64,000 nt of DNA from Pontibacter sp. HSC-36F09. GTDB lineage: Bacteria; Bacteroidota; Bacteroidia; Cytophagales; Hymenobacteraceae. Below the pieces are notes generated by a model that was not told where the DNA came from, ran no database searches, and saw only the letters and a program-made list of their open reading frames with translations. Shown here piece after piece: positions 1 through 64,000 of this stretch. The position numbers and the translations under genes are program-made. The DNA lies in the NCBI RefSeq assembly GCF_024171605.1, contig NZ_JALKAA010000002.1, forward strand, positions 496,001 to 560,000. Reading direction: 5' to 3'. Each line of letters opens with the position of its first letter. Position 1 is the first letter of the stretch.

Positions 1-479
1 ACAGCCACTGTCACGGCGAACGGAATACCGATCTCGTCGAACACGGCCAGCTGCAGCACGCTTGCCACCAAGAAAAGGCGTATGGCCGTGCTCAGTGTGC
101 GTGACAAGAGGAAGAAAGCGGCCCCGGTTTTATAGGACCAGAAGCCGAGACGCTGCTCCAAGTAGGTATAGATGGAAACTAGGTTGAGGCGGTAATACAG
201 CGGCAGCAGCACCGTAGCAACCACAAAATAGCCTGCCAGGTAACCCAGCACCACCTGCAGGTACGAGAACTGCGCGTCGCGCACCATGCCCGGCACCGAC
301 ACAAACGTAACCCCCGACAAAGTAGCGCCTATCATGCCAAAGGCCACCACATACCAGGGCGATTTCCGGTTGGCCAGGAAAAAGGTATAGGAATCCGTAT
401 TCTTGCCAGTGAGGAAAGAAATCAGGACCAGGATGCCGAAATAGCCGATGAGGAGGCTTAGGATGAGCGTTGCAGACAT
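1..479 (-). CDS. Sodium:solute symporter family protein, N-terminal part (runs off window start)
   Basis: The reading frame begins at an ATG at 477-479 and stays open to base 1, so only the first 159 residues are present. They show an N-terminal membrane helix, then the hallmarks of the SSS/SLC5 family: a short linker with [15 protein letters not shown] around residues 34-48, [16 protein letters not shown] around 50-65, and a run of further helices. These proteins use the sodium gradient to bring a small solute across the inner membrane; the substrate cannot be read from this fragment. The start directly follows the end of the next gene's region on the same strand with a 52-base gap, so co-transcription with the hydrolase upstream is possible. 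A different open frame over the same bases is a shadow. Confidence 0.85.
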
Positions 480-531
480 GTGAAATGCGGGAAAAACGCT
501 GCAAATATAGCACAGCCTGCCGGTTTTAGGG

Positions 532-1548
532 CTATACCAATTCCCGCAGCAGCACCTGCTCGCCAATGGCAGGTATACGCAAGCCCTGCATCATACCTGA
601 TACGGCGATCTGCTCGAGCAGGCGTACCGGCTCTCCCGCCGGCTCGTCCGACAGGTCGAAGGTGCCGTAGTGCATCGGTATAAAAGTGCCGCCGCGCAGC
701 ACATTGTAGGCCCGCACCGCTTCATGCGGATTCAGGTGACTTTTCTGCATCAGAAAGCTCGGGCGATAAGCCCCCACCGGCATCACACACACATCCATCG
801 GACCGAACAAAGACTCTATCTCCTCAAAGTGCCCGTTATAACCTGTGTCGCCGGCAAAGTAAAGCTGCATGGTGGGCGTCTTGATCAGGAAACTTCCCCA
901 CAGCACTTTGTTCATGTCGAACATGCCGCGGCGGTGCCAGTGCGAGGCTGGCAGAAAGTAGATCTCTATACCTTCCGGGGTGAGGTCGAATTTCTGGTAC
1001 CAGCCTGCCTCCTGGTAAGGCAGGTGCGGCTCGGCGCTACGCAGCAGATCACCAGCATGCAAAGGGGCAAGGGCCTTCAGGTCCGGGTTGTGGCGGTAGA
1101 GTGTTTTAATGGAGCGTTCGTCGAGGTGGTCGCGGTGGCCGTGCGAGAGCAGGACCAGGTCTATACCTGTGAGTTGCTCCGGCGCGCATGGCAGCCCGAT
1201 GCGCCGCTTGATCATGGGCAGGTCGTAGAACACCGGGTCGGTGATCATGGTCAGGCCGTTCACCCGGATCAGAAACGTGGCATGCCCGAGCCACACCACC
1301 ATGTCTTCCTTCGATGTGATGAAATCGGTGCCGTAGACAACGGGCGGCACATAGGTGTCGGCTTTCTTTTCTTCGCGCTGCGGATTGCGGGAGGTTTTCC
1401 AGCGCAGCACCTGGCTCATTTTAGGGTTAAAGAGCTCGTTGCCATTCAAAAACTGCCCGTTAATGGTCTTATTGCCGCGGAAATCTGGTTTTACCACGGG
1501 CAGTTTGTCGTTTTTCAGATGTCTTACTGTTTCGTTCTTCTGCTTCAA
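532..1548 (-). CDS. Metallo-beta-lactamase-fold hydrolase, NAPE-PLD-like
   Basis: A 338-residue soluble protein with the full metallo-beta-lactamase signature: [11 protein letters not shown] near residue 84, the zinc motif SHGHRDHLD (H136, H138, D140, H141), a PASHWHRRG segment supplying a further histidine, [12 protein letters not shown] with the bridging aspartate, and PMHYGTFDL near the C-terminus carrying the last histidine. The WLGHATFL and HWHRRG pattern is that of the NAPE-PLD/UlaG-type zinc hydrolases, which cleave phosphodiester or lactone bonds. The true substrate in bacteria of this kind is unknown. No signal peptide is visible, so it should be cytoplasmic. It lies upstream of the symporter gene on the same strand. 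Confidence 0.88.
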
Positions 1549-1643
1549 AATCTGAATAAGCTTGTTTCAGGGAATATTAACACGATAACGCGCACGAAAG
1601 TTGAAACGTGTGCCGGTAATTAATTAAAATACGCCAACAGGCA

Positions 1644-1682
1644 TTAAAAAAACGCCTTCTCCTTTCAGAAAAGACGCTTTGT
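1644..1682 (-). terminator. Rho-independent terminator of the outer-membrane barrel gene
   Basis: Read on the minus strand, a GCGTCTT / AAGGCGT stem with a purine-rich loop is followed by seven T residues, 25 bases after the stop codon of the upstream barrel gene. One position pairs as G-U. It fits a terminator for the 1707-2360 gene. Confidence 0.6.
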
Positions 1683-1706
1683 AATTTTTTATCCTACCCC
1701 GGTAGG

Positions 1707-2360
1707 CTAGTACCAGAAACCTCCGCTTCGGCCCACAGACACCGGATGGTGAAATGGACTGTAGAACGGGGAGGCGCCTTTGGAGTAGCGCATAGCACCG
1801 GTCACCGAAAAGTGCTCTGTGATTTTATAAGTCGCCCGCATGTCCATGCCCTGGCGGCCCGGGTTCATAAAGTTCATGTAAGCCGGGTTCTGAGCTGGTA
1901 TGTTCGAGAAGTCCCTCCACACGCTGCCGCTCAGGATCAGGCGATCGTTCACCAGGTATTCGGCACCCACATGGGCAATGTAATGATCATTTTGGCTGCT
2001 CCGCATTAGGGTAGTTCCGCCATCAGAAGTAGGCACGGTATACTGGCCCGGCATCACCGATAGATAGGTCAGGCTGCTGAACACGCGCAGGCGCGGGTTG
2101 AGCTGATAACGGACGGTTGGTTCCAGGTAGGTGGCGCCAAAACCGCTGCCAAAACTGGCTCCGGCCGAAAGACTGTAGCTGAAGCGCTTTGCGGGCATCT
2201 CAAATTTCGTCGGCCTTTCTTCTTCAGTAGCTGGGGCTGGTCGCTCCTGCAGGACCGGGGCTGGTGCAGTTTCCAGGCTGGCTTTCTGGCCCGTCTGTGC
2301 CATGGCGCTCCCTGCGAAAAGCAGGCTGCAGGTCAGGAAAGTGCTCAAAAATATTTTCAC
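1707..2360 (-). CDS. Secreted outer-membrane beta-barrel protein of unknown function
   Basis: A 217-residue protein with a clear Sec signal peptide (hydrophobic core to about residue 19, cleavage near SAMA-QTG). After a proline- and glutamate-rich linker (residues 30-55) come alternating hydrophobic/polar strands such as FSYSLSAGASFGSG, RLRVFSSLTYLSV and FSVTGAMRYSKG that look like transmembrane beta-strands of a small barrel. It ends in aromatic residues, which is usual for proteins inserted by the BAM machinery. No specific family is recognised; a structural or pore role is only a guess. A terminator follows the gene. Confidence 0.7.
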   Translation of the reverse strand: MKIFLSTFLTCSLLFAGSAMAQTGQKASLETAPAPVLQERPAPATEEERPTKFEMPAKRFSYSLSAGASFGSGFGATYLEPTVRYQLNPRLRVFSSLTYLSVMPGQYTVPTSDGGTTLMRSSQNDHYIAHVGAEYLVNDRLILSGSVWRDFSNIPAQNPAYMNFMNPGRQGMDMRATYKITEHFSVTGAMRYSKGASPFYSPFHHPVSVGRSGGFWY

Positions 2361-2615
2361 GTGAAAAAAAATCAGTTGAATGTGGTACTAAGTTACAGCG
2401 CAATTGCTTCAGAAACAAGCGGGTGTCATTTCTCAAACGGCTACGCAGGTCATTTGTTGTAGGCAGCTAAACCTTGCTTTTGCTTCCCCAGCCAGGTATA
2501 CGCTTGCTTAAAAAAGCCAGCTGGAAGCTCAAGCCCGGCAAAAGCAGATAGTAAAAGGTATAGGCTATCATCCCCGATGCAGAAACGAGTCTTCCGGGAG
2601 CAAAAAGGAAGGTGA

Positions 2616-4445
2616 CTACTTTGCCTTTGACCCCAACCAATCTTCCCTGAAAGCTTTCATAGCTGGTGTGAGCTCCTTGCCTGACTCTTCGAAACGTTCA
2701 ATCATCAGCTCCGGCATCTCTTCCAGCACAATCTGCGTGCTGATGATCGGGGCCAGCTCGCTACTTCGGTAAGTGATCGGCACACTGTGCGCTGGCTTGA
2801 GTTTGCTCATAATCTTCTGCAGTTCCTTTTCGCTCGTCACTTTCTTGCCATTGAGTGTCAGTAGGATGTCGCCCCGGTTCAGACCGGCTTTGTAAAGCGG
2901 CGAGGTGACATAGGTGCCGCTCACGAGCTTTGCGCCGTTCTTGCTGAACTCGAAGTTGGCTGGTCCCAGGCTGGCCTTGCCGGGTTCGGCTTTACGCAGT
3001 TGCAGACCGGCTTCGGCCAACAAGGCGGCGTAGTCAGGCAGTTCGCTACCGTATACCTGTCGTCTGAAAAAGTCGGATGCCCAGGCGGTGTCTTTGGTCA
3101 CTTCGGCCAGCGTGCGCTCCAGGTCGGCCATGGTATAAGGCATTTCAGTTTTGCCGTACTTCTGCCAGAGCGCCTGCATGTAGGCGTCGAGGGTGGTGTT
3201 GAAGTCACGGCGCAGCGTCAGGTCGAGTCCCATGCCCAGCATGCTGCCATAGGTATAGTACGAGATAAAGGTGTTGTGACGATTGTTCGGGTCCACGGAG
3301 CGGGCGGCATCCACAAAAGGTGCTTGCATACTCATCTCCGCCAGGCTATGGTAGTGCCTTCCGGGTGAGAGCAGCACGTAGTTCAGGTCGCGGGCAACGT
3401 TTTTAACATCATTGATGCCGAGGCGGTACATGGTCAGGGCCCCATAGTAAGAGGTAAAACCTTCGGCCAGCCACAGGGCCTCCGTCATGTTGGCCCGCTG
3501 AAAATCGAAAGGCTCCAGCGTAGCAGGTCGCAGGCGCTCCACATTCCAGGCATGAAAAAACTCATGCGACACGGTACCAAGCAGGGCCGGGGTAGAAGTG
3601 CCGAGCGGGCGGGAGCTCGACACGATGGTAGAGTTGCGATGCTCCATGCCGTCACCTATGGCCTGCGGACCATAGCAGGCGATAAAGGTATAGCGGCCGA
3701 AATCGAAGTCGGGCAGTTCTCCGAATACCGCCTGCTGCTCGGCCACGATTTGCTTGGTTTTCGCCACGTACTCATCAAACTGCGCCTTGTTGCCGTGGTG
3801 GTGCATGGCTACCTGAATGGTCTTGCTTTTGCCGCGGTCCTGCACGGTCCACTCTGCCAGTTCAAAATTGCTCAGCTCGGTGGGGCTGTCCATGAGGTAC
3901 TGAAAGTGAGGTGCAGTGAAAGTAGAGTCGTTTACAGGTTGCAGCTGCGTGGCGACTTTCCAGTTGCTACCCTTAGGTATGCGAAACGTGACGCGGGCGG
4001 GAGCTTGCTCGAAGCCGCGGGCATACATGAGGGTGGCGGGCATGTTCAGGTGCGCGTGCGTCTCATCGATGCCGGTATAGGTGCCGTCGGCATGGGCGCC
4101 AAACAAGGTATAGCTCAGTGTGATCTCTCCCTGATGCCCGCTCACGTCCCACTGGTGCGGATTCGGTCGGCTGATCTGCAACTGCTTTCCTTTGCTGTCG
4201 GTCGCTTTCACGCTGTAGACGTTTTTGGCAAACTCGTGCAGTGCATAGCGCCCCGGCGAGCTGCGCGGCATGAGCACCTGCAGGGTGTCGCTTTTTATAC
4301 CTGTAAAAGTAACGCTGATCTGTGCCTCGTGGTGCACGGCGTTCGGGAAGGAGAGGTGGTAGCTAACTTGCTGTTCCTGTGCCAGCAGAGGGGTAAACGA
4401 CAGCGACAGGGCAGCGCACAGGGCGCCAAAAAGTCTCGTGGACAT
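2616..4445 (-). CDS. M61 family metallopeptidase with PDZ domain
   Basis: A 609-residue exported protein. A signal peptide covers residues 1-22. Residues about 25-200 form the N-terminal beta domain of M61 peptidases. The catalytic domain carries GMEHRNS (around 266-272), the zinc motif HEFFH (294-298) with the following NVERLRP, and a downstream LWLAEGFTSYYG segment that supplies the glutamate ligand. Residues about 495-565 form a PDZ domain with SPLYKAGLNRGDILLTLNG. The family is named for glycyl aminopeptidase activity on peptides with N-terminal glycine or alanine; here it probably acts in the periplasm. All key residues are present. It is preceded by a methyltransferase on the same strand, 58 bases away. 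Confidence 0.92.
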   Translation of the reverse strand: MSTRLFGALCAALSLSFTPLLAQEQQVSYHLSFPNAVHHEAQISVTFTGIKSDTLQVLMPRSSPGRYALHEFAKNVYSVKATDSKGKQLQISRPNPHQWDVSGHQGEITLSYTLFGAHADGTYTGIDETHAHLNMPATLMYARGFEQAPARVTFRIPKGSNWKVATQLQPVNDSTFTAPHFQYLMDSPTELSNFELAEWTVQDRGKSKTIQVAMHHHGNKAQFDEYVAKTKQIVAEQQAVFGELPDFDFGRYTFIACYGPQAIGDGMEHRNSTIVSSSRPLGTSTPALLGTVSHEFFHAWNVERLRPATLEPFDFQRANMTEALWLAEGFTSYYGALTMYRLGINDVKNVARDLNYVLLSPGRHYHSLAEMSMQAPFVDAARSVDPNNRHNTFISYYTYGSMLGMGLDLTLRRDFNTTLDAYMQALWQKYGKTEMPYTMADLERTLAEVTKDTAWASDFFRRQVYGSELPDYAALLAEAGLQLRKAEPGKASLGPANFEFSKNGAKLVSGTYVTSPLYKAGLNRGDILLTLNGKKVTSEKELQKIMSKLKPAHSVPITYRSSELAPIISTQIVLEEMPELMIERFEESGKELTPAMKAFREDWLGSKAK

Positions 4446-4503
4446 AAGGGTGTGTTTGGTTCGAAACTAAAAGTAGGAATTTTATAATTGTTGCGCAATG
4501 TGG

Positions 4504-5157
4504 CTATACTTTCCGGTAGGCCCTGGCCTGTACCAGACCGCCGTAAAATGTGGCGGAAGCCTCAAGTCGCAACGGTTGTCTGGCGAAGTGATCATTAAAG
4601 TCTGGTAGTCTGGGGGCTTTCACATGGCTCACCAAACCGAAAAAGGTATACATGCTTTTGAGCAGCAGTTGCTGCCAGGCAGGAGGTGGTGTTTGAGCTG
4701 GCCAGAAATCGCTGAAAAGCCAACGGCCTTGCGGACGTAATGAAGCACACAACCGATTCATAAGTTGCTGCAGCCGCTCATCCGGAAAAAGATCGAGTAG
4801 GAAAGGGGTAATGATCACGTCGAAGGTTTCGTCTGGCTGTAAGCTGTTTTCGTCGCCTAGGCGAAAGTCTATCTTGAATGGTTCTGGAAACTTTTGACGG
4901 ATGCGTCGTTGGGTCAGGTGCAGCATTTTTTCAGAGACTTCTAGGTAAGTGATCTCTGCTTCAGGCCTATACCTGAGCAACTGCTCCAGCAGCCAACCAC
5001 TACCGCCCCCGATCAACAGCACTTTTGAATTTGGAGGTATAAGTGAAATGTGTTCCGTCTGCGCCCGCTGCAACACATTGCCGAAGACGAGCCATGAGAG
5101 GCCATCGTAAATTGGGGCTATGCTGTCGAAATTGGTGTTACTCACTGATTTTATCAT
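4504..5157 (-). CDS. Class I SAM-dependent methyltransferase
   Basis: A 217-residue protein with the nucleotide-binding loop VLLIGGGSGWLLEQLL (around residues 46-61), an acidic YLEVSEKML strand that should bind the ribose of S-adenosylmethionine, and FDVIITPFLLDLFPDE as motif II. The length and motifs fit small Methyltransf_25-type enzymes; the substrate is unknown. The start codon at 5155-5157 lies inside the terminal inverted repeat of a 152-base repeat element, so the element sets the sequence just upstream of the gene. Related proteins occur in Bacteroidota beside lipid or quinone genes, but nothing here fixes a pathway. Confidence 0.82.
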   Translation of the reverse strand: MIKSVSNTNFDSIAPIYDGLSWLVFGNVLQRAQTEHISLIPPNSKVLLIGGGSGWLLEQLLRYRPEAEITYLEVSEKMLHLTQRRIRQKFPEPFKIDFRLGDENSLQPDETFDVIITPFLLDLFPDERLQQLMNRLCASLRPQGRWLFSDFWPAQTPPPAWQQLLLKSMYTFFGLVSHVKAPRLPDFNDHFARQPLRLEASATFYGGLVQARAYRKV

Positions 5158-5305
5158 TTCGACCTAAGGGAGAAATCTGAAGAGAAAGTGGGTAAGCTGA
5201 TTAGTAACTTCAATCCTAATTGGATTCAATTGAATGACGAAGTTAAAGGTTGGGAGGATTAACATACTATATATCACTCCAGATTTCTCCCTTAGGTCGA
5301 AATGA
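5154..5305. repeat. R2 family MITE-like element, 152 bp with perfect 26-bp terminal inverted repeats
   Basis: The two ends (5154-5179 and 5280-5305) are exact reverse complements; each contains the word CAGATTTCTCCCTTAGG or its complement and ends in CGAAATGA. Shorter relatives of about 80 bases with the same ends occur at 16924-17003, 17966-18064 and 49607-49686. The interior is AT-rich and has its own inverted repeats (AACTTC...GAAGTT). It carries no gene. It fills the gap between the CinA-type gene and the methyltransferase. Confidence 0.85.
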
Positions 5306-5340
5306 CAAAAATGAACAATCTTCATCACTAGTCATAAGGG

Positions 5341-5832
5341 CTACCGAGAGTAGTGATCTTCCACAATCCCTTTAAGTTTTTCGAGCACGTATTCGGTAAA
5401 TTGTTTCAGCAGACTTTGGCTGTTGCCTTTAAACACTTCCCGGAACTCCTCCGCTTTGCCATCATACAGAAAGGAAACGAAGATGGTGCCCACCGGCTTT
5501 TCGGATGTTTCGGAGCCTCCGGAGCCGGCAAGGCCCGTGGTGGCGACACTGATGTCGGCATTCAACGCTTTCTTCAGGCCCATCACCATCTCATTGGTTA
5601 CCTGCTGCGACTCGGCGGTGTAGAGGTCGAGGGTATCCTGTTTCACACCCAGGAGTTTTTTCTTGGCTTCCACATTGTATACTACCAGGCTGCCGATCAG
5701 CACATCGCTGCTGCCTTTGGCTTTTACCAATTCAGATGACAACATGCCAGCCGTGCAACTCTCAGCAAAGGCAACGGTCAGGCCATTGTCTTTCAGCATC
5801 ATGGTCAGTTCGGTAAGCTCCGTTTGATTCAT
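5341..5832 (-). CDS. pncC: CinA C-terminal-domain protein, nicotinamide-nucleotide amidohydrolase
   Basis: A 163-residue protein, the usual length of the stand-alone CinA C-terminal domain (YgaD/PncC). It has the family motif FAESCTAGMLSSELV (residues 22-36), GSLVVYNVEAKKKLLGV and SVATTGLAGSGG. These enzymes deamidate nicotinamide mononucleotide to nicotinate mononucleotide in NAD salvage. The substrate assignment follows the family, not a visible residue. The ATG at 5830-5832 opens the gene 33 bases after the ThpR gene, so the two are probably one transcript. Confidence 0.88.
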   Translation of the reverse strand: MNQTELTELTMMLKDNGLTVAFAESCTAGMLSSELVKAKGSSDVLIGSLVVYNVEAKKKLLGVKQDTLDLYTAESQQVTNEMVMGLKKALNADISVATTGLAGSGGSETSEKPVGTIFVSFLYDGKAEEFREVFKGNSQSLLKQFTEYVLEKLKGIVEDHYSR

Positions 5833-5865
5833 AGGGTTACATTTAGTTCAGATAAAGGGTGATTC

Positions 5866-6438
5866 TCATACTGTTTTGCCGTCCGGGGGGTTACCTGTCA
5901 GCGGGTAGCGCTGCAGGATGCTGTAGCGGGGGTGAGGCGATCCTAGCTCCGAGCGCCAGACCGCCATTTCATTTACGTGGAGTGTGATCGGGCTGGCAGG
6001 TTCGAATGATTTAAGATCGTGAGGCGCAGGGCGATCCATGCGAAAGCGGGCAAGCGTAACGTGCGGAATGGGCTCACGGTTGAGGGCTGGCACTTCAGAA
6101 AGTGCCTGTGTGAGGGAGCGGCTCAGTTGCGCGAAGGCGTCATGGCTCTTAAAGCGTGCCCAGGTCAGGCGAGGGGAGCGGGGCTTGGGGCCAGGCTCGA
6201 TAGCTTCCAGGTGTAAATCGAAGGGGGCGAACTGCTGCGCCATGTGGGCGGTAATGTCTTGTATAGCAGGCAACTGAGTGGCCGGTACGTTGCCGATGAA
6301 ATAAAGCGTCAGGTGCTGGTTTTCTGTGGGAACTTGTCGAATGGCATCACTCTTATACCTGGCGGCCTGCTCAGTTAAATACTGCTTGAGCGTATCAGGA
6401 AGCGGTGCTGCAATAAATAGTCTGGTCGTTTGGCCCAT
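5866..6438 (-). CDS. thpR: RNA 2',3'-cyclic phosphodiesterase (LigT/ThpR)
   Basis: A 190-residue 2H phosphoesterase with both HxTx motifs: HLTL at residues 42-45 and HVTL at 126-129, spaced as in ThpR. It begins with the usual TRLFIAAPLP. The family opens 2',3'-cyclic phosphate ends of RNA and can ligate tRNA halves in reverse. It is a cytoplasmic enzyme. It is divergent from the PAP2 phosphatase gene across a 93-base gap and precedes pncC on the same strand. Confidence 0.9.
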   Translation of the reverse strand: MGQTTRLFIAAPLPDTLKQYLTEQAARYKSDAIRQVPTENQHLTLYFIGNVPATQLPAIQDITAHMAQQFAPFDLHLEAIEPGPKPRSPRLTWARFKSHDAFAQLSRSLTQALSEVPALNREPIPHVTLARFRMDRPAPHDLKSFEPASPITLHVNEMAVWRSELGSPHPRYSILQRYPLTGNPPDGKTV

Positions 6439-6531
6439 GTACTGTCGTGTCTATACTTGTATGGCTTCGCATACGTAATAACAGGTCGGGCGTATACCTA
6501 GCCTGAATTTGAACCAAGACCCCGAGTATGT

Positions 6532-7239
6532 ATGATACGAAACTTCTATAAAAAGCTGGCTGCGGGCTTTGCCTTGTTCACCCTCGAACTGATCTTTGTG
6601 ATGGTGATTTTCCTGGCCTGTGTGCTGGTCTTTCTCTACGTGAGCGCCCAAGTGGTAGAGGCATCCGGCCCGATAAAGTTCGATGAAGCAGCTTTTGCGG
6701 TTGCCGCCGATTTGCAGAGCACCGGCTTTACACAGTTTATCGAGTTCATCACTTTTTTCGCCTCTCGCCACTTTATGACGGCGGCCGGGCTGTTGCTGAT
6801 CGCCTATTTTTTGTTCGTGCGGAGGCATAAGTGGTATTCGCTTAAAGTGCCGGTGGTGGCACTGGGCAGTATATCGCTCAACCTGGTGCTCAAGTTCTTT
6901 TTCGACAGAGAACGGCCCGCTATGCCCTTGGTCGACGCCTCCGGCTTGAGTTTCCCGAGCGGTCACTCGATGATCGCCGCCTCTTTCTACAGTCTGATCA
7001 TTTACCTCACCTGGAAGCATGTGGAGTCGAAGCCGCTGCGAAATTTCTTGGTGGCCCTGCTCGTCATTTTTATTCTACTCATCGGATTCAGTAGGATATA
7101 CTTGCGCGTGCATTACGCAACAGATGTAGTAGCAGGCTTCGCTGCTGGTATTCTGTGGGTTATCTTTGGTATTGGGCTGCTGCGCCGCATTGAGAAGTAT
7201 ACCCGCAAAGAAATCGCTCCTGTCGTTGAGGAGGAATGA
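6532..7239 (+). CDS. PAP2-family membrane phosphatase (copy 1)
   Basis: A 235-residue integral membrane protein with about six helices. All three phosphatidic acid phosphatase motifs are present: KFFFDRERP (residues 121-129), PSGH (142-145) and SR-IYLRV-H-YAT-D (187-198), including the catalytic histidines H145 and H194. The family dephosphorylates lipid phosphates such as phosphatidate, phosphatidylglycerol phosphate or undecaprenyl pyrophosphate at the outer face of the inner membrane. A second copy with the same layout lies at 8359-9069. The start at 6532 is the first ATG of the open frame. Confidence 0.9.
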   Translation: MIRNFYKKLAAGFALFTLELIFVMVIFLACVLVFLYVSAQVVEASGPIKFDEAAFAVAADLQSTGFTQFIEFITFFASRHFMTAAGLLLIAYFLFVRRHKWYSLKVPVVALGSISLNLVLKFFFDRERPAMPLVDASGLSFPSGHSMIAASFYSLIIYLTWKHVESKPLRNFLVALLVIFILLIGFSRIYLRVHYATDVVAGFAAGILWVIFGIGLLRRIEKYTRKEIAPVVEEE

Positions 7240-7275
7240 TATTCAGGTAGAGGAATTTTTTTTTAGGGTGAGCTA

Positions 7276-7305
7276 TTGCAGATAATAAATTCTGTTATAC
7301 CTTTG
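7276..7305 (+). promoter_or_regulatory. Bacteroidota-type promoter of tRNA-Leu
   Basis: TTG at 7276-7278 and TAccTTTG at 7298-7305 are separated by exactly 19 bases, the spacing of the major Bacteroidota sigma factor consensus (TTTG/TTG, N19, TAnnTTTG). The tRNA gene starts 58 bases further on. Confidence 0.75.
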
Positions 7306-7363
7306 CAATCCCAATCAACAAGGGTTAAAGGGTTTTGGGAACACATTTTGAATAATACCAAAT

Positions 7364-7445
7364 GCGCACGTGGCGAAATTGGTAGACGTGCAGGTCTCAG
7401 AAGCCTGTGCCTTCGGGTGTGGGAGTTCGAGTCTCCCCGTGCGCA
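7364..7445 (+). tRNA. tRNA-Leu (anticodon CAG)
   Basis: The acceptor arms GCGCACG (7364-7370) and CGTGCGC (7438-7444) pair perfectly and are followed by discriminator base A. The D-arm carries GCGAAATTGGTAGACG. The anticodon stem CAGGT/GCCTG holds the 7-base loop CTCAGAA, giving anticodon CAG. A long variable arm (TGCCTTCGGGTGT) marks a class II tRNA, and GGGAG-TTCGAGT-CTCCC is the T arm. The A discriminator and long variable arm fit leucine. CCA is not encoded. A promoter and terminator flank it, so it is a single-gene transcript. Confidence 0.95.
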
Positions 7446-7460
7446 CTAATTCAAAATGTA

Positions 7461-7490
7461 AAAAAGCCGGCTGCAAAGCCGGCTTTTTTG
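7461..7490 (+). terminator. Rho-independent terminator after tRNA-Leu
   Basis: The stem AGCCGGC/GCCGGCT with loop TGCAAA is followed by six T residues, 16 bases after the tRNA. Confidence 0.9.
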
Positions 7491-7689
7491 TTTTATACCT
7501 TTCTGAAGTGATTTTCAAATAAGTATTCTCAGGGTTGTGAAGGGGATGGCGCGAGCGTCCACGCTTGTGTCTGCAATAGTGGGGCCTCTAGGCCAGGTAT
7601 AGGTTTAGGTATAGATATACCGCAAGTTTAGCGTCAGCGCAACTGGTGGTTTTGCATAGGGCCGGTTTGCGACTGGCGTAGCGGCGGCC

Positions 7690-8090
7690 TGCTGTAGGTA
7701 TAGCAACCTGAATTGTTTCATGGCTTCGCCTGTGCGGCGGGCACTCACTTTTTTCCTTGATGAAAAGAAAGAGGGCCCCTACCCCCAGTAAGCAAAAAAA
7801 TCAAGACGCTTTTGAACTCGCTGACCGCTCAAACACAAAATCGTCGTTTTTGCACCTGGCCTGTGATCTGCTTCGTTGCTTCCGGGGCAAGTTACTCTTG
7901 CTATACCTGCCAGTGGCGTGTGCTACAAAGCTTATACCTGTAAAGTAGTAATTACAGGCTCCCCGCCTTAGACAAGAAGGGGTTAGGGGTGGTTGGATCC
8001 GGTATCTGTAGCAAAATCTACAGCGCTTATACTTGCGAACTGGTAACGGCGGAAAGTCCCCCTTAGAAGGGGGCAGGGGGATGTATAATT
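7690..8090. repeat. R5 composite repeat, copy 1, in the gap between the tRNA and the second PAP2 gene
   Basis: The gap 7491-8358 has no gene. About 400 bases of it match 58005-58430 in the same order: a GTAGGTATAGC start, CTTCGCCTGTGCGGCGGG, an AAAGTAAGCAAAAA/ATCAAGACGC block, GCTTCCGGGGCAAGTTACTC with TTGCTATACCTGCCAGTG, CTTATACCTGTAAA, then a REP-like hairpin ending in GGGGTGGTTGGA, and a second REP hairpin (8054-8083). A short 63-codon open frame over it (7757-7948) is covered by the repeat and is not a credible gene. The 17-base word at 7771-7787 interrupts this copy. Bases 8101-8160 hold AATCCTG-type repeats with another 17-base insert. Confidence 0.8.
7771..7787 (+). repeat. 17-base word GAGGGCCCCTACCCCCA, copy A
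   Basis: Exact copy lying inside the R5 repeat. Removing it restores the reading AAAGTAAGCAAAAA found in the uninterrupted R5 copy at 58078-58091, so it behaves as a clean insertion of 17 bases. Confidence 0.85.
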
Positions 8091-8114
8091 GTGCAAGAGA
8101 ATCCTGTCAATCCG

Positions 8115-8131
8115 TGGGGGTAGGGGCCCTC
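8115..8131 (-). repeat. 17-base word GAGGGCCCCTACCCCCA, copy B
   Basis: Exact copy on the minus strand. It sits within a series of AATCCTG repeats (ATCCTGTCAATCCG before it, TTTTAATCCTGTAAATCC after it); the repeat series reads on if the 17 bases are removed. Confidence 0.85.
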
Positions 8132-8358
8132 TTTTAATCCTGTAAATCCTGATTCAGACAAGCTGTACCTGCAGACCTCGTGGTGTGCAGAGTTCCTGCG
8201 TGTGTCTCAACCGACTGCTATAACTATACCTATGCCTCTTCAGCCGATGCCAATCTGTTAGACACTTGCAGGTCTGGAAGACACTGCGAGGTCTTTTCAA
8301 AAAGCTATACCTCACCTAACCACCCCTTCTTTCGTAAAGTGGGCAAAATGTATGCGAC

Positions 8359-9069
8359 ATGAAAAGCCTTACCAAGCGACTTCTGAAACTACTGGCGCTG
8401 CTTTCGGCTGAAGCAGCGCTGGTGGGCTTAGTTTTTCTTGCCAGTCTGCTTGTTTTCGGCTACATGACCCGCGAAGTTTTCATTCTGCAGGACACCGGTC
8501 TGGACGGTGCTCTGTTTCAGTTTGCGGCCTCGCACCGTTCCGAAAGCATGACCCGCCTGATGCGTTTTTTCTCTTTTTTCGCCTCCGCCGACTACCTGCT
8601 GGTTGCGCCCGCCCTCATCGTGCTGGTCATGGCCTGGTTTCATCACCTGCGCTGGTATGCCCTGAAGGTATTGGTGATCGCCTTTACCAGTACCATGCTC
8701 AATCAGTTGCTTAAGCGTTTATTCGAACGGCCCCGGCCCATCACAGCCATGTTGGAGCAGTCGGGGCTGAGCTTTCCCAGCGGACATGCCATGATCGGTG
8801 GCTCATTTTATGGGTTGCTTATTTACATTGTGTGGCGCGAAGTGAAAAGCCCTTTCTGGCGCTGGTTATGGGTAAGTCTGCTTTCCTTATTACTGCTGTT
8901 CATCGGCTACAGCCGCATTTACCTCAACGTGCATTACGCTACCGATGTACTGGCCGGTTATGCGATGGGTATCATTTGGCTACTTGTTGCTATCTGGCTG
9001 ATGAAGAAACTCGAGCGATGGTATTTTGGGAGGTTAGAAAGGTTGGAAGGGAGAAAGTTAGAAAGTTAA
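8359..9069 (+). CDS. PAP2-family membrane phosphatase (copy 2)
   Basis: A 236-residue paralogue of the protein at 6532-7239, with the same length and helix pattern. It has KRLFERPRP, SFPSGHAMIGGSFYG and YSRIYLNVHYATDVLAGYAMG, so the three phosphatase motifs and both catalytic histidines are intact. Like copy 1 it should remove phosphate from lipid phosphates or undecaprenyl pyrophosphate in the inner membrane. The two copies lie on the same strand with tRNA-Leu and a repeat field between them, so they look like an old tandem duplication later split by inserted DNA. Start ATG at 8359 follows a long untranslated stretch of repeats. Confidence 0.9.
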   Translation: MKSLTKRLLKLLALLSAEAALVGLVFLASLLVFGYMTREVFILQDTGLDGALFQFAASHRSESMTRLMRFFSFFASADYLLVAPALIVLVMAWFHHLRWYALKVLVIAFTSTMLNQLLKRLFERPRPITAMLEQSGLSFPSGHAMIGGSFYGLLIYIVWREVKSPFWRWLWVSLLSLLLLFIGYSRIYLNVHYATDVLAGYAMGIIWLLVAIWLMKKLERWYFGRLERLEGRKLES

Positions 9070-9544
9070 TGTTCTTTGTAGGGACAGGTCGCGCCTTCTT
9101 GTAGTCGATTTTAGAAATTAGAAGATGCTGATTCGAATATATTTATCTGAACCCGAATGAAGGCCTCAACCCTCAAATTTGCGGGCCTCCAAACCTGCGT
9201 ATGTCAGCACACGGGGATATGGACATCCCCAGCAGATGAGTGTAGGGGTCCTCGATATAGCTTCCGAACATCCATGTCCGGAAGAGCATCAGCAGCTTTT
9301 GGGACGGAAAATCCACAAGTACATAAACATTTCATCCTGGCGTTCTATGTAGGGACAGGTCGCGACCTGACCGAATCATACAACGGTATACCTGCACAAT
9401 CGTGCACTGGCAACAATTAACAATCAGCAATTTAACAATTCAACAATTTAACCATCTAACAATTAACAATTCAACATTTCCCTTTGTCTTCAGCATCAGG
9501 CAGCTTAATTTAGAGTGATCAACCGCCTCTCTAAAACAGAAACT
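9070..9544. repeat. Repeat field before the TPR protein gene (R3 and R4 hairpins)
   Basis: No gene is seen here. The stretch holds two R3 copies (TGTAGGGACAGGTCGCG at 9077-9093 and 9348-9369, the second with the palindrome CAGGTCGCGACCTG) and one R4 double hairpin (GGGGATATGGACATCCCC at 9213-9230, then CTTCCGAACATCC/ATGTCCGGAAG at 9261-9284). From 9405 to 9480 there is a run of AACAATT-type simple repeats. Two short open frames across it are shadows of these repeats. Confidence 0.7.
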
Positions 9545-12421
9545 ATGCCTCGCCTTCTGATTGTATGCCTTTGCTATACCTTGTTATTTCTTGCTATACC
9601 TGCCCTCGCCCAGCAGCCCGACCAAATTGTCGAGGTGAAAGCCAGATTGGAGAAAGAGCGACGTGCTTTACGGGAGACAGGTATAAGATCATTGCCTGAG
9701 AGAGCAGACCGCATGCTGGACCTGGGCATGTGGCAGGAGGCTGAGGCGCTACTCAAATCAGGCACTAGCTCCCCTGCGGTAAATTTGGCTAAAGCGCGTC
9801 TTGCTATGCTTCGACACGAATACCAGGTAGCGGAAGCGTTGGTGGGAGGGGTGCTGAAACAGGAACCCGCCAACAGAGCCGCTTTACTGTTGCAAGGCAA
9901 GCTGCAAATCCAGGCTTGGGAATTGAAAAATGCGCTGGCCACTGCCCAAAAACTGCTGCGTGTCAATCCAAAAGATGAAGAGGCCGCCCTGCTGGCAGGA
10001 CGCATCCTAATGCTGCAGAAAAAGTACAACGAGGCCCTGGCTCAGGCTTTGAAAGTACAGCGCTGGAATCCAAATAATGCCGCTGCCTACCTGCTGGAGT
10101 CGGATGTGCTGTTCTGGGACCAGAAGCCCGAAGAGGCCGAAAAGCCTCTTGTTAAAAGCCTAACGCTCGACCCATTCAATGCGGATGCTCGCTTCAATTA
10201 CGGCTATGCCATCTGGCGCCGGGTGGACGCCACACAACTCAACGCCATGGCCGCGCAGTGGGAGCTTGCGCTGGAACTCAATCCGCTGCACTATGTCACG
10301 CATTGGCACTGGGGCAACGGTCACACTAACCTCACCTATGCCGATTACGCCCAGCCGGAAGATAAAGCCGTTCGCAAAGCCCTGCAATCTGCTGATCAGC
10401 TGATCTCTCAAAACAAACTGCAGGAAGCCCTGGCTGAGATCCGAAAAGTGCAGCAGGCTTACCCGGCTTCGGTACTGCCTGACATGCTGCGCGGCTCTGC
10501 TTACTACATGGCTTTCGACCTGCCACGCCAGCCACGCCTCGATTCAGCGGAAGTTATTTTCCAGCGCATCCTTCGCAAGAAGCAACACTACGGCCCGGCG
10601 CACAATGCCCTGGCCGCTGTCATCAAGCAAAAGCAGCTCGTATACCTGGCCGCTTATGATTCACTTTCTCAGGTGATCCGGCAGACGGAGATCAATGACT
10701 CTGTCAACTTTGCACGCGTGTTTCCGGATGTAACGTACTATCCTGGGGAGACGGTGAAAAAGATGGTCTGGTCGCAGCTATACGCCAGCACGGTGTATTT
10801 CCCTTTTCTGTCGCGGCAGGGTGAAAAGTTTGTGATCCCGCCCCTGCACATCGACCTGGCCATTGCCATGAATTCTCCTTTCTTCCGACAGGCTACCACT
10901 TTTGACAATCGTCAGTGGATGGATATTAGGGGCGTAGGTAGCGGGGCAGCCGCCATTGAATACGTTATCCGGGGAGCCTACCTGGAGCGTAATGTGGTGC
11001 TGCATGAGTACGTACACTTGTTCCATGGGCGGGTATTTACGGACGCTGAAAACCGGACTGTGCGCCAGCTTTACCATAATGCTATGAAAGAAGGGCGCAC
11101 GCTCGACTATTATTCAGCCAACAACGAGCACGAGTACCTGGCCCAGACCTATCCGGCTTACTTCGAGCCCGTGAAAGTGCATCCGCTCAACCACAAGTCC
11201 ATTAACACCACCGCCGACCTGAAGGCAAAGGATCCCGCACTCTATACCTTCCTGGACGAGCTTGTGAAAAGGCAGCAAGCCTATCTGGCCGGCGACAAAC
11301 AGGCCATGGCCAGCAACTGGGCGCAGGTATACCTGAACCTGGCCGAATGCGAAACCCGGGCACAAAACTACCCCAAAGCGACCGCACTCCTTGACTCGGC
11401 CCTAATCTGGGACGCCAACTACCAGCCCGCCCTAATAGCCTATGCCGGTCTGAAGCAAAGACAACTGGCTTTCGACGAAGCGCAGCAGTGGTTGCAGCGC
11501 GCTCAAAAAGTGGACAAGGATTATGCACCGATCTATACTGCAGAGGCGGATTTGTTTGAAGCTCGCCGCAGAGCCGGACAATTGTCGGTCCGCCGGGCAG
11601 TACAGGAACAGCAGTCACGCTACGACCAGGCTCTTTTGCTAGAAGAGGACCTGCTGACCCGCGCCCGCATTAACCAGGCTTTCCGGGAAATGTATGCCTC
11701 CTACGGACGTCTTTCTGAGGCTATTGCAGTAGGAGAGCGCTATGTGCAGGAAGCCCCCACTATCTCTACCTACCTGCGTGACCGCCGCGACGAAGCACAG
11801 GCTTATACCAGCTGGCTGCGGGGTACTGCCGCGCCATCTGAAGAGGCGGAGCGCACCCTGGCGGCACTGGTTGCACGCAAGCCGCAACAGTACGAACTCC
11901 GCCAGCAGTATGCTGAGGTGCTGGCCACGCAGGGCAAGTATTCTGAGGCCATCGCCACGCTTGCAGAAGCGCAGCGCATCCTCACAGCGGCTGGAACGCC
12001 CCGCCCCGGCTACATGGTACGCATGGCCGCCTGGCAGTTGCATTTGGGAGATAAAGCTGCCGCTCAGCAATTACTGGAGCCAATCAGCAACGGTAAAATG
12101 CGTGCCCGCAGCGAAGCCACGCTGCTGGCCAGGGTATACGCCGGACTAGGTGATACGAATAAGGCACAAGAAGAACTCAAGAAGCAACCCGTACAACACA
12201 CGCCCGCCGAATTAGCTGATTTTCTGTTCGCCTCCGGCAAGGTATGGGAAGCGGAAAAGGATCAAAAACGCGCCCGAAAAGCCTACGAAGCCGCCCTTCG
12301 CGAGAACCCATACCTGTACGAAGCCCGCCAAAGCCTGGTCCGACTCCTGCACCAGGAAGGCAAAAGCGGCCAGGCCGAACGCCTGCTTACGGAAGGTATA
12401 GAATTGGGGTATAAGTTGTAA
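9545..12421 (+). CDS. Exported TPR-repeat protein with embedded HEXXH metallopeptidase-like domain
   Basis: A 958-residue protein if translation starts at the ATG at 9545, which puts a good signal peptide (MPRLLIVCLCYTLLF... to about residue 22) at the N-terminus; a GTG 30 bases upstream is in frame but less likely. Residues about 60-250 and 590-950 are helical TPR units (for example NPKDEEAALLAGRILMLQKKYNEA split over one unit). Between them, residues about 390-570 hold an HEYVH zinc motif (487-491) in VVLHEYVHLFHG and, some 37-39 residues on, NEHEYLAQTYPAYF whose glutamates (528/530) could be the third ligand, as in gluzincin peptidases. It probably acts in the periplasm or outer membrane. 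Substrate unknown; a degenerate, non-catalytic domain cannot be excluded. Confidence 0.8.
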   Translation: MPRLLIVCLCYTLLFLAIPALAQQPDQIVEVKARLEKERRALRETGIRSLPERADRMLDLGMWQEAEALLKSGTSSPAVNLAKARLAMLRHEYQVAEALVGGVLKQEPANRAALLLQGKLQIQAWELKNALATAQKLLRVNPKDEEAALLAGRILMLQKKYNEALAQALKVQRWNPNNAAAYLLESDVLFWDQKPEEAEKPLVKSLTLDPFNADARFNYGYAIWRRVDATQLNAMAAQWELALELNPLHYVTHWHWGNGHTNLTYADYAQPEDKAVRKALQSADQLISQNKLQEALAEIRKVQQAYPASVLPDMLRGSAYYMAFDLPRQPRLDSAEVIFQRILRKKQHYGPAHNALAAVIKQKQLVYLAAYDSLSQVIRQTEINDSVNFARVFPDVTYYPGETVKKMVWSQLYASTVYFPFLSRQGEKFVIPPLHIDLAIAMNSPFFRQATTFDNRQWMDIRGVGSGAAAIEYVIRGAYLERNVVLHEYVHLFHGRVFTDAENRTVRQLYHNAMKEGRTLDYYSANNEHEYLAQTYPAYFEPVKVHPLNHKSINTTADLKAKDPALYTFLDELVKRQQAYLAGDKQAMASNWAQVYLNLAECETRAQNYPKATALLDSALIWDANYQPALIAYAGLKQRQLAFDEAQQWLQRAQKVDKDYAPIYTAEADLFEARRRAGQLSVRRAVQEQQSRYDQALLLEEDLLTRARINQAFREMYASYGRLSEAIAVGERYVQEAPTISTYLRDRRDEAQAYTSWLRGTAAPSEEAERTLAALVARKPQQYELRQQYAEVLATQGKYSEAIATLAEAQRILTAAGTPRPGYMVRMAAWQLHLGDKAAAQQLLEPISNGKMRARSEATLLARVYAGLGDTNKAQEELKKQPVQHTPAELADFLFASGKVWEAEKDQKRARKAYEAALRENPYLYEARQSLVRLLHQEGKSGQAERLLTEGIELGYKL

Positions 12422-12478
12422 ATGCTGATTCAGACAATTTTCTTAACTTTCTACCTCCAAACATTCTAACCTTAACTC

Positions 12479-13039
12479 ATGAAAAATCTCTTCCGCCTCG
12501 CTTTCTTTCTTTTATTTATAGGCATGTTCAGTGCCTGCAACACGGGTACGTCAACTTCTGATCAGCAGATCGAGGAGATCGAGACTGCTACGGAAGTGAC
12601 TACGGTATACCTGGTTCGGCATGCCGAGAAGGATACTACCGATGCTTCCAATGAAGATCCGGAGTTGACAGAGGCAGGACATGCACGGGCGGAGGCCTTG
12701 CGTGCTTTGTTGGAAGGACAGGAGGTGGATGCTTTGTATGCGACGAAGTATATGCGCACCGGACAGACGCTTTATCCGCTGGCCAAGGAACGCAACTTAG
12801 AGGTGGTGCAGTATGAAGGGCACGACTTTGAAGGGCTGAAAGCACGTATCCTGCAGGAGCATCGTGGGCAGACGATCGTGGTAGCTGGACACTCGAATAC
12901 ACTGCTGCCGATCATCGAAGCATTTGGCGCGACAAAGCCTTTCGAAGAGATTGCAGACAGCCAGTACCGTTATTTGTTTAAACTGACTGTTCGTCCGGAC
13001 AGTACGGCAAGTGTGGAAGTGACTGAATTCGGGGACTAG
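12479..13039 (+). CDS. Histidine phosphatase family lipoprotein (SixA/phosphoglycerate mutase-like)
   Basis: A 186-residue lipoprotein: hydrophobic signal and lipobox FSAC with the lipidated cysteine at residue 20. The catalytic RHA motif is in VYLVRHAEKD (R47, H48), and VVAGHSNTLLP near residue 139 supplies the second histidine. Small proteins of this kind remove phosphate from phosphohistidine or small phosphoesters; being lipid-anchored, this one should work outside the cytoplasm. It follows the TPR gene by 57 bases on the same strand and converges on the RDD gene with only 3 bases between stops. Confidence 0.87.
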   Translation: MKNLFRLAFFLLFIGMFSACNTGTSTSDQQIEEIETATEVTTVYLVRHAEKDTTDASNEDPELTEAGHARAEALRALLEGQEVDALYATKYMRTGQTLYPLAKERNLEVVQYEGHDFEGLKARILQEHRGQTIVVAGHSNTLLPIIEAFGATKPFEEIADSQYRYLFKLTVRPDSTASVEVTEFGD

Positions 13040-13042
13040 CCT

Positions 13043-13474
13043 TTATGACAAGACCCTGGTCTTGCAGATGCGGTCGTGGAATAGGCGGGAATGGGAGGAA
13101 ACTCTTGTTCCTGTTAACGCCTGCATAATCAATACAAAAATGCTGATTGGCTTGATCAGGTAGCGGAGGCTGGCACAACGGAACGAAATGCGCTCACCGG
13201 AATGTCCCACAACGCGAAGCCCCACCAAATGTTTGCCAATAGAACCCTGCCAGGTAGCACTTTCGGTGCCGGCAAAGTATAGCCAGCCCATCAGTAAGTG
13301 CAGCAAGCGCTCTGATTTAAATAGAAATGCTTCTTCGTTGCTGCTGATAGTAAAGAACTCGATCAGTCCGATAATGGAAAGCAAAAAAAGTGCGTCCAGA
13401 CAAAAAGCAAGCACCCTCGTGCCCAACTGAGCCTCGAGTAGGTGCGGTTTCGCTTTCTGATAAGACAACTGCAT
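13043..13474 (-). CDS. RDD family membrane protein
   Basis: A 143-residue protein from the ATG at 13472-13474; a GTG ten codons upstream is an alternative. It has the RDD pattern: an arginine and aspartate in the first helix (LGTRVLAFCLDALFLLSIIG), a second helix in LLMGWLYFAG, and the GSIGKHLVGLRVV motif, followed by a third helix. RDD proteins are small inner-membrane proteins, some linked to cation or sodium transport; no specific role is known here. The TPR/phosphatase pair converges on it. Confidence 0.8.
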   Translation of the reverse strand: MQLSYQKAKPHLLEAQLGTRVLAFCLDALFLLSIIGLIEFFTISSNEEAFLFKSERLLHLLMGWLYFAGTESATWQGSIGKHLVGLRVVGHSGERISFRCASLRYLIKPISIFVLIMQALTGTRVSSHSRLFHDRICKTRVLS

Positions 13475-13571
13475 AGGTAATAAGGAGTAATAGCACCTTA
13501 ACACAAGATGCTATTACTCTATACTACATACCTGCAAGTGAGTTGCAGTACTTTATTAAAAATTGTAATTT

Positions 13572-14075
13572 TTAAAATAGATTCATTTGTATAGCCGCCC
13601 GAAGTGCTCCTTCATGGCGCAAAAGCCACTCTTTACGCCATAGGCCACCTGCGTATCCCGTCAGGCTTCCATCGCTGCCAATTACCCGATGGCAGGGCAC
13701 CACAATGCAGATCGGATTCCGTCCGTTGGCAGCGCCCACAGCACGTATGGCCTTCTCTCCCGAAACAGCCCTAGACACAGCCAGGTAGCTGGTGGTTTTG
13801 CCATGCGGTATACCCTGAAGCTCCTGCCATACCTGCTTTTGGAAAGTCGTACCTGCTGGCGCTAAATTCAATTCGAAATCCTGCCGCTTACCCGCAAAAT
13901 ATTCCTGCAATTGCTGCACGCAGGCGCTGAGGCAGGCCGGCAGATCACCTGTACTGTCATCTAGTGCTACCTCGTCACCACAGAATTTGACTTCCGTTAT
14001 ACCTAAATCTGTACCGCTGATCCGGAGCTGCCCCAAGGGAGATGGCATATAAGTAGTGTAGGTTCTGCTTTCCAT
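13572..14075 (-). CDS. ogt: Methylated-DNA--protein-cysteine methyltransferase
   Basis: A 167-residue protein from the ATG at 14073-14075; an upstream TTG in the same frame gives 8 more residues but is less likely. It carries the acceptor motif IVVPCHRVIG with the reactive cysteine at residue 128, plus the helix-turn-helix stretch GIPHGKTTSYLAVSRAV and GAANGRNP just before the active site. It takes the methyl group from O6-methylguanine or O4-methylthymine in a single-use reaction. The length matches Ogt/AGT without an AdaA domain. It is a single-gene unit in its neighbourhood. Confidence 0.93.
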   Translation of the reverse strand: MESRTYTTYMPSPLGQLRISGTDLGITEVKFCGDEVALDDSTGDLPACLSACVQQLQEYFAGKRQDFELNLAPAGTTFQKQVWQELQGIPHGKTTSYLAVSRAVSGEKAIRAVGAANGRNPICIVVPCHRVIGSDGSLTGYAGGLWRKEWLLRHEGALRAAIQMNLF

Positions 14076-14178
14076 AGTATGCGCCTGGCTATACCTCAAA
14101 TATAGGAATTCAAACCTACGTTCGCCATCAAAATTTGAGCATGTGCTGGCAAACGTGGGTGACAGGTATAGGATAGGC

Positions 14179-15186
14179 CTACTTGCCGGCTACTGCCGTT
14201 GGCGGAGTAAAGCGCTCTACCTTGTTGTTGTTCCCCTCTACTGACATCAGGTATTTGTAGATCGCTTTCAGGTCGGCTTCTTCCATACCTGCATACATGG
14301 CCCAGGGCATAATGGTGTTGAAATCGTCAGGGCCAAGCTTTTTGGCAGTTGCTTCAGGTCTTCCGTAGCTTTTAAAGCGCTGAACAAAGGTTTCCTCTGT
14401 CCAGTTGCCTATACCTGTTTGCCTGTCTGGTGTGATGTTGGCGGAGCGCAACACGGCGCCGTTCGGAAACTTAAACTCGAATCCACCGGCCAGGTATTTC
14501 CCTTCGACAGGCGCCCCTTTCTCTTGTGGCGTGTGGCATTCGGCGCAGGCCGCTATAGTGAGCAGGTACTTGCCGCGGATCAGTTCATCCTCCAGTGTGC
14601 GCTCGTCAGTAGGAGTAGGTTTCCCTGACGGGATCGTGCGCAGAATTAGATTCATTGGGAAATCTGGTTTGGAGGCCGGCACCTGGTGCCTGATCGGGTC
14701 GAGCGAACGAATGTAGGTGACAATGGCATAGGCATCATTGGTCGTCATGCTGGCATACGACTTATAAGGCATTACCGGGAAGAGTGGATCACCGTTGCGG
14801 CTAACCCCCGTCGTAAAGGCGCGGTATACCTCCCCATCGGTCCAAGTGCCTATACCTGTCTTAGTGTCAGATGTGATGTTACGGGCGTAAAAAATGCCGG
14901 GGAAGCCCATGGAGTGATCAAACACATCGCCTCCTTTACCTTCTGTACCAGGTAAAACCGGACCTGCAAAGCGGGAAAAGTCGCGTGTAGAGTGACAGTC
15001 GATGCATACCGCCACATGATTGGCCAGGTAAGCGCCACGCTCAATTAACTCCGGCGTCTTCTTGATGGTGATAGTAGGGGCTGCATCCACCTTAGGGAAG
15101 GTATAGCGTAGGTATACGACCCCTGCCGCCGCAATTACTACTAGCGCCACGAGCAGCATACCAATGATTCTAAGAGCTTTATTCAT
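14179..15186 (-). CDS. Membrane-anchored dihaem cytochrome c
   Basis: A 335-residue protein with an N-terminal membrane anchor (residues 5-27) and two haem-binding sites, CIDCH at 61-65 and CAECH at 214-218. Each half is a c-type cytochrome domain, with methionines in LFPVMPYKSYASM and NTIMPWAMYAGM placed to serve as the sixth iron ligands. It should face the periplasm and pass electrons to a dehydrogenase or oxidase; no partner gene is next to it. Promoter elements are not obvious. Such dihaem proteins resemble the cytochrome subunit of alcohol or gluconate dehydrogenases, but here it stands alone. Confidence 0.88.
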   Translation of the reverse strand: MNKALRIIGMLLVALVVIAAAGVVYLRYTFPKVDAAPTITIKKTPELIERGAYLANHVAVCIDCHSTRDFSRFAGPVLPGTEGKGGDVFDHSMGFPGIFYARNITSDTKTGIGTWTDGEVYRAFTTGVSRNGDPLFPVMPYKSYASMTTNDAYAIVTYIRSLDPIRHQVPASKPDFPMNLILRTIPSGKPTPTDERTLEDELIRGKYLLTIAACAECHTPQEKGAPVEGKYLAGGFEFKFPNGAVLRSANITPDRQTGIGNWTEETFVQRFKSYGRPEATAKKLGPDDFNTIMPWAMYAGMEEADLKAIYKYLMSVEGNNNKVERFTPPTAVAGK

Positions 15187-15352
15187 AACAGTGAGAGGTA
15201 TAAAGTGAGAGATTAGGTCTGCTGTAAAGTGTAATATTTAAAATAAAAATTTTCATAATCAAGCGCATTTTTACCTCGAGTTCTATATTTTAGTGCAGCT
15301 TCATTTTCAGGATGTGAAGAGTAGGTATAACTGGGTATAAATATGAACTATG

Positions 15353-15383
15353 TTGTTGTATTAAATGTATGTACATATATTTG
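15353..15383 (+). promoter_or_regulatory. Promoter with inverted-repeat operator, MarR/yceI unit
   Basis: TTG at 15353-15355 and TAtaTTTG at 15376-15383 form a Bacteroidota promoter with 20 bases between. The spacer contains ATGTA-TG-TACAT (15365-15376). The whole stretch aligns with the promoter at 17135-17166 in front of the second yceI gene (shared words AACTATGTT, AAATGTAT and ATTTGCA), so the two look like duplicated copies. The symmetric site between the two promoter boxes is where a MarR dimer would bind; that is an inference. The remaining gap 15384-15674 would be a long leader of about 290 bases that holds a REP hairpin (15546-15576) and no gene. Confidence 0.6.
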
Positions 15384-15674
15384 CAGTATTGAAATTTATT
15401 GGGATCAGGTATTGTCAGGACTATTCTTTTCAAGCGAATCCCAATAATGAAAATACTCAGGTAAGAGGCCGTTTTAGAGGTATAGAAATGACAGTTTCAA
15501 ATGGCACTAGTTTCTGCTTCGCTCAAACTGGCGGTATGACAATAATTCCCCTCTTGAAAGGGGCAGAGGTGTGTTAATCGTTTACAACAATTCTCTAAAT
15601 CCTTAGGGAAGGAGTTGAATAAGAATAGTTACAAGCAGAACGATTATGCCTCACAACAATTAAAACAGCATAAC

Positions 15675-16130
15675 ATGAATATAGAAGAAGAAATTAAGCA
15701 GGCAGTTTTCAGGAGTCCGCACCAGAAGGCGTACATCAACCTGGTCTACACGGCGGGATGGGTTGAGCAACAGCAGAGTATGCAATTCAAACCTTTTGGG
15801 GTGAGTTTACCGCAGTATAATGTTTTGCGTATCTTGCGAGGACAATACCCGAAACCTGCTACCGTTAGTATGCTGATCGAACGCATGCTTGACAAGACCT
15901 CGAACGCTTCGCGGATCGTGGATAAGTTAGTGGCCAAGGAACTGGTTACCCGTCAGCAGTGCCCAAATGACCGACGTACTGTCGATGTACTCATCACCGA
16001 CAAGGGCCTGTATCTGCTCAAGCAGATGGATGAACTGGAAGGAGGGAAGGGAACAGGTATAACGAATTTGTCGGACGAAGAAGCCCTGCAACTAAGCAAA
16101 CTGTTGGATAAAGTGAGGGAGAAGAATTAA
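15675..16130 (+). CDS. MarR family transcriptional regulator
   Basis: A 151-residue winged-helix protein. The start is placed at the ATG at 15675, giving the usual MarR length; the open frame extends 20 codons upstream with no family resemblance. The helix-turn-helix is in ATVSMLIERMLDKTSNASRIVDKLVAKELV, split over residues about 64-93, and the wing in RQQCPNDRRTVDVLITDKG. MarR proteins bind inverted repeats as dimers and usually repress their own gene and a neighbour. The yceI gene starts 48 bases downstream and is likely co-transcribed. A likely operator lies upstream and a related one precedes the second yceI copy. Confidence 0.87.
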   Translation: MNIEEEIKQAVFRSPHQKAYINLVYTAGWVEQQQSMQFKPFGVSLPQYNVLRILRGQYPKPATVSMLIERMLDKTSNASRIVDKLVAKELVTRQQCPNDRRTVDVLITDKGLYLLKQMDELEGGKGTGITNLSDEEALQLSKLLDKVREKN

Positions 16131-16178
16131 ACCATTTTACAATTTAACTATCCAACCATTCAACAATTTATAAATCAC

Positions 16179-16838
16179 ATGAAAAAAACCGCTATTCTGG
16201 CATCACTTGCCGCCGCGCTGATGCTTTCTGCCTTTACCGGCACCTCACGCACTGATCTAAATGCAACTGAAGTGGCCGCTCCTGCCAAGGCACGCACTTT
16301 TGCTGTGGAGACTGCTGCCAGCGAAGTAAACTGGAACGCCAAAAAAGTGACTGGTGAGCACTTCGGCAAAATAACTATGAAAAGTGGCCAGCTACAGGTG
16401 GATAAAAACCGCGTGACCGGCGGCACCTTCGAGTTTGATATGAGCTCGATCACGGTAGAGGACATCAAGGATGCCGGCATGAATGGCAAGTTGGTTGGTC
16501 ACCTGAAGTCAGATGACTTCTTCGGTGTAGAAAAACACCCAGGCGCTACTTTCGTGATCACGGAAGCTACTCCAATCACAAAGGCCACCGCTGGCCAGCC
16601 AAACTACAACGTAAAAGGCAACCTGACCATCAAAGGCATCACCAACCCCGTGAGCTTCCCGGCTACTATCACCGTGAAAGACGGTGTAGCCACTGCCAAA
16701 GCCGATGTGACTGTAGACCGCACCAAATATGACATCCGCTACCGCTCCAGCAACTTCTTCGAGAACCTGGGTGACAAAGCAATCTACGACGAGTTTACAG
16801 TAAGCTTTAACGTGAAGGCGAAGCAGACGAATAGCTAA
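16179..16838 (+). CDS. YceI family protein, copy 1 (secreted, no lipobox cysteine)
   Basis: A 219-residue protein with an N-terminal signal (MKKTAILASLAAALMLS) and a YceI lipocalin-like beta-barrel (residues about 40-215) with VNWNAKKVTGEHFGKI, VGHLKSDDFFGVEKHPGATF, GNLTIKGITNPVSFPATI and KADVTVDRTKYDIRYRS. YceI barrels bind long isoprenoid chains in the periplasm; the ligand here is unknown. It is a close paralogue of the protein at 17209-17871. At the position where that copy has the lipidated cysteine (residue 19), this copy has phenylalanine, so it should be released by signal peptidase I, not lipid-anchored. It follows the MarR gene by 48 bases. Confidence 0.9.
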   Translation: MKKTAILASLAAALMLSAFTGTSRTDLNATEVAAPAKARTFAVETAASEVNWNAKKVTGEHFGKITMKSGQLQVDKNRVTGGTFEFDMSSITVEDIKDAGMNGKLVGHLKSDDFFGVEKHPGATFVITEATPITKATAGQPNYNVKGNLTIKGITNPVSFPATITVKDGVATAKADVTVDRTKYDIRYRSSNFFENLGDKAIYDEFTVSFNVKAKQTNS

Positions 16839-16862
16839 GGTATAGCTGGAATAACTCCACTT

Positions 16863-16896
16863 AAGCCCTCCCCTAAAAATGGGGGAGGGCTTTTTT
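16863..16896 (+). terminator. Terminator after yceI copy 1
   Basis: Perfect stem AAGCCCTCCCC/GGGGAGGGCTT with a short A-rich loop and a run of six T residues, 24 bases after the stop. An almost identical terminator follows yceI copy 2, as expected for a duplicated unit. Confidence 0.9.
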
Positions 16897-16923
16897 GTTT
16901 CTAATAGGTATAGGTCCTTATTT

Positions 16924-17003
16924 GTCATCTCGACAATAGGAGAGATCTGGATGATTGTAAGGCCTGTACTATATCTCAGATTTCTCCTAAAGGTCGAAAT
17001 GAC
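16924..17003. repeat. R2 family element, copy 2 (80 bp)
   Basis: Ends GTCATCTCGACAATAGGAGA and its partner TCTCCTAAAGGTCGAAATGAC form imperfect terminal inverted repeats. It lies just downstream of the yceI copy 1 terminator. The remainder of the gap to the next promoter (17004-17134) holds an R3-like remnant at 17058-17080 and no gene. Confidence 0.8.
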
Positions 17004-17134
17004 ATCTAGTGGACATGCTGGCATTGCTGGGATGTCGGAAATCACCCTTGCACGATTTGGACAGGTTGCGACTTATCCTAACAGGGCTGCTAATTCTTTT
17101 ATCCATACAACAATTCAAAATTTTCTGAACTATG

Positions 17135-17166
17135 TTTGTACAATAAATGTATATACATTAGATTTG
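17135..17166 (+). promoter_or_regulatory. Promoter with perfect 14-bp palindromic operator, yceI copy 2
   Basis: TTTG at 17135-17138 and TAgaTTTG at 17159-17166 are 20 bases apart. Between them lies AATGTATATACATT (17146-17159), a perfect palindrome that touches the downstream box. The site is positioned for a repressor to block RNA polymerase. The MarR protein encoded at 15675-16130 is the obvious candidate, as a related site precedes its own gene. Confidence 0.7.
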
Positions 17167-17208
17167 CAAACAGAATTAGAAAACTATAATTATCTAAATT
17201 AGAATTAC

Positions 17209-17871
17209 ATGAAAAAGACAGCAATCCTTGCTTCTATGGCCGCAGCGCTTTTCTTTACCGCTTGCACCGACAGTAACACTGCAACTGAAAACACAACTGC
17301 CGTTACAACTGAAGCCACTGTTGCAACAGAAGGTGAAGCGTATGCCGTAGATACGGCTGCCAGCGAATTGACCTGGAACGGTAAAAAAGTAGGTGGTGAG
17401 CACTCTGGTAACATCAGCCTGCAAGGTGGCGAACTGTTAGTAACTGACGGCCAGTTAGTAGGTGGCGAGTTTACCATCGATATGGCCTCTATCACCAACA
17501 CCGACTTAACAGATGCTAAATACAATGCTGACTTAGTAGGTCACCTGAAGTCTGACGATTTCTTTGGCGTAGAGCAGCACCCAACGGCTAACTTCAAGAT
17601 CAACAGCATCAGCCCGATTGCCGACGCTGCTGCCGGTCAGCCAAACTATAACGTAGAAGGCGACTTAACCATCAAGGGCAAAACCAATCCTGTTAGCTTC
17701 CCAGCGACAGTTACTGTTGAAAACGGCACAGCTACTGCTAAAGCTGACGTAATCATTGACCGCGCCAAGTATGACGTTCGTTACGGCTCTAAGAGCTTCT
17801 TCGATGACCTGGGCGACAAAGTGATCGACGATAACTTCACCGTGAGCCTGGATATTACTGCCAAGCAGTAA
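17209..17871 (+). CDS. YceI family lipoprotein, copy 2
   Basis: A 220-residue lipoprotein: MKKTAILASM start, lipobox FTAC with cysteine 19, a threonine/glutamate-rich linker (residues 20-45), then a complete YceI barrel (LTWNGKKVGGEHSGNI, VGHLKSDDFFGVEQHPTANF, GDLTIKGKTNPVSFPAT, YDVRYGSKSFFDDLGDKVI). It probably binds a hydrophobic ligand while anchored to a membrane. It has its own promoter with a palindromic operator. Gene, terminator and following R2 element are all duplicated from or to copy 1. Confidence 0.92.
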   Translation: MKKTAILASMAAALFFTACTDSNTATENTTAVTTEATVATEGEAYAVDTAASELTWNGKKVGGEHSGNISLQGGELLVTDGQLVGGEFTIDMASITNTDLTDAKYNADLVGHLKSDDFFGVEQHPTANFKINSISPIADAAAGQPNYNVEGDLTIKGKTNPVSFPATVTVENGTATAKADVIIDRAKYDVRYGSKSFFDDLGDKVIDDNFTVSLDITAKQ

Positions 17872-17906
17872 TTCGAACTACCTCTAAGGAAGAAGACCCT
17901 ACCCGA

Positions 17907-17938
17907 GCCCTCCCCTGAAAACAGGGGAGGGCTTTTTT
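17907..17938 (+). terminator. Terminator after yceI copy 2
   Basis: Perfect 11-bp stem GCCCTCCCCTG/CAGGGGAGGGC, loop AAAA, six T residues. Confidence 0.92.
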
Positions 17939-17965
17939 GTTTCTAGCAGGTATAGGTCCTTATTT

Positions 17966-18064
17966 GTCATCTCGACAATAGGAGAGATCTGAATTATTCC
18001 GAAGCCTGTACTACGTTTCAGATTTCTCACTAGTAGAGGGCCCCTACCCCCAGTTCGAAATGAC
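17966..18064. repeat. R2 family element, copy 3, interrupted by the 17-base word
   Basis: Same ends as copy 2 (GTCATCTCGACAATAGGAGA ... TTCGAAATGAC) and the same position after a yceI terminator. It is longer than copy 2 because GAGGGCCCCTACCCCCA sits within its right arm. The rest of the gap to 18193 holds an R3 remnant (AGGTCTCGACCTGTCCC near 18124-18140) and no gene. Confidence 0.82.
18036..18052 (+). repeat. 17-base word GAGGGCCCCTACCCCCA, copy C
   Basis: Exact copy inside the right inverted repeat of R2 copy 3. The three other R2 elements have no such bases at this position. Confidence 0.88.
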
Positions 18065-18193
18065 AAAAAAGTACTTTCTGCCGGTGTTAGGATTCAGGCA
18101 GATTACTTGTGCACGTTTCGGATAGGTCTCGACCTGTCCCTACAGATATTTAGAAAATGATTAACTTGCCTGTACATACAACGCCACCACCTT

Positions 18194-18961
18194 ATGCTGT
18201 ACAAATCTATCTATACCTTACTATTTATACTGCTAATCAGCATCACCTCTTGCCAGACTGAAAAGCAGCCGGACGCGCAGCAGATTGTGGATAAGGCGAT
18301 TGAAGCTCATGGAGGGGAGCGTTTCCTGAAGAGTGCGATCAGTTTTGAGTTCCGGGACAGGCAATACCGGGCTTTGCGTGATGGTGGGGTATTTGTGTAT
18401 AGCCGTACTTTTACGGATTCTACGGGGCAGCATGTGCGGGATGTGTGGCGAAACAGCGGCTTTACCCGCACCATCAATGACGAGGAGGTAGAACTTCCTG
18501 AAGAAAAGCAGAAAGCCTATACCGCTTCTGTTAACTCTGTTATCTACTTTGCCCTACTGCCTTATGCCCTTAACGACGAGGCTGTGCAGAAAGAATACCT
18601 GGGCGAAACTACCATCAAAGGAGAGCCCTACCACAAGGTACGTGTGACTTTCGCCCAGGAAGGCGGCGGCGAAGGCTACCAAGATGTCTACATCTACTGG
18701 TTCCACCAGCAGCGCCACACTATGGATTACCTGGCTTACTCTTTCCAGGAAAATGACGGTGGTACCCGCTTCCGCGAGGCCTTTAATCCCCGCACCGTCG
18801 GCGACATCTTATTTCAGGATTATAACAATTATACCTTAAAGGAGGATACCCCACTGGAAGCCTATGATCAGGCCTTTGAGGCAGGTAAAATGGAAAAGGT
18901 GTCGGAAGTTGTGTTGGAAGATATTGAAGTGAAGGAGTTAGAAAGCCATAGGGATATGTAG
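18194..18961 (+). CDS. Lipoprotein of unknown function (DUF6503-like)
   Basis: A 255-residue lipoprotein with lipobox ITSC and cysteine 20. The opening DAQQIVDKAIEAHGG is a pattern common in Bacteroidota lipoproteins of the DUF6503 type, and the body is rich in beta-strands (FEFRDRQYRALRDGGVFVY, GEPYHKVRVTFAQEGGGEGY) in the manner of LolA/outer-membrane lipoprotein-sorting folds. Role unknown; it may bind a lipid or a small molecule. The family name is from memory. It has no operon partner: a repeat field lies on each side. Confidence 0.75.
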   Translation: MLYKSIYTLLFILLISITSCQTEKQPDAQQIVDKAIEAHGGERFLKSAISFEFRDRQYRALRDGGVFVYSRTFTDSTGQHVRDVWRNSGFTRTINDEEVELPEEKQKAYTASVNSVIYFALLPYALNDEAVQKEYLGETTIKGEPYHKVRVTFAQEGGGEGYQDVYIYWFHQQRHTMDYLAYSFQENDGGTRFREAFNPRTVGDILFQDYNNYTLKEDTPLEAYDQAFEAGKMEKVSEVVLEDIEVKELESHRDM

Positions 18962-19139
18962 CGACCTTTCCGAATCGTGAGGTTTAAATACCTGCTATTG
19001 TGCGCCATCCCCCTTCAAAGGGGGATGGCGCACAATGCGTACTTCAATAATGATTCATACATATTGAGTGTCTCCCTTTGAACGGGGCAAGGAGATGACA
19101 ATCGTGTAAAAGTCCCCTCTTGGGAGGGGCAGGAGTGGG
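18962..19139. repeat. REP-like hairpin cluster, including a 38-base palindrome
   Basis: Bases 18998-19035 form an 18-bp perfect stem (TTGTGCGCCATCCCCCTT and its complement) with only two bases between. Two further R1-type hairpins follow (around 19070-19103 and 19111-19140), each a CCCCTC/GAGGGG-like stem with a tail GGCAGGAG(A/T). They lie between convergent genes and may end both transcripts; no T run is seen. Confidence 0.75.
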
Positions 19140-20039
19140 TTAATAATCAACAATCATCAGCAACACTTTCCACGCCTCCTGCACCTGATGATCATCCAGC
19201 AGCTTTTTGCCTAGTTTTTCCAATTCTGTACGCAGTTGTGCTTTGTCATGCCTGTGCTTACTAAAGGTATAGCTGACTAGCGGATCAGATTTGAAGGCTT
19301 CTACTTCCTCCGCAGAAGGAATAACTTCTGTATTGCCCAGGCGGGCCAGATGATTGCCGGTCAGGATACTGCTGTGGCGGATGTACTCTGGTAACTGATC
19401 TACCCCGACGCTCTTGTTTCGCACTGGCTTGGGCAACTCGAATATACAGTCGCCATTGGCCCTGAGGTAATAGTCGCCACCCATACGCGCGACAGCATCC
19501 AGTTTATAAGGATCGATCTTGCCATCCTCGTTCAGGATGTTTTCATTCACATGAATCAGCAGTACCTCACAGATCACCAGGTTACCGGCGCCGCCTTCCG
19601 GTCCGAGGCTGATCACCTCGTTCACCCGGCACTCCAGGGCTACAGGTGCTTCTTTCACCCGCGGGGCACGCACCATTACGGAAGGCTCTGGCGTCAGACC
19701 AGATTTGATAAACTCGTTAATGCCCTTGTCATACTCCGTACTTGCCAGCGACATCTGCTCCACCATGTCGTAGTTGCTAATGTTGATGACCACTTCCCTG
19801 GTAGTCTCTACATTCTCCAGGGTATGCTTTCCGGTATTGTCGCGCACCCGGCGGGCAGGGGAGAAGACCACGATGGGCGGTTTGGCGCTGAAAACGTTGA
19901 AGAAGCTAAACGGGCTCAGGTTCACATTCCCTTCCTCATCCACCGTACTGGCAAAGGCGATCGGCCGCGGCGCAATGGCACCCAACAATAAAGCATGCAC
20001 TTCTGCCGTTTTGGTTTCTTTCGGGTTTATGGTTTTCAT
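19140..20039 (-). CDS. Flavin reductase family protein
   Basis: A 299-residue protein from the ATG at 20037-20039; the open frame extends 40 codons further upstream through repeat DNA with no family similarity. It opens with TAEVHALLLGAIAPRPIAFASTVDEEGNVNLSPFSFFN, split here only as a description of the FMN-binding split-barrel motif, followed by PPIVVFSPARR and REVVINISNYDMVEQM. Proteins of this type bind FMN and act as NAD(P)H:flavin oxidoreductases or as partners of monooxygenases. No partner is adjacent. It converges on the lipoprotein gene. Confidence 0.87.
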   Translation of the reverse strand: MKTINPKETKTAEVHALLLGAIAPRPIAFASTVDEEGNVNLSPFSFFNVFSAKPPIVVFSPARRVRDNTGKHTLENVETTREVVINISNYDMVEQMSLASTEYDKGINEFIKSGLTPEPSVMVRAPRVKEAPVALECRVNEVISLGPEGGAGNLVICEVLLIHVNENILNEDGKIDPYKLDAVARMGGDYYLRANGDCIFELPKPVRNKSVGVDQLPEYIRHSSILTGNHLARLGNTEVIPSAEEVEAFKSDPLVSYTFSKHRHDKAQLRTELEKLGKKLLDDHQVQEAWKVLLMIVDY

Positions 20040-20125
20040 GGTATAGCTGGTTTGTGTTGGAGGGTTGCAAGTTACGAAATGTATGAATGTGGAAAGTAAG
20101 GTTGTAAAACACGATGAGACTAAAC

Positions 20126-20196
20126 TTGCCCCTGCCCCTCCAAGGAGGGGGATTTGCACAAATAATATTCCCTTCCTTGGAGGGGCGGGGGTGGGT
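20126..20196. repeat. Inverted pair of R1 REP hairpins
   Basis: CCCCTGCCCCTCCAAGGAGG (20130-20149) and CCTTCCTTGGAGGGGCGGGG (20171-20190) are near mirror images around a short AT-rich centre. They sit in the gap between the flavin reductase gene and the polysaccharide locus. Confidence 0.7.
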
Positions 20197-20266
20197 TAAT
20201 CATTCACAAGTACTCCCCATCTTTAAATGAGAAGGTATAAGAAGCTAGAATTAACCACATATAATA

Positions 20267-20297
20267 AATGTTTTCAAAAACATTTTACGTAATTTTG
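20267..20297 (+). promoter_or_regulatory. Candidate promoter and operator at the head of the polysaccharide locus
   Basis: TAatTTTG at 20290-20297 fits the Bacteroidota downstream box. Overlapping the upstream half is AATGTTTT-CA-AAAACATT (20267-20284), an inverted repeat with 8-base arms, suited to a regulator. A second small hairpin, GCATT-AGCA-AATGC (20355-20368), lies just before the first start codon. No clear TTG sits at the ideal distance, so the promoter call is moderate. Confidence 0.5.
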
Positions 20298-20380
20298 CTT
20301 TCTAGCGACAATGTGTCTACGTTGCTGAGACTTGGTTGTGACCTTTAGCTTGTTGCATTAGCAAATGCTATTTACCCCAT

Positions 20381-21169
20381 ATGAAAATTAAACTAGTACT
20401 CTTCCTGAGTCTTCTCTTCTTGGCCTCCTGCAGTTCCCTGCGTACCCGTAACATCGTCTATTTTAGCGACCTGGAGCAAAAGCCACTTCTTACAGAATCA
20501 ATAGAAATAAAGCGTCTGACCATCAAGCCCGGTGACCTATTAGCTATTGAAGTACTTACTCCAAACATGGAAACGAACATGCTATTTAATAGAGGCATTA
20601 TGATGGAGGAAGGTGCCAGTGGTGGTGGACAGATGATGCGGCAACAGGGCAACCAAAACGAAGGCTATTTAGTAGATACTCGTGGCACTATTGATTTTCC
20701 TGTATTAGGTACGATGCCTGTCAACGGGATGACAACGGAACAACTTCGGGACTCAATCCTGTTACGGGTAAAAGAATATGTGCAGGATCCAATCGTTAAA
20801 GTAAGATTGCAAAATTTCAGGTTCACCATGATGGGCGAGACAGGACCTGCTGTAGTGGAAGTTCCTGCCGATAATGAGGATGTGAACCTACTAGAAGGAC
20901 TTGCGATGGCAGGCGGCATTTCAATTTACGGGAAGATGGAAAATGTACTAGTGATCAGAGAACAAAATGGTGTGCGTACCATGGCTCGCTTAAATCTCAA
21001 TAGCAAGGAAACGCTTAACTCTCCCTACTTTTATTTGCAGCAGAATGACATTGTGTATGTAGAGCCAGATAAGGCCAAGGTGACAGGTACCAGCTTTATC
21101 CGGCGTAACTGGGGCTTCGCTGCAGGCATTGTGTCTTCTGCCTGGGTGCTTTACCAATTGTTAAAATAA
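20381..21169 (+). CDS. Polysaccharide export lipoprotein (Wza/BexD-like)
   Basis: A 262-residue lipoprotein (lipobox LASC, cysteine 17) with the Poly_export domain: RLTIKPGDLLAIEVLTP at about 46-62, then GYLVDTRGTIDFPVLGTMPVNGMT, and an SLBB-like segment (VEVPADNEDVNLLEGLAMAGG) further on. It ends in a hydrophobic helix (GFAAGIVSSAWVLYQLL). It should form the outer-membrane channel for the polysaccharide built by the rest of this locus. It is the first gene of a co-directional run and is followed after 21 bases by the Wzc-like gene, its usual partner. Confidence 0.92.
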   Translation: MKIKLVLFLSLLFLASCSSLRTRNIVYFSDLEQKPLLTESIEIKRLTIKPGDLLAIEVLTPNMETNMLFNRGIMMEEGASGGGQMMRQQGNQNEGYLVDTRGTIDFPVLGTMPVNGMTTEQLRDSILLRVKEYVQDPIVKVRLQNFRFTMMGETGPAVVEVPADNEDVNLLEGLAMAGGISIYGKMENVLVIREQNGVRTMARLNLNSKETLNSPYFYLQQNDIVYVEPDKAKVTGTSFIRRNWGFAAGIVSSAWVLYQLLK

Positions 21170-21190
21170 TATAACACTTCCTTCTATATA

Positions 21191-23548
21191 ATGTCCGAAC
21201 TCGATTTTCAGGAAGATAACAGTGAATCTTTAGATATAAAAGGCCTGGTCATGCGGTATCTCCGCTATTGGTACCTCTTTGTGATCGGTGCTGCCCTTGC
21301 TCTTACGGCGGCACACCTTTACCTGCGTTATTCTACCCCAGTCTATAGCGTAAAAGCTACTATTCTTATCAAAGATGAAAGTGGCGCTGATCTGGCCAAT
21401 AGTGGGGTATTCGGTGACATGGCTCTGCTAAAATCAAATAAGTCCTTTTCGAATGAGGTGTTAGTTATTAAGTCGAAAGGCTTGATGGAACGTGTGCTGA
21501 CGGAATTGGGCATGGAGGTGTCTTATTTTGGTGAAGGGCGCATCAAATCACCGGAGTTGTACGGAGGGCGGAGCCCAATTAAGGCGGTTATTGCACAACT
21601 AGACTCGGCTGGACTAGGGAAAAACTTTATTGTAGAGGTAGAAGACAATAACTCCTTCAGTATTTATGAGGGCGAAAATAAAGTCTCTACTCACAAGTTT
21701 GGTGAGCAGATAAAGAAGCATTATGGTACTTTTACTATTGTGGCAGATTCGGATATCACCAATGATAGGGGTCGTCGTGTGTTAGTGCGTTTTAATAACC
21801 TCGGTAAGTTGGCGAATAGCTATAGTAAACAGCTTGGGGTGAAAAGCGTGAACGAGTACGCCACGGTCATGGAGTTAAGTCTGACTGATCCGGTACCTGC
21901 CAAAGGCAAAGACATTCTGAATAAGCTGATTGAAGTATACAATCGTGAAACAATCAACGAAAAAAACCTAGCCGTTTCTAAGACTATTCAATTTATTGAT
22001 GACCGTTTGGTATACCTGACACGAGAGCTGACAGATGTAGAAAAGGATGTAGAGCGGTATTTGCAAGATAATAGATTGATAGACCCTGCTGCCAGTGGAG
22101 GAATGTATCAAAGTACTGCACACACCTATAACCAACAGATAACAGAGAATGAAATTAAACTCGAGATATTAAAGTCAGTTGAATCATACCTCCAACAAGA
22201 AGAAAATAAATATGAACTGGTACCCACCAGCCTTGATATTGCTGATCCAACGCTTGGTGGTTTAATTGTTAACTTCAATGAGCTACAAAATCAGCGACGA
22301 CGCTTGGGCCGTTCTGTTACTGAAAACAATCCGGTTCTCCGTAATGTGAATGAGCAGCTAGAAATTTTGCGCCTGAATATTCTGGAAAATATTCGGAATA
22401 TCAGAGAGGGACTATTAGTCGTTCGCCGTAATTTACAGGCCAGCGCCCGTCAGTTTGAGTCACAGGTGCGGCAGGTACCTTCTATGCAACGAGAACTGAC
22501 TGACATCAGCCGACAACAGGGCATTAAGGAGGGATTATATTTATATCTTCTGCAAAAACGCGAAGAGGCCGCCTTATCACAGGCTATTACGCCATCCAAT
22601 TCCCGTGTTCTTGATCCGGCAGCGGCTGGTGGAAGCCCCATTGAACCTCAGGCTACCAACATATACCTTATGTCTTTGTTAGCTGGTCTCGCTATACCGT
22701 TCGCAGGTATATTCCTGCGCGATATGCTCAACGATACTATACAGGAGGTGCGTGAAGTTGAAAAGGCTACATCTACACCTATCCTTGGCGAAATCGGGCA
22801 TAATGATTCGGGTCAAATGATGGTAGTCAGGCAGGAGAGTCGTAGCTCGAGTGCTGAGCTTTTCCGCTTATTGCGTGCAAATATGCAATTTGCTGCAGGA
22901 GGCAAAGAAAATAGGGTGATTCTGGTAACTTCCAGCATGAGCGGAGAAGGTAAAACCTTTTTTAGTTTGAACCTGGCTGCCAGTTTGGGGATGACAGGTA
23001 AAAAAGTAGTTGTGCTGGGTTTTGACTTACGGAAGCCTAAGCTGACACAAGGAGTGAATTTGCCAAACAATATTGGTATCACCAATTACCTGATCTCAGA
23101 CAGTGTTCAGATTGAGGATATGATTCAGTTTGCACCCGATATGCCAGATTTGGCAATCATCGGCTCAGGACCTATTCCTCCGAATCCTTCTGAACTGATG
23201 TTATTGCCGAAGATTGGAATGCTCATCGAAGAACTCAAGTCTGCCTTTGACTATATCATCCTGGACTCCTCGCCTGTCGGGCAGGTGGCGGATACCCTGG
23301 CATTAGCCCCTTATATTGACTCTAGCTTATATATAGTACGCTATAATTACACGCATAAAAAACAGCTGCAAATCATTGATGACCTATATAAGTCACGCAA
23401 GCTCAAGCATCCGATGATTGTGCTCAATGATGCTAAAAAGAGCAATAGCTATGGTTATTCCTATGGTTACGGCTATGGGTATGGTAACTATTATGAAGAA
23501 GAGTCGAGGGGTTTGGGTAGTAAGTTGAGGAAGTTGGTGAAGGGGTAA
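21191..23548 (+). CDS. Polysaccharide co-polymerase and tyrosine autokinase (Wzc-like)
   Basis: A 785-residue inner-membrane protein. Residues 12-50 hold the first Wzz helix, followed by a long periplasmic domain with coiled-coil stretches (about 260-470) and a second helix near 498-515. The cytoplasmic BY-kinase domain has Walker A SGEGKT (584-589, lysine 588), Walker A' VVVLGFDLRKP and Walker B YIILDSSP. The C-terminal tail is a tyrosine ladder with eight tyrosines between 754 and 768, the sites of autophosphorylation that control chain length. It works with the export lipoprotein upstream and the Wzx/Wzy proteins further on. A repeat field separates it from the sugar genes. Confidence 0.94.
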   Translation: MSELDFQEDNSESLDIKGLVMRYLRYWYLFVIGAALALTAAHLYLRYSTPVYSVKATILIKDESGADLANSGVFGDMALLKSNKSFSNEVLVIKSKGLMERVLTELGMEVSYFGEGRIKSPELYGGRSPIKAVIAQLDSAGLGKNFIVEVEDNNSFSIYEGENKVSTHKFGEQIKKHYGTFTIVADSDITNDRGRRVLVRFNNLGKLANSYSKQLGVKSVNEYATVMELSLTDPVPAKGKDILNKLIEVYNRETINEKNLAVSKTIQFIDDRLVYLTRELTDVEKDVERYLQDNRLIDPAASGGMYQSTAHTYNQQITENEIKLEILKSVESYLQQEENKYELVPTSLDIADPTLGGLIVNFNELQNQRRRLGRSVTENNPVLRNVNEQLEILRLNILENIRNIREGLLVVRRNLQASARQFESQVRQVPSMQRELTDISRQQGIKEGLYLYLLQKREEAALSQAITPSNSRVLDPAAAGGSPIEPQATNIYLMSLLAGLAIPFAGIFLRDMLNDTIQEVREVEKATSTPILGEIGHNDSGQMMVVRQESRSSSAELFRLLRANMQFAAGGKENRVILVTSSMSGEGKTFFSLNLAASLGMTGKKVVVLGFDLRKPKLTQGVNLPNNIGITNYLISDSVQIEDMIQFAPDMPDLAIIGSGPIPPNPSELMLLPKIGMLIEELKSAFDYIILDSSPVGQVADTLALAPYIDSSLYIVRYNYTHKKQLQIIDDLYKSRKLKHPMIVLNDAKKSNSYGYSYGYGYGYGNYYEEESRGLGSKLRKLVKG

Positions 23549-23618
23549 ACCCCACCCCAGCCCTCCCCTAAAAACAGGGGAGGGAGCCTGTGAACGATTA
23601 CACCTTTGCCCTTCTCAA

Positions 23619-23635
23619 GAGGGCCCCTACCCCCA
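23619..23635 (+). repeat. 17-base word GAGGGCCCCTACCCCCA, copy D
   Basis: Exact copy, followed by AAACAGGGGAGGG; the left flank is CCTTTGCCCTTCTCAA. Confidence 0.82.
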
Positions 23636-23699
23636 AAACAGGGGAGGGGGATTTTAAAAAATAATTAAATAGAAAGTGTTCTCAAGCCCCCTCCTGTTT

Positions 23700-23716
23700 T
23701 GGGGGTAGGGGCCCTC
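23700..23716 (-). repeat. 17-base word GAGGGCCCCTACCCCCA, copy E
   Basis: Exact copy on the minus strand, placed in the loop of a CCCCCTCCT/AGGAGGGGG hairpin. Read on the minus strand its right flank (AAACAGGAGG) nearly matches that of copy D. Confidence 0.82.
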
Positions 23717-23761
23717 GATAAAAGGAGGGGGTTGGGGGAGGTAAAAAACGAACATAAATAA

Positions 23762-25072
23762 ATGTCAGGTACAGAGATGACAGCTATAGGAAATGCCAAA
23801 ATTGCCGTAATCGGCTTAGGTTATGTAGGTTTACCACTAGCCGTTGAGTTCGCTAAGAAATTCTCTACTGTCGGGTTCGATATCAACGAGGGACGGGTGC
23901 AGGAACTGAATGGTGGATATGATCGCACTTTAGAGATTGAAAATGATTATTTAAAATCGGTTCTAACTTCAAGCTCTAATGGCAAGGTAGGTTTGTATTG
24001 CTCTAATAACCTGAAAGACATTGAAGCCTGTAATTATTACATCGTCACTGTACCTACCCCGGTGGATAAAAACAACCGACCCGATCTTACTCCGCTCTAC
24101 AAAGCGAGCGAGACTGTGGGAAAGGTACTGAAGCGCGGAGATATCGTGATCTATGAGTCTACTGTATATCCTGGTGTGACGGAAGAAGAGTGCGTGCCGG
24201 TGCTGGAGCGCATGTCAGGACTATCGTTTAATGTAGACTTTTTTGCAGGCTACTCTCCTGAACGCATTAACCCGGGAGATAAAGAACATACTGTTGCTAA
24301 AATACTAAAGATCACTTCCGGTTCTACTCCTGAAGCTGCAGAGAAAGTGGACCAATTGTATAGAACAGTGATCACAGCCGGAACGCATAAGGCAGCTTCC
24401 ATCAAAGTAGCAGAAGCAGCAAAAGTGATCGAAAATTCACAGCGTGATATCAATATTGCCTTCGTGAACGAACTTGCCAAAATCTTCAACCGCCTGGGCA
24501 TCGATACTGACGAGGTATTGGAAGCAGCCGGAACCAAATGGAATTTTCTCAAATTCAAGCCCGGTTTGGTAGGAGGTCACTGTATTGGTGTGGATCCATA
24601 CTACTTAGCACAAAAAGCTCAGGAAGCCGGTTACCATCCGGAGATCATTTTGGCTGGCCGCCGATTAAACGACGGCATGGGAGAGTATGTTGCCCATGAA
24701 GTAATTAAGTTAATGGTCAAGAAGGAGATTGCTGTAAAAGGAGCTAATATTTTGGTGCTCGGCATAACATTTAAGGAGAACTGCCCGGATGTGCGCAATA
24801 CTAAAGTAGTAGACATCCTGCGCACCCTTAAAGATTACGATACCAATATCACTATTTACGACCCATGGGCTGAACCTGCTGAGGTAAAGCACGAGTATGG
24901 ATGGGATTCTGTTAAAGAATTGAACAGTGTAACTAATTGCGATGCCATTATCTTAGCCGTATCTCACGATGAATTTAAGTCATTGGACTTAAGTAAACTC
25001 TGTAAAGAAAACGCTGTGATCTACGACGTAAAAGGCGTCCTCCCCAAAGAACTCTCCGATGCTCGTCTATAA
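23762..25072 (+). CDS. tviB: Nucleotide sugar dehydrogenase, UDP-N-acetylhexosamine 6-dehydrogenase type
   Basis: A 436-residue enzyme with an N-terminal Rossmann motif [17 protein letters not shown] (about residues 14-30), the catalytic cysteine 274 in [15 protein letters not shown], and the C-terminal UDP-binding domain with [17 protein letters not shown]. The [11 protein letters not shown] form marks the TviB/WbpA/WecC branch, which oxidises C6 of UDP-GlcNAc or UDP-GalNAc to the uronic acid, in contrast to the GGSCFPKD form of Ugd found at 47540-48892. The next gene is a TviC-like epimerase; together they would supply UDP-GalNAcA. An alternative ATG lies 5 codons in. Confidence 0.9.
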
Positions 25073-25086
25073 GTTAGGTAATTAAA

Positions 25087-25124
25087 ACTCCCCTCTTCGG
25101 TTAAGAAGGGGCTGGGGTGGGTTG
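25087..25124. repeat. R1 REP hairpin
   Basis: CTCCCCTCTT and AAGAAGGGG pair, followed by the asymmetric tail CTGGGGTGGGTTG shared by R1 copies across the window. Confidence 0.65.
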
Positions 25125-25158
25125 ACCCGGTAATTCAAACCCTTTATCAAGAAGAAAT

Positions 25159-26154
25159 ATGTATAATACTCCCTACCACACGACAGACCTAAGCCAAAGC
25201 AGCTTCCTTGTGACAGGCGGAGCGGGCTTCATCGGTTCTAATATCGTCGAATACCTACTCAAATACGATGCAGGGAAGGTGCGTGTACTTGATAACTTCT
25301 CGACCGGTTCTAGAGCAAATATTGAAGAGTTCAAAAACAATCCGGCCTTTGAACTAATAGAAGGCGATATCCGAGATCTTGGAACCTGCAAAAGAGCGCT
25401 GGAAGGTATAGATTATGTATCGCATCAAGCTGCACTAGGCTCAGTGCCCCGCTCCATCAATGATCCTATTACGAGTAACGAAGTAAATGTAAGCGGTTTT
25501 CTAAACATGCTGGTAGCGGCAAGAGATGCACGAGTAAAGAACTTTATCTATGCGGCAAGCTCCAGTACATACGGCGATCATCCAGGTCTACCAAAGATAG
25601 AGGACAATATTGGGAATCCACTTTCTCCTTATGCTGTGACTAAGTTTGTAAATGAACTGTACGCCAGTGTCTTCTCCAGAACCTACGATTTCCATACCAT
25701 AGGCTTGCGCTACTTCAATGTGTTCGGACCGAAGCAGAATCCGAAAGGACCATATGCAGCAGTGATTCCACTCTTCATCGAGGCAGCAATTGAAAACAAA
25801 CAGCCTTATATTAATGGGGACGGAGAGACGAGTCGTGACTTTACTTTTGTTGAAAATGCGGTACAAGCAAACATCAAAGCCTTGCTGACTGAAGATATAG
25901 ACAAGCATGAGGTGGTGAATATTGCATATGGTGAACGGACTACCCTGAACCAGTTATGGCAAAGAATAACTAAAACCGCAGGTATCGAACTAACACCAGA
26001 GTATCGGGAAGAGCGAAAAGGTGATGTGCGTCACAGTCTGGCAGACATCAGCAAGGCAAACCAACTAATAGGCTACAATCCTGGATTTTCTGTTGCAGAA
26101 GGTTTAGATATAGCTTTCAACTGGTATAAGCAAAACAGCATTGTAGTGCAGTAA
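25159..26154 (+). CDS. tviC: SDR epimerase, UDP-N-acetylhexosamine 4-epimerase type
   Basis: A 331-residue extended short-chain dehydrogenase. It has VTGGAGFIGSNIVEYLL (about 18-34), HQAALGSVPRSINDP with the serine typical of WbpP/TviC epimerases, SSSTYGDHPGLP, and the catalytic YAVTK in SPYAVTKFVNELYAS. The family interconverts UDP-GlcNAc/UDP-GalNAc or their uronic acids at C4. Its position right after the TviB-like dehydrogenase supports synthesis of UDP-N-acetylgalactosaminuronate. An R1 hairpin directly follows the stop codon. Confidence 0.9.
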   Translation: MYNTPYHTTDLSQSSFLVTGGAGFIGSNIVEYLLKYDAGKVRVLDNFSTGSRANIEEFKNNPAFELIEGDIRDLGTCKRALEGIDYVSHQAALGSVPRSINDPITSNEVNVSGFLNMLVAARDARVKNFIYAASSSTYGDHPGLPKIEDNIGNPLSPYAVTKFVNELYASVFSRTYDFHTIGLRYFNVFGPKQNPKGPYAAVIPLFIEAAIENKQPYINGDGETSRDFTFVENAVQANIKALLTEDIDKHEVVNIAYGERTTLNQLWQRITKTAGIELTPEYREERKGDVRHSLADISKANQLIGYNPGFSVAEGLDIAFNWYKQNSIVVQ

Positions 26155-26155
26155 T

Positions 26156-26191
26156 TCCCCTTCTTAGACAAGGCGGGGTTAGGGGTGGTTG
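26156..26191. repeat. R1 REP hairpin
   Basis: CCCCTTCTTAGACAAGGCGGGG stem-loop (shown in part: CCCC at 26157-26160, GGGG tail at 26174-26184) and tail TAGGGGTGGTTGAAC. It lies between tviC and rmlB at the boundary where base composition jumps. Confidence 0.6.
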
Positions 26192-26221
26192 AACAAACTA
26201 CCATGAGACAAATTTAAGCAT

Positions 26222-27271
26222 ATGAACCTACTGATCACAGGCGGTGCGGGCTTCATCGGCTCGCACGTGGTGCGGCTTTTCGTGGAGTCCTACCCCCACT
26301 ACCGCGTCTTCAACCTCGACGCCCTGACCTACGCGGGCAACCTGCAGAACCTGGCCGACGTGGAGTCGCGGGAGAACTACACCTTCCTGAAAGGCGACAT
26401 CACCGACGCTTCGTACCTGGAGCAGATTTTCGCTGAGCACAAGTTCGGCGCCGTCGTCCATTTGGCGGCCGAGTCGCACGTGGACCGCTCCATCGCCGGG
26501 CCCATGGCCTTCGTCGAGACCAACGTCATCGGCACGGTCAACCTGCTGGAGGCCTGCCGCCGCGCCTGGGCCGGCGACTACGCGGGCAAGCTCTTCTACC
26601 ACGTCTCCACCGACGAGGTGTACGGCTCGCTGGGCGCTGAGGGCCTGTTTACGGAAGAGACACCGTATGACCCGCGCTCGCCCTACTCGGCCTCCAAGGC
26701 GGCCTCGGACCACTTCGTCAGGGCCTGGTTCCACACCTACGGCCTGCCGGTCAAGCTCAGCAACTGCTCCAACAACTACGGCCCCAACCACTTCCCCGAG
26801 AAGCTGATCCCGCTGGCGATCCACAACATCAAGAGCGGGAAGCCGGTGCCCGTGTATGGCAAAGGCGAGAACGTGCGCGACTGGCTCTACGTCAAGGACC
26901 ACGCCCGGGCGATCGACGCCATCTTCCACCGCGGCCAGGTGGGGGAGACCTACAACGTGGGCGGGGTGAACGAGTGGCGCAACATCGACTTGATCGAGCT
27001 GCTCTGTGACGTGATGGACGAGAGGCTGGGCCGCGAGCCGGGCGATTCACGGAAGCTGATCACCTTCGTCAAGGACCGCGCCGGCCACGACGCCCGCTAC
27101 GCTATCGACTCCTCCAAGCTGATGGAGGAGCTGGGCTGGAGACCGTCGGTGACCTTCGAGGAGGGCCTGCGCCTGACCGTGGACTGGTACCTGGAGAACG
27201 AGGCCTGGCTGGAGGAGGTGACAAGCGGTCACTACCAGCAGTATTACGCGCAGCAGTACGGGGAGAGATAG
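26222..27271 (+). CDS. rmlB: dTDP-glucose 4,6-dehydratase
   Basis: A 349-residue enzyme with TGGAGFIGSHVVRLF (5-19), the family motif HLAAESHVDRSI, STDEVYGSLG and catalytic YSASK (Y155, K159). It converts dTDP-glucose to dTDP-4-keto-6-deoxyglucose, the second step of dTDP-rhamnose synthesis. It begins a rmlB-rmlC-rmlA block that is far richer in G and C than its neighbours (a sample line is 70 percent) and uses mostly C- or G-ending codons. The block looks like a separate cassette. Long opposite-strand open frames over it are shadows caused by this composition. Confidence 0.96.
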   Translation: MNLLITGGAGFIGSHVVRLFVESYPHYRVFNLDALTYAGNLQNLADVESRENYTFLKGDITDASYLEQIFAEHKFGAVVHLAAESHVDRSIAGPMAFVETNVIGTVNLLEACRRAWAGDYAGKLFYHVSTDEVYGSLGAEGLFTEETPYDPRSPYSASKAASDHFVRAWFHTYGLPVKLSNCSNNYGPNHFPEKLIPLAIHNIKSGKPVPVYGKGENVRDWLYVKDHARAIDAIFHRGQVGETYNVGGVNEWRNIDLIELLCDVMDERLGREPGDSRKLITFVKDRAGHDARYAIDSSKLMEELGWRPSVTFEEGLRLTVDWYLENEAWLEEVTSGHYQQYYAQQYGER

Positions 27272-27286
27272 GTGAGGAGACGAGAC

Positions 27287-27838
27287 ATGAAAATTATAGA
27301 GACATTCCTGGGGGACTGCCTGCTGCTGGAGCCGGCCGTCTTCGCAGACGAGCGGGGCCACTTCTTTGAAAGCTTCAACGAAAGCCGGTTCAACAGCTTG
27401 TTGGGAAAAGAGGTGCGCTTTGTGCAGGACAACCAATCACACTCCACCCGCGGCGTGCTGCGCGGGCTGCACTTCCAGCGCGGGGCGCACGCGCAGGCCA
27501 AGCTGGTGCGGGTGCTGCGGGGCGAGGTGCTCGACGTGGCCGTGGACCTGCGGCCGGATTCGCCCGCTTTCGGGGAGCACTTCTCGGTGGTGCTCAGCGC
27601 CGAAAACAAATTGCAGCTCTTCATCCCGCGCGGCTTCGCCCACGGCTTCGCGGTGCTCAGCCGGGAGGCCGAGTTCTTCTACAAGTGCGACAACTACTAC
27701 CACAGGGAGTCGGAGGGGAGCATCCTCTACAGCGACCCGGAGCTGGGCATCGACTGGGGGATCGACCCGGCCGGGTTGATCGTGTCCGCAAAGGACAGGG
27801 AGAGCGGGACATTCGCTGAGTTCAGACATAGCCTCTGA
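27287..27838 (+). CDS. rmlC: dTDP-4-dehydrorhamnose 3,5-epimerase
   Basis: A 183-residue cupin. The ATG at 27287 is chosen over a GTG 15 bases upstream, as [16 protein letters not shown] is the normal family start. It shows [20 protein letters not shown] (catalytic histidine and the RGLH motif), [15 protein letters not shown], and [13 protein letters not shown] with the downstream tyrosine-rich [10 protein letters not shown]. It epimerises C3 and C5 of dTDP-4-keto-6-deoxyglucose. It shares the high GC of rmlB and follows it by 15 bases. Confidence 0.95.
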
Positions 27839-27950
27839 TGCCCGCTCAGGCGGGGCGAGCAGCCCTTGCCGGGGATTTTATTACCTTTGTCCGGGCGGAA
27901 CTCGTATAGACCCCGCCCGAGCATCAAACACAAAAACTGACGGAAGACAA

Positions 27951-28820
27951 ATGAAAGGCATTATCCTGGCCGGGGGCTCCGGCACCCGCCTGCACCCCCT
28001 GACGCTGGCCGTGAGCAAGCAGCTCATGCCCGTCTACGACAAGCCCATGATCTACTACCCGCTCTCCACGCTGATGCTGGCGGGGATAAGAGAAATATTG
28101 ATCATTTCCACGCCGCACGACCTGCCAATGTTTGAGCGCCTCTTGGGGGACGGAAGTCGCATCGGCTGCCGCTTCAGCTACGCTGTGCAGGAGGTGCCCA
28201 ACGGGCTGGCGCAGGCCTTCGTGCTCGGGGAGGAGTTCATCGGGCGGGACAAGGTGGCGCTGGTGCTGGGCGACAACATCTTCTACGGCGCCGGCATGAG
28301 CCAGCTGCTGCAGGCCAACGCCGACCCTGACGGCGGGGTGGTGTACGCCTACCATGTGCAGGACCCGGAGCGCTACGGCGTGGTCGAGTTCGACGAGCAG
28401 GGCAGGGCCGTCTCCATCGAGGAGAAGCCGCGAGAGCCCAAGAGCCAATACGCCGTGCCGGGCCTCTACTTCTACGACAATGACGTGGTCGGGATCGCCA
28501 AGCGCCTGGCGCCCAGCCCGCGGGGCGAGTACGAGATCACGGACGTCAACCGCGAGTACCTGCGGCGGGGCAGGCTGAAGGTCGGGGTGCTGAACCGCGG
28601 CACGGCCTGGCTCGACACGGGCACGGTCCAGTCGCTGATGCAGGCGGCCACGTTTGTGCAGGTGATCGAGGAGCGGCAGGGCCTCAAGATCGGCTGCATC
28701 GAGGAGGTGGCCTGGCGCATGGGCTTCATCTCGGACGAGCAGCTCAGAGAGGCCGCAGAGTCCCTCCGCAAAAGCGGATATGGTGAGTATTTGCTGAGGT
28801 TGCTAAAAGAGAAGTTTTAA
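27951..28820 (+). CDS. rmlA: Glucose-1-phosphate thymidylyltransferase
   Basis: A 289-residue enzyme with the nucleotide-binding motif [13 protein letters not shown] (6-18), [26 protein letters not shown] and FEEKP-like [12 protein letters not shown]. It makes dTDP-glucose from glucose 1-phosphate and dTTP, the first step of the rhamnose pathway. A TAccTTTG box at 27882-27889 in the 112-base gap after rmlC may give it a promoter of its own. GC-rich up to its last 60 bases, where the composition turns to that of the AT-rich block downstream. No rmlD is present in this window. Confidence 0.96.
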
Positions 28821-28836
28821 ATATATTTACGATAGT

Positions 28837-29895
28837 ATGAAAGTTCTGGTAACAGGAAGTGCTGGCTTTATTGGCTTTCACTTAGTTAATAGATTGTTGG
28901 AGAGAGGAGATGAGGTTGTTGGGTATGATAATATAAATGATTATTACGAAGTCCGTCTCAAATACGGAAGATTAGAGGAAGCCGGAATTGCTAAGGAGAA
29001 GATCGAAGTAGGATCATTAATACAAAGCAGCAAATTCAAGAATTACAGGTTTGTAAAAGAGGACGTTGTTAATAAAGAGTATTTGCATAGTCTGTTCAAA
29101 TCAGAAAAGTTTGACGCTGTTATTAATCTGGCTGCACAAGCTGGCGTAAGATATTCATTGGAAAACCCCGATGAGTATATATCTTCAAATGTTCAAGGTT
29201 TTTTGAATGTACTGGAGGCGTGCCGACATTATCCAGTGAAACATCTGGTATATGCTTCATCAAGTTCCGTATATGGAACGAATACAAAAGTTCCTTTTTC
29301 GACTAATGATCAAATAGATCATCCTATCTCTCTGTATGCGGCTTCAAAAAAATCTAATGAGCTAATGGCGCATACCTATAGCCACTTATTTAACATTCCT
29401 ACAACTGGGATACGTTTTTTTACCGTTTATGGACCCTGGGGTAGACCAGATATGGCCTTATTTTTATTTACAAAAAAAATAATTGAAAGGGAGGCTATAC
29501 AGGTATTTAATAACGGGGAGATGAAGCGCGACTTTACCTATATAGACGATATAATCGAAGGTGTGCAAAGGGTCGTAGATAAGCCAGCAAAGGCTGATGG
29601 CTATAATAATGTAAGCAGTAAAGAAAAAGGACTTGATTCTAAGGCTCCTTATAGGATATATAATATAGGGAATTCCTCACCTGTGTTGTTGACTGATTTT
29701 ATTGACGCGCTTGAAGAATCAATAGGTATAAAAGCTAAAAAAGAGTATTTACCTTTGCAACCCGGTGATGTATTGATAACATGGGCTGATGTAGATGATT
29801 TAATAAAGGATTTTGAATATCAACCCAATACCGAATTAAGACAAGGGATTAATAACTTCGTGAAATGGTATAAATGGTTTTATAATATAGCATAA
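28837..29895 (+). CDS. NAD-dependent epimerase, UDP-glucuronate 4-epimerase-like
   Basis: A 352-residue extended SDR with MKVLVTGSAGFIGFHLVNRLL at the start (written in part: TGSAGFIGFH, 6-15), GYDNINDYYEVRLKYGRL, LAAQAGVRYSLENPDEY, SSSSVYGTNTKVPF, YAASKKSNE and TGIRFFTVYGPWGRPDMA. The DNINDYYD/GVRYS/YGPWGRPDMA set is that of CapI/WbnF enzymes that convert UDP-glucuronate to UDP-galacturonate. The UDP-glucose dehydrogenase at 47540-48892 would provide the substrate. It is the first gene of the AT-rich part of the locus, 16 bases after rmlA. Confidence 0.9.
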   Translation: MKVLVTGSAGFIGFHLVNRLLERGDEVVGYDNINDYYEVRLKYGRLEEAGIAKEKIEVGSLIQSSKFKNYRFVKEDVVNKEYLHSLFKSEKFDAVINLAAQAGVRYSLENPDEYISSNVQGFLNVLEACRHYPVKHLVYASSSSVYGTNTKVPFSTNDQIDHPISLYAASKKSNELMAHTYSHLFNIPTTGIRFFTVYGPWGRPDMALFLFTKKIIEREAIQVFNNGEMKRDFTYIDDIIEGVQRVVDKPAKADGYNNVSSKEKGLDSKAPYRIYNIGNSSPVLLTDFIDALEESIGIKAKKEYLPLQPGDVLITWADVDDLIKDFEYQPNTELRQGINNFVKWYKWFYNIA

Positions 29896-29911
29896 TTTTA
29901 AGAACTACGTA

Positions 29912-30913
29912 ATGGCTGAGCTTAAAAATAAAAAAGTATTAGTAACAGGAGCTGATGGATTTATTGGTAGCCATCTGGTAGAACGCTTAGTGGATGAGGG
30001 CTGTCAGGTAAGAGCATTTACATACTATAATTCATTTAATAGTTGGGGCTGGCTTGATAACTTCCCGAAGGAGAAGCTCTCACAGATAGAAATTTTCTCA
30101 GGAGATATCAGAGACCCTAATGGTGTCCGTACTGCCATGAAGGATATCGAAGTTGTTTTTCACTTAGCAGCACTGATTGCCATACCCTTTAGCTATCATT
30201 CCCCGGATAGCTACATTGATACAAATGTCAAAGGTACTCTAAATATCGTGCAGGCTGCGAAGGATCTAGGGATTGAGCGAGTTCTTGTAACTTCTACTTC
30301 AGAAGTATATGGTACTGCCCAGTATATCCCAATCGATGAAAAGCATCCAAGGCAACCGCAGTCGCCCTATTCAGCGTCTAAAATAGGTGCAGACTGTATT
30401 GCCGACTCCTTTTACAGAAGCTTTAACTTGCCACTAACGATCGTACGGCCCTTCAATACCTATGGACCGCGTCAATCAGCCAGAGCTGTTATCCCTACTA
30501 TTATCACACAGTTGCTGCAAGGCAAGACTGAGATCAAATTAGGTGATTTGACACCTACACGCGATTTGCTTTTTGTGAAAGATACAGCCAATGGCTTTGT
30601 AGAAATTGCAAAGTCAGAAAGCTTAATAGGGGAAGACTGTAATATTGCTACGGAGTCTGAAATAACTGTCGGGGATCTTGCTCAAAGTCTTATCAATCAA
30701 ATAAATCCTGATGCCAGAATTATTCAGGATGATGTTCGATTGAGGCCTGAGAAAAGCGAGGTATTCCGTTTGTATGGTGCCAATGGCAAAATTAAGAGCC
30801 ACACGAATTGGGAGATGCAATATACCTTGGAAGAGGGCCTTGCAGAAACAATCGAATGGTTCAAAAACAAAGAAAATCTGCGCCAATACAAAGCTGATAT
30901 TTATAACATCTAG
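29912..30913 (+). CDS. legB: NAD-dependent 4,6-dehydratase LegB
   Basis: A 333-residue SDR with KVLVTGADGFIGSHLVERL (8-26), FTYYNSFNSWGWLD (a family-specific stretch), HLAALIAIPFSYHSPDSY, STSEVYGTAQYIPI, catalytic YSASK (Y153, K157) and RPFNTYGPRQSARAVIPT. These features fit LegB, which converts a nucleotide-linked GlcNAc to its 4-keto-6-deoxy form in legionaminic acid synthesis. It is followed by an aminotransferase, a sialate synthase-like enzyme and a hydrolysing 2-epimerase, which fixes the pathway better than its own sequence does. Confidence 0.9.
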   Translation: MAELKNKKVLVTGADGFIGSHLVERLVDEGCQVRAFTYYNSFNSWGWLDNFPKEKLSQIEIFSGDIRDPNGVRTAMKDIEVVFHLAALIAIPFSYHSPDSYIDTNVKGTLNIVQAAKDLGIERVLVTSTSEVYGTAQYIPIDEKHPRQPQSPYSASKIGADCIADSFYRSFNLPLTIVRPFNTYGPRQSARAVIPTIITQLLQGKTEIKLGDLTPTRDLLFVKDTANGFVEIAKSESLIGEDCNIATESEITVGDLAQSLINQINPDARIIQDDVRLRPEKSEVFRLYGANGKIKSHTNWEMQYTLEEGLAETIEWFKNKENLRQYKADIYNI

Positions 30914-30952
30914 CCAGCCAATACAAAGGTAATCATTATAAAACAGATCTAT

Positions 30953-32113
30953 ATGGAGCAGCCTTCTAAGTATGGGCACATCGTAGAGTATATAAAATCT
31001 CAATTTTCGAACCAGGACTTCATACCACTACATGAGCCAAGGTTCATTGGGAATGAGAAGAAGTATGTTGCTGATGCCATTGATTCAAATTTCGTGTCTT
31101 CTGTTGGTGCCTATGTGAACCGCTTTGAAAAGATGATGCAAGATATCACTGGAGCGAAGTATGCTATTGCTACTGTAAATGGGACTGCTGCCTTACACAT
31201 GGCACTCATAGTAGCGGGAGTAAAGCAAGGAGAAGAGGTGCTTTCTCAAGACTTGACTTTTATAGCCACTGCAAACGCCATTAGCTATATAGGAGCTATA
31301 CCTGTGTTTCTGGATATAGATAGAAAGACACTGGGCTTATCAGCCGAGAAACTGGAAAACTTTTTACAGCAACATGGGAAACAAGTAGATGGGGTAACTA
31401 TTAACAGTAGAACAGGAAACAGGATTGCTGCTTGTGTGCCCATGCATACTTTTGGATTCCCATGCGAAATAGAGCGAATAGCGGAGATTTGTGCTAAGTG
31501 GAATATCCCTTTGGTGGAAGATGCTGCAGAATCTCTGGGCAGCTATTATAGAGGCAAGCATACAGGTAACTTCGGTTTGTTGGGTACTTTCAGTTTTAAT
31601 GGTAATAAAACGGTGACTTGTGGCGGCGGCGGTGCCATTGTAACCAATGATGAAAGTATAGCTAAACTTGCTAAGCACTTGACTACACAAGCGAAAATGC
31701 CACATGCCTGGGAGTTTAACCACGATCATATTGGTTATAATTATCGCATGCCAAATCTGAATGCAGCATTGGCTTGCGCTCAATTGGAGCAGTTAGCGAC
31801 TTTCGTAGAAAATAAGCGTGAGTTGGCTGTACAGTATAAGCGCTTTTTTGATGATGTAGAAGGAATAGAATTTATGACGGAAGAATCGGATGCAAAAGCA
31901 AACTACTGGTTGAATGCCCTTTTACTAAAAGACAAAGAAGAGCGTGATTCCTTTTTAGCTGAAGTCAATAGTAACGGCGTGATGGCCCGCCCAGTATGGA
32001 CATTGATGCACAAGCTGCCAATGTTCCAGGATTGCCTGCATGATGATTTATCTGTTAGTAAGTGGGTTGAGGAAAGGTTAGTTAATATTCCAAGTAGCGT
32101 TAGGATTTCTTAA
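30953..32113 (+). CDS. legC: PLP-dependent aminotransferase LegC
   Basis: A 386-residue enzyme of the DegT/DnrJ/EryC1/StrS family. The pyridoxal phosphate lysine is K219 in SFNGNKTVTCGGGG, and LVEDAAESLGSYYRGKHTGNFG, HDHIGYNYRMPNLNAA are typical. It should add the C4 amino group to the product of LegB. It starts 39 bases after legB. A second member of the family, at 50335-51468, is assigned to the bacillosamine route; the two differ in composition and neighbours. Confidence 0.9.
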   Translation: MEQPSKYGHIVEYIKSQFSNQDFIPLHEPRFIGNEKKYVADAIDSNFVSSVGAYVNRFEKMMQDITGAKYAIATVNGTAALHMALIVAGVKQGEEVLSQDLTFIATANAISYIGAIPVFLDIDRKTLGLSAEKLENFLQQHGKQVDGVTINSRTGNRIAACVPMHTFGFPCEIERIAEICAKWNIPLVEDAAESLGSYYRGKHTGNFGLLGTFSFNGNKTVTCGGGGAIVTNDESIAKLAKHLTTQAKMPHAWEFNHDHIGYNYRMPNLNAALACAQLEQLATFVENKRELAVQYKRFFDDVEGIEFMTEESDAKANYWLNALLLKDKEERDSFLAEVNSNGVMARPVWTLMHKLPMFQDCLHDDLSVSKWVEERLVNIPSSVRIS

Positions 32114-32125
32114 GAAATAAAATCA

Positions 32126-33151
32126 ATGAATAAAACTATCATTATAGCGGAAGCAGGAGTCAATCATAATGGCGATTTAGCCTTAGCTAAAAAACTTATT
32201 GATGTTGCTGCTGATGCAGGAGTTGATTACGTAAAGTTTCAAACTTTTAAAGCTGATAAGCTTGTGAGCAAATCAGCTAAACAGGCAGAGTATCAAAAAA
32301 AGAATCTGGGGAATAATACCGAAGACTCTCAGTATGCAATGTTAAAGAAGCTGGAACTTTCTGAAGACATGCATAATGAATTGCTTGCTTATTCTAAGCA
32401 AAAAGGAATTAAATTCTTATCAACAGGCTTTGATGAAGAAAGTGTTGATTACCTGGAAAGCTTGGGTATAGATCTTTTCAAGATTCCTTCAGGAGAGATT
32501 ACTAATTACCCGTATTTAAAGCATATCGCCCCAAAAGGAAAGCCTATTGTCGTTTCAACTGGTATGGCTACTTTAGGCGAGATCGAGGACGCTCTAAATG
32601 TATTAAAAGAAGGAGGAGCATCGCTGGATAAAATAACAGTTTTGCATTGTAACACTGATTACCCGACTAGGTATGAGGATGTAAATTTGAATGCTATGCT
32701 AACTATACAGCAAGCTTTTAAAATCGAAGTTGGGTACTCTGATCATACATTAGGTATTGAAGTGCCAATTGCCGCAGTAGCCTTAGGAGCAAGCGTTATA
32801 GAGAAACATTTCACACTTGATCGTAATCTACCAGGACCTGATCACAAAGCATCTTTGGAGCCACATGAATTGAAGGAAATGGTTTTTGCTATCAGGAACA
32901 TTGAAAAGGCGATGAGTGGTAATGGTCGCAAAGAACCTACTGAATCCGAATTGCTGAACAAGGGGGTAGCCCGTAAGAGTATCCACCTTAAACAATCAGT
33001 CGCTGCTGGCGAGCTGTTAAACATCTCTAACTTAGAAATGAAAAGGCCTGGTGATGGAATATCACCAATGGACTTGCCTAAAGTAATAGGTCGCAAACTG
33101 AATTCGGATATGGAGGCCGGGAATAAATTAGAATGGAAGCATCTGCTTTAA
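32126..33151 (+). CDS. legI: N,N'-diacetyllegionaminate synthase (NeuB/LegI)
   Basis: A 341-residue enzyme. Residues 1-270 form the NeuB TIM barrel: IIAEAGVNHNGDLALAKKLI, DYVKFQTFKADKLVS, FKIPSGEITNYPYL, VVSTGMATLGEIE, LHCNTDYPTRYEDVNL, GYSDHTLGIEVP and IEKHFTLDRNLPGPDH. Residues about 283-341 form the C-terminal SAF (antifreeze-like) domain with SIHLKQSVAAGELL and MKRPGDGI. It condenses a 6-deoxy-diacetamido mannose with phosphoenolpyruvate to give the nine-carbon acid. Its last 19 bases overlap the next gene. Confidence 0.94.
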   Translation: MNKTIIIAEAGVNHNGDLALAKKLIDVAADAGVDYVKFQTFKADKLVSKSAKQAEYQKKNLGNNTEDSQYAMLKKLELSEDMHNELLAYSKQKGIKFLSTGFDEESVDYLESLGIDLFKIPSGEITNYPYLKHIAPKGKPIVVSTGMATLGEIEDALNVLKEGGASLDKITVLHCNTDYPTRYEDVNLNAMLTIQQAFKIEVGYSDHTLGIEVPIAAVALGASVIEKHFTLDRNLPGPDHKASLEPHELKEMVFAIRNIEKAMSGNGRKEPTESELLNKGVARKSIHLKQSVAAGELLNISNLEMKRPGDGISPMDLPKVIGRKLNSDMEAGNKLEWKHLL

Positions 33152-34257
33152 CGCGCATAGGGGTTCTTACAAGTTCTCGTGCAGACTATGGCATCTATAA
33201 GCCATTGCTTAAGGCTTTAAAGGAAGACCCTAGCTTTGAATTAAACATAATTGCTTTTGGTACGCACTTATCTCCTTATCATGGCTATACAGTAGATAAT
33301 ATCATTACAGACGGTTACGAAGTAAAGTATAAAGTCAATTCTTTGTTAATCAACGATGATAAGAATGCCATTTCTACTGCTTGTGCTTTAACTTCTCTTA
33401 AGTTCGCTGATTTCTGGGAACAACATGCACTTGATTTCGATCTGGTTTTTTGCTTAGGAGATCGGTTTGAAATGTTTGGTGCAGTTGCGGCAGGTATACC
33501 CTACCAGATAAAGTTTGCTCACCTACATGGTGGTGAAACTACACTAGGAGCGATAGATAATATCTATAGGCACGCAATTACCCTTGCTTCTACACTACAC
33601 TTTGTTTCTCAAGAAGAATTTGCAACTAGAGTTTCTGAAGTTAAGGGCGACCATGATAACATATTTGTGACGGGAGCATTAAGCTTGGACAATCTGAAGG
33701 ATATTCAGTTCCTTAGTAAAAAAGAATTTGAGGATAAGTGGCATATTGACCTGGATATTCCTACAGTTTTAGTAACTGTTCACCCAGAAACTGTTGCCCC
33801 AGAGTTGAACAGTCAGCACCTGTATGAAACCTTAGAAGCTTTGCGTTTCATAGCAAAAGAGTATCAGGTGGTCATAACGATGCCAAATGCGGATACTAAT
33901 GGAAACGTCTTCCGTGAAGGATTTGTAAGCCTTAAGACCGAACTAGGAAACAAGCTGTATCTAATAGAGAATTTTGGCACACAGAACTATTTTACCTGTA
34001 TGCTATATTCTAAACTCTTAGTGGGAAATACTTCAAGTGGTATCATTGAGGCGGCTTCATTTAATAAGTATGTTCTGAATCTTGGAGATAGGCAAAAGGG
34101 CCGGGCAACAGGAAATAATGTTATTCATGTGCCGTTTATTGCAAATAAGATTAAGGAGGCATTTAATCGCGCTAAGCTTCTCGGAGATTATCAGGATGAT
34201 AACCCCTATTTTAAAGATGGGGCTGCTCAAAATATAATTGCTGTTATAAAGAAATAA
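33133..34257 (+). CDS. legG: Hydrolysing nucleotide-sugar 2-epimerase (NeuC/LegG)
   Basis: A 374-residue GT-B-fold enzyme with IGVLTSSRADYGIYKPLL (8-25), FCLGDRFEMFGAV, HLHGGETTLGAIDNIYRHAIT, VTVHPETVAPE and VGNTSSGIIEA. These are the motifs of the hydrolysing UDP-GlcNAc 2-epimerase family. In the legionaminic route LegG releases the nucleotide while inverting C2 to give the manno sugar used by LegI. The presence of a NeuC-type enzyme argues for legionaminic and against pseudaminic acid, which uses PseG. The start overlaps legI by 19 bases, so the two are probably translated together. Confidence 0.93.
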   Translation: MEASALTRIGVLTSSRADYGIYKPLLKALKEDPSFELNIIAFGTHLSPYHGYTVDNIITDGYEVKYKVNSLLINDDKNAISTACALTSLKFADFWEQHALDFDLVFCLGDRFEMFGAVAAGIPYQIKFAHLHGGETTLGAIDNIYRHAITLASTLHFVSQEEFATRVSEVKGDHDNIFVTGALSLDNLKDIQFLSKKEFEDKWHIDLDIPTVLVTVHPETVAPELNSQHLYETLEALRFIAKEYQVVITMPNADTNGNVFREGFVSLKTELGNKLYLIENFGTQNYFTCMLYSKLLVGNTSSGIIEAASFNKYVLNLGDRQKGRATGNNVIHVPFIANKIKEAFNRAKLLGDYQDDNPYFKDGAAQNIIAVIKK

Positions 34258-34261
34258 AACT

Positions 34262-35308
34262 GTGATAAACTTTAGAAAACATCTTATTTATAATAATTCT
34301 CCAATCAGACCTGCATTGTCTCAATTGAATGAGCTCGCAGCGGACGCAATCCTTTTTGTTGTAGACGAAGAGGAAAAGCTGCTTGGGTCATTAACGGATG
34401 GGGATGTTAGAAGAGGCTTTTTAAGTGGCCTAACCCTAGAGGATGTAGTTGACAAGTTTTTACAGCCAAATCCAAAGTTTCTACAAAAAGGAGCTTATAC
34501 TGTTGAAGATGTAATTTATTACAGAGAGCATAATTTTAAAGTAATACCTGTTCTTTGTAGAGAAGGTAAGATAGTCAACGTTATAAACTTCCGCTTCCAT
34601 AAATCATATCTACCAGTAGATGCGGTCCTTATGGCAGGCGGTCGAGGGGAGCGTTTACGGCCTCATACGGATACAGTTCCAAAACCACTTTTGAAAGTAG
34701 GTGAAAAACCGATTGCAGAGCATAATTTGGATAGATTGGTTGCTTATGGTATAGATGACTATTGGATCTCAGTAAAATATCTTGGAGAGCAGATTGAGGA
34801 ATATTTTGGTGACGGAAACAATAAAAACATAAAAATTCAATATATCTGGGAAGACGAACCTTTGGGTACTATCGGCGCGGTATCAAAGATTGAAGACTTT
34901 GAACATGACTACGTTCTTATTACAAATTCAGATTTACTGACCAATCTAGATTATGAGAATTTCTTTCTATACTTTACTAATCAAAAAGCTGATTTAGCTG
35001 TGGTAACTATTCCTTACCAGGTGAATGTTCCCTACGCTGTGTTAGAGACTTTAGATGGTGATATTAAAAGCTTCAAAGAAAAGCCAACTTATACTTATTA
35101 TTCTAACGGAGGGATATATCTGGTAAAAAAAACAGTACTAGAATATTTACCTAAGGGTGCTTTTTATAATGCCACAGATTTGATGGAAAAACTTATTCAA
35201 GAAGGCAAAAAAGTGGTTTCCTATCCATTAGCTGGCTATTGGCTAGATATAGGAAAACCTGAGGACTTCGAGAAAGCCCAAAAAGATATTCATCAGATAA
35301 AGTTTTAA
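34262..35308 (+). CDS. ptmE: CBS-domain nucleotidyltransferase, GlcN-1-phosphate guanylyltransferase-like (PtmE)
   Basis: A 348-residue protein starting at GTG 34262. Residues about 5-115 are a pair of CBS motifs (LFVVDEEEKLLGSLTDGDVRRG; VIPVLCREGKIVNVINF). Residues 118-348 are a nucleotidyltransferase with VLMAGGRGERLRPHTDTVPK (from about 122), EDEPLGTIGAVS and ITNSDLLTNLDYE. This fusion and place in the cluster match PtmE of Campylobacter, which activates glucosamine 1-phosphate with GTP to give the GDP-linked legionaminic precursors. The nucleotide specificity is inferred from family and context. It follows legG by 4 bases. Confidence 0.87.
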   Translation: MINFRKHLIYNNSPIRPALSQLNELAADAILFVVDEEEKLLGSLTDGDVRRGFLSGLTLEDVVDKFLQPNPKFLQKGAYTVEDVIYYREHNFKVIPVLCREGKIVNVINFRFHKSYLPVDAVLMAGGRGERLRPHTDTVPKPLLKVGEKPIAEHNLDRLVAYGIDDYWISVKYLGEQIEEYFGDGNNKNIKIQYIWEDEPLGTIGAVSKIEDFEHDYVLITNSDLLTNLDYENFFLYFTNQKADLAVVTIPYQVNVPYAVLETLDGDIKSFKEKPTYTYYSNGGIYLVKKTVLEYLPKGAFYNATDLMEKLIQEGKKVVSYPLAGYWLDIGKPEDFEKAQKDIHQIKF

Positions 35309-35309
35309 A

Positions 35310-36026
35310 ATGAACATACTTATTACAATTTGTGCCAGAGGTGGATCAAAAGGTATACCTGGCAAAAATATAAAGGAACTCAATGGGTTACCACTTATAG
35401 CCTATACTATAAACGTCGCCAATGAATTTGCTAAAAGGTACAATGCTGATGTTTCCTTGAGCACTGACGATAGCCTGATTATGGCAAAAGCGGCAGAATA
35501 TGGATTAATGACCTCCTATATCAGACCTGAAATATTAGCCACAGACACAGCAGGTAAAATAGATGTCATTCAGGACCTTGTGAACTACGAAGAAAGTACT
35601 AGAGCTAAGGAGTATGACTTTATCGTGGATCTTGATGTAACTTCCCCAATGAGGACACTCCAAGATTTAGAAGAAGCTTTAAAAAGGATTCAAAGTCACC
35701 CTGAGGCTCTAAATATATTTTCAGTTAATCCTGCAAATCGGAACCCATATTTCAACATGGTAGAAGAATATGGTGATGGTTTTGTAAGGGTTGTTAAAAA
35801 AGCTGGAGACATAAAATCAAGACAAGCTGCACCACCTGTGTACGACATGAATGCCTCCTTTTACATATTCCGGAAGAGTTTTTTTGAACAGGGTTACAGA
35901 ACTAGTACCACAGAGCGCTCCCTCGCCTATGTAATGAAGCATATTTGTTTTGATCTGGACCATCCTATTGATTTTACAATCATGGAGATAATGATGAGGG
36001 AAAGATTGCTGGATTTTGAACTATGA
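35310..36026 (+). CDS. legF: CMP-legionaminate/acylneuraminate cytidylyltransferase
   Basis: A 238-residue enzyme with ICARGGSKGIPGKNIKELNG (7-26), the CMP-sialate synthetase signature, followed by LIAYTINVA, DVSLSTDD, FIVDLDVTSPMRTLQDLEEA and NASFYIFRKSFF. It activates the nine-carbon acid with CTP. It is also called PtmB. The last four bases overlap the next start (ATGA), so translation is probably coupled. Confidence 0.92.
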   Translation: MNILITICARGGSKGIPGKNIKELNGLPLIAYTINVANEFAKRYNADVSLSTDDSLIMAKAAEYGLMTSYIRPEILATDTAGKIDVIQDLVNYEESTRAKEYDFIVDLDVTSPMRTLQDLEEALKRIQSHPEALNIFSVNPANRNPYFNMVEEYGDGFVRVVKKAGDIKSRQAAPPVYDMNASFYIFRKSFFEQGYRTSTTERSLAYVMKHICFDLDHPIDFTIMEIMMRERLLDFEL

Positions 36027-36940
36027 AAGTATTAATTATAGGTCTGGGATCGATTGCTCAGAAGCACGTAAATGCATTGCGCCAAATAAAGCCAGATGTA
36101 GAACTGATTGCACTACGCACAGGAGAAGAAAAGCCGAGTCAGCAAGGTATATCTAATATATATCATCTAAATGAAGTGAGTCGTGATGTTGCATTTGCTA
36201 TCATTTCAAACCCAACAAGTAAACATTTAGAAACAATAAGAGAACTTACAAGTCTCAGAATTCCTTTGTTTATTGAAAAGCCTCCACTAGCAACTTTAGA
36301 TGGAGCTATTGAAATTGTTCAGTATTTGGAGAGAGAAGAGATCACGACGTATACTGCCTTCAATTTTAGGTTCCATCCTGTCGTACAATGGATTAAGGAA
36401 AATATTAAGAACAAAAGGGTACTTGAAGTACAGGCATATTGTGGTTCATATCTACCAGAATGGAGAGCTAATGTAGATTATCGGAACGTTTACAGCTCTA
36501 AGAAAGAACTCGGTGGAGGAGTACATTTAGATTTAATTCATGAGTTGGATTACGTTACATGGCTTTTCGGTAAGCCCAATGCTGTACATGGTTATACATC
36601 TAAGGTATCTGACCTCGAGATTGATTCGCCAGACGTTGCACACTATTGGCTTCAATATGAATCAATGAATGCAAGTATAGTTTTAAATTATTATAGGAGG
36701 GACTCTAAAAGAAGCCTAGAAGTAGTGTTTGATAATGGTATCTGGTTTGTTGATCTAATTAATTTTAAGGTAATAGATTCCTTTGGTAAAGTTTTGTTCG
36801 AAGCAGTTCCTGATGTGCTTGCGACATATGTTTCCCAAATGTCCTACTTTATTTCCTGTTTAGAAGAAGGGAATAAGCCTATGAATGATTTGTCCGAATC
36901 TATTGAGACATTAAAGTTGTGTTTAGCTGTAGAGAATTAG
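36023..36940 (+). CDS. Gfo/Idh/MocA family oxidoreductase in the legionaminic block
   Basis: A 305-residue protein with N-terminal dinucleotide-binding VLIIGLGSIAQKHVNALRQ (3-21) and the EKP motif in LFIEKPPLAT near residue 90. The C-terminal half is the substrate-binding beta domain (FNFRFHPVVQWIKENI; GGGVHLDLIHELDYVTWLFG). The family oxidises or reduces sugars with NAD(P). The gene overlaps legF by 4 bases and precedes the PtmA-like reductase, so it should act on a precursor or derivative of the acid. In Campylobacter a gene named ptmF lies in a comparable place; I cannot show that this is its equivalent. Confidence 0.8.
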   Translation: MKVLIIGLGSIAQKHVNALRQIKPDVELIALRTGEEKPSQQGISNIYHLNEVSRDVAFAIISNPTSKHLETIRELTSLRIPLFIEKPPLATLDGAIEIVQYLEREEITTYTAFNFRFHPVVQWIKENIKNKRVLEVQAYCGSYLPEWRANVDYRNVYSSKKELGGGVHLDLIHELDYVTWLFGKPNAVHGYTSKVSDLEIDSPDVAHYWLQYESMNASIVLNYYRRDSKRSLEVVFDNGIWFVDLINFKVIDSFGKVLFEAVPDVLATYVSQMSYFISCLEEGNKPMNDLSESIETLKLCLAVEN

Positions 36941-36943
36941 CAA

Positions 36944-37681
36944 ATGTTGTTAAAAGATAAAGTAATACTTGTTACCGGTGGTAGTGGTCTATTAGGTAAG
37001 GCGTTTATAAATAACCTTAAGGAAAAAGGAGCTATTGCCTTAAATTTGGATGTTAATGTAAAAACTGATTTTTCTCAAGACGAAGTATTTTGCAATATCA
37101 CGAATGATGCAAGCATTTATAAAGCTATAGACTCTATACTGGATAAATATCACAAAATTGATGGTTTAGTAAATAACGCCTATCCTCGTACAAAAGATTG
37201 GGGTGCTCCCTTTGAGCAAATAACGACAGCGTCTTGGAGGGAGAATGTTGACTTGCAGCTGAATAGTTACTTCGTGATTACTCAGGCAGTTCTAAAAGAG
37301 ATGAGACAAAATAAGGCGGGAAGCATTGTAAATATAGCTTCTATTTATGGTGTCGTTGGAAATGATTTTACTATATATGAAGATACTGCCATCAATCCTC
37401 CCGCAGCTTATTCTGCAATAAAAGGTGGTCTGGTAAATTTTACCAGATACCTTGCTTCTTTGTATGGCAAGCATAATGTAAGAGTGAATTGTGTGTCTCC
37501 AGGAGGTATCTTTGATCGTCAACCTGAAACTTTTGTAAGCGCTTATGAAAAGAAAGTACCTATGAAAAGAATGGGGAATCCAGATGATATTGCACCTGCA
37601 GTGTCTTTTCTTTTATCTGAAGAGGCTAAATATATAACAGGGCAGAATCTTGTGGTAGATGGTGGGTGGACTGCTATTTAA
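36944..37681 (+). CDS. ptmA: Short-chain dehydrogenase (PtmA-like)
   Basis: A 245-residue classical SDR with VTGGSGLLGKAFINNL (9-24), the NNAY motif in GLVNNAYPRTKDWG, catalytic YSAIK (Y156, K160) and RVNCVSPGGIFDRQPE, plus the C-terminal AKYITGQNLVVDGGWT. PtmA proteins accompany legionaminic genes in Campylobacter and others; their exact reaction is not settled in my knowledge. It starts 4 bases after the Gfo/Idh gene and closes the block before the flippase. Confidence 0.85.
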   Translation: MLLKDKVILVTGGSGLLGKAFINNLKEKGAIALNLDVNVKTDFSQDEVFCNITNDASIYKAIDSILDKYHKIDGLVNNAYPRTKDWGAPFEQITTASWRENVDLQLNSYFVITQAVLKEMRQNKAGSIVNIASIYGVVGNDFTIYEDTAINPPAAYSAIKGGLVNFTRYLASLYGKHNVRVNCVSPGGIFDRQPETFVSAYEKKVPMKRMGNPDDIAPAVSFLLSEEAKYITGQNLVVDGGWTAI

Positions 37682-37714
37682 CTAGCTGTTTTAATTGATT
37701 CCAGTATATAAATA

Positions 37715-39139
37715 ATGTCTCTTAAAAAAACTACTCTTACAAATCTAAAATGGTCTTTTGTAGAGTCTGTTAGTTTAAAATTAATAGGTTTTATATTAAC
37801 TATAATACTTGCAAGGCTACTTAAACCTTCAGATTTTGGTATTTTGGCAGTAGTTAATGTTTTTTACCTAATAACAGTCCCGTTCATAGATGGAGGGCTT
37901 AAAGAAGCTTTAATACAGAAAAAAGATGCTGAGGAAAAGGATTACTCTTCTGTTTTTTGGGTAAATTTAATAATTGCAGCATGTTTTTACATTGTGCTTT
38001 TTATTGCAGCACCTTTTATAGAAGATTTTTACAACATCGCTGATTTAAGCTTTTATATTCGCTTTCAATCTTTATGCTTATTGATTGATTCGTTGACAAT
38101 TGTACAAGTCATTAAAAGTACAAAGGAACTCAATTTAAAGAACATCACACAATCACGAATACCTGCTTCACTTTTAAGTTTTTCAGTGGGTGTTTCTATG
38201 GCATACATGGGGTTTGGAGTAGTCGCATTAATTACGCAGCAACTGGTAAATTCAATTTGTTATGTAGTATTACTATGGATGAAGATTAAATATAGGCCAA
38301 GCCCAGTAATTAGTCGGTCGTCAATAAGATCGCTCTATAGTTTTGGTATAAAAGTATTTGCTGCTGGTTATTTAAACAGAATTTATGTCCAATCGATGAG
38401 CTTAATCTATGCAAAGTTTTTTTCTCCTGCTCTTCTAGGATTATATAACAAAGCAAATAACCTACAGCAGTTACCAGCATCCTTGATCCTAACTTCAGTT
38501 GCCAATGGAGTGTATCCTACAATGGTAAAAATTCAGGATAATAATTCGAAACTAAAAGAACTGTATAAAAAGAATATTCAAGTTTCATTCGGGTTAATTT
38601 GTTGTCTTAGTGTACTTTTCTTTTATCAAGCGGATAATGTAATTTCAATACTTTTAGGAGAAGCTTGGATGGGAATGGTGCCTTATACAAAAATAGTAGC
38701 AGTAGGAGGTTTGTTTCTTCCTATGAGTTCGTTAAACCGAAATATCCTTAAAGTAAAAGGACAGGCTGGTTTATTCTTGAAATTAGAGTTGTGGAGAAAG
38801 GTTTTGATTATAGTTGCCATTATAATTTTTATACGATTCTCCTTTATAACTACTTTAATCTCTGTGACTACAGTCAGTTTTCTAATGACTTTGGTTGACA
38901 TGCATTTTGCTGGCAAGAACATTAATTATTATCTAAAAGAGCAGATCACTGATATTTTGCCATTTTTCTTTATCATTAGTTTTGTGGGGTTGTCTATTGA
39001 CTATGTACTAAGCTATACTCAAATGAGCTCAATCGTTGAATTAACCATATTTTCACTCAGTTTCTCTGCTTTAACAGGCTTAATTATCTTTTTGACGCAA
39101 AGGAGGCTTGTTGGTGAAATAATGCTATTATTAAAATAA
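37715..39139 (+). CDS. wzx: Lipid-linked oligosaccharide flippase (Wzx-like)
   Basis: A 474-residue polytopic membrane protein with 12-14 predicted helices. Its start, KKTTLTNLKWSFVESVSLKL followed by ARLLKPSDFGILAVVNVFYLI, is that of the Polysacc_synt/MATE-like export family (WzxC branch). It should move the undecaprenyl-linked repeat unit across the inner membrane for polymerisation. It lies between precursor genes and glycosyltransferases, the usual place. Base composition is very AT-rich (a sample line is 27 percent GC). Confidence 0.9.
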   Translation: MSLKKTTLTNLKWSFVESVSLKLIGFILTIILARLLKPSDFGILAVVNVFYLITVPFIDGGLKEALIQKKDAEEKDYSSVFWVNLIIAACFYIVLFIAAPFIEDFYNIADLSFYIRFQSLCLLIDSLTIVQVIKSTKELNLKNITQSRIPASLLSFSVGVSMAYMGFGVVALITQQLVNSICYVVLLWMKIKYRPSPVISRSSIRSLYSFGIKVFAAGYLNRIYVQSMSLIYAKFFSPALLGLYNKANNLQQLPASLILTSVANGVYPTMVKIQDNNSKLKELYKKNIQVSFGLICCLSVLFFYQADNVISILLGEAWMGMVPYTKIVAVGGLFLPMSSLNRNILKVKGQAGLFLKLELWRKVLIIVAIIIFIRFSFITTLISVTTVSFLMTLVDMHFAGKNINYYLKEQITDILPFFFIISFVGLSIDYVLSYTQMSSIVELTIFSLSFSALTGLIIFLTQRRLVGEIMLLLK

Positions 39140-39142
39140 AAT

Positions 39143-40501
39143 ATGAATATTTTACTTCCAATAGAAACTATAAATAGGGAAATAGACTTCAAAATTGTGT
39201 TGGCCTCTATTCTAGCCAGTAATGACCATAACATATTTATCGGCCAACATGATTTCCTGATGTCCCTTTTACCAAAAATGAAAGGTGGAGTTTATATAGG
39301 TAAAAACCTGTTTTCCAGACGCTCGGATTTAGAGAAAGGTAAAAAATATTCTGAACTTAAAAAAAAGGGTTTTGATATTATCTACCTACATGAAGAGGGT
39401 GCCGTTTACGCAGGAGACGAACAAAATTGGGAGCAAGTTTTGAAGCAACAATATGATTTACGTTTTTTTGATGAACAGGACAGAATATGTGTATGGGGCG
39501 ATCTTCAAAAAAGAATCGACATACAAAGAAGTAACGGCCTAAATATATTTGTAACTGGGCACCCTAGATTTGATCTCTACAAAAAAGAATGGAATAGCTA
39601 TTTTAGTAATGATGTTGAAAAAATAAAGACAGAGTACAACAGCTACATATTAGTAAATGGCAATTATGGAGTCGCAAACCATGGACTTGGTGTAAGTTAT
39701 GTTTTTTCTGATGCTTTTAGTTATAAAGTAGATGATATTGATGCTAGACTAAAAAGGGTAGGTTTTTTTAGTTACTCAACAAAGCAGCTAGTTTCAATTA
39801 TAGAGTTGACGCATCAATTAGCGGTAAGATATCCAAATAAAAAAATAATATATCGCCCTCATCCATCAGAAAGCTATAAATACTATGAAGCAGTTTTCGG
39901 TGGAATTTCTAATATAATTGTAAACCATGTTGGTCCTGTAGGGCCTTGGATATTAGGTGCAGAAGCCGTAATACACGATGGTTGTACTACGGCAATTGAA
40001 GCGAGCTTAGCTAATATTCCTGTTATTAATTATAAACCACATACTAGTAATGAACATGATATATGGCTTCCTAATCAATTAGGTAAGCAGGCGACTTCTT
40101 TTAACGAAGTATGTAATTTACTCGATAATGTTTTACAATTCGATTTTAGCTTCTCTAAAATTGAATCTGTTGAAAAGGTTTATGACTTATTCTACAATTT
40201 TGAGGGGGATAGTTTTGAAAGGTTCATAAATATTGTCGAAAGTAAAATTAATGAAAAAAAGGATAAGTCAGAAAGTCCATCTTCTTCGTTTATTAATAAG
40301 AATTATTTAATCCAAAAGGCTAAAACATCCTTAGCTAGTGTTATTAGTAAAGAATCTGGGAGAAAAATTAATTACCATAGAAATAAATTTTATGGTTTTG
40401 ATAAGGAGGTAGTATCCTCAAAATTTAAGCAGGCAGGAAAAGTTTTAGGGAAACAAATTGATTATAAATTACATAATCCATTTTTAATTGAAATTAGATG
40501 A
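39143..40501 (+). CDS. Surface carbohydrate biosynthesis protein, putative GT-B glycosyltransferase
   Basis: A 452-residue protein starting 3 bases after wzx. No signal or membrane segment is seen. Residues about 235-345 resemble the donor-binding half of GT-B or CDP-glycerol-type transferases: KIIYRPHPSESYKYYEAVFG, GPWILGAEAVIHDGCTTAIEA and VINYKPHTSNEHDIWLPNQL. The N-terminal part (NILLPIETINREIDFKIVLA) fits proteins annotated as surface carbohydrate biosynthesis proteins, often found with nonulosonic acid genes. It is a good candidate for the transferase that uses CMP-legionaminate, but that is an inference from context only. The last four bases overlap the next gene. Confidence 0.65.
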   Translation: MNILLPIETINREIDFKIVLASILASNDHNIFIGQHDFLMSLLPKMKGGVYIGKNLFSRRSDLEKGKKYSELKKKGFDIIYLHEEGAVYAGDEQNWEQVLKQQYDLRFFDEQDRICVWGDLQKRIDIQRSNGLNIFVTGHPRFDLYKKEWNSYFSNDVEKIKTEYNSYILVNGNYGVANHGLGVSYVFSDAFSYKVDDIDARLKRVGFFSYSTKQLVSIIELTHQLAVRYPNKKIIYRPHPSESYKYYEAVFGGISNIIVNHVGPVGPWILGAEAVIHDGCTTAIEASLANIPVINYKPHTSNEHDIWLPNQLGKQATSFNEVCNLLDNVLQFDFSFSKIESVEKVYDLFYNFEGDSFERFINIVESKINEKKDKSESPSSSFINKNYLIQKAKTSLASVISKESGRKINYHRNKFYGFDKEVVSSKFKQAGKVLGKQIDYKLHNPFLIEIR

Positions 40502-41424
40502 TTGGAAAACCGTTAGTATCAATTATAATTCCAACATATAAAAGGAGTCAATTTATAACACATTCAATAGATAGCGTTTTAAATCAAACTTATAGTAATA
40601 TTGAAATTCTAATAATAGATGATAACGGTATAGGGACGAAATCTCAAATAGCAACTAAGTCAGTACTAGAAAAATATTTAAGTAGGGGAAACTTTAAATA
40701 TGTAGAGCATATAAAAAATAGTGGTGTCTGTGCAGCAAGGAACACGGGTCTCTGTCATATTAAAGGTGATTATGTAGCTTTTTTAGATGATGATGATATT
40801 TGGGATGCCACGAAACTAGAGAAACAAATTGCAAAATTTGCAGAGTTACCCCTTGAAATAGGTATGCTCTATACAGGAGTTTTAGTTTTAGATGAAGTTG
40901 AGAATAAATCATATAAATTGCATTCAAGGCTTTCTGGGAAAATTCTCGACGATTTGCTTTTTATGAATCAAATAGGGACTTTGAGTTCAGTATTAGTCAG
41001 AAGGGAAGTAATAAAATCGGGGATAAGGTTTGATAATTCTTTAAAAGCTAGGAATGATTTGGATTTTTATATAGAAATATCTAAGCGCTTCCAAGTAGAT
41101 TTTGTAGACGAATTCTTGGTTACAAAACACGATCATGTTGAAGAGACTATTTCTCGTAATATGACAAAAAAGCTTGAAGCCTGGACCCTATTTTATGAGA
41201 AGCATCGGAGTTTATACGAGCAGAATATTGAGGCAGATATTCAGTATAAAATAGGCTTTGGGCATCTTAACATGCTTTGCGGTAAATACAGGAAGGGTTT
41301 AAAATACTTTACTGCAGCTTTCCTACAAGCACCACTTAAATTAAGGAATTTAAAATATCTTATTTCATCCCTTCTCGGGGTAAACATTTATAATGCCCTT
41401 GCCAAGCTAAGTAGGCTATTATAA
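40498..41424 (+). CDS. Family 2 glycosyltransferase
   Basis: A 308-residue GT-A enzyme with VSIIIPTYKRSQFITHSIDS (6-25), ILIIDDNGIGT, NSGVCAARNTGLCHIKGDYV and the metal-binding FLDDDDIWD. A family 2 fold adds a sugar from a nucleotide donor, usually with inversion, at the cytoplasmic face of the membrane. Donor and acceptor cannot be read from sequence. It overlaps the preceding gene by 4 bases (ATGA). A 189-base AT-rich gap without a gene follows. Confidence 0.9.
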   Translation: MIGKPLVSIIIPTYKRSQFITHSIDSVLNQTYSNIEILIIDDNGIGTKSQIATKSVLEKYLSRGNFKYVEHIKNSGVCAARNTGLCHIKGDYVAFLDDDDIWDATKLEKQIAKFAELPLEIGMLYTGVLVLDEVENKSYKLHSRLSGKILDDLLFMNQIGTLSSVLVRREVIKSGIRFDNSLKARNDLDFYIEISKRFQVDFVDEFLVTKHDHVEETISRNMTKKLEAWTLFYEKHRSLYEQNIEADIQYKIGFGHLNMLCGKYRKGLKYFTAAFLQAPLKLRNLKYLISSLLGVNIYNALAKLSRLL

Positions 41425-41613
41425 TATAAATAGCTGAAGTTTGATCATTTTGGTTTATACTTTGGATAGTCCTAGTAGTAATAGGATTGGTTTAGCAAAT
41501 AATGTTGAACTAGAGCAATATGGCTTGTAAATTAGCCTAGGTTATTAGTTAAGTAAGTTGAATATAATTTCAGTTTTTTAAGGAATTGAGATTTAAACAG
41601 TAAAATAGATACA

Positions 41614-42765
41614 ATGAATATTGTTTATGTGGGTATTCCTAAAGCTGGAGGAGGTTATAGCCATTTTTGTCAACTAAAGAATAAGCTAACTCAATATAAT
41701 TTTACACTTTTAAGTTTAGGCGAAAATAAAGTATCCTTTGATTATGAGGAAGAGGCATTTGTAAATATAGGACAAGGATTAAATTTAACGCATCACCAAA
41801 AAGAGTTAGCACATCTATTTATAGATTATCTTATTAAGAATAAAGTCAATATACTTATTCCCAATAATTCACCACTTGTTGTTTCGTGTCTGCCTTTTCT
41901 GCCATCAAATATCAATGTAGTTTACATAGTTAATAGTGATACACCACGAGTTTATCAGTATGTAGCTACGCATTCTGATTATATATCAAGAATTGTATGT
42001 ATATCTCCTGTTCAAGTGAAAAAGCTTGGGAATAGGTATCCGAGGCTTAGCAGCAAGCTAATCTTGATTCCTCACGGATTAGATGTGCAAGATATAAATC
42101 CTATTTCTATAAGGGAAAAGAAGACACTACAAATTGGCTTTTTGGGTAGGCTGCATGATGGCCATAAAAAGGTTTTAATTATACCTAAGATATTGAAGAG
42201 ATTTGGTGGTAGTTACAATTTGCACATAGTGGGTGATGGGCCTGATAAAACTGATTTGCTTAGATTATTAGATAAACATAATATTTCGTATACATACCAT
42301 GGATTTATTAAAAATAAAGATTTAGCACCTATAATCAGTTTATGGGATATTATGCTATTCCCATCAGTTGTGGAAGGCTTTGGTCTTACGTTGATTGAGA
42401 CAATGCAATATGGTGTGGTCCCTATTGCAAATAGATTAGAAGGAATTACTGATTACATTATTGAGAATGGCGAAAGCGGATATTTGGTTAGTAATAACGA
42501 TGTTTCATCTTATTTAGATAAACTAAACAAACTAAATAACGATTCTGATTTAATGCTTAAAATGAAGCGGAAAGCTAAGTCAAGAGTCATAGAAAGGTTT
42601 GATATTAGTAAGGTTTGTAGTGATTATGAAATGGTATTTCGTGAAGCTATGTTATATCATAGACCGCCAACTGATAAAATTGCTGATTGGCAGCCATACA
42701 AGGAGTATAAGCCAAATATTATACAGAGAGTTATCAACAGTATGAAATTGTATTTCGGAAATTAA
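41614..42765 (+). CDS. Family 4 glycosyltransferase
   Basis: A 383-residue GT-B enzyme. The C-terminal donor domain has IGFLGRLHDGHKKVLIIPKI, LHIVGDGPDKTDLLRLL, and the EX7E motif region FPSVVEGFGLTLIETMQYGVVPIA. A retaining glycosyltransferase acting on the lipid-linked repeat unit is expected. Donor sugar unknown. It stands 190 bases after the previous gene and 114 before the next, both AT-rich gaps without features I can name. Confidence 0.9.
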   Translation: MNIVYVGIPKAGGGYSHFCQLKNKLTQYNFTLLSLGENKVSFDYEEEAFVNIGQGLNLTHHQKELAHLFIDYLIKNKVNILIPNNSPLVVSCLPFLPSNINVVYIVNSDTPRVYQYVATHSDYISRIVCISPVQVKKLGNRYPRLSSKLILIPHGLDVQDINPISIREKKTLQIGFLGRLHDGHKKVLIIPKILKRFGGSYNLHIVGDGPDKTDLLRLLDKHNISYTYHGFIKNKDLAPIISLWDIMLFPSVVEGFGLTLIETMQYGVVPIANRLEGITDYIIENGESGYLVSNNDVSSYLDKLNKLNNDSDLMLKMKRKAKSRVIERFDISKVCSDYEMVFREAMLYHRPPTDKIADWQPYKEYKPNIIQRVINSMKLYFGN

Positions 42766-42879
42766 AGCAGTTTATAATCATTCATGTTATTTACCTTTAT
42801 AGCTTATTGTTCTAAAATGTATTCGTGTATCGAAAACTAATTATTTTTACTTGTCTGGTTAATATTCAATTTAATAAAC

Positions 42880-43971
42880 TTGTCTATTTTATTTTACTTT
42901 CCCGATTTACGTCCAGGAGGAGCTGAGCGAGTTATGTTACAGTTGCTTAATTTTTTTCACAATAGGGGGCTTTGCGTCTCTTTACTTCTTGGTAAAAAAG
43001 AAGGACAGCTTTTAAAACAACTGAATCCCCAAATCCCTGTCTATGAGTTAGGAACTGCCGGCGCCAAGGGCTCTGTATTCTCACTTATTAGATTCTGCAG
43101 AAAACATCAACCGGACATCCTATTTGCCACATTAGGGGCTTCAGTAGCGGCGGCACTTGCAAAGCCCTTTTTGCCACGTAAAACGAAACTTATTTCTCGT
43201 TTAGGAAATACAGTTGGGGCAGAAAGAAGCATAATCAAAGGTTCCATCAGAAGGATGATAGTGATGGAATTACTTAAGCTGATTGCTAAGAAGTCTGATA
43301 TAATAATCTTTCAAAGCCAATATATGAAAAGGGACTTCTTAAAATTTATCAAAATAAATGAGTCCAAATGTCGCGTTATCTATAATCCAGTAAATATTCC
43401 TGAAGTTAATTCGAAAGCAACAGAGGAGGCAATCAATTCTGATCTTTTAGCAATAGGAAGATTGATGGAACAAAAAGACTATTTTACCCTAATCCAAAGT
43501 ATCGCTCATTACAAACGTATTACTTCTGATTCTATTAATTTAAATATTATTGGAGAAGGTCCGTTAGAAAATGAGTTGAAGGAATTAGTCAAAAGTTTAG
43601 CATTAGAAAATGAAGTTCACTTCCTAGGTTTCCAGGCCAACCCTTATAGATATCTTTCTAAATCAAAATACCTTATTTCTTCTTCTCTCTATGAAGGATT
43701 CTCAAATGTGATTTTAGAATCTCTTGCTTTGGGCGTACCAGTAATTGCTACAGACTGTCCCAGCGGCAACAGGGAAGTCCTTGAAGAGAATGTAAATGGT
43801 TTCTTTACCGAAGTAGGAAATCCAGAAAAGATGGCTAATACTATTAAACTTGCTTTGGAAACTAGACCATCGTTTGTTTCAAGTAAGTTAGCTACTGATT
43901 TGAAAACAAAGTTTGATCTTCGATTCATTGGCGAGCAGTATGTACATGTTATAAATGAATTCCAGAATTGA
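42880..43971 (+). CDS. Family 4 glycosyltransferase (TTG start)
   Basis: A 363-residue GT-B enzyme. The only sensible start is TTG at 42880, which gives MSILFYFPDLRPGGAERVML, the typical first strand and glycine-rich loop of the family; the frame closes upstream at 42838 with no ATG between. The C-terminal half has LLAIGRLMEQKDYFTLIQSI, LNIIGEGPLENELKEL, SSLYEGFSNVILESLALGVP and TDCPSGNREVL. This last form is common in galactosaminyl- and galactosyltransferases of capsule loci, but specificity is not proven. It overlaps the next gene by 4 bases. Confidence 0.9.
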   Translation: MSILFYFPDLRPGGAERVMLQLLNFFHNRGLCVSLLLGKKEGQLLKQLNPQIPVYELGTAGAKGSVFSLIRFCRKHQPDILFATLGASVAAALAKPFLPRKTKLISRLGNTVGAERSIIKGSIRRMIVMELLKLIAKKSDIIIFQSQYMKRDFLKFIKINESKCRVIYNPVNIPEVNSKATEEAINSDLLAIGRLMEQKDYFTLIQSIAHYKRITSDSINLNIIGEGPLENELKELVKSLALENEVHFLGFQANPYRYLSKSKYLISSSLYEGFSNVILESLALGVPVIATDCPSGNREVLEENVNGFFTEVGNPEKMANTIKLALETRPSFVSSKLATDLKTKFDLRFIGEQYVHVINEFQN

Positions 43972-45032
43972 GAGTTTTATTCTTTCCTAAATATACCCGT
44001 CTGGGTGCGAGTAGTAGATTGCGAACCTACCAGTATCTGCCCTATTTTAGGGAGCAAGGAATCGATGTTGAGTGCAGCCCCTTATTTGATGACTTATATT
44101 TGCAGCAGCTTTATCAAAAGAAAGCAATCAGTAAAGTAAGAATTATTCAAGCCTATATTTCAAGATTATTTAAACTCTTTGCATCAGCAAAATATGATCT
44201 TGTTGTTATAGAAAAAGAACTCTTTCCCTATTTTCCTGCGTTTGCAGAACAAGCTCTTGCATTGCTTAAAGTTAAATATATTGTTGACTATGACGATGCG
44301 ATATTTCATAACTATGATCTGCATCCCAACAAGTGGATTCGGACTCTGCTGAAAAGAAAAATTGCTAAGGTAATGAATGGGGCATCGTTAGTGGTTGCAG
44401 GCAATAAATACTTAAAAGATTATGCTCAAAAGGCAGGAACCCGGAAGACTACTATTATTCCAACAGTGATCAATACGGATCATTATACGGCAAAGAATGC
44501 TAAAAATCAGGGAGAAGTTATTATCGGATGGATAGGTTCGCCCACTACCCTAAAATATGTTAAAAATATAGTGCCTGTTTTAAAGGACCTTAGAAGTAAG
44601 TATCCTCTTAGATTACATATCATTGGTGGTAAAGCAGGAGTAGGCTTTGATAACTATGAAGAAGTATTTGAATGGTCAGAAGAAGCAGAAGTAGAACTAA
44701 TCAAGCACTTCGATATAGGTGTTATGCCCTTGAATGATGATGCTTGGGAAAAAGGAAAGTGTGGCTATAAGCTTATACAATACATGGGCTGTGGGCTGCC
44801 TGTAGTCGGCAGCCCTATAGGCGTAAATGATGAAATCATACAGGATGGAATAAATGGATACAAAGCCACAGACTTGATAAGTTGGAAGCAAGGACTCGAA
44901 AAGCTATTGGCTGATAAGAATTTGAGGGAGACTATGGGTAAAGAGGGCCGAGCTTTAGTGGAAGAGAATTATTCTTACAAAGTGGCCAAAGATAAATGGT
45001 TACAAAGCCTACTAGGAGTATATAATTTTTAA
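43968..45032 (+). CDS. Glycosyltransferase, family 4-like (TTG start, coupled)
   Basis: A 354-residue protein opening at TTG 43968 in the overlap TTGA with the preceding stop, so translation is coupled. It begins RVLFFPKYTRLGASSRLRTY and has the C-terminal donor domain with IGWIGSPTTLKYVKNIVPVL, LHIIGGKAGVGFD, FDIGVMPLNDDAWEKGKCGY and YMGCGLPVVGSP. The middle contains DYDDAIFHNYD, usual in this subgroup. Donor and acceptor unknown. Confidence 0.87.
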   Translation: MRVLFFPKYTRLGASSRLRTYQYLPYFREQGIDVECSPLFDDLYLQQLYQKKAISKVRIIQAYISRLFKLFASAKYDLVVIEKELFPYFPAFAEQALALLKVKYIVDYDDAIFHNYDLHPNKWIRTLLKRKIAKVMNGASLVVAGNKYLKDYAQKAGTRKTTIIPTVINTDHYTAKNAKNQGEVIIGWIGSPTTLKYVKNIVPVLKDLRSKYPLRLHIIGGKAGVGFDNYEEVFEWSEEAEVELIKHFDIGVMPLNDDAWEKGKCGYKLIQYMGCGLPVVGSPIGVNDEIIQDGINGYKATDLISWKQGLEKLLADKNLRETMGKEGRALVEENYSYKVAKDKWLQSLLGVYNF

Positions 45033-45062
45033 GTACACTTATATGTAAGCTTATTAAGTATA

Positions 45063-46259
45063 ATGGGCATTTTTGATGTAATAATATTATTGCTAATACC
45101 CTATTTGGTAAAGGTAGCTATTCCCTATTTTTCCAAGATAGCTGGTGTCAAATATACAAAATGGTTGTACTATTTGTGGTATTATCATGTTTTTTTTGGT
45201 GTCATCTTTATTATTTATATTCAGGTATTTGGAGGTGATGCGCTTGGCTATTGGCGAATAAAAGAGGCTAGCCTTGATGAATACTTAGAGTTAGGGCAAG
45301 GAACCGCATTTATGCATGCATTTAATTATGTATTTGTAAATGTTTTACGTCTTTCATTCTTTACTGGATCAATGATCTATACTTTTATAGGTTTCCTTGG
45401 AGTGATGTTCTTTTATCTCTCTACCGCAAAACTGGTTAAAACCAATGTAAAGGTGTATGGATATAATGTTTTCCCTTGTATCTTTTTTCTCCCAAATCTA
45501 CATTTCTGGTCATCTGGTGTAGGTAAAGATACATTGGTGTTTTTTTGTGTGGGGTTATTTCTTTTTAGCGTTATGAGCCCATTGCGCCGAAGTATAGGAA
45601 TTGCCATCGCACTTATTTTGTCCTATAATATCCGCCCTCATATCACCATATTTCTTCTAGCATCTTTCGGGATAGGCTTTCTGTTTGATAATAAATTAAA
45701 ACCGGTTCAAAAGATTTTCCTTTCATTATGTATGATAGCAGTCGCTGCAATCATATTTGATGATGTAATGCGTTTTTTGAAATTAGAAGATATGTCATCA
45801 GAAAGTGTGGAGCAGTTTTCTGATAAAAGAGTTTATAACCTTAGTAGGGGACATACAGGGTCTAGTGTGGATATTTCTTCATACCCCTTACCGCTCAAGG
45901 TTTTTACTTTTCTGTTCAGACCACTTTTCTTTGATATCCATAATGTAATGGGAGTTTTTGCTTCAATTGAAAACTTAATTATGCTAATCCTATTCACCAA
46001 AGTACTGAATATTAAAACTCTTGAACTTTTGAAACAGGCTCCTTACCAGATAAAAGGCTTGTTTTTCTTCTTTCTGATTGGAAGTATTGCTTTTTCTACT
46101 TCATTAGGCAACCTTGGCATAATGATGAGACAGAAGAATATGTTGGTGCCCGGTATGTTAATATTTATGTTTTGGGTTCTGAGTACTAGAAAAGAAGAGC
46201 TAATAGTCAGGTATAAAAGAATGAAATCGAAGATAATTCCTGTAGCAGGTATTACATAA
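45063..46259 (+). CDS. wzy: Putative repeat-unit polymerase (Wzy/EpsG-like membrane protein)
   Basis: A 398-residue protein with about 10 membrane helices and no soluble domain of note. A larger loop between helices carries GGDALGYWRIKEASLDEYLE, and FLPNLHFWSSGVGKDTLVFF and LSYNIRPHITIFL resemble segments of EpsG/Wzy proteins that join repeat units in the periplasm. No other gene in the locus fits that role, which supports the call; Wzy proteins are too diverse to be sure. It lies 30 bases after a glycosyltransferase gene. Confidence 0.7.
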   Translation: MGIFDVIILLLIPYLVKVAIPYFSKIAGVKYTKWLYYLWYYHVFFGVIFIIYIQVFGGDALGYWRIKEASLDEYLELGQGTAFMHAFNYVFVNVLRLSFFTGSMIYTFIGFLGVMFFYLSTAKLVKTNVKVYGYNVFPCIFFLPNLHFWSSGVGKDTLVFFCVGLFLFSVMSPLRRSIGIAIALILSYNIRPHITIFLLASFGIGFLFDNKLKPVQKIFLSLCMIAVAAIIFDDVMRFLKLEDMSSESVEQFSDKRVYNLSRGHTGSSVDISSYPLPLKVFTFLFRPLFFDIHNVMGVFASIENLIMLILFTKVLNIKTLELLKQAPYQIKGLFFFFLIGSIAFSTSLGNLGIMMRQKNMLVPGMLIFMFWVLSTRKEELIVRYKRMKSKIIPVAGIT

Positions 46260-46319
46260 TTGGGCAAATGCTACCAACTTAGATTACTATCTTTGCTGCT
46301 CCAAACAATTATTACCTAA

Positions 46320-47486
46320 ATGCCTCCAGTACTGATCCGTATGACTACGGTTCCCCTCTCTCTTCAAAAGCTGATCACGGCCCAGCTGCCTTATATGCGT
46401 TCCAAAGGCTTTGAACCAGTGATGGTATCTGCAGCTGGGCCGGAGTCCGAGGCGGTGGTGAGGGAGCAAGAGTCTCCACTGATTGAGATCGGGATGACCC
46501 GTAAGATCACACCTATGCAGGACCTAAGGGCATTGTGGCAATTCTATAAGCTCTGCAAAAAGCATAAGCCCGCTATTGTACATTCTCATACGCCCAAGGC
46601 CGGCATTATTGGTATGCTAGGGGCGAAGCTGGCAGGTGTGCCAGTGCGCCTGCACACGGTAGCTGGCCTGCCGCTGATGGAAACGCAGGGCAAAACCCGC
46701 CTGCTACTCGAAGCGGTAGAAAAGCTCACCTATGCCTGTGCCACCAAGGTATATCCGAACTCCACGGTACTTAAAGACTTTATCCTGAAGTGCAATTTCT
46801 GCGGTCCGGATAAAGTGAAAGTGATAGGCAATGGCAGTAGCAATGGCATCGATACCTCTTTTTTTAGCCGGGAGCAGTTAAATGAATCGAAACTGCAGGA
46901 ATTGAAAGCCAGCTTAGGTATAGGACCTGATGATTTTGTGTTCATCTTCATCGGCCGACTGGTGAAAGACAAAGGGATACAGGAGCTGGTGCAGGCCTTT
47001 GTCAGGCTGCAGCAGCAACACCTACATGTGAAGCTGCTGCTCGTGGGGCCATTCGAGCAGGACCTGGACCCTATTTCAGATGAAACACTGCAGGAAATAA
47101 AACAGAACAGCAGGATACTGTCAGTAGGCTTCCAGAACGATGTACGCCCCTACCTGGCCATCAGCCAAGCGCTGGCCTTCCCGTCCTACCGCGAAGGCTT
47201 CCCGAATGTGCCCATGCAGGCGGGTTGCTTCGGACTTCCCGCTATAGTAACCGATATCAACGGCTGTAATGAGATTATACGTCATGGCGAGAACGGCCTG
47301 ATCGTGCCGCCGAAGTTGACAGATGCTTTACAAGCAGCAATGGAGCGGTTTTTGACCGACAAAACGAGCTTTGCCCAAATGCAGGCGCAGGCGCGTCAGC
47401 TGATCGTGGAGCGCTATGAGCAGACCCATTTCTGGGAGCTTTTATTACAGGAATATCAAGCTTCTTTAAGCTTGGTTAATTCCTAA
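46320..47486 (+). CDS. Family 4 glycosyltransferase, PglA-like
   Basis: A 388-residue GT-B enzyme. It has IVHSHTPKAGIIGMLGAKLAG with VRLHTVAGLPLMETQGKTR, a stretch typical of PglA-type transferases that add the second sugar to undecaprenyl-diphospho-bacillosamine, and the donor domain FIFIGRLVKDKGIQELVQAF and FPSYREGFPNVPMQAG. The fit with the bacillosamine genes at 48920-53744 makes the second-sugar role attractive, but it is inferred. Base composition is more balanced here than in the AT-rich genes before it. Confidence 0.82.
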   Translation: MPPVLIRMTTVPLSLQKLITAQLPYMRSKGFEPVMVSAAGPESEAVVREQESPLIEIGMTRKITPMQDLRALWQFYKLCKKHKPAIVHSHTPKAGIIGMLGAKLAGVPVRLHTVAGLPLMETQGKTRLLLEAVEKLTYACATKVYPNSTVLKDFILKCNFCGPDKVKVIGNGSSNGIDTSFFSREQLNESKLQELKASLGIGPDDFVFIFIGRLVKDKGIQELVQAFVRLQQQHLHVKLLLVGPFEQDLDPISDETLQEIKQNSRILSVGFQNDVRPYLAISQALAFPSYREGFPNVPMQAGCFGLPAIVTDINGCNEIIRHGENGLIVPPKLTDALQAAMERFLTDKTSFAQMQAQARQLIVERYEQTHFWELLLQEYQASLSLVNS

Positions 47487-47489
47487 AAC

Positions 47490-47516
47490 TTGAGTTTGTA
47501 TTTTATACTAAGTTTG
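47490..47516 (+). promoter_or_regulatory. Candidate internal promoter before ugd
   Basis: TTG at 47490-47492 and TAagTTTG at 47509-47516 with a 16-base spacer, shorter than ideal. The start codon of ugd follows 23 bases later. It could uncouple the ugd/pgl part from the AT-rich genes upstream. Confidence 0.4.
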
Positions 47517-47539
47517 TACTTCATTAATAACATTTACCT

Positions 47540-48892
47540 ATGAGAATAGCTGTAGTTGGCACCGGTTACGTGGGCCTGGTGACGGGCACCTGCTTTGCCG
47601 AGGTGGGCATTGACGTGACCTGCATCGACATCGACTCCAAGAAGATAGACAACCTCAAGCAGGGCATCTTGCCCATCTACGAGTCCGGCCTGGAGGAGAT
47701 GGTATTGCGCAACTCCCAGAAGGAGCGCCTTTCTTTCTCCACTAACCTTGCTGAGAGTGTGCAGGGCTGCCAGGTGGCCTTCATCGCCGTGGGCACACCT
47801 CCGGGCGAAGACGGCTCAGCCGACCTGAAGTACGTGCTGGCCGTGGCCCGCGAGATCGGCCGCTCCATGACCGACTACCTGGTGGTGGTGACCAAGAGCA
47901 CCGTACCGGTAGGCACAGCGGCCAAGGTGCGCCGCGCGATCCGCGAGGAGCTCGAGGCCCGCAGCGCCGACATCGCCTTCGACGTGGCCTCCAACCCCGA
48001 GTTTTTGAAGGAGGGCGCCGCCATCGACGACTTCCTCAAGCCCGACCGCATCGTGGTGGGCGTGGACTCCGAGCGCGCCGAGCAGGTAATGGCCAAGCTC
48101 TACAAGCCATTTCTGATGAACGGCCACCCCCTGATTTTCATGGACATCCCGTCGGCGGAGATGACCAAGTACGCGGCCAACGCCATGCTGGCCACCAAGA
48201 TCTCGTTCATGAACGACATCGCCAACCTGTGCGAGATCATGGGCGCCGACGTGAACATGGTGCGCAAGGGCATCGGCTCGGACGCCCGCATCGGCAACAA
48301 GTTCATCTACCCGGGCATCGGCTACGGCGGAAGCTGCTTCCCCAAGGACGTGAAGGCCCTCATCAAGACGGCCTCCGAGAACGGCTACCAGATGGAGGTG
48401 CTCAAGTCCGTGGAGACGGTGAACGATCGTCAGAAGTCAGTGCTCTTCAATAAGGTAATGAACTACTATTCAGGTGACCTTTCAGGCAAGACCTTTGCCG
48501 TTTGGGGACTTTCTTTTAAACCCAAAACCGACGACATGCGCGAGGCGCCCTCGCTGGTGATCATCGAGAAGCTGCTCGAGCAGGGCGCCAAGGTAAAGGC
48601 CTACGACCCGGTGGCCATGAAGGAGGCCAAGCACTCGCTTGGTGATACGATCGAGTACGGCAAGGACGAGTACGAAACGCTCATCGACGCTGACGCGCTG
48701 CTGCTGGTGACCGAGTGGCCTGAGTTCCGCTCACCTAACTTTGCTGTAGTGAACAAGCTGATGAAGGAGAAGGTCGTGTTCGACGGAAGAAACATCTACG
48801 ACGCCCGCGAGATGGAGGAGAAGGGCTTCACCTACTTCGGCATCGGCGTCAAGCAGGCCATGGTTCCACAACAAACAAAGGAGACGGTATAG
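47540..48892 (+). CDS. ugd: UDP-glucose 6-dehydrogenase
   Basis: A 450-residue enzyme with IAVVGTGYVGLVTGTCFAEV (3-22), the catalytic cysteine 266 in GYGGSCFPKDVKAL, and the C-terminal domain with FAVWGLSFKPKTDDMREAPS. It oxidises UDP-glucose to UDP-glucuronate, the substrate of the CapI-like epimerase at 28837-29895. GC is very high over most of the gene (a sample line is 68 percent), but 48425-48535 drops to the level of the flanks, so the gene is itself a mosaic. Confidence 0.96.
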   Translation: MRIAVVGTGYVGLVTGTCFAEVGIDVTCIDIDSKKIDNLKQGILPIYESGLEEMVLRNSQKERLSFSTNLAESVQGCQVAFIAVGTPPGEDGSADLKYVLAVAREIGRSMTDYLVVVTKSTVPVGTAAKVRRAIREELEARSADIAFDVASNPEFLKEGAAIDDFLKPDRIVVGVDSERAEQVMAKLYKPFLMNGHPLIFMDIPSAEMTKYAANAMLATKISFMNDIANLCEIMGADVNMVRKGIGSDARIGNKFIYPGIGYGGSCFPKDVKALIKTASENGYQMEVLKSVETVNDRQKSVLFNKVMNYYSGDLSGKTFAVWGLSFKPKTDDMREAPSLVIIEKLLEQGAKVKAYDPVAMKEAKHSLGDTIEYGKDEYETLIDADALLLVTEWPEFRSPNFAVVNKLMKEKVVFDGRNIYDAREMEEKGFTYFGIGVKQAMVPQQTKETV

Positions 48893-48919
48893 GCCAAATT
48901 TATTCGTTAAAAGATTACA

Positions 48920-49537
48920 ATGAAGGTATATAGCCGTTATTTTAAACGCCCAATCGATTTCGTCTTAAGCCTGAGCGCCTTTATTGTTCTTCTTCCAGTT
49001 TTTCTGGTAGTGAGCTCATTACTCGTAGTAGCTAACAATAGAAAGCCTTTCTTTTTGCAGCCTCGCCCCGGCAAAGATGGCCGTATCTTCCGGGTGATTA
49101 AATTCAAAACCATGAATGATAAGCGAGATAATCAAGGAAACCTCTTGCCTGATGCGGACAGACTTACCACAATTGGAGCTTTCGTGCGCAAGACCTCCCT
49201 CGATGAAATTCCTCAGTTGTTGAATGTGATAAAAGGAGAAATGTCGCTTATCGGCCCAAGACCTTTGCTGGTAGAGTACGTATCCCTCTACAATGAAGTG
49301 CAGCGCCGTCGTCATGAAGTGCGCCCAGGCATTACTGGCTGGGCACAGGTAAACGGCCGCAATGCCATCAGTTGGGAAGAGAAATTTCGCTACGATATAT
49401 GGTATGTCGATAATATCTCTTTTTTGCTGGATGTGAAGATTATTTTCATGACCATTGGAAAAGTGTTTAAGTCAGAGGGGATAAGTGCAGAGGGGGTTGC
49501 TACGATGGAGCGGTTTAGGGGGACACCTCACCAGTAG
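48920..49537 (+). CDS. pglC: Initiating sugar-phosphate transferase, PglC-like
   Basis: A 205-residue monotopic phosphoglycosyl transferase. It has the membrane re-entrant helix (DFVLSLSAFIVLLPVFLVVS, 13-32), FFLQPRPGKDGRIFRVIKFK, the catalytic pair in RKTSLDEIPQLLNVIKGEMS, LIGPRPLLVEY and RPGITGWAQVNGRNAISW. The small size without extra helices is that of PglC, not the larger WbaP. It moves a sugar phosphate, here probably di-N-acetylbacillosamine phosphate, to undecaprenyl phosphate and so starts the repeat unit. The other genes of that sugar follow. Confidence 0.92.
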   Translation: MKVYSRYFKRPIDFVLSLSAFIVLLPVFLVVSSLLVVANNRKPFFLQPRPGKDGRIFRVIKFKTMNDKRDNQGNLLPDADRLTTIGAFVRKTSLDEIPQLLNVIKGEMSLIGPRPLLVEYVSLYNEVQRRRHEVRPGITGWAQVNGRNAISWEEKFRYDIWYVDNISFLLDVKIIFMTIGKVFKSEGISAEGVATMERFRGTPHQ

Positions 49538-49606
49538 AATCTTGTTTCAGGCCAGACCAGCCTTAAGCCCTAATGCCCTCAACTTAAGCCATGAACAGTC
49601 CAAACT

Positions 49607-49686
49607 GTCATCTCGACGATAGGAGAGATCTGGGTTATTTCAGAATATGATCACTATTTCAGATTTCTCATTACATTCGAAATGAC
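49607..49686. repeat. R2 family element, copy 4 (80 bp)
   Basis: Ends GTCATCTCGACGATAGGAGA and TTCGAAATGAC, 80 bases in all, with the same internal AGATCTGG and CAGATTTCTC words as the other copies. It fills most of the gap between pglC and pglD. Confidence 0.8.
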
Positions 49687-49732
49687 AAACTGAGAATTCT
49701 TACCTTTGCAGCACATCATACCTGAACCAATC

Positions 49733-50338
49733 ATGTACCTGTACGGCGCGAGCGGACATGCGAAAGTGATCATCGATATCCTGCGGGATATGGGTATACC
49801 TGTGTTGGGTGCTTTTGATAAAAATCCTGCTATAAAGGAAGTTGGAGGTATACCTGTATTGGGGGCTGAGGTGGAGCAGGATATGGAAAAGCCTGTAATC
49901 ATCAGCATCGGTGATAATGCTATTCGCCGCCGAGTTGCTGAACAACTAAAGCTGGCCTTTGGCAATGCCATCCACCCCACAGCAATTATCTCACCTTCTG
50001 TTACCATTGCAGAAGGTACTGTCGTGATGCAGGGAGCCATTATACAGGCTGACGCTCAAATCGGGCGGCATGCGATCATCAACACAGGGGCCAGCATCGA
50101 CCATGACTGTAAGATAGGCGACTTTGCCCATATCTCACCGGGAGCGGTGCTGAGCGGGAACGTGCAGGTAGGGGAGGGTACACACATTGGTGCTGGTGCT
50201 GTAGTGATTCCAAATCTGAAAATAGGGAAGTGGTGCAAAATAGGCGCGGGCGCAGTCGTAATACGCGATATACCTGATGGCGTGACTGCCGTAGGCAATC
50301 CGGCCCGAATTATAAAAGAACATCTGACAAACATATGA
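49733..50338 (+). CDS. pglD: UDP-4-amino-sugar N-acetyltransferase (PglD/NeuD family)
   Basis: A 201-residue protein from the ATG at 49733; a TTG 27 bases upstream is part of a TAccTTTG box (49701-49708) that is more likely promoter. It opens MYLYGASGHAKVIIDIL (the nucleotide-binding part of PglD) and continues as a left-handed beta-helix of hexapeptide repeats: IISPSVTIAEGTVVMQGAII, HISPGAVLSGNVQVGEGTHI, GAGAVVIRDIPDGVTAVGNP. The catalytic histidine is in GASIDHDCKIGD. It acetylates the C4 amine of UDP-2-acetamido-4-amino sugars. It overlaps pglE by 4 bases. It is the only such acetyltransferase in the locus. Confidence 0.9.
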   Translation: MYLYGASGHAKVIIDILRDMGIPVLGAFDKNPAIKEVGGIPVLGAEVEQDMEKPVIISIGDNAIRRRVAEQLKLAFGNAIHPTAIISPSVTIAEGTVVMQGAIIQADAQIGRHAIINTGASIDHDCKIGDFAHISPGAVLSGNVQVGEGTHIGAGAVVIPNLKIGKWCKIGAGAVVIRDIPDGVTAVGNPARIIKEHLTNI

Positions 50339-51468
50339 ATCCAAAGATCTGGCTCTCTTCCCCGCACATGGGCACAAACGAGTTTAAGAATGTTAAAGAG
50401 GCTTTTGATACCAACTGGATCGCTCCACTAGGTCCGCATGTAGATGGCTTTGAGCGTGACCTGGCCGACTTCCTGAGGGAAGGTATGCATGTGGCGGCGC
50501 TGAGCTCCGGCACGGCGGCGCTGCACCTGGCGCTGATTATGCTAGGGGTGAAGGCGGGTGATGAAGTGATCTGCCAGAGCATGACCTTTTCGGCCTCAGC
50601 CAACCCGATCGCGTACCAGGGCGCCATCCCAGTGTTTGTGGACAGCGAGGACCGCACTTGGAACATGTCACCTGACCTGCTGGAACTGGCCATTCAGGAT
50701 AGAATGCGCAAAGGCAAAAAGCCGAAGGCGATCATCGTGGTGCACCTGTATGGTATGCCAGCCGAAATGGATCGCATCATGGCCATAGCCGACCGCCACG
50801 AGATACCGGTGGTGGAGGATGCTGCTGAGGCGGTAGGCTCTTCTTTCAAAGGGCAGAAGCTAGGGACTTTCGGGGCCATGAGTATCCTCTCGTTCAACGG
50901 AAACAAGATCATCACAACATCAGGCGGTGGAGCGCTGGTTTCGAACAACGAAGCCTATATCAAGCAGGCTCGTTTCCTGGCGACACAGGCCCGCGATGCG
51001 GCTCCGCACTACCAGCATTCGCACATCGGGTATAACTATCGCATGAGCAACGTGTGCGCTGCCATCGGCCGTGGACAAATGGACGTGCTGCTGGAGCGTG
51101 TACAGCAACGTCGCGCCAACTATACCTTCTATCAGAAGACGCTGGCTGCTATACCTGCGATTCAGTTTGCAGAGGAGCCCAATGGGGAGTATTACTCCAA
51201 CCGCTGGTTGAGCACAGTGCTGGTAGATGATAGCCAGGGGATAAGCCGTGAGGACATCCGCCTGGCACTGGAGAAGGAGAACATCGAATCGCGCCCACTC
51301 TGGAAGCCGATGCACCTGCAACCGGTATTTGCCAACGCGCCTTATTATGGCGACGGGACCAGCGATCGCTTGTTTGATCAGGGACTGTGCCTGCCTTCGG
51401 GGTCCAATATGACGGATGAGGAAAGGGAACGAGTAGTGGACTGCATCAAAGCCTGTTTCGCCCAATAG
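50335..51468 (+). CDS. pglE: UDP-4-keto-sugar aminotransferase (PglE-like)
   Basis: A 377-residue DegT/DnrJ/EryC1/StrS aminotransferase with the PLP lysine K191 in SFNGNKIITTSGGG, IWLSSPHMGTNEFKNVKEAF at the start, VVEDAAEAVGSSFKGQKLGT and HSHIGYNYRMSNVCAA. It should aminate C4 of UDP-4-keto-6-deoxy-GlcNAc, made by the PglF-like enzyme downstream, for acetylation by PglD. It is the paralogue of the legC product but has higher GC. A strong terminator follows. Confidence 0.92.
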   Translation: MNPKIWLSSPHMGTNEFKNVKEAFDTNWIAPLGPHVDGFERDLADFLREGMHVAALSSGTAALHLALIMLGVKAGDEVICQSMTFSASANPIAYQGAIPVFVDSEDRTWNMSPDLLELAIQDRMRKGKKPKAIIVVHLYGMPAEMDRIMAIADRHEIPVVEDAAEAVGSSFKGQKLGTFGAMSILSFNGNKIITTSGGGALVSNNEAYIKQARFLATQARDAAPHYQHSHIGYNYRMSNVCAAIGRGQMDVLLERVQQRRANYTFYQKTLAAIPAIQFAEEPNGEYYSNRWLSTVLVDDSQGISREDIRLALEKENIESRPLWKPMHLQPVFANAPYYGDGTSDRLFDQGLCLPSGSNMTDEERERVVDCIKACFAQ

Positions 51469-51486
51469 AAAAGATGAATTATAAAT

Positions 51487-51536
51487 AAAATCCGGCTGTG
51501 CTTTAGCATAATATGCAAAGCACAGCCGGATTTTTA
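51487..51536 (+). terminator. Terminator between pglE and pglF
   Basis: A long stem, AATCCGGCTGTGCTTT with its complement around loop AGCATAATATGC, followed by five T residues. The rest of the gap to 51812 is AT-rich with no gene; pglF therefore probably has its own promoter, though no clean box is seen. Confidence 0.9.
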
Positions 51537-51812
51537 CGTATAGGTAGTAACTATTTCAATTGAGAAACAACAAGTTAAAGACTGAGTTTTCAGTTTTTTT
51601 CTCTAATTTTGGACAGCATATGTATCTTTTAAATTGTGAAGGATATAATTATGCTGGTGAAGCTGCGTTAAGGTTTAGTTAAGGTATGAACTGTTAACTA
51701 AATTCTGATGTGACTGGGAACTTTTGACTGGACAAAACAGGTATTAATTTAAATTAAAACCCACTCCAGCCTTTTGCCGTAACCTAAGCTCTTCTCTACC
51801 CGAGACTACCGT

Positions 51813-53744
51813 ATGAAAACATTTTTACAGAACAAAGCTTTACCAAAATGGATCATTCTGATCATCGATCAAGTTATTTCCACTTGGTCCTTCGCTTTGT
51901 CTTTCTTTATCATCCGCCAGTTTGACTTCGAAACAATTTTGCGCGGTCACTTCTTTGTGTATAGCGGTATATACCTGGCAATTTCTGTCATAGTATTTTA
52001 CGCTATGCGTATCCATACCGGCCTGATCCGCTACTCCAGTACCGACGATATTTACCGTATCTTCACGGCCGTTTTGATGGCCAGCTTACTATATGGGGCC
52101 ATTATAGGCTTTTGGGTTTCACCAGAGCTACATATTGACTCTGTGAACATCTACGTTGTGCTGCTGGTCAACTTCTTTATCAGTTCTTCGGTGCTGATCA
52201 TGATGCGATTGGGAGCGAAGGCCCTGTTCTACTATATCAAGCGCGGTGCCAGCGGCGACAAGGAGTCAATTCTGATATACGGAGCCGATAGTTTTGCCAT
52301 TCTAGTGAAACAAGCGCTGGAACTCAGCAATGCGGGTCGCCTGAATATTGTAGGTTTTGTCGATGACAACCCTAACAAGATCGACAAGCACATCCAGCAG
52401 AAGCGAGTGTTTCACATCAACGATATCGAGAAACTACAGCGGAAGCTGAAAATCGATAAATTGGTTATCCTGAGTGAAGACCTGAAATCGGATGCCCGCA
52501 AGAATGCGATCGAAACCTGTGTAGAGCTAGGTATAAAGGTAGTGACCGTGCCACCGACTGAGCAATGGATGTCAGGCCAGTTGCGCATGAACCAGATACA
52601 GGATCTGCGTATTGAAGATCTTCTGCAGCGTCCGCCGATAGTGATCGAGAACGACAAAATATCAGCTGATTTGGCTGGTAAGCGCATCCTGATCACAGGA
52701 GGCGCCGGTTCTATCGGTTCAGAGATCGTGCGTCAGGTGCTTACCTATAAACCAGAAATGGTCATCATTTGTGATCAGGCTGAGTCTCCTTTGCACGAGC
52801 TGCAATTGGAAATGGAAGAGCACTTTCCGGATGCTAACCTGAAGCTTTGTATTGCTGATATCCAGAATTTCAACCGCATGTATTCCCTATTCAAGGAATA
52901 TAATCCGCAGATGGTATACCATGCTGCAGCCTATAAGCATGTGCCGATGATGGAATGCAATCCTTCTGAAGCAATCCTGACGAACGTAATGGGCACCAAA
53001 AACCTGGCAGATCTTTCGATGACCTTTGATGTAGAGAAGTTTGTGATGATCTCCACGGACAAGGCGGTGAACCCGACCAATATCATGGGTGCCTCAAAGC
53101 GTATCGCCGAGATCTATATTCAGTCGCTCAACAACATCAGTGCGCAGCCAAAACTGCAGGACAACGTGAAAGGTACCGCCCTGCAACAGACCCGTTTCAT
53201 CACCACCCGCTTCGGCAATGTGCTGGGATCAAACGGTTCTGTTATCCCACGTTTCCGCTCCCAGATCGAGAAAGGCGGTCCGATCACAGTAACGCACCCG
53301 GATATCACCCGCTACTTCATGACCATACCGGAGGCAGTACAGTTGGTGCTTGAAGCCGGCACAATGGGCAAAGGCGGTGAGATCTTCATTTTCGATATGG
53401 GACAACCTGTGAAGATCGTGGACCTGGCTCGCAAGATGATCAAACTAGCCGGTCTGACCGCCAACGATATCGAGATCGTGTTTTCAGGCCTGCGTCCGGG
53501 TGAGAAGCTGTACGAGGAACTCCTGAACCAGGAAGAACTTACCATCTCGACCCACCACGAAAAGATCAAAGTGTCGAAAGTGCGTGAGTATACCTACAAC
53601 AAGGTCCTCGCCAGCATCAACGAGCTCCTTAACCTCAACAAAGACGGTGATGAGCTGGATACTGTCAAGCAAATGAAAAAGATCGTTCCTGAGTTCAAAA
53701 GTAAAAACTCGAGGTTCGAGGAACTGGACTCGATGGTGCAGTAA
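51813..53744 (+). CDS. pglF: Membrane-bound UDP-GlcNAc 4,6-dehydratase (PglF/FlaA1-CapD family)
   Basis: A 643-residue protein with four N-terminal membrane helices (within residues 12-140), a CoA-binding-like Rossmann domain (ESILIYGADSFAILVKQAL, about 152-170), and the catalytic SDR domain from about residue 290 with ILITGGAGSIGSEIVRQ, VYHAAAYKHVPMMECNPSEA, ISTDKAVNPTNIMGASKR and FRSQIEKGGPITVTHPDITR. It converts UDP-GlcNAc to the 4-keto-6-deoxy sugar, the first step to di-N-acetylbacillosamine. Its product would feed PglE and PglD. It ends the co-directional locus. Confidence 0.94.
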   Translation: MKTFLQNKALPKWIILIIDQVISTWSFALSFFIIRQFDFETILRGHFFVYSGIYLAISVIVFYAMRIHTGLIRYSSTDDIYRIFTAVLMASLLYGAIIGFWVSPELHIDSVNIYVVLLVNFFISSSVLIMMRLGAKALFYYIKRGASGDKESILIYGADSFAILVKQALELSNAGRLNIVGFVDDNPNKIDKHIQQKRVFHINDIEKLQRKLKIDKLVILSEDLKSDARKNAIETCVELGIKVVTVPPTEQWMSGQLRMNQIQDLRIEDLLQRPPIVIENDKISADLAGKRILITGGAGSIGSEIVRQVLTYKPEMVIICDQAESPLHELQLEMEEHFPDANLKLCIADIQNFNRMYSLFKEYNPQMVYHAAAYKHVPMMECNPSEAILTNVMGTKNLADLSMTFDVEKFVMISTDKAVNPTNIMGASKRIAEIYIQSLNNISAQPKLQDNVKGTALQQTRFITTRFGNVLGSNGSVIPRFRSQIEKGGPITVTHPDITRYFMTIPEAVQLVLEAGTMGKGGEIFIFDMGQPVKIVDLARKMIKLAGLTANDIEIVFSGLRPGEKLYEELLNQEELTISTHHEKIKVSKVREYTYNKVLASINELLNLNKDGDELDTVKQMKKIVPEFKSKNSRFEELDSMVQ

Positions 53745-53757
53745 CACCTCCCACATA

Positions 53758-53796
53758 AAACGTCAAAGGCCCGGATTTACCGGGCCTTTGACGTTT
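53758..53796. terminator. Bidirectional terminator at the end of the polysaccharide locus
   Basis: A perfect 17-bp stem AAACGTCAAAGGCCCGG with its complement around loop ATTTA. Being symmetric with A and T ends, it can stop transcripts from both sides. Confidence 0.85.
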
Positions 53797-53820
53797 AAGA
53801 ATGCGTTCTACATTTATAGA

Positions 53821-53851
53821 AGTCCCCCTTTGAAGGGGGTAGGGGGATGAC
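53821..53851 (+). repeat. R1 inverted repeat, left end of DUF559 cassette
   Basis: A 31-base sequence (start AGTCCCCCTTTGAAGGGGG, end GGGGGATGAC) that matches the reverse complement of 54245-54275 at 30 of 31 bases. It touches the stop codon of the DUF559 gene. Within it is a CCCCCTT/AAGGGGG hairpin. Confidence 0.85.
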
Positions 53852-54217
53852 CTACTTTGCCAGTTTTTCTAAGCAGTCCTCAATTACCCGTTGAACATTG
53901 GGCAAATCTTTCAATACCTCTTCGTCAGTGAAACGAAGAACTTTGTATCCTAACTTTAGTAATTCTTGATCTCGTTTTTGGTCATCCTCAAATTTGAAAT
54001 TGTGCGAGTATCCATCTACCTCAATTATTAGTTTTAGCTCCTTGTTCATAAAATCAGCTATATAATTGCTGATTGGTCGCTGTCTTAAGAAATTATATCC
54101 CGTCTTTCCTTTGCTCAGAACCTCACACCATAACCTAACTTCTGCTTTGGTTGAGTCAGTACGGAGGTCTTTAGCAAACTTTTTTAGCTTTTTATTGTAG
54201 TGACTGTTATCTGGCAT
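53852..54217 (-). CDS. DUF559 endonuclease-domain protein
   Basis: A 121-residue protein, the usual length for the DUF559 family, which belongs to the Vsr-like/PD-(D/E)XK nuclease fold. It has KKFAKDLRTDSTKAEVRLW (an arginine- and lysine-rich start), YNFLRQRPISNYIADFMNKE with aspartate 55, and LIIEVDGYSHN with E66 and D68 as the likely metal-binding residues, then GYKVLRFTDEEVL. Its biological role is unknown. It is the only gene between two inverted 31-base repeats of the R1 family, with 27 bases between its start codon and the right one, and together they form a 455-base unit. Confidence 0.88.
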   Translation of the reverse strand: MPDNSHYNKKLKKFAKDLRTDSTKAEVRLWCEVLSKGKTGYNFLRQRPISNYIADFMNKELKLIIEVDGYSHNFKFEDDQKRDQELLKLGYKVLRFTDEEVLKDLPNVQRVIEDCLEKLAK

Positions 54218-54244
54218 CTTAATGTAATTATCTTCTGCAAATAA

Positions 54245-54275
54245 GTCATCCCCCTGCCCCCTTCAAAGGGGGACT
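54245..54275 (-). repeat. R1 inverted repeat, right end of DUF559 cassette
   Basis: Reverse complement of 53821-53851 with one difference (C for T in the GGGGGtAGGGGG tail). Lies 27 bases upstream of the DUF559 start codon and 26 bases before the end of the fumarylacetoacetase gene. Confidence 0.85.
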
Positions 54276-54301
54276 TTTCCCAAAAAGCCGACGAGACCGG
54301 C

Positions 54302-55573
54302 TTACAACGCCGGCAACACCTTCGCTCTCACTTCTCCAAAACCAACTCTTATCCCATTCCTCTCAGCGGAACCGCGCATAATCACGGTATCGTAGTCGTT
54401 GATGAATTTGCGATCTGTGCCATCGGATAGTTGGATGGGCTGCGTGCCGCGCCAGGTGAGTTCAAGCATGGAGCCATAGGATGTTTTGTCAGGGCCGCTG
54501 ATGGTGCCGGAGGCGTACATGTCGCCGACCTGTATGTTACAACCGTTGCTGCTCTGGTGGGCCAGTTGCTGGTTCATGTTCCAGTACATGTACCTGAAGT
54601 TAGACCGGCAGATGCTGTTCTCTTGTCCGTCCTCTGGTTTTAGGAGTACCTCCAGGTTGATGTCATAGTTATGTTCGCCGTGGAACTCCAGGTATGGCAA
54701 TGGCTTCGGATTCTGCACAGGGCCTTTCACGCGGAAAGGCTCAAGGGCATCGAGTGTAACTACCCAAGGCGAAATGGAAGAGGCAAAGCTTTTGGCCAGG
54801 AAAGGCCCTAAAGGCACGTACTCCCAGGTCTGCATATCACGGGCAGACCAGTCGTTGAAGAGCACCAGACCAAAAATATAGTCATCCGCTTCATATGGGC
54901 TGATCATGTCGCCCAGTTTGGTTTCCCGTCCTGTGATAAAGGCTACTTCTAATTCAAAGTCGAGTAGGCGGGACGGACTGAAAGTCGGGGCATCGGCGTC
55001 GGGCGACTTGGTTTGGCCGTTCGGGCGGCGTATGTCGGTGCCTGATACGATGATAGAAGAAGCTCGGCCATGGTAGCCAATCGGGATGTGTTTCCAGTTT
55101 GGCAGTAGGGCATTTTTCGGATCGCGGAACATGGTGCCCACATTGGTGGCGTGCTCGATGCTGGAATAGAAGTCTGTGTAGTTACCCACTTTCACCGGCA
55201 TCAGCATGCGAACGTCACTTCGCTTAATGAGGCATTCTTGCATCAGCCTGCTGTTGCCACTGATCTCGTCGTTGTCGTTGCGCAACAGCTCCGACACGCG
55301 GTTGCGAACGGCACGCCAGATTGGTTTGCCCAAAGCGATAAAGTCATTGAGGTATGGGCGGTGAAAAACCGTGGGGTCAATGTCGAGGAGTTCGAACAGG
55401 TTGTGCTGAGCGACCGCATAAAGATCCAGCACATAGTCACCGATGGCCACGCCAACACGCGGGTCTTTGGTGGCTGACACAAAAATGCCGAATGGAAGGT
55501 TTTGTATCGGGAAGTCGCTCTCAGGTGCTATTTCGATCCAGGAATGCAGGGAAGGGTCGTTCGCTTTTATCAT
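54302..55573 (-). CDS. fahA: Fumarylacetoacetase
   Basis: A 423-residue enzyme. Residues 1-120 form the N-terminal domain (SDFPIQNLPFGIFVSATKDP), and the catalytic FAH domain follows with DFYSSIEHATNVGTMFR, PIGYHGRASSIIVSGTDIRR, LDFELEVAFITGRETKLGD and LFNDWSARDMQTWEYVPLGP, which hold the metal-binding and catalytic residues. It splits fumarylacetoacetate to fumarate and acetoacetate, the last step of tyrosine and phenylalanine breakdown. The length matches the family. A TAtcTTTG box on the minus strand at 55600-55607 is a possible promoter. No other tyrosine-degradation gene lies nearby. Confidence 0.95.
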   Translation of the reverse strand: MIKANDPSLHSWIEIAPESDFPIQNLPFGIFVSATKDPRVGVAIGDYVLDLYAVAQHNLFELLDIDPTVFHRPYLNDFIALGKPIWRAVRNRVSELLRNDNDEISGNSRLMQECLIKRSDVRMLMPVKVGNYTDFYSSIEHATNVGTMFRDPKNALLPNWKHIPIGYHGRASSIIVSGTDIRRPNGQTKSPDADAPTFSPSRLLDFELEVAFITGRETKLGDMISPYEADDYIFGLVLFNDWSARDMQTWEYVPLGPFLAKSFASSISPWVVTLDALEPFRVKGPVQNPKPLPYLEFHGEHNYDINLEVLLKPEDGQENSICRSNFRYMYWNMNQQLAHQSSNGCNIQVGDMYASGTISGPDKTSYGSMLELTWRGTQPIQLSDGTDRKFINDYDTVIMRGSAERNGIRVGFGEVRAKVLPAL

Positions 55574-55599
55574 AGTGCAAGAAAATCTGGGTTGTTAGA

Positions 55600-55607
55600 C
55601 AAAGATA
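55600..55607 (-). promoter_or_regulatory. Possible downstream promoter box of fahA
   Basis: TATCTTTG on the minus strand, 27 bases before the start codon. No clear upstream TTG is seen at 19 bases. Confidence 0.4.
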
Positions 55608-55840
55608 GAGATTTTGAAGGGTATGGGAAAGATGAAAGTTCTATGGGTAAATTGAATATACATAAATGTCTCTGGTTATCCCTTCCATTTAAGCGAAGCA
55701 CTAGTCTGTGGTTTCACAATTTTACGCATGCCCTCGCTCGCGCCTCGCGCGCATGAGTCATTGGGCGGACTTCCCGAAAGTGTTCGGGATTTTCAACTGG
55801 CCGTTTTTCCCAATGTCCAAATGCTCTTCCCCAAACGCTC

Positions 55841-56061
55841 TTTCGGATATCCATGTCCGAAAAGCATCTGCTGGGGATGTCCACATCCCCGTGCAAAGGT
55901 ATAGCAGGTATACGGGGATTGGGACATCCCCTACCGTTTGCTTTCGGATTGATAAATCCGAAAGAGTTTGTGAGGCTGTTTCCATGTGCTACTTTAGTTT
56001 TTAGGTATAGGGGACAAGGATGTCCCCAGCAGAAATACTTCCGGACATGGATATCCGGAAG
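55841..56061. repeat. R4 repeat cluster: paired hairpins in the fahA-nifU gap
   Basis: The gap 55574-56406 has no gene. This part holds three R4 units, each a GGGGA(T/C)...(A/G)TCCCC hairpin beside a TTCCGGAC/GTCCGGAA-type hairpin: 55841-55862 with 55871-55891, 55914-55931 with 55941-55964, and 56010-56027 with 56038-56061. The arms differ between units but stay complementary. An R3 copy with a perfect 20-base palindrome (GGACAGGTCGCGACCTGTCC) follows at 56086-56105. Short open frames here are products of the repeats. Confidence 0.8.
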
Positions 56062-56254
56062 AGCGCTGAGACAGACCACCTGTAGGGACAGGTCGCGACC
56101 TGTCCGAATCGTGCACCGGCAATCATGCATCCGAATACCTGCCCGAATCCTGTTCCTCTATACCTTTGTAAATCATGCACCGCTATACCCTGTCCAATCG
56201 TACATGAAAGTTCCCCTTCGAAGGGGCGGAGCAATGGTGCACAAGTGGCGGGAC

Positions 56255-56305
56255 GCCACCGCATAGCTCTCGCTCGCGGGACGCGAGCGAGAGCTATGCG
56301 GTGGC
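56255..56305. repeat. 24-bp perfect hairpin with a GGA loop
   Basis: Bases 56255-56278 and 56282-56305 are exact reverse complements around GGA. The left arm opens GCCACCGCATAGC and ends CTCGCTCGCG. An overlapping smaller hairpin GTGGCG-GGA-CGCCAC (56245-56259) shares part of the left arm, so the two structures exclude each other. No gene is encoded. Confidence 0.9.
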
Positions 56306-56330
56306 TATACTTATACCTGACTAACCCAAC

Positions 56331-56366
56331 AAAAAAGGCAGGTGCCGATTTCTCAGCACCTGCCTT
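56331..56366 (-). terminator. Terminator of the mrp-nifU unit
   Basis: On the minus strand, AAGGCAGGTGC and GCACCTGCCTT pair around TGAGAAATCG and are followed by six T residues, 41 bases after the stop of the NifU-type gene. Confidence 0.9.
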
Positions 56367-56406
56367 AAGTCTATTGTCTTTTGTCAGAAATTCCTTTGTC
56401 AAATAA

Positions 56407-56673
56407 CTACCCCAGCGGTATCACATTTACAGCCTCCACGGCTCTGATCTCGGGCACGGCCTTCAGCACAGATTGCTCCACACCGGCTTTGAGAGTCATG
56501 GTAGACATCGGGCATGTGCCACAGGCGCCGAGTAACTCCAGCTTAAGGGTCATATCATCGGTTACTTCGAGCACCTTCACGTTGCCGCCGTCAGCTTCCA
56601 GGTAGGGCCTGATCTGGTCGAGGGCACTCTCAATGCGAAGTAAAAAATCGTTGTCAACGTTAATGGTAGCCAT
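56407..56673 (-). CDS. NifU C-terminal-domain (NFU) iron-sulfur protein
   Basis: An 88-residue protein made of one NFU domain with the cluster-binding pair CGTC (C51, C54) in LLGACGTCPMSTMTLKAG, preceded by RPYLEADGGNVKVLEV. NFU proteins carry a 4Fe-4S cluster to client proteins in the cytoplasm. It follows the Mrp gene by 5 bases on the same strand, a pairing common in Bacteroidota and consistent with a shared job in iron-sulfur assembly. Confidence 0.93.
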   Translation of the reverse strand: MATINVDNDFLLRIESALDQIRPYLEADGGNVKVLEVTDDMTLKLELLGACGTCPMSTMTLKAGVEQSVLKAVPEIRAVEAVNVIPLG

Positions 56674-56678
56674 TTGTC

Positions 56679-57782
56679 TTAGCTTTTAATTTCTACTGGT
56701 TGTGTTTTGGCCAAAGTCGCGTTGCGAACAGACACCTGCTGCGCAACAGCCTGGGCCAACTCTCTGAAAACACCGGAAGCTGGAGAATCGTTCTGCAAGG
56801 CCACCGGAGTTCCTTCGTCACCGCTCTCACGGATGCTTTGTACCAAAGGTACCTGGCCTAAAACCGGCACATCGAACTTCCTGGCCATGTTCTGACCGCC
56901 TTCCTGCCCAAAGATATAATACTTATTCTCAGGAAGTTCGGCAGGTGTAAAGTAAGCCATGTTCTCCACCACACCCAAAACCGGCACATTGATTTGCGGC
57001 TGGCGGAACATCTGCAGCCCTTTCTGGGCATCGGCGATGGCTACTTTCTGTGGAGTCGTCACGATCACAGCACCCGTTACCGGCAGTACCTGAACCATGG
57101 TCAGGTGAATGTCGGATGTTCCCGGAGGAAGGTCAAGCAGCAGGTAGTCCAATTCACCCCATTCTACATCGGTGATGAACTGCTTCAGGGCAGAACTCGC
57201 CATGGGGCCACGCCAGATCACAGCATGGTCAGGAGGCGTCAGGAAACCGATGGACATCAGTTTTACGCCAAATTTCTCTACCGGGATGATGTAGTTCTTG
57301 CCATGATCGCCCTGCACCATGCTCGGACGCTGGTCTTCCACACCAAACATGGTAGGTATAGACGGACCGAAAATATCGGCATCGATTAGGCCTACTTTAG
57401 CACCTGACTGTGCCAAGGCAATGGCCAGGTTGCTCGTAACCGTAGACTTGCCAACGCCGCCTTTACCAGAGGCCACAGCAATGATATTTTTCACACCGGT
57501 AAGTACTTCGCTGCTGCCTGCGCGACCAGAAGTCACACGGGAAGTCATGTTCACGGTTACCTCTGCCTCTTTGTCCACCATGGTATGAATGGCGCGGATA
57601 CAGGCATTGCGGATGAGGTCTTTGAGTGGGCAGGCAGGTGTGGTAAGGATAACGGTGAAGCTTACGTTCTTGCCGTCTACCTGTACATCTTCTATCATGT
57701 TCAGGGTCACCAGGTCTTTGCCAAGATCCGGCTCCTCCACATAGCTGAGGGCTTTGAGTATATCTTCTTTCGTAATTGCCAT
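56679..57782 (-). CDS. mrp: Mrp/NBP35-type iron-sulfur carrier ATPase
   Basis: A 367-residue protein. Residues 1-90 are a MIP18/DUF59 domain with cysteine 51 in TTPACPLKD. The P-loop ATPase domain has VASGKGGVGKSTVTSN (103-118) with the deviant Walker A lysines, LIDADIFGPSIPTMFG, LLLDLPPGTSDIHLTMVQ and ENMAYFTPAELPENKYYIFG. Mrp proteins take up and pass on 4Fe-4S clusters with ATP turnover. The paired cysteines found at the last motif in the enterobacterial protein are absent here, replaced by the FTPAELPENKYY form. A TAtcTTTG box lies on the minus strand at 57809-57816. Confidence 0.94.
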   Translation of the reverse strand: MAITKEDILKALSYVEEPDLGKDLVTLNMIEDVQVDGKNVSFTVILTTPACPLKDLIRNACIRAIHTMVDKEAEVTVNMTSRVTSGRAGSSEVLTGVKNIIAVASGKGGVGKSTVTSNLAIALAQSGAKVGLIDADIFGPSIPTMFGVEDQRPSMVQGDHGKNYIIPVEKFGVKLMSIGFLTPPDHAVIWRGPMASSALKQFITDVEWGELDYLLLDLPPGTSDIHLTMVQVLPVTGAVIVTTPQKVAIADAQKGLQMFRQPQINVPVLGVVENMAYFTPAELPENKYYIFGQEGGQNMARKFDVPVLGQVPLVQSIRESGDEGTPVALQNDSPASGVFRELAQAVAQQVSVRNATLAKTQPVEIKS

Positions 57783-57808
57783 AGTGTTAAAGCTTTTGTG
57801 AAGCCTTA

Positions 57809-57816
57809 CAAAGATA
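57809..57816 (-). promoter_or_regulatory. Possible promoter box of mrp
   Basis: TATCTTTG on the minus strand, 26 bases before the start codon, matching TAnnTTTG. The upstream box is not clear. Confidence 0.45.
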
Positions 57817-58004
57817 CAAACAAAAAAACTTTAAACATGATTTAGCAGGGTATAATAGGTATAGCGGGTTGGGCTATTGCATAAATGTTTTTTTCCTTGC
57901 TGAGGGAGTTAAAGTAAATAACTTGTAGCATGGGTGTTTACGTTCGAGTACACAGTTGCAGACCTCCTGCCTAGGTATAGGTATAAGTGTTTGTAGCTAA
58001 TGCT

Positions 58005-58430
58005 GTTGCAGGTATAGCCACTGCTTTGTTTTATAGCTTCGCCTGTGCGGCGGGTACTCACTTTTTGTCTTGAAACAAAAAGTAAGCAAAAAGATCAAGA
58101 CGCTCCAGACTCGCTGAACGCTCAAACAGTGGAGCGCCGCAAAGTGCACCTGGCTGATGCTTTCTGTTTCATAGCTTCCGGGGCAAGTTACTCTTGCTAT
58201 ACCTGCCAGTGTTGCGTGATGGTAACTACAGCGCTTATACCTGTAAAATGGCAGCTACAGACTCCCCTCCTTGGACAAGGAGGGGCAGGGGTGGTTGGAC
58301 CCGGGACTGCAAAGAAACTGCCTCAGCTATACAGTTTATACTTGGAAATGGCATTAACAGGGCTTATACCTTTGTGATAGCATTAATGGAAAACTCCCCT
58401 CTCAAGAGGGGCAGGGATGTGTTCAATAAA
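58005..58430. repeat. R5 composite repeat, copy 2, in the mrp-dnaG gap
   Basis: The gap 57783-58638 has no gene. Most of it matches 7690-8090 in the same order of blocks, without the 17-base insert: CTTCGCCTGTGCGGCGGG, GTCTTGA...AAAAAGTAAGCAAAAAG...TCAAGAC (an inverted repeat), TGCACCTGGC, CTTCCGGGGCAAGTTACTC, TTATACCTGTAAA, and R1 hairpins at 58261-58301 and 58393-58420. Open frames of 82-110 codons over it follow the repeat and are not credible genes. Confidence 0.82.
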
Positions 58431-58607
58431 GCAAGAATCTGAACTGAATCCATCTCCAAGCTATACCTATAGCCGGCAACTACTAAAAAGTCTCCCTCTC
58501 AAGCAGACAGTAAGAAGTCAATCGTGCAAAGAGCCCTTACCCGTGAAGTAATCGTGATTCCAGAAAAACCTACGCCAACCCTATAGCGATTCAACAACTT
58601 AAAACCT

Positions 58608-58615
58608 TATATTTG
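58608..58615 (+). promoter_or_regulatory. Possible promoter box of dnaG
   Basis: TATATTTG matches TAnnTTTG and lies 23 bases before the dnaG start codon. No good TTG is seen 19 bases upstream. Confidence 0.45.
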
Positions 58616-58638
58616 TAACCCCTCAAAACAGCATACCC

Positions 58639-60567
58639 ATGTCCCTGATCCCGAAAGAAGTAGTTGACCAGATCCTTGCTCAAGCCGATATAGCGGAAGT
58701 GGTGGGGGATTTTGTGTCGCTCAAGAAAAAGGGACAGAACCTGTGGGCGAACTGCCCATTCCACCACGAGAAGTCGCCTTCTTTTTCGGTGTCGCCGGCG
58801 AAGGGTATTTACAAATGCTTTGGTTGTGGCAAGGCAGGCAACTCCGTGCAGTTTATCATGGACGTGGAGGGCACGAGCTTTCCGGAAGCACTGAAGTACC
58901 TGGCCAAGAAGTATGGCATCGAGGTGCCCGAAGACGAGCCCAACCCGGAGTATGCCCGGGAGCAAAGTGAGCGCGACAGCCTCTACATCGTCTCCGATTT
59001 TGCCAGCAAACACTACCAGCAACTGCTTCACAGCCATGAGGAAGGGGCGATTGGACAATCCTACCTGAAGGAGCGCGGACTCAGTAACAGCACGATCAAA
59101 AAGTTTGAGCTGGGGTATAGCCTCGATACCTGGTCCGACCTGACCGATGCGGCCCTGAAAGCGGGGTATAAGCAAAAGTACCTGGAGGCGACCGGGCTGA
59201 CCATTGTGAAGGAAGACGGCAAAAAGTACGACCGCTTCCGGGGACGTGTCATGTTCCCGATCCATAATATCTCGGGGCGTGTGATCGGCTTTGGTGCCCG
59301 TACGCTCAAGAGCAACGACAAAAAAAGCCCGAAGTACCTCAACTCGCCCGAGTCGGAGATCTACCACAAGAGCAATGTGCTCTATGGCATGTACCAGGCC
59401 CGGCAGGCGATCCGCATGCAGGACAATTGCTACATGGTAGAGGGCTATCTCGATGTGCTTTCACTACACCAGGGAGGTATAGAAAACGTGGTAGCTTCGT
59501 CGGGTACCTCCCTCACCGAAGGGCAGATCAAGCTCATAGCCCGCTATACCCAGAACATCACGGTGCTCTACGATGGCGACGCGGCAGGTATAAAAGCTTC
59601 CCTAAGAGGTATAGACCTGATCCTGGAGAATGGGCTGAACGTCAACGTGGTGACTTTTCCGGCAGGCGAGGACCCGGATTCCTACATCCACAAGGTAGGC
59701 GACGAGAAGTTCAAAGCCTATGTGGCCGAGCACGCGCAGGACTTTATCTCGTTCAAGGCCAGTCTGTACGCCGAAGAGGCGAAGGGCAACCCGGTGAAGA
59801 AGGCGGAGGCGATACGAGAGATCGTGACCTCTATTTCCAAAATTCCAGACCCGATCAAGCGTTCGGTTTTTTTCCAGAGCTGTAGCCTTATCTTCGATAT
59901 CGATGAGCAGCTGCTGATTTCGGAGTACAACAAGATGCACCTGCAGGAGCGCCAGCAAAAGCAGCAACGCTCGGGCAGTCCGGAGGATCTGGCGGAAGCA
60001 GAGGCCTATGAAGCCGAGCAGCAAGAGACGCAAAAGCCCGAAACGGAAGCCGATAGTCTCAAACGCTACGAGCGCGAAATTGTGCGGATGCTGCTCAACT
60101 ATCCTGACAAGGTGCTGGTGGATGGGCAGAACACCTGCCAGTACATGCTCGAGCAGCTGGAGGATGTGGAGTTCCGCACGCCGCTATACGCACGCCTGAT
60201 CGAAGTGGTAAAAGAGAAGCTGCAACAGGGCATTATACCTGCAGCAGATGATTTCATCAACTATCCGGACCAGGAAATACGAACCGAGGCAACCAACCTG
60301 CTGTCGGACCCCTACGAACTCTCGCAAAACTGGGAAACCCACCAGATTTACGTGCCGCATGAGTCGGATCTGCTGCCTTACGGTGCCGAGCGCGCCGTGC
60401 TGCGCCTAAAGTGGCGCAATGTGCAACTGCTCATGAAGGCCGAAATGGAGAAGCTCCGCCTGGTAACAGATCCCACCGAACAGGACCGCGTGCTGCAGAT
60501 CATCTTCCAACTCAAATCCTTCGAGAAACAGATCGGCGACTTGCTAGGTATTGTGGTGAATAAGTAG
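58639..60567 (+). CDS. dnaG: DNA primase
   Basis: A 642-residue enzyme. The N-terminal zinc ribbon has C39, H42, C60 and C63 in NCPFHHEKSPSFSVSP and KCFGCGKAGN. The catalytic core carries FRGRVMFPIHNISGRVIGFG, then the TOPRIM motif VEGYLDVLSLHQGG and the acidic TVLYDGDAAG. Residues from about 440 form the helicase-binding C-terminal domain, linked by a glutamine- and glutamate-rich stretch. It makes RNA primers at the replication fork. It ends 2 bases before the stop of the convergent glycosyltransferase gene. Confidence 0.97.
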   Translation: MSLIPKEVVDQILAQADIAEVVGDFVSLKKKGQNLWANCPFHHEKSPSFSVSPAKGIYKCFGCGKAGNSVQFIMDVEGTSFPEALKYLAKKYGIEVPEDEPNPEYAREQSERDSLYIVSDFASKHYQQLLHSHEEGAIGQSYLKERGLSNSTIKKFELGYSLDTWSDLTDAALKAGYKQKYLEATGLTIVKEDGKKYDRFRGRVMFPIHNISGRVIGFGARTLKSNDKKSPKYLNSPESEIYHKSNVLYGMYQARQAIRMQDNCYMVEGYLDVLSLHQGGIENVVASSGTSLTEGQIKLIARYTQNITVLYDGDAAGIKASLRGIDLILENGLNVNVVTFPAGEDPDSYIHKVGDEKFKAYVAEHAQDFISFKASLYAEEAKGNPVKKAEAIREIVTSISKIPDPIKRSVFFQSCSLIFDIDEQLLISEYNKMHLQERQQKQQRSGSPEDLAEAEAYEAEQQETQKPETEADSLKRYEREIVRMLLNYPDKVLVDGQNTCQYMLEQLEDVEFRTPLYARLIEVVKEKLQQGIIPAADDFINYPDQEIRTEATNLLSDPYELSQNWETHQIYVPHESDLLPYGAERAVLRLKWRNVQLLMKAEMEKLRLVTDPTEQDRVLQIIFQLKSFEKQIGDLLGIVVNK

Positions 60568-60569
60568 GC

Positions 60570-61505
60570 TCAGATTGTCGTTTTACTACCAAAAATCAGG
60601 CGCTTTATTATACTGAGCAGTAATGTTGCTCTTAACTTTCTTTTTATATTTTTAGTTGGCCTGTAGAAAAAGGACTTGAATAATGAGTATATAAAAGGCT
60701 TGCCTAAGGGTTTTTTCATTAGAATATAGCCTTCAGCCTGAAGAAGGTAATGCTCAGCCAGGAAATTGATGTAATCCCGTTGCGAAATCTGCTTTACTCC
60801 AGATTTGTCCCGGCGAGCCATTGCATTTTGTGCAGCAACCAACTTTTCGTCCCTGGACTTATTAAAACCTTCAAAACCCCTGGAAGCCCCACGATGGCTT
60901 ATTCGGAAATAATACAATGGTTTCTCTACAAAAATAGTATCCCCGACTTCTTCCAGTTTATATATAATGTCTTTATCGTCAGATACTTTGAAGAAAAGAT
61001 CATACCCGGGTGTCAGATCATAATGTCGCCGCTTGTATGTAAGCAGGTGCCCTATTTTCTCTTCCAAAATATCTGAATAAACCACCTGTGCGCTTTCTGG
61101 AGCTATTTCTAATGGATTGAGGAGGTGGTCACAGTTGTAATGCTGGGTATAGACAATGCTGGCCTCAGGGTATAGCTGATGAATAGGAACAATTTCTTCC
61201 AATGCATTAGGGGCGAGTTGGTCATCGTGATCCAATATCACAATAATTTCCCCGGAGCTATTCCGTACTCCCATCCCTTTTGCATGGCTCACTCCTCCGT
61301 TTTTTGGTAAGGGAATAAGCTTATATCTGGCTTTGAATGCACTTGATATAACGAATTGCTGCAGTACTTCCAGCGTGTTATCCGTGGAGCTGTCCTCAAC
61401 CAGTACGACTTCCCAGTTGTCGTATGTCTGCCGCTCTACAGACTGCAATGTGCCGATGATAAGGTCTGGGTTATTATAACAGGCAATGACAACTGAACAC
61501 TTCAT
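60570..61505 (-). CDS. Family 2 glycosyltransferase
   Basis: A 311-residue GT-A protein with SVVIACYNNPDLIIGTLQSV (4-23), VVLVEDSSTDNTLEVLQQF, NGGVSHAKGMGVRNSSGEII and the metal site VILDHDDQLAPNALEEI. The C-terminal basic region (FYRPTKNIKRKLRATLLLSI) may touch the membrane. Donor and acceptor unknown. It lies outside the polysaccharide locus, convergent with dnaG, and could decorate another surface glycan. More AT-rich at its 3' end than dnaG. Confidence 0.9.
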   Translation of the reverse strand: MKCSVVIACYNNPDLIIGTLQSVERQTYDNWEVVLVEDSSTDNTLEVLQQFVISSAFKARYKLIPLPKNGGVSHAKGMGVRNSSGEIIVILDHDDQLAPNALEEIVPIHQLYPEASIVYTQHYNCDHLLNPLEIAPESAQVVYSDILEEKIGHLLTYKRRHYDLTPGYDLFFKVSDDKDIIYKLEEVGDTIFVEKPLYYFRISHRGASRGFEGFNKSRDEKLVAAQNAMARRDKSGVKQISQRDYINFLAEHYLLQAEGYILMKKPLGKPFIYSLFKSFFYRPTKNIKRKLRATLLLSIIKRLIFGSKTTI

Positions 61506-61708
61506 ACCATGAGTTGAAAAAGATTATGCCAGCGCTGCTGCAGCGTAAAAATAGATAATGTTTCTTTAAGAGAAGTGTATTTTCTAACTTTGCTCCCTAG
61601 AATGAGCGAATAGATGCTGGAGTTTTGTCACTATTACCTCAATTGAACAATGTACTGGTTTTTGTAGTTCTGTTAGGAGAGCTGCAAATTTGAGGTAACA
61701 ACCAGTAA

Positions 61709-62977
61709 ATGAGCTCGCTGGACTTAAATAAACACATGGAAACTAATTCACTAGAGCCTATCAAGCTCGATTCAATAGAAGACGCGATCGAGGACATCCG
61801 CCAGGGTAAGATTATTATTGTGGTGGACGACGATGACCGCGAAAACGAGGGCGACTTTATCTGCGCGGCAGAGAAGGTAACCCCGGAAATCATCAACTTT
61901 ATGGCAACGCACGGTCGCGGCCTGATCTGTGCGCCGCTTACTGAAGAGCGATGCGATGAACTGGGGCTGGAACTGATGGTGGGTCGCAACACGGCCCTGC
62001 ACGCCACACCGTTCACGGTATCAGTTGACCTGATCGGGCACGGTTGTACGACCGGTATCTCGGCCTCTGACCGCGCCAAAACCATTCAGGCACTGGTGGA
62101 CCCGAATACAGACCCACACTCACTGGGCAAACCAGGCCATATTTTCCCACTCAAAGCAAAGAAAGAAGGCGTGCTCCGTCGTGCAGGCCATACGGAGGCT
62201 GCCGTTGACCTGGCCCGCCTGGCAGGACTTGCACCGGCTGGCGTGCTGATCGAGATCATGAACGAGGACGGGACAATGGCCCGTTTGCCAGACCTGGTGA
62301 AAGTGGCGGAGCGTTTCAACCTGAAACTGATTTCGATCAAAGACCTGGTAGCGTATCGCCTGAAGAAAGAAAGCCTTATTGACCGTGAAATAGCGGTAGA
62401 ATTGCCAACCGATTTCGGAAACTTTGACCTGTATGCCTTCACACAGCGCAGCAACGGTGCCAAGCACCTGGCCCTGGTAAAAGGAAGCTGGAATGAAGAT
62501 GAGCCTGTGCTGGTGCGTGTGCACTCTTCGTGCGTGACGGGTGATATTTTCGGCTCGTGCCGTTGCGATTGCGGTCCACAGCTGCATGAGGCCATGCGCA
62601 TGGTAGAGCGCGAGGGCAAAGGCGTGATCGTATACATGAACCAGGAAGGACGCGGCATTGGCCTGATCAACAAACTGAAAGCCTACAAACTGCAGGAGCA
62701 GGGCCGCGACACCGTGGAAGCCAACCTGGAACTGGGCTTCGGTATGGACGAACGCGACTACGGTGTGGGCGCTCAGATCCTGCGCGATCTTGGTGTGAAG
62801 AAGATGCGCCTGATCACAAACAACCCGAAAAAGCGCGTTGGTTTAATTGGCTACGGGCTGGAGGTAGTGGAAAATGTGCCGATAGAAATCGCGCCAAACC
62901 CACACAACCAGAGCTACCTGACTACAAAGCGTGACAAGCTAGGTCACGAGATCCTGAAAAATACCGTTGTGCGCTAA
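61709..62977 (+). CDS. ribBA: Bifunctional 3,4-dihydroxy-2-butanone 4-phosphate synthase / GTP cyclohydrolase II
   Basis: A 422-residue fusion. The RibB half (about 15-215) has [20 protein letters not shown], with the acidic metal site, and [15 protein letters not shown]. The RibA half has the zinc cysteines C275, C286 and C288 in [17 protein letters not shown], and [20 protein letters not shown] and [10 protein letters not shown]. It supplies both starting compounds of riboflavin. An ATG 9 codons downstream is another possible start. I looked for an FMN riboswitch upstream and saw none. A terminator follows. Confidence 0.96.
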
Positions 62978-63002
62978 GCAGCCTTCGTTAAAACAGAACA
63001 CC

Positions 63003-63034
63003 AAGCCCGTGCCATTAGGTACGGGCTTTTTTTT
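63003..63034 (+). terminator. Terminator after ribBA
   Basis: AAGCCCGTGCC and GGTACGGGCTT pair around ATTA with one G-T pair, followed by a run of eight T residues. Confidence 0.9.
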
Positions 63035-63190
63035 GCACCGGACTTCCTGTAGCCTTTAAATATAATTTAGTGAATGGCCTATCCCGTATCCGGTTTATTA
63101 CGTTTAGAATTGTATGTAAACTTTTGTATAACAATAGGTTAGGTGGTATGTGTTGAGGTTTGTTATTTGCATTATTTAATGTTTAGGTAG

Positions 63191-63862
63191 ATGAGAGGAC
63201 TGGGGACTAAATATTTGTTTTTCACGTTATTTGTAACTTTTGCCTGTGGTAGCATACAGGGCTGGGCACAGGGTCAGTTGGGGTTCGATACAGAGCATTG
63301 GCTTTATGGAAAAGTTGTACTGGTTAACGGCGATAGCTTGCAGGGGGCTGTGATCTATCACCCTGCTGAGGATGTCGTGCAAATAGCATCAGAAGATGGT
63401 GCCATCAGTTCTTTCTCGGCCGTCAATGTCAGTTATTTTATGATAAGTGGCGTGTATAATGGCAAGCCACAGACCTTTCGGTCCCTGCCCTGGAACAGGG
63501 GGAGTCTGGAAAGCGATTTCAGGGTGCCGGTATTCTTTGAGCAGATCAACCAAGGGGAGTTCGTACTGATGAAACGATATGTGGGGGTGACCGGCACAGA
63601 AGCAGATAAGCAGTATGCGACAGCTTCTTTACAAACGAGTTACTTTCCCCATTTCGCCACAGAAGGCAATAAATTTCAGGAGGTGCTGTACATGCTCTTG
63701 CCCGACGGTGAGATTGTGCAGTTACGCAAGCCCAGAAAAGACCTGCTCAAACTATGCGGCGTTCACACAGGAAAAGTGAAGCAGTATGCCAAGTCCAAAA
63801 AGCTCGACTACAGTAATTCCAAGGACCTGCTCAGTATTGTAGATTATTATAATACGCTTTAA
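63191..63862 (+). CDS. Secreted protein of unknown function
   Basis: A 223-residue protein with a signal peptide (about 1-26, cleavage near GWA-QGQ). The body begins HWLYGKVVLVNGDSLQGAVI, a beta-rich opening common in Bacteroidota periplasmic proteins that seem to test or bind something on a barrel scaffold, and ends with a lysine-rich helix (LLKLCGVHTGKVKQYAKSKK) and YSNSKDLLSIVDYYNTL. No family or motif with known function is recognised. It is a single gene between the ribBA terminator and a convergent membrane-protein gene. Confidence 0.75.
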   Translation: MRGLGTKYLFFTLFVTFACGSIQGWAQGQLGFDTEHWLYGKVVLVNGDSLQGAVIYHPAEDVVQIASEDGAISSFSAVNVSYFMISGVYNGKPQTFRSLPWNRGSLESDFRVPVFFEQINQGEFVLMKRYVGVTGTEADKQYATASLQTSYFPHFATEGNKFQEVLYMLLPDGEIVQLRKPRKDLLKLCGVHTGKVKQYAKSKKLDYSNSKDLLSIVDYYNTL

Positions 63863-63873
63863 AGCCAGGGCCC

Positions 63874-64000
63874 TTATAGGTCGCGGAGGCGCACCAGCAG
63901 GATGGAGGCCAGCACGAGCAACGCGATATAGAACAAGGCGGGCAGTACTGCCCATGCCGGGCTAAGCGCCAATGTGGGGCTGGTGAGACCATCAATAATT
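63874..64000 (-). CDS. C-terminal end of a membrane protein (runs off window end)
   Basis: The last 41 residues of a minus-strand gene, ending RLRDL and a TAA at 63874-63876. They form one hydrophobic helix (AWAVLPALFYIALLVLASIL) followed by a short basic tail, as at the end of many polytopic transporters or permeases. The fragment is too short to name a family. The frame is open to the last base of the window. Confidence 0.6.
   Translation of the reverse strand, partial: IIDGLTSPTLALSPAWAVLPALFYIALLVLASILLVRLRDL

Follow-up and report, generated by a model that had tools for sequence, protein, structure and literature searches.

MITEs are non-autonomous dispersed elements with terminal inverted repeats and a target duplication. 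Closer to the unit described here are the SDRs of cyanobacteria, in Nostoc and relatives, which are said to be non-coding dispersed repeats of 21-27 nt. Some of them reportedly share a hairpin, with compensating changes for SDR4-6. They are also said to insert precisely in other repeats, such as tandem repeats and minitransposons, with HIP1 as a target, and to be confined to a coherent group. Some SDR families reportedly nest in themselves, and an RNA intermediate is said to have been suggested.

Small dispersed repeats of similar size are reported in cyanobacteria in the available excerpts of papers citing Elhai 2008. Other short structured mobile elements found in such excerpts are the mitochondrial GC clusters, the double-hairpin elements and further repetitive hairpin-forming elements. 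The same partial sources give a putative AG target duplication for the GC clusters of yeast mitochondria, and an RNA route was suggested there for the Allomyces mitochondrial elements because flanking duplications are lacking. The REP/REPIN sequences with their RAYT transposase are described, in the portions at hand, as short, extragenic, hairpin-forming and present in many copies.

A short unit inserted into repeats

The window, i.e. the whole stretch of 64,000 nucleotides that was analysed, covers positions 496001-560000 of contig C2 in a genome (G000) of 4.43 Mb and 19 contigs. A 17-mer, GAGGGCCCCTACCCCCA, is present in it in five exact copies, at the places and on the strands that the sequence-only reading had given, see Table 1. 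With up to 3 mismatches allowed, the window contains 6 matches to the 17-mer, compared with a mean of 0.15 in 100 shuffles. The additional match, at 9237-9253, looks like a degenerate copy of the same unit.

Table 1. Copies of the unit and their host repeats, in window coordinates.
Feature	Position	Strand	Parts or source	Setting
Copy 1	7767..7787	+	tail GAAA; 16-nt core 7771-7786; target A 7787	site A of repeat R5
Copy 2	8115..8134	-	core 8116-8131; target base 8115; tail TTT 8132-8134	AATCCTG tandem series
Apparent degenerate copy	9237..9259	-	3 mismatches to the 17-mer; tail-like GATATA	between stem-loops
Copy 3	18035..18052	+	core 18036-18051	repeat R2
Copy 4	23615..23635	+	core 23619-23634, preceded by TCAA	hairpin of the CCCTCCCC-AAAACAGGGG type
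Copy 5	23700..23722	-	core 23701-23716; tail GATAAA 23717-23722	CCCCCTCC-AAAACAGGAGGGGG hairpin
Host repeat R5, carrier of copy 1	7708..8000 (approximate)	+	repeat-family search of the window	
Second R5, uninterrupted	~58021-58300		repeat-family search of the window	
Host repeat R2, carrier of copy 3	17906..18072 (approximate)	+	relatives at 16864 and 49606	

The window shares several more structured repeat families among its intergenic stretches, R2-type repeats and paired stem-loops (5149-5310, 9070-9400, 16864-17004, 49606-49694 and 55836-56130). The window also contains a tandem duplication at 16301-17944, where two adjoining gene-sized stretches, 1042 bp apart, are 70-90% alike in pieces, downstream repeats included. 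An Rfam search of the window at gathering thresholds returned tRNA alone and no known structured RNA for the unit.

The ends of the insert were defined from exact pairs of empty and occupied sites with 11+11 identical flanking bases. These show that the unit consists of a 16-nt core, GAGGGCCCCTACCCCC, and a variable tail at the 5' end of the core, and that most of these pairs differ by a net 18-22 nt. The unit had first been described as 17 clean bases; the insertion does leave the host repeat otherwise intact, and it is the length that has to be revised. In the exact pairs the CCCCC end of the insert is fixed and followed by the target base, and the opposite end is the variable tail (TTTATC, TTGTC, TTCTC, ATC, GAAA, ATA or ACA). 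No target duplication is visible at these pairs, in agreement with the initial description. Read on the opposite strand, the order is a pyrimidine, GGGGGTAGGGGCCCTC and then a variable A/T-rich tail (GATAAA, GACAA, GAT, TTTC and others).

The last A of the 17-mer is usually the target base and not a part of the unit. Across the genus, the base after the exact core is A in 888 of 1074 cores, i.e. the pyrimidine on the opposite strand is T in 888. The idea that the target base is A without exception was rejected, as 186 cores (summed from the table) are followed by another base, which is G in nearly all among the matches listed. In the own genome the core is followed by A in 43 copies and by C in one. 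The core adjoins many unrelated sequences, as is seen from the flanking bases of the 43 copies in the own genome and of 183 across all loci examined.

Distribution in the genome, the genus and the family

Counting the word genome-wide and in related strains had been proposed as a check. The count gives 43 exact 17-mers in the own genome, where about 0.0005 are expected genome-wide under uniform base composition, and 888 in the 50 genomes of the genus, of which 47 carry between 1 and 64 copies and the others 0; a reversed-pattern control gives 0 in both. The own copies divide into 28 forward and 15 reverse; insertion in both orientations is supported.

In the family search, the 17-mer was found in 51 of 204 genomes: 47 of the 50 Pontibacter, 3 of 8 in a second genus, g2 (4 copies), and 1 of 120 in genus g4; it was not found in the 26 genomes of the other three genera. 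Outside Pontibacter and g2 it is thus present in 1 of 146 genomes from four genera. All four g2 copies are preceded by TTGACACAAAGTAA, as in site A of R5, so the association with this site reaches a second genus. The flanks of the single g4 copy are unlike the others. A scan of named genomes returned at least 117 stretches; among the matches listed, 76 of 80 have Pontibacter in the title and the remaining 4 are scattered MAGs. By our own estimate, around 30 exact 17-mer matches would occur at random in 257 Gb, and the g4 copy and the four non-Pontibacter records among the 80 matches listed were taken as chance. Carriage by phage was considered and dropped, as the one exact IMG/VR match has flanks unlike those of the Pontibacter hosts and was also taken as chance. 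The unit is found almost only in Pontibacter.

The sequence-only reading had listed an assembly artefact among its possible explanations. It is excluded by the exact copies in 47 of 50 genomes, some of them assembled as a single contig, and degraded copies shared at orthologous places also speak against it; the probability that we would still assign to an artefact is negligible.

The copies had been described as intergenic, and none of the 43 own copies overlaps an ORF of at least 150 aa (6 of 43 do for at least 100 aa and 16 of 43 for at least 60 aa). Intergenic placement as a strict rule was rejected, since 5 of the 126 copies in named loci from other genomes lie within an ORF of at least 150 aa. 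Copies in the own genome, G029, G020 and the named loci are found in convergent over divergent gene gaps by 57 to 12, a ratio in which the host repeats are uncontrolled. This bias, together with the exactness of the core in 888 copies, would be expected if the unit were a binding site or a processing signal, useful in intergenic repeats and kept by selection. However, the copy number ranges from 0 to 64 between species, there is no orientation rule, and the host repeats may themselves explain the convergent bias, which makes a selected signal very improbable. The unit is probably of no use to the cell.

Empty and occupied sites in relatives

Eleven insertions, two of them degenerate, were compared with the nearest relatives (G048, G012, G019 and G040), which are 79-92% identical over the query used. 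For six insertions, one relative or more has the host or flank but lacks the insert; two are shared and three are uninformative. Copy 1 has its R5 host present and empty in both G012 and G048. At copy 3 there is an exact 18-nt gap in G012, and the G019 sequence lacks the unit too. A gap of about 21 nt in the G012 alignment corresponds to the degenerate copy at 9237. Further away on the contig, both insertions of the R5 copy at C2:494664 are missing in G019, and the insertion in the R2 copy at C2:639485 is missing in G048, the G012 and G019 regions being rearranged. The copies at C2:663166 and C2:663212 are common to the own genome and G048, in degraded form.

Uninterrupted relatives within the window had been taken to show that removal of the 17 bases restores the host at 7771 and 18036, and empty orthologous hosts exist for both. 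For the copies at 8115, 23619 and 23700, the support is that the host reads on when the insert is taken out; the relatives add no informative site because the orthologous region itself differs (for 23619 and 23700, the host was not found at the orthologous place in G012). The comparison of occupied with empty orthologous sites, with a host empty in a relative for 6 of 11 insertions, also contradicts the possibility that orthologous sites always carry the word as part of an older repeat.

Host sites

The 43 own copies give 42 distinct contexts (two share their 40-nt flanks, or one is without them), and a script assigned all 42 to host-site classes, which agrees with the observation that each copy lies within another repeat. 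Ten classes were obtained: R5 site A (15 contexts), R5 site B (4), a fused R5 A/B (4, L041 among them being a plain site B by eye), R5 site A reversed (1), R5 site C (1), CCTCCCC-AAAACAGGGG hairpins (7), CCCCTCC-GGAGGGG hairpins (3), positions between two stem-loops (3), the AATCCTG tandem (2) and R2 (2). Host kinds thus include both AATCCTG tandem series and larger palindromic repeats. In three of the fused cases of the own genome (L001, L003 and L009), the left part of R5 is from site A and the right part from site B, with one unit joining them. The fused class apparently arose by a deletion between two units at neighbouring sites about 46 bp apart.

Additional hosts are seen in other species; in G002, for instance, a GC-rich element (L255) carries three exact cores together with a single sister word in 247 bp. 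L255 and L259 of this genome are a GC-rich MITE-like repeat in which as many as four units, belonging to two word types, lie in about 250 bp. A unit nested in itself was seen in 0 cases among the loci examined.

Ten host-site classes in one genome indicate several independent insertion events. This bears on the alternative that a few old insertions spread as their host repeats were duplicated and underwent gene conversion with one another, and that the unit is not mobile now. Insert length and tail are often the same within a class, GAAA occurring 8 times and ATC 7 times among the 28 inserts listed for R5 site A, and the degraded copies shared with G048 at C2:663166 and C2:663212 also suit old insertions. 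However, the ten own classes and the further hosts in other species would need many separate insertions, and several different tails exist at R5 site A. We therefore find this alternative improbable as a full account.

The sequence-only reading had stressed hairpins as the place of insertion, for which we find modest support. The predicted hairpin loop holds 36% of 149 junctions (with a tail that could not be stripped in 23 of the 149 contexts) compared with 24% of shifted positions. In the own genome, the values are 34% of 35 junctions and 20% of shifted positions. As a rule, "always in hairpin loops" was rejected, at 36% of the 149 junctions.

Specificity of the insert and sister words

A general screen for insertions gave tandem repeats for the most part. 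Because it was run on loci selected for the 17-mer, scans for any insert were added as a less biased test. These covered 50 genomes and two host sites, R5 site C and AATCCTG, and accepted inserts of 12-40 nt. At R5 site C there are 56 inserts: 4 are the 17-mer or differ from it by one base (all in G007), 51 are a second word, and 1 is a host duplication. The second word is TTGACAGGGGGACCCCTTCACCCCC and its variants, with a net insert of 24-25 nt; it sits at R5 site C in loci L142, L067, L073 and L099. Its 19-nt core is found in 5 of 50 genomes (G041 with 32, G031 with 12, G019 with 11, G048 with 9 and G046 with 1). The AATCCTG site has 52 inserts, of which 34 are the 17-mer or a third word, TTTATATAGGGCCCCTACCCCA and its variants, and 18 are host duplications. 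The second and third words are thus sister words of the 17-mer that enter host sites of the same kinds. No foreign insert outside this word family was found at either site within 12-40 nt. The occupancy of R5 in syntenic stretches offers too few sites for comparison.

The two scans are relevant to template switching. A nascent strand, stalled in a repeat and ending in T, would pair with the A after CCCCC in a copy elsewhere, copy the unit and return at a short microhomology, with no dedicated machinery. Several observations fit: the fixed junction adjoins a purine on the core strand (the A that follows most exact cores), many other junctions read ...CTTT or ...AAA and are potential return points, and the hosts are mostly hairpins or tandem repeats. 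At L080, the stretch that is CTCCTTTTCTCGAG in relatives reads inverted to the left of the core, a small local inversion such as template switching between small inverted repeats would produce. However, template switching leaves unexplained why the same word is always copied, as no other foreign insert was seen at the two host sites, and why one end is so exact. We consider it unlikely.

A possible hairpin

The opposite strand of all three words, the 17-mer, the second and the third, could form a 5-bp stem. Among 34 distinct variants (2 of 36 were dropped for an ambiguous frame), drawn from loci that were partly chosen for the 17-mer, 93.5% of the pair cells are standard, compared with 84.8% when shuffled, and the covariation score is 0.324, compared with 0.171. 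Neither value is reached by any of 500 shuffles, and both drop when the pairing partner is slid. The terminal pair of the stem is GC in 21 variants, UA in 11 and GU in 2. The UA rows all come from one sister word and perhaps represent one event, and pairs changed on both sides number 1, no more than in shuffles. Folding energies do not stand out for 4 of 5 strands, and the best z is -1.95. A hairpin on the opposite strand is plausible, not proven.

Candidate machinery and mechanism

Reverse transcriptase (PF00078) has no match in the own genome or in the genomes with 53, 55 and 64 copies. It is matched in 24 of 50 genomes, with a Spearman correlation to copy number of -0.18 (p 0.20), and a link between the two was rejected. 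Without a PF00078 match in these copy-rich genomes, it is at present difficult to argue for a reverse-transcribed RNA. A link to a Y1/RAYT transposase was also rejected: PF01797 (Y1_Tnp) correlates with copy number at a Spearman of 0.07 (p 0.65), and 7 of 50 genomes that hold 1 to 53 copies, including ones with 38, 40 and 53, have no match to it.

Orientation does not follow the replichores (23 of 55 and 24 of 47), with origin and terminus inferred from 20 sampled 20-kb stretches per genome. The sense ratios of 8:12, 10:2 (p 0.04) and 26:20 give no bias overall. From these two null results there is no sign of a lagging-strand or a transcript-bound step.

The fixed end, the variable A-rich end, the lack of a duplication and the small hairpin would together suit a copied short RNA. 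We suggest that the moving form could be a short structured single strand, RNA or ssDNA, with a hairpin and a tail, which would be copied and pasted by a cellular activity. The intermediate molecule would be expected to begin with GGGGGUAGGGGCCCUC and to have an A-rich tail. The unit probably also spreads in part by gene conversion where a host repeat has several copies. As the main route we favour a short structured RNA or ssDNA that is pasted in, with template switching and gene conversion as the main rivals.

The reading as a whole, in which the 17-mer represents the conserved portion of a tiny non-coding mobile repeat, SDR-like in behaviour and moved as a pasted structured strand, has in our judgement about an even chance of being correct against all alternatives together. 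A more detailed version is put forward tentatively and may well be wrong. It would have a structured unit of 16 conserved nt and a variable tail, actively mobile and one of the smallest such elements known. A cellular activity so far undescribed, needing neither reverse transcriptase nor Y1 transposase, would paste this unit into repeats next to a pyrimidine in the form of a short hairpin RNA or ssDNA; the sister words would suggest that shape, not letters, is recognised.

Comparison with known mobile elements

At about 19 to 22 bases, the unit would be one of the smallest mobile DNA elements so far known. Should units of about 20 nt be able to move, not all mobile DNA would fit the usual scheme of two ends, a transposase and a cargo, and some of the short-repeat clutter in bacterial genomes may move as well. 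In Pontibacter, the 50 sequenced species with 0 to 64 exact copies each and the clean orthologous empty sites make the movement of such units directly testable.

The sequence-only reading knew of no described element of this kind. This holds for Pontibacter and Bacteroidetes, in which no earlier description was found in the open-licence literature. It does not hold more widely, as small elements of such a kind, the cyanobacterial SDRs and the mitochondrial hairpins, are described in the excerpts available.

The unit was considered and rejected as a MITE, a REPIN, a GC cluster and a reverse-transcriptase-linked element, as it fails the defining tests of each. Like MITEs, it is dispersed and non-autonomous, but it is far shorter and has neither terminal inverted repeats nor, at the exact pairs, a target duplication. 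It shares with REP/REPIN sequences, as far as the partial sources describe them, that it is short, extragenic, capable of a hairpin and multicopy; unlike them it is shorter still, often lies within other repeats and is present in the 7 genomes without PF01797. The mitochondrial elements in the excerpts are likewise short, structured and mobile. However, they belong to organelle genomes and are longer, and the AG target-site duplication given there for GC clusters is missing from the exact pairs in Pontibacter.

The best reading is that the Pontibacter unit works like the cyanobacterial SDRs, although no sequence relation to them was seen and it belongs to a different phylum. Both are non-coding, insert precisely in other repeats and are limited to one related group. 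The net insert of 18-22 nt, or 24-25 nt for the second word, overlaps with the 21-27 nt reported for SDRs and is slightly shorter. The Pontibacter unit differs in its target, a purine after the core where SDRs are said to use HIP1, and in that self-nesting does not occur among the loci examined. Its recent mobility, by which it again resembles the SDRs, can be read from the empty and occupied sites of its relatives.
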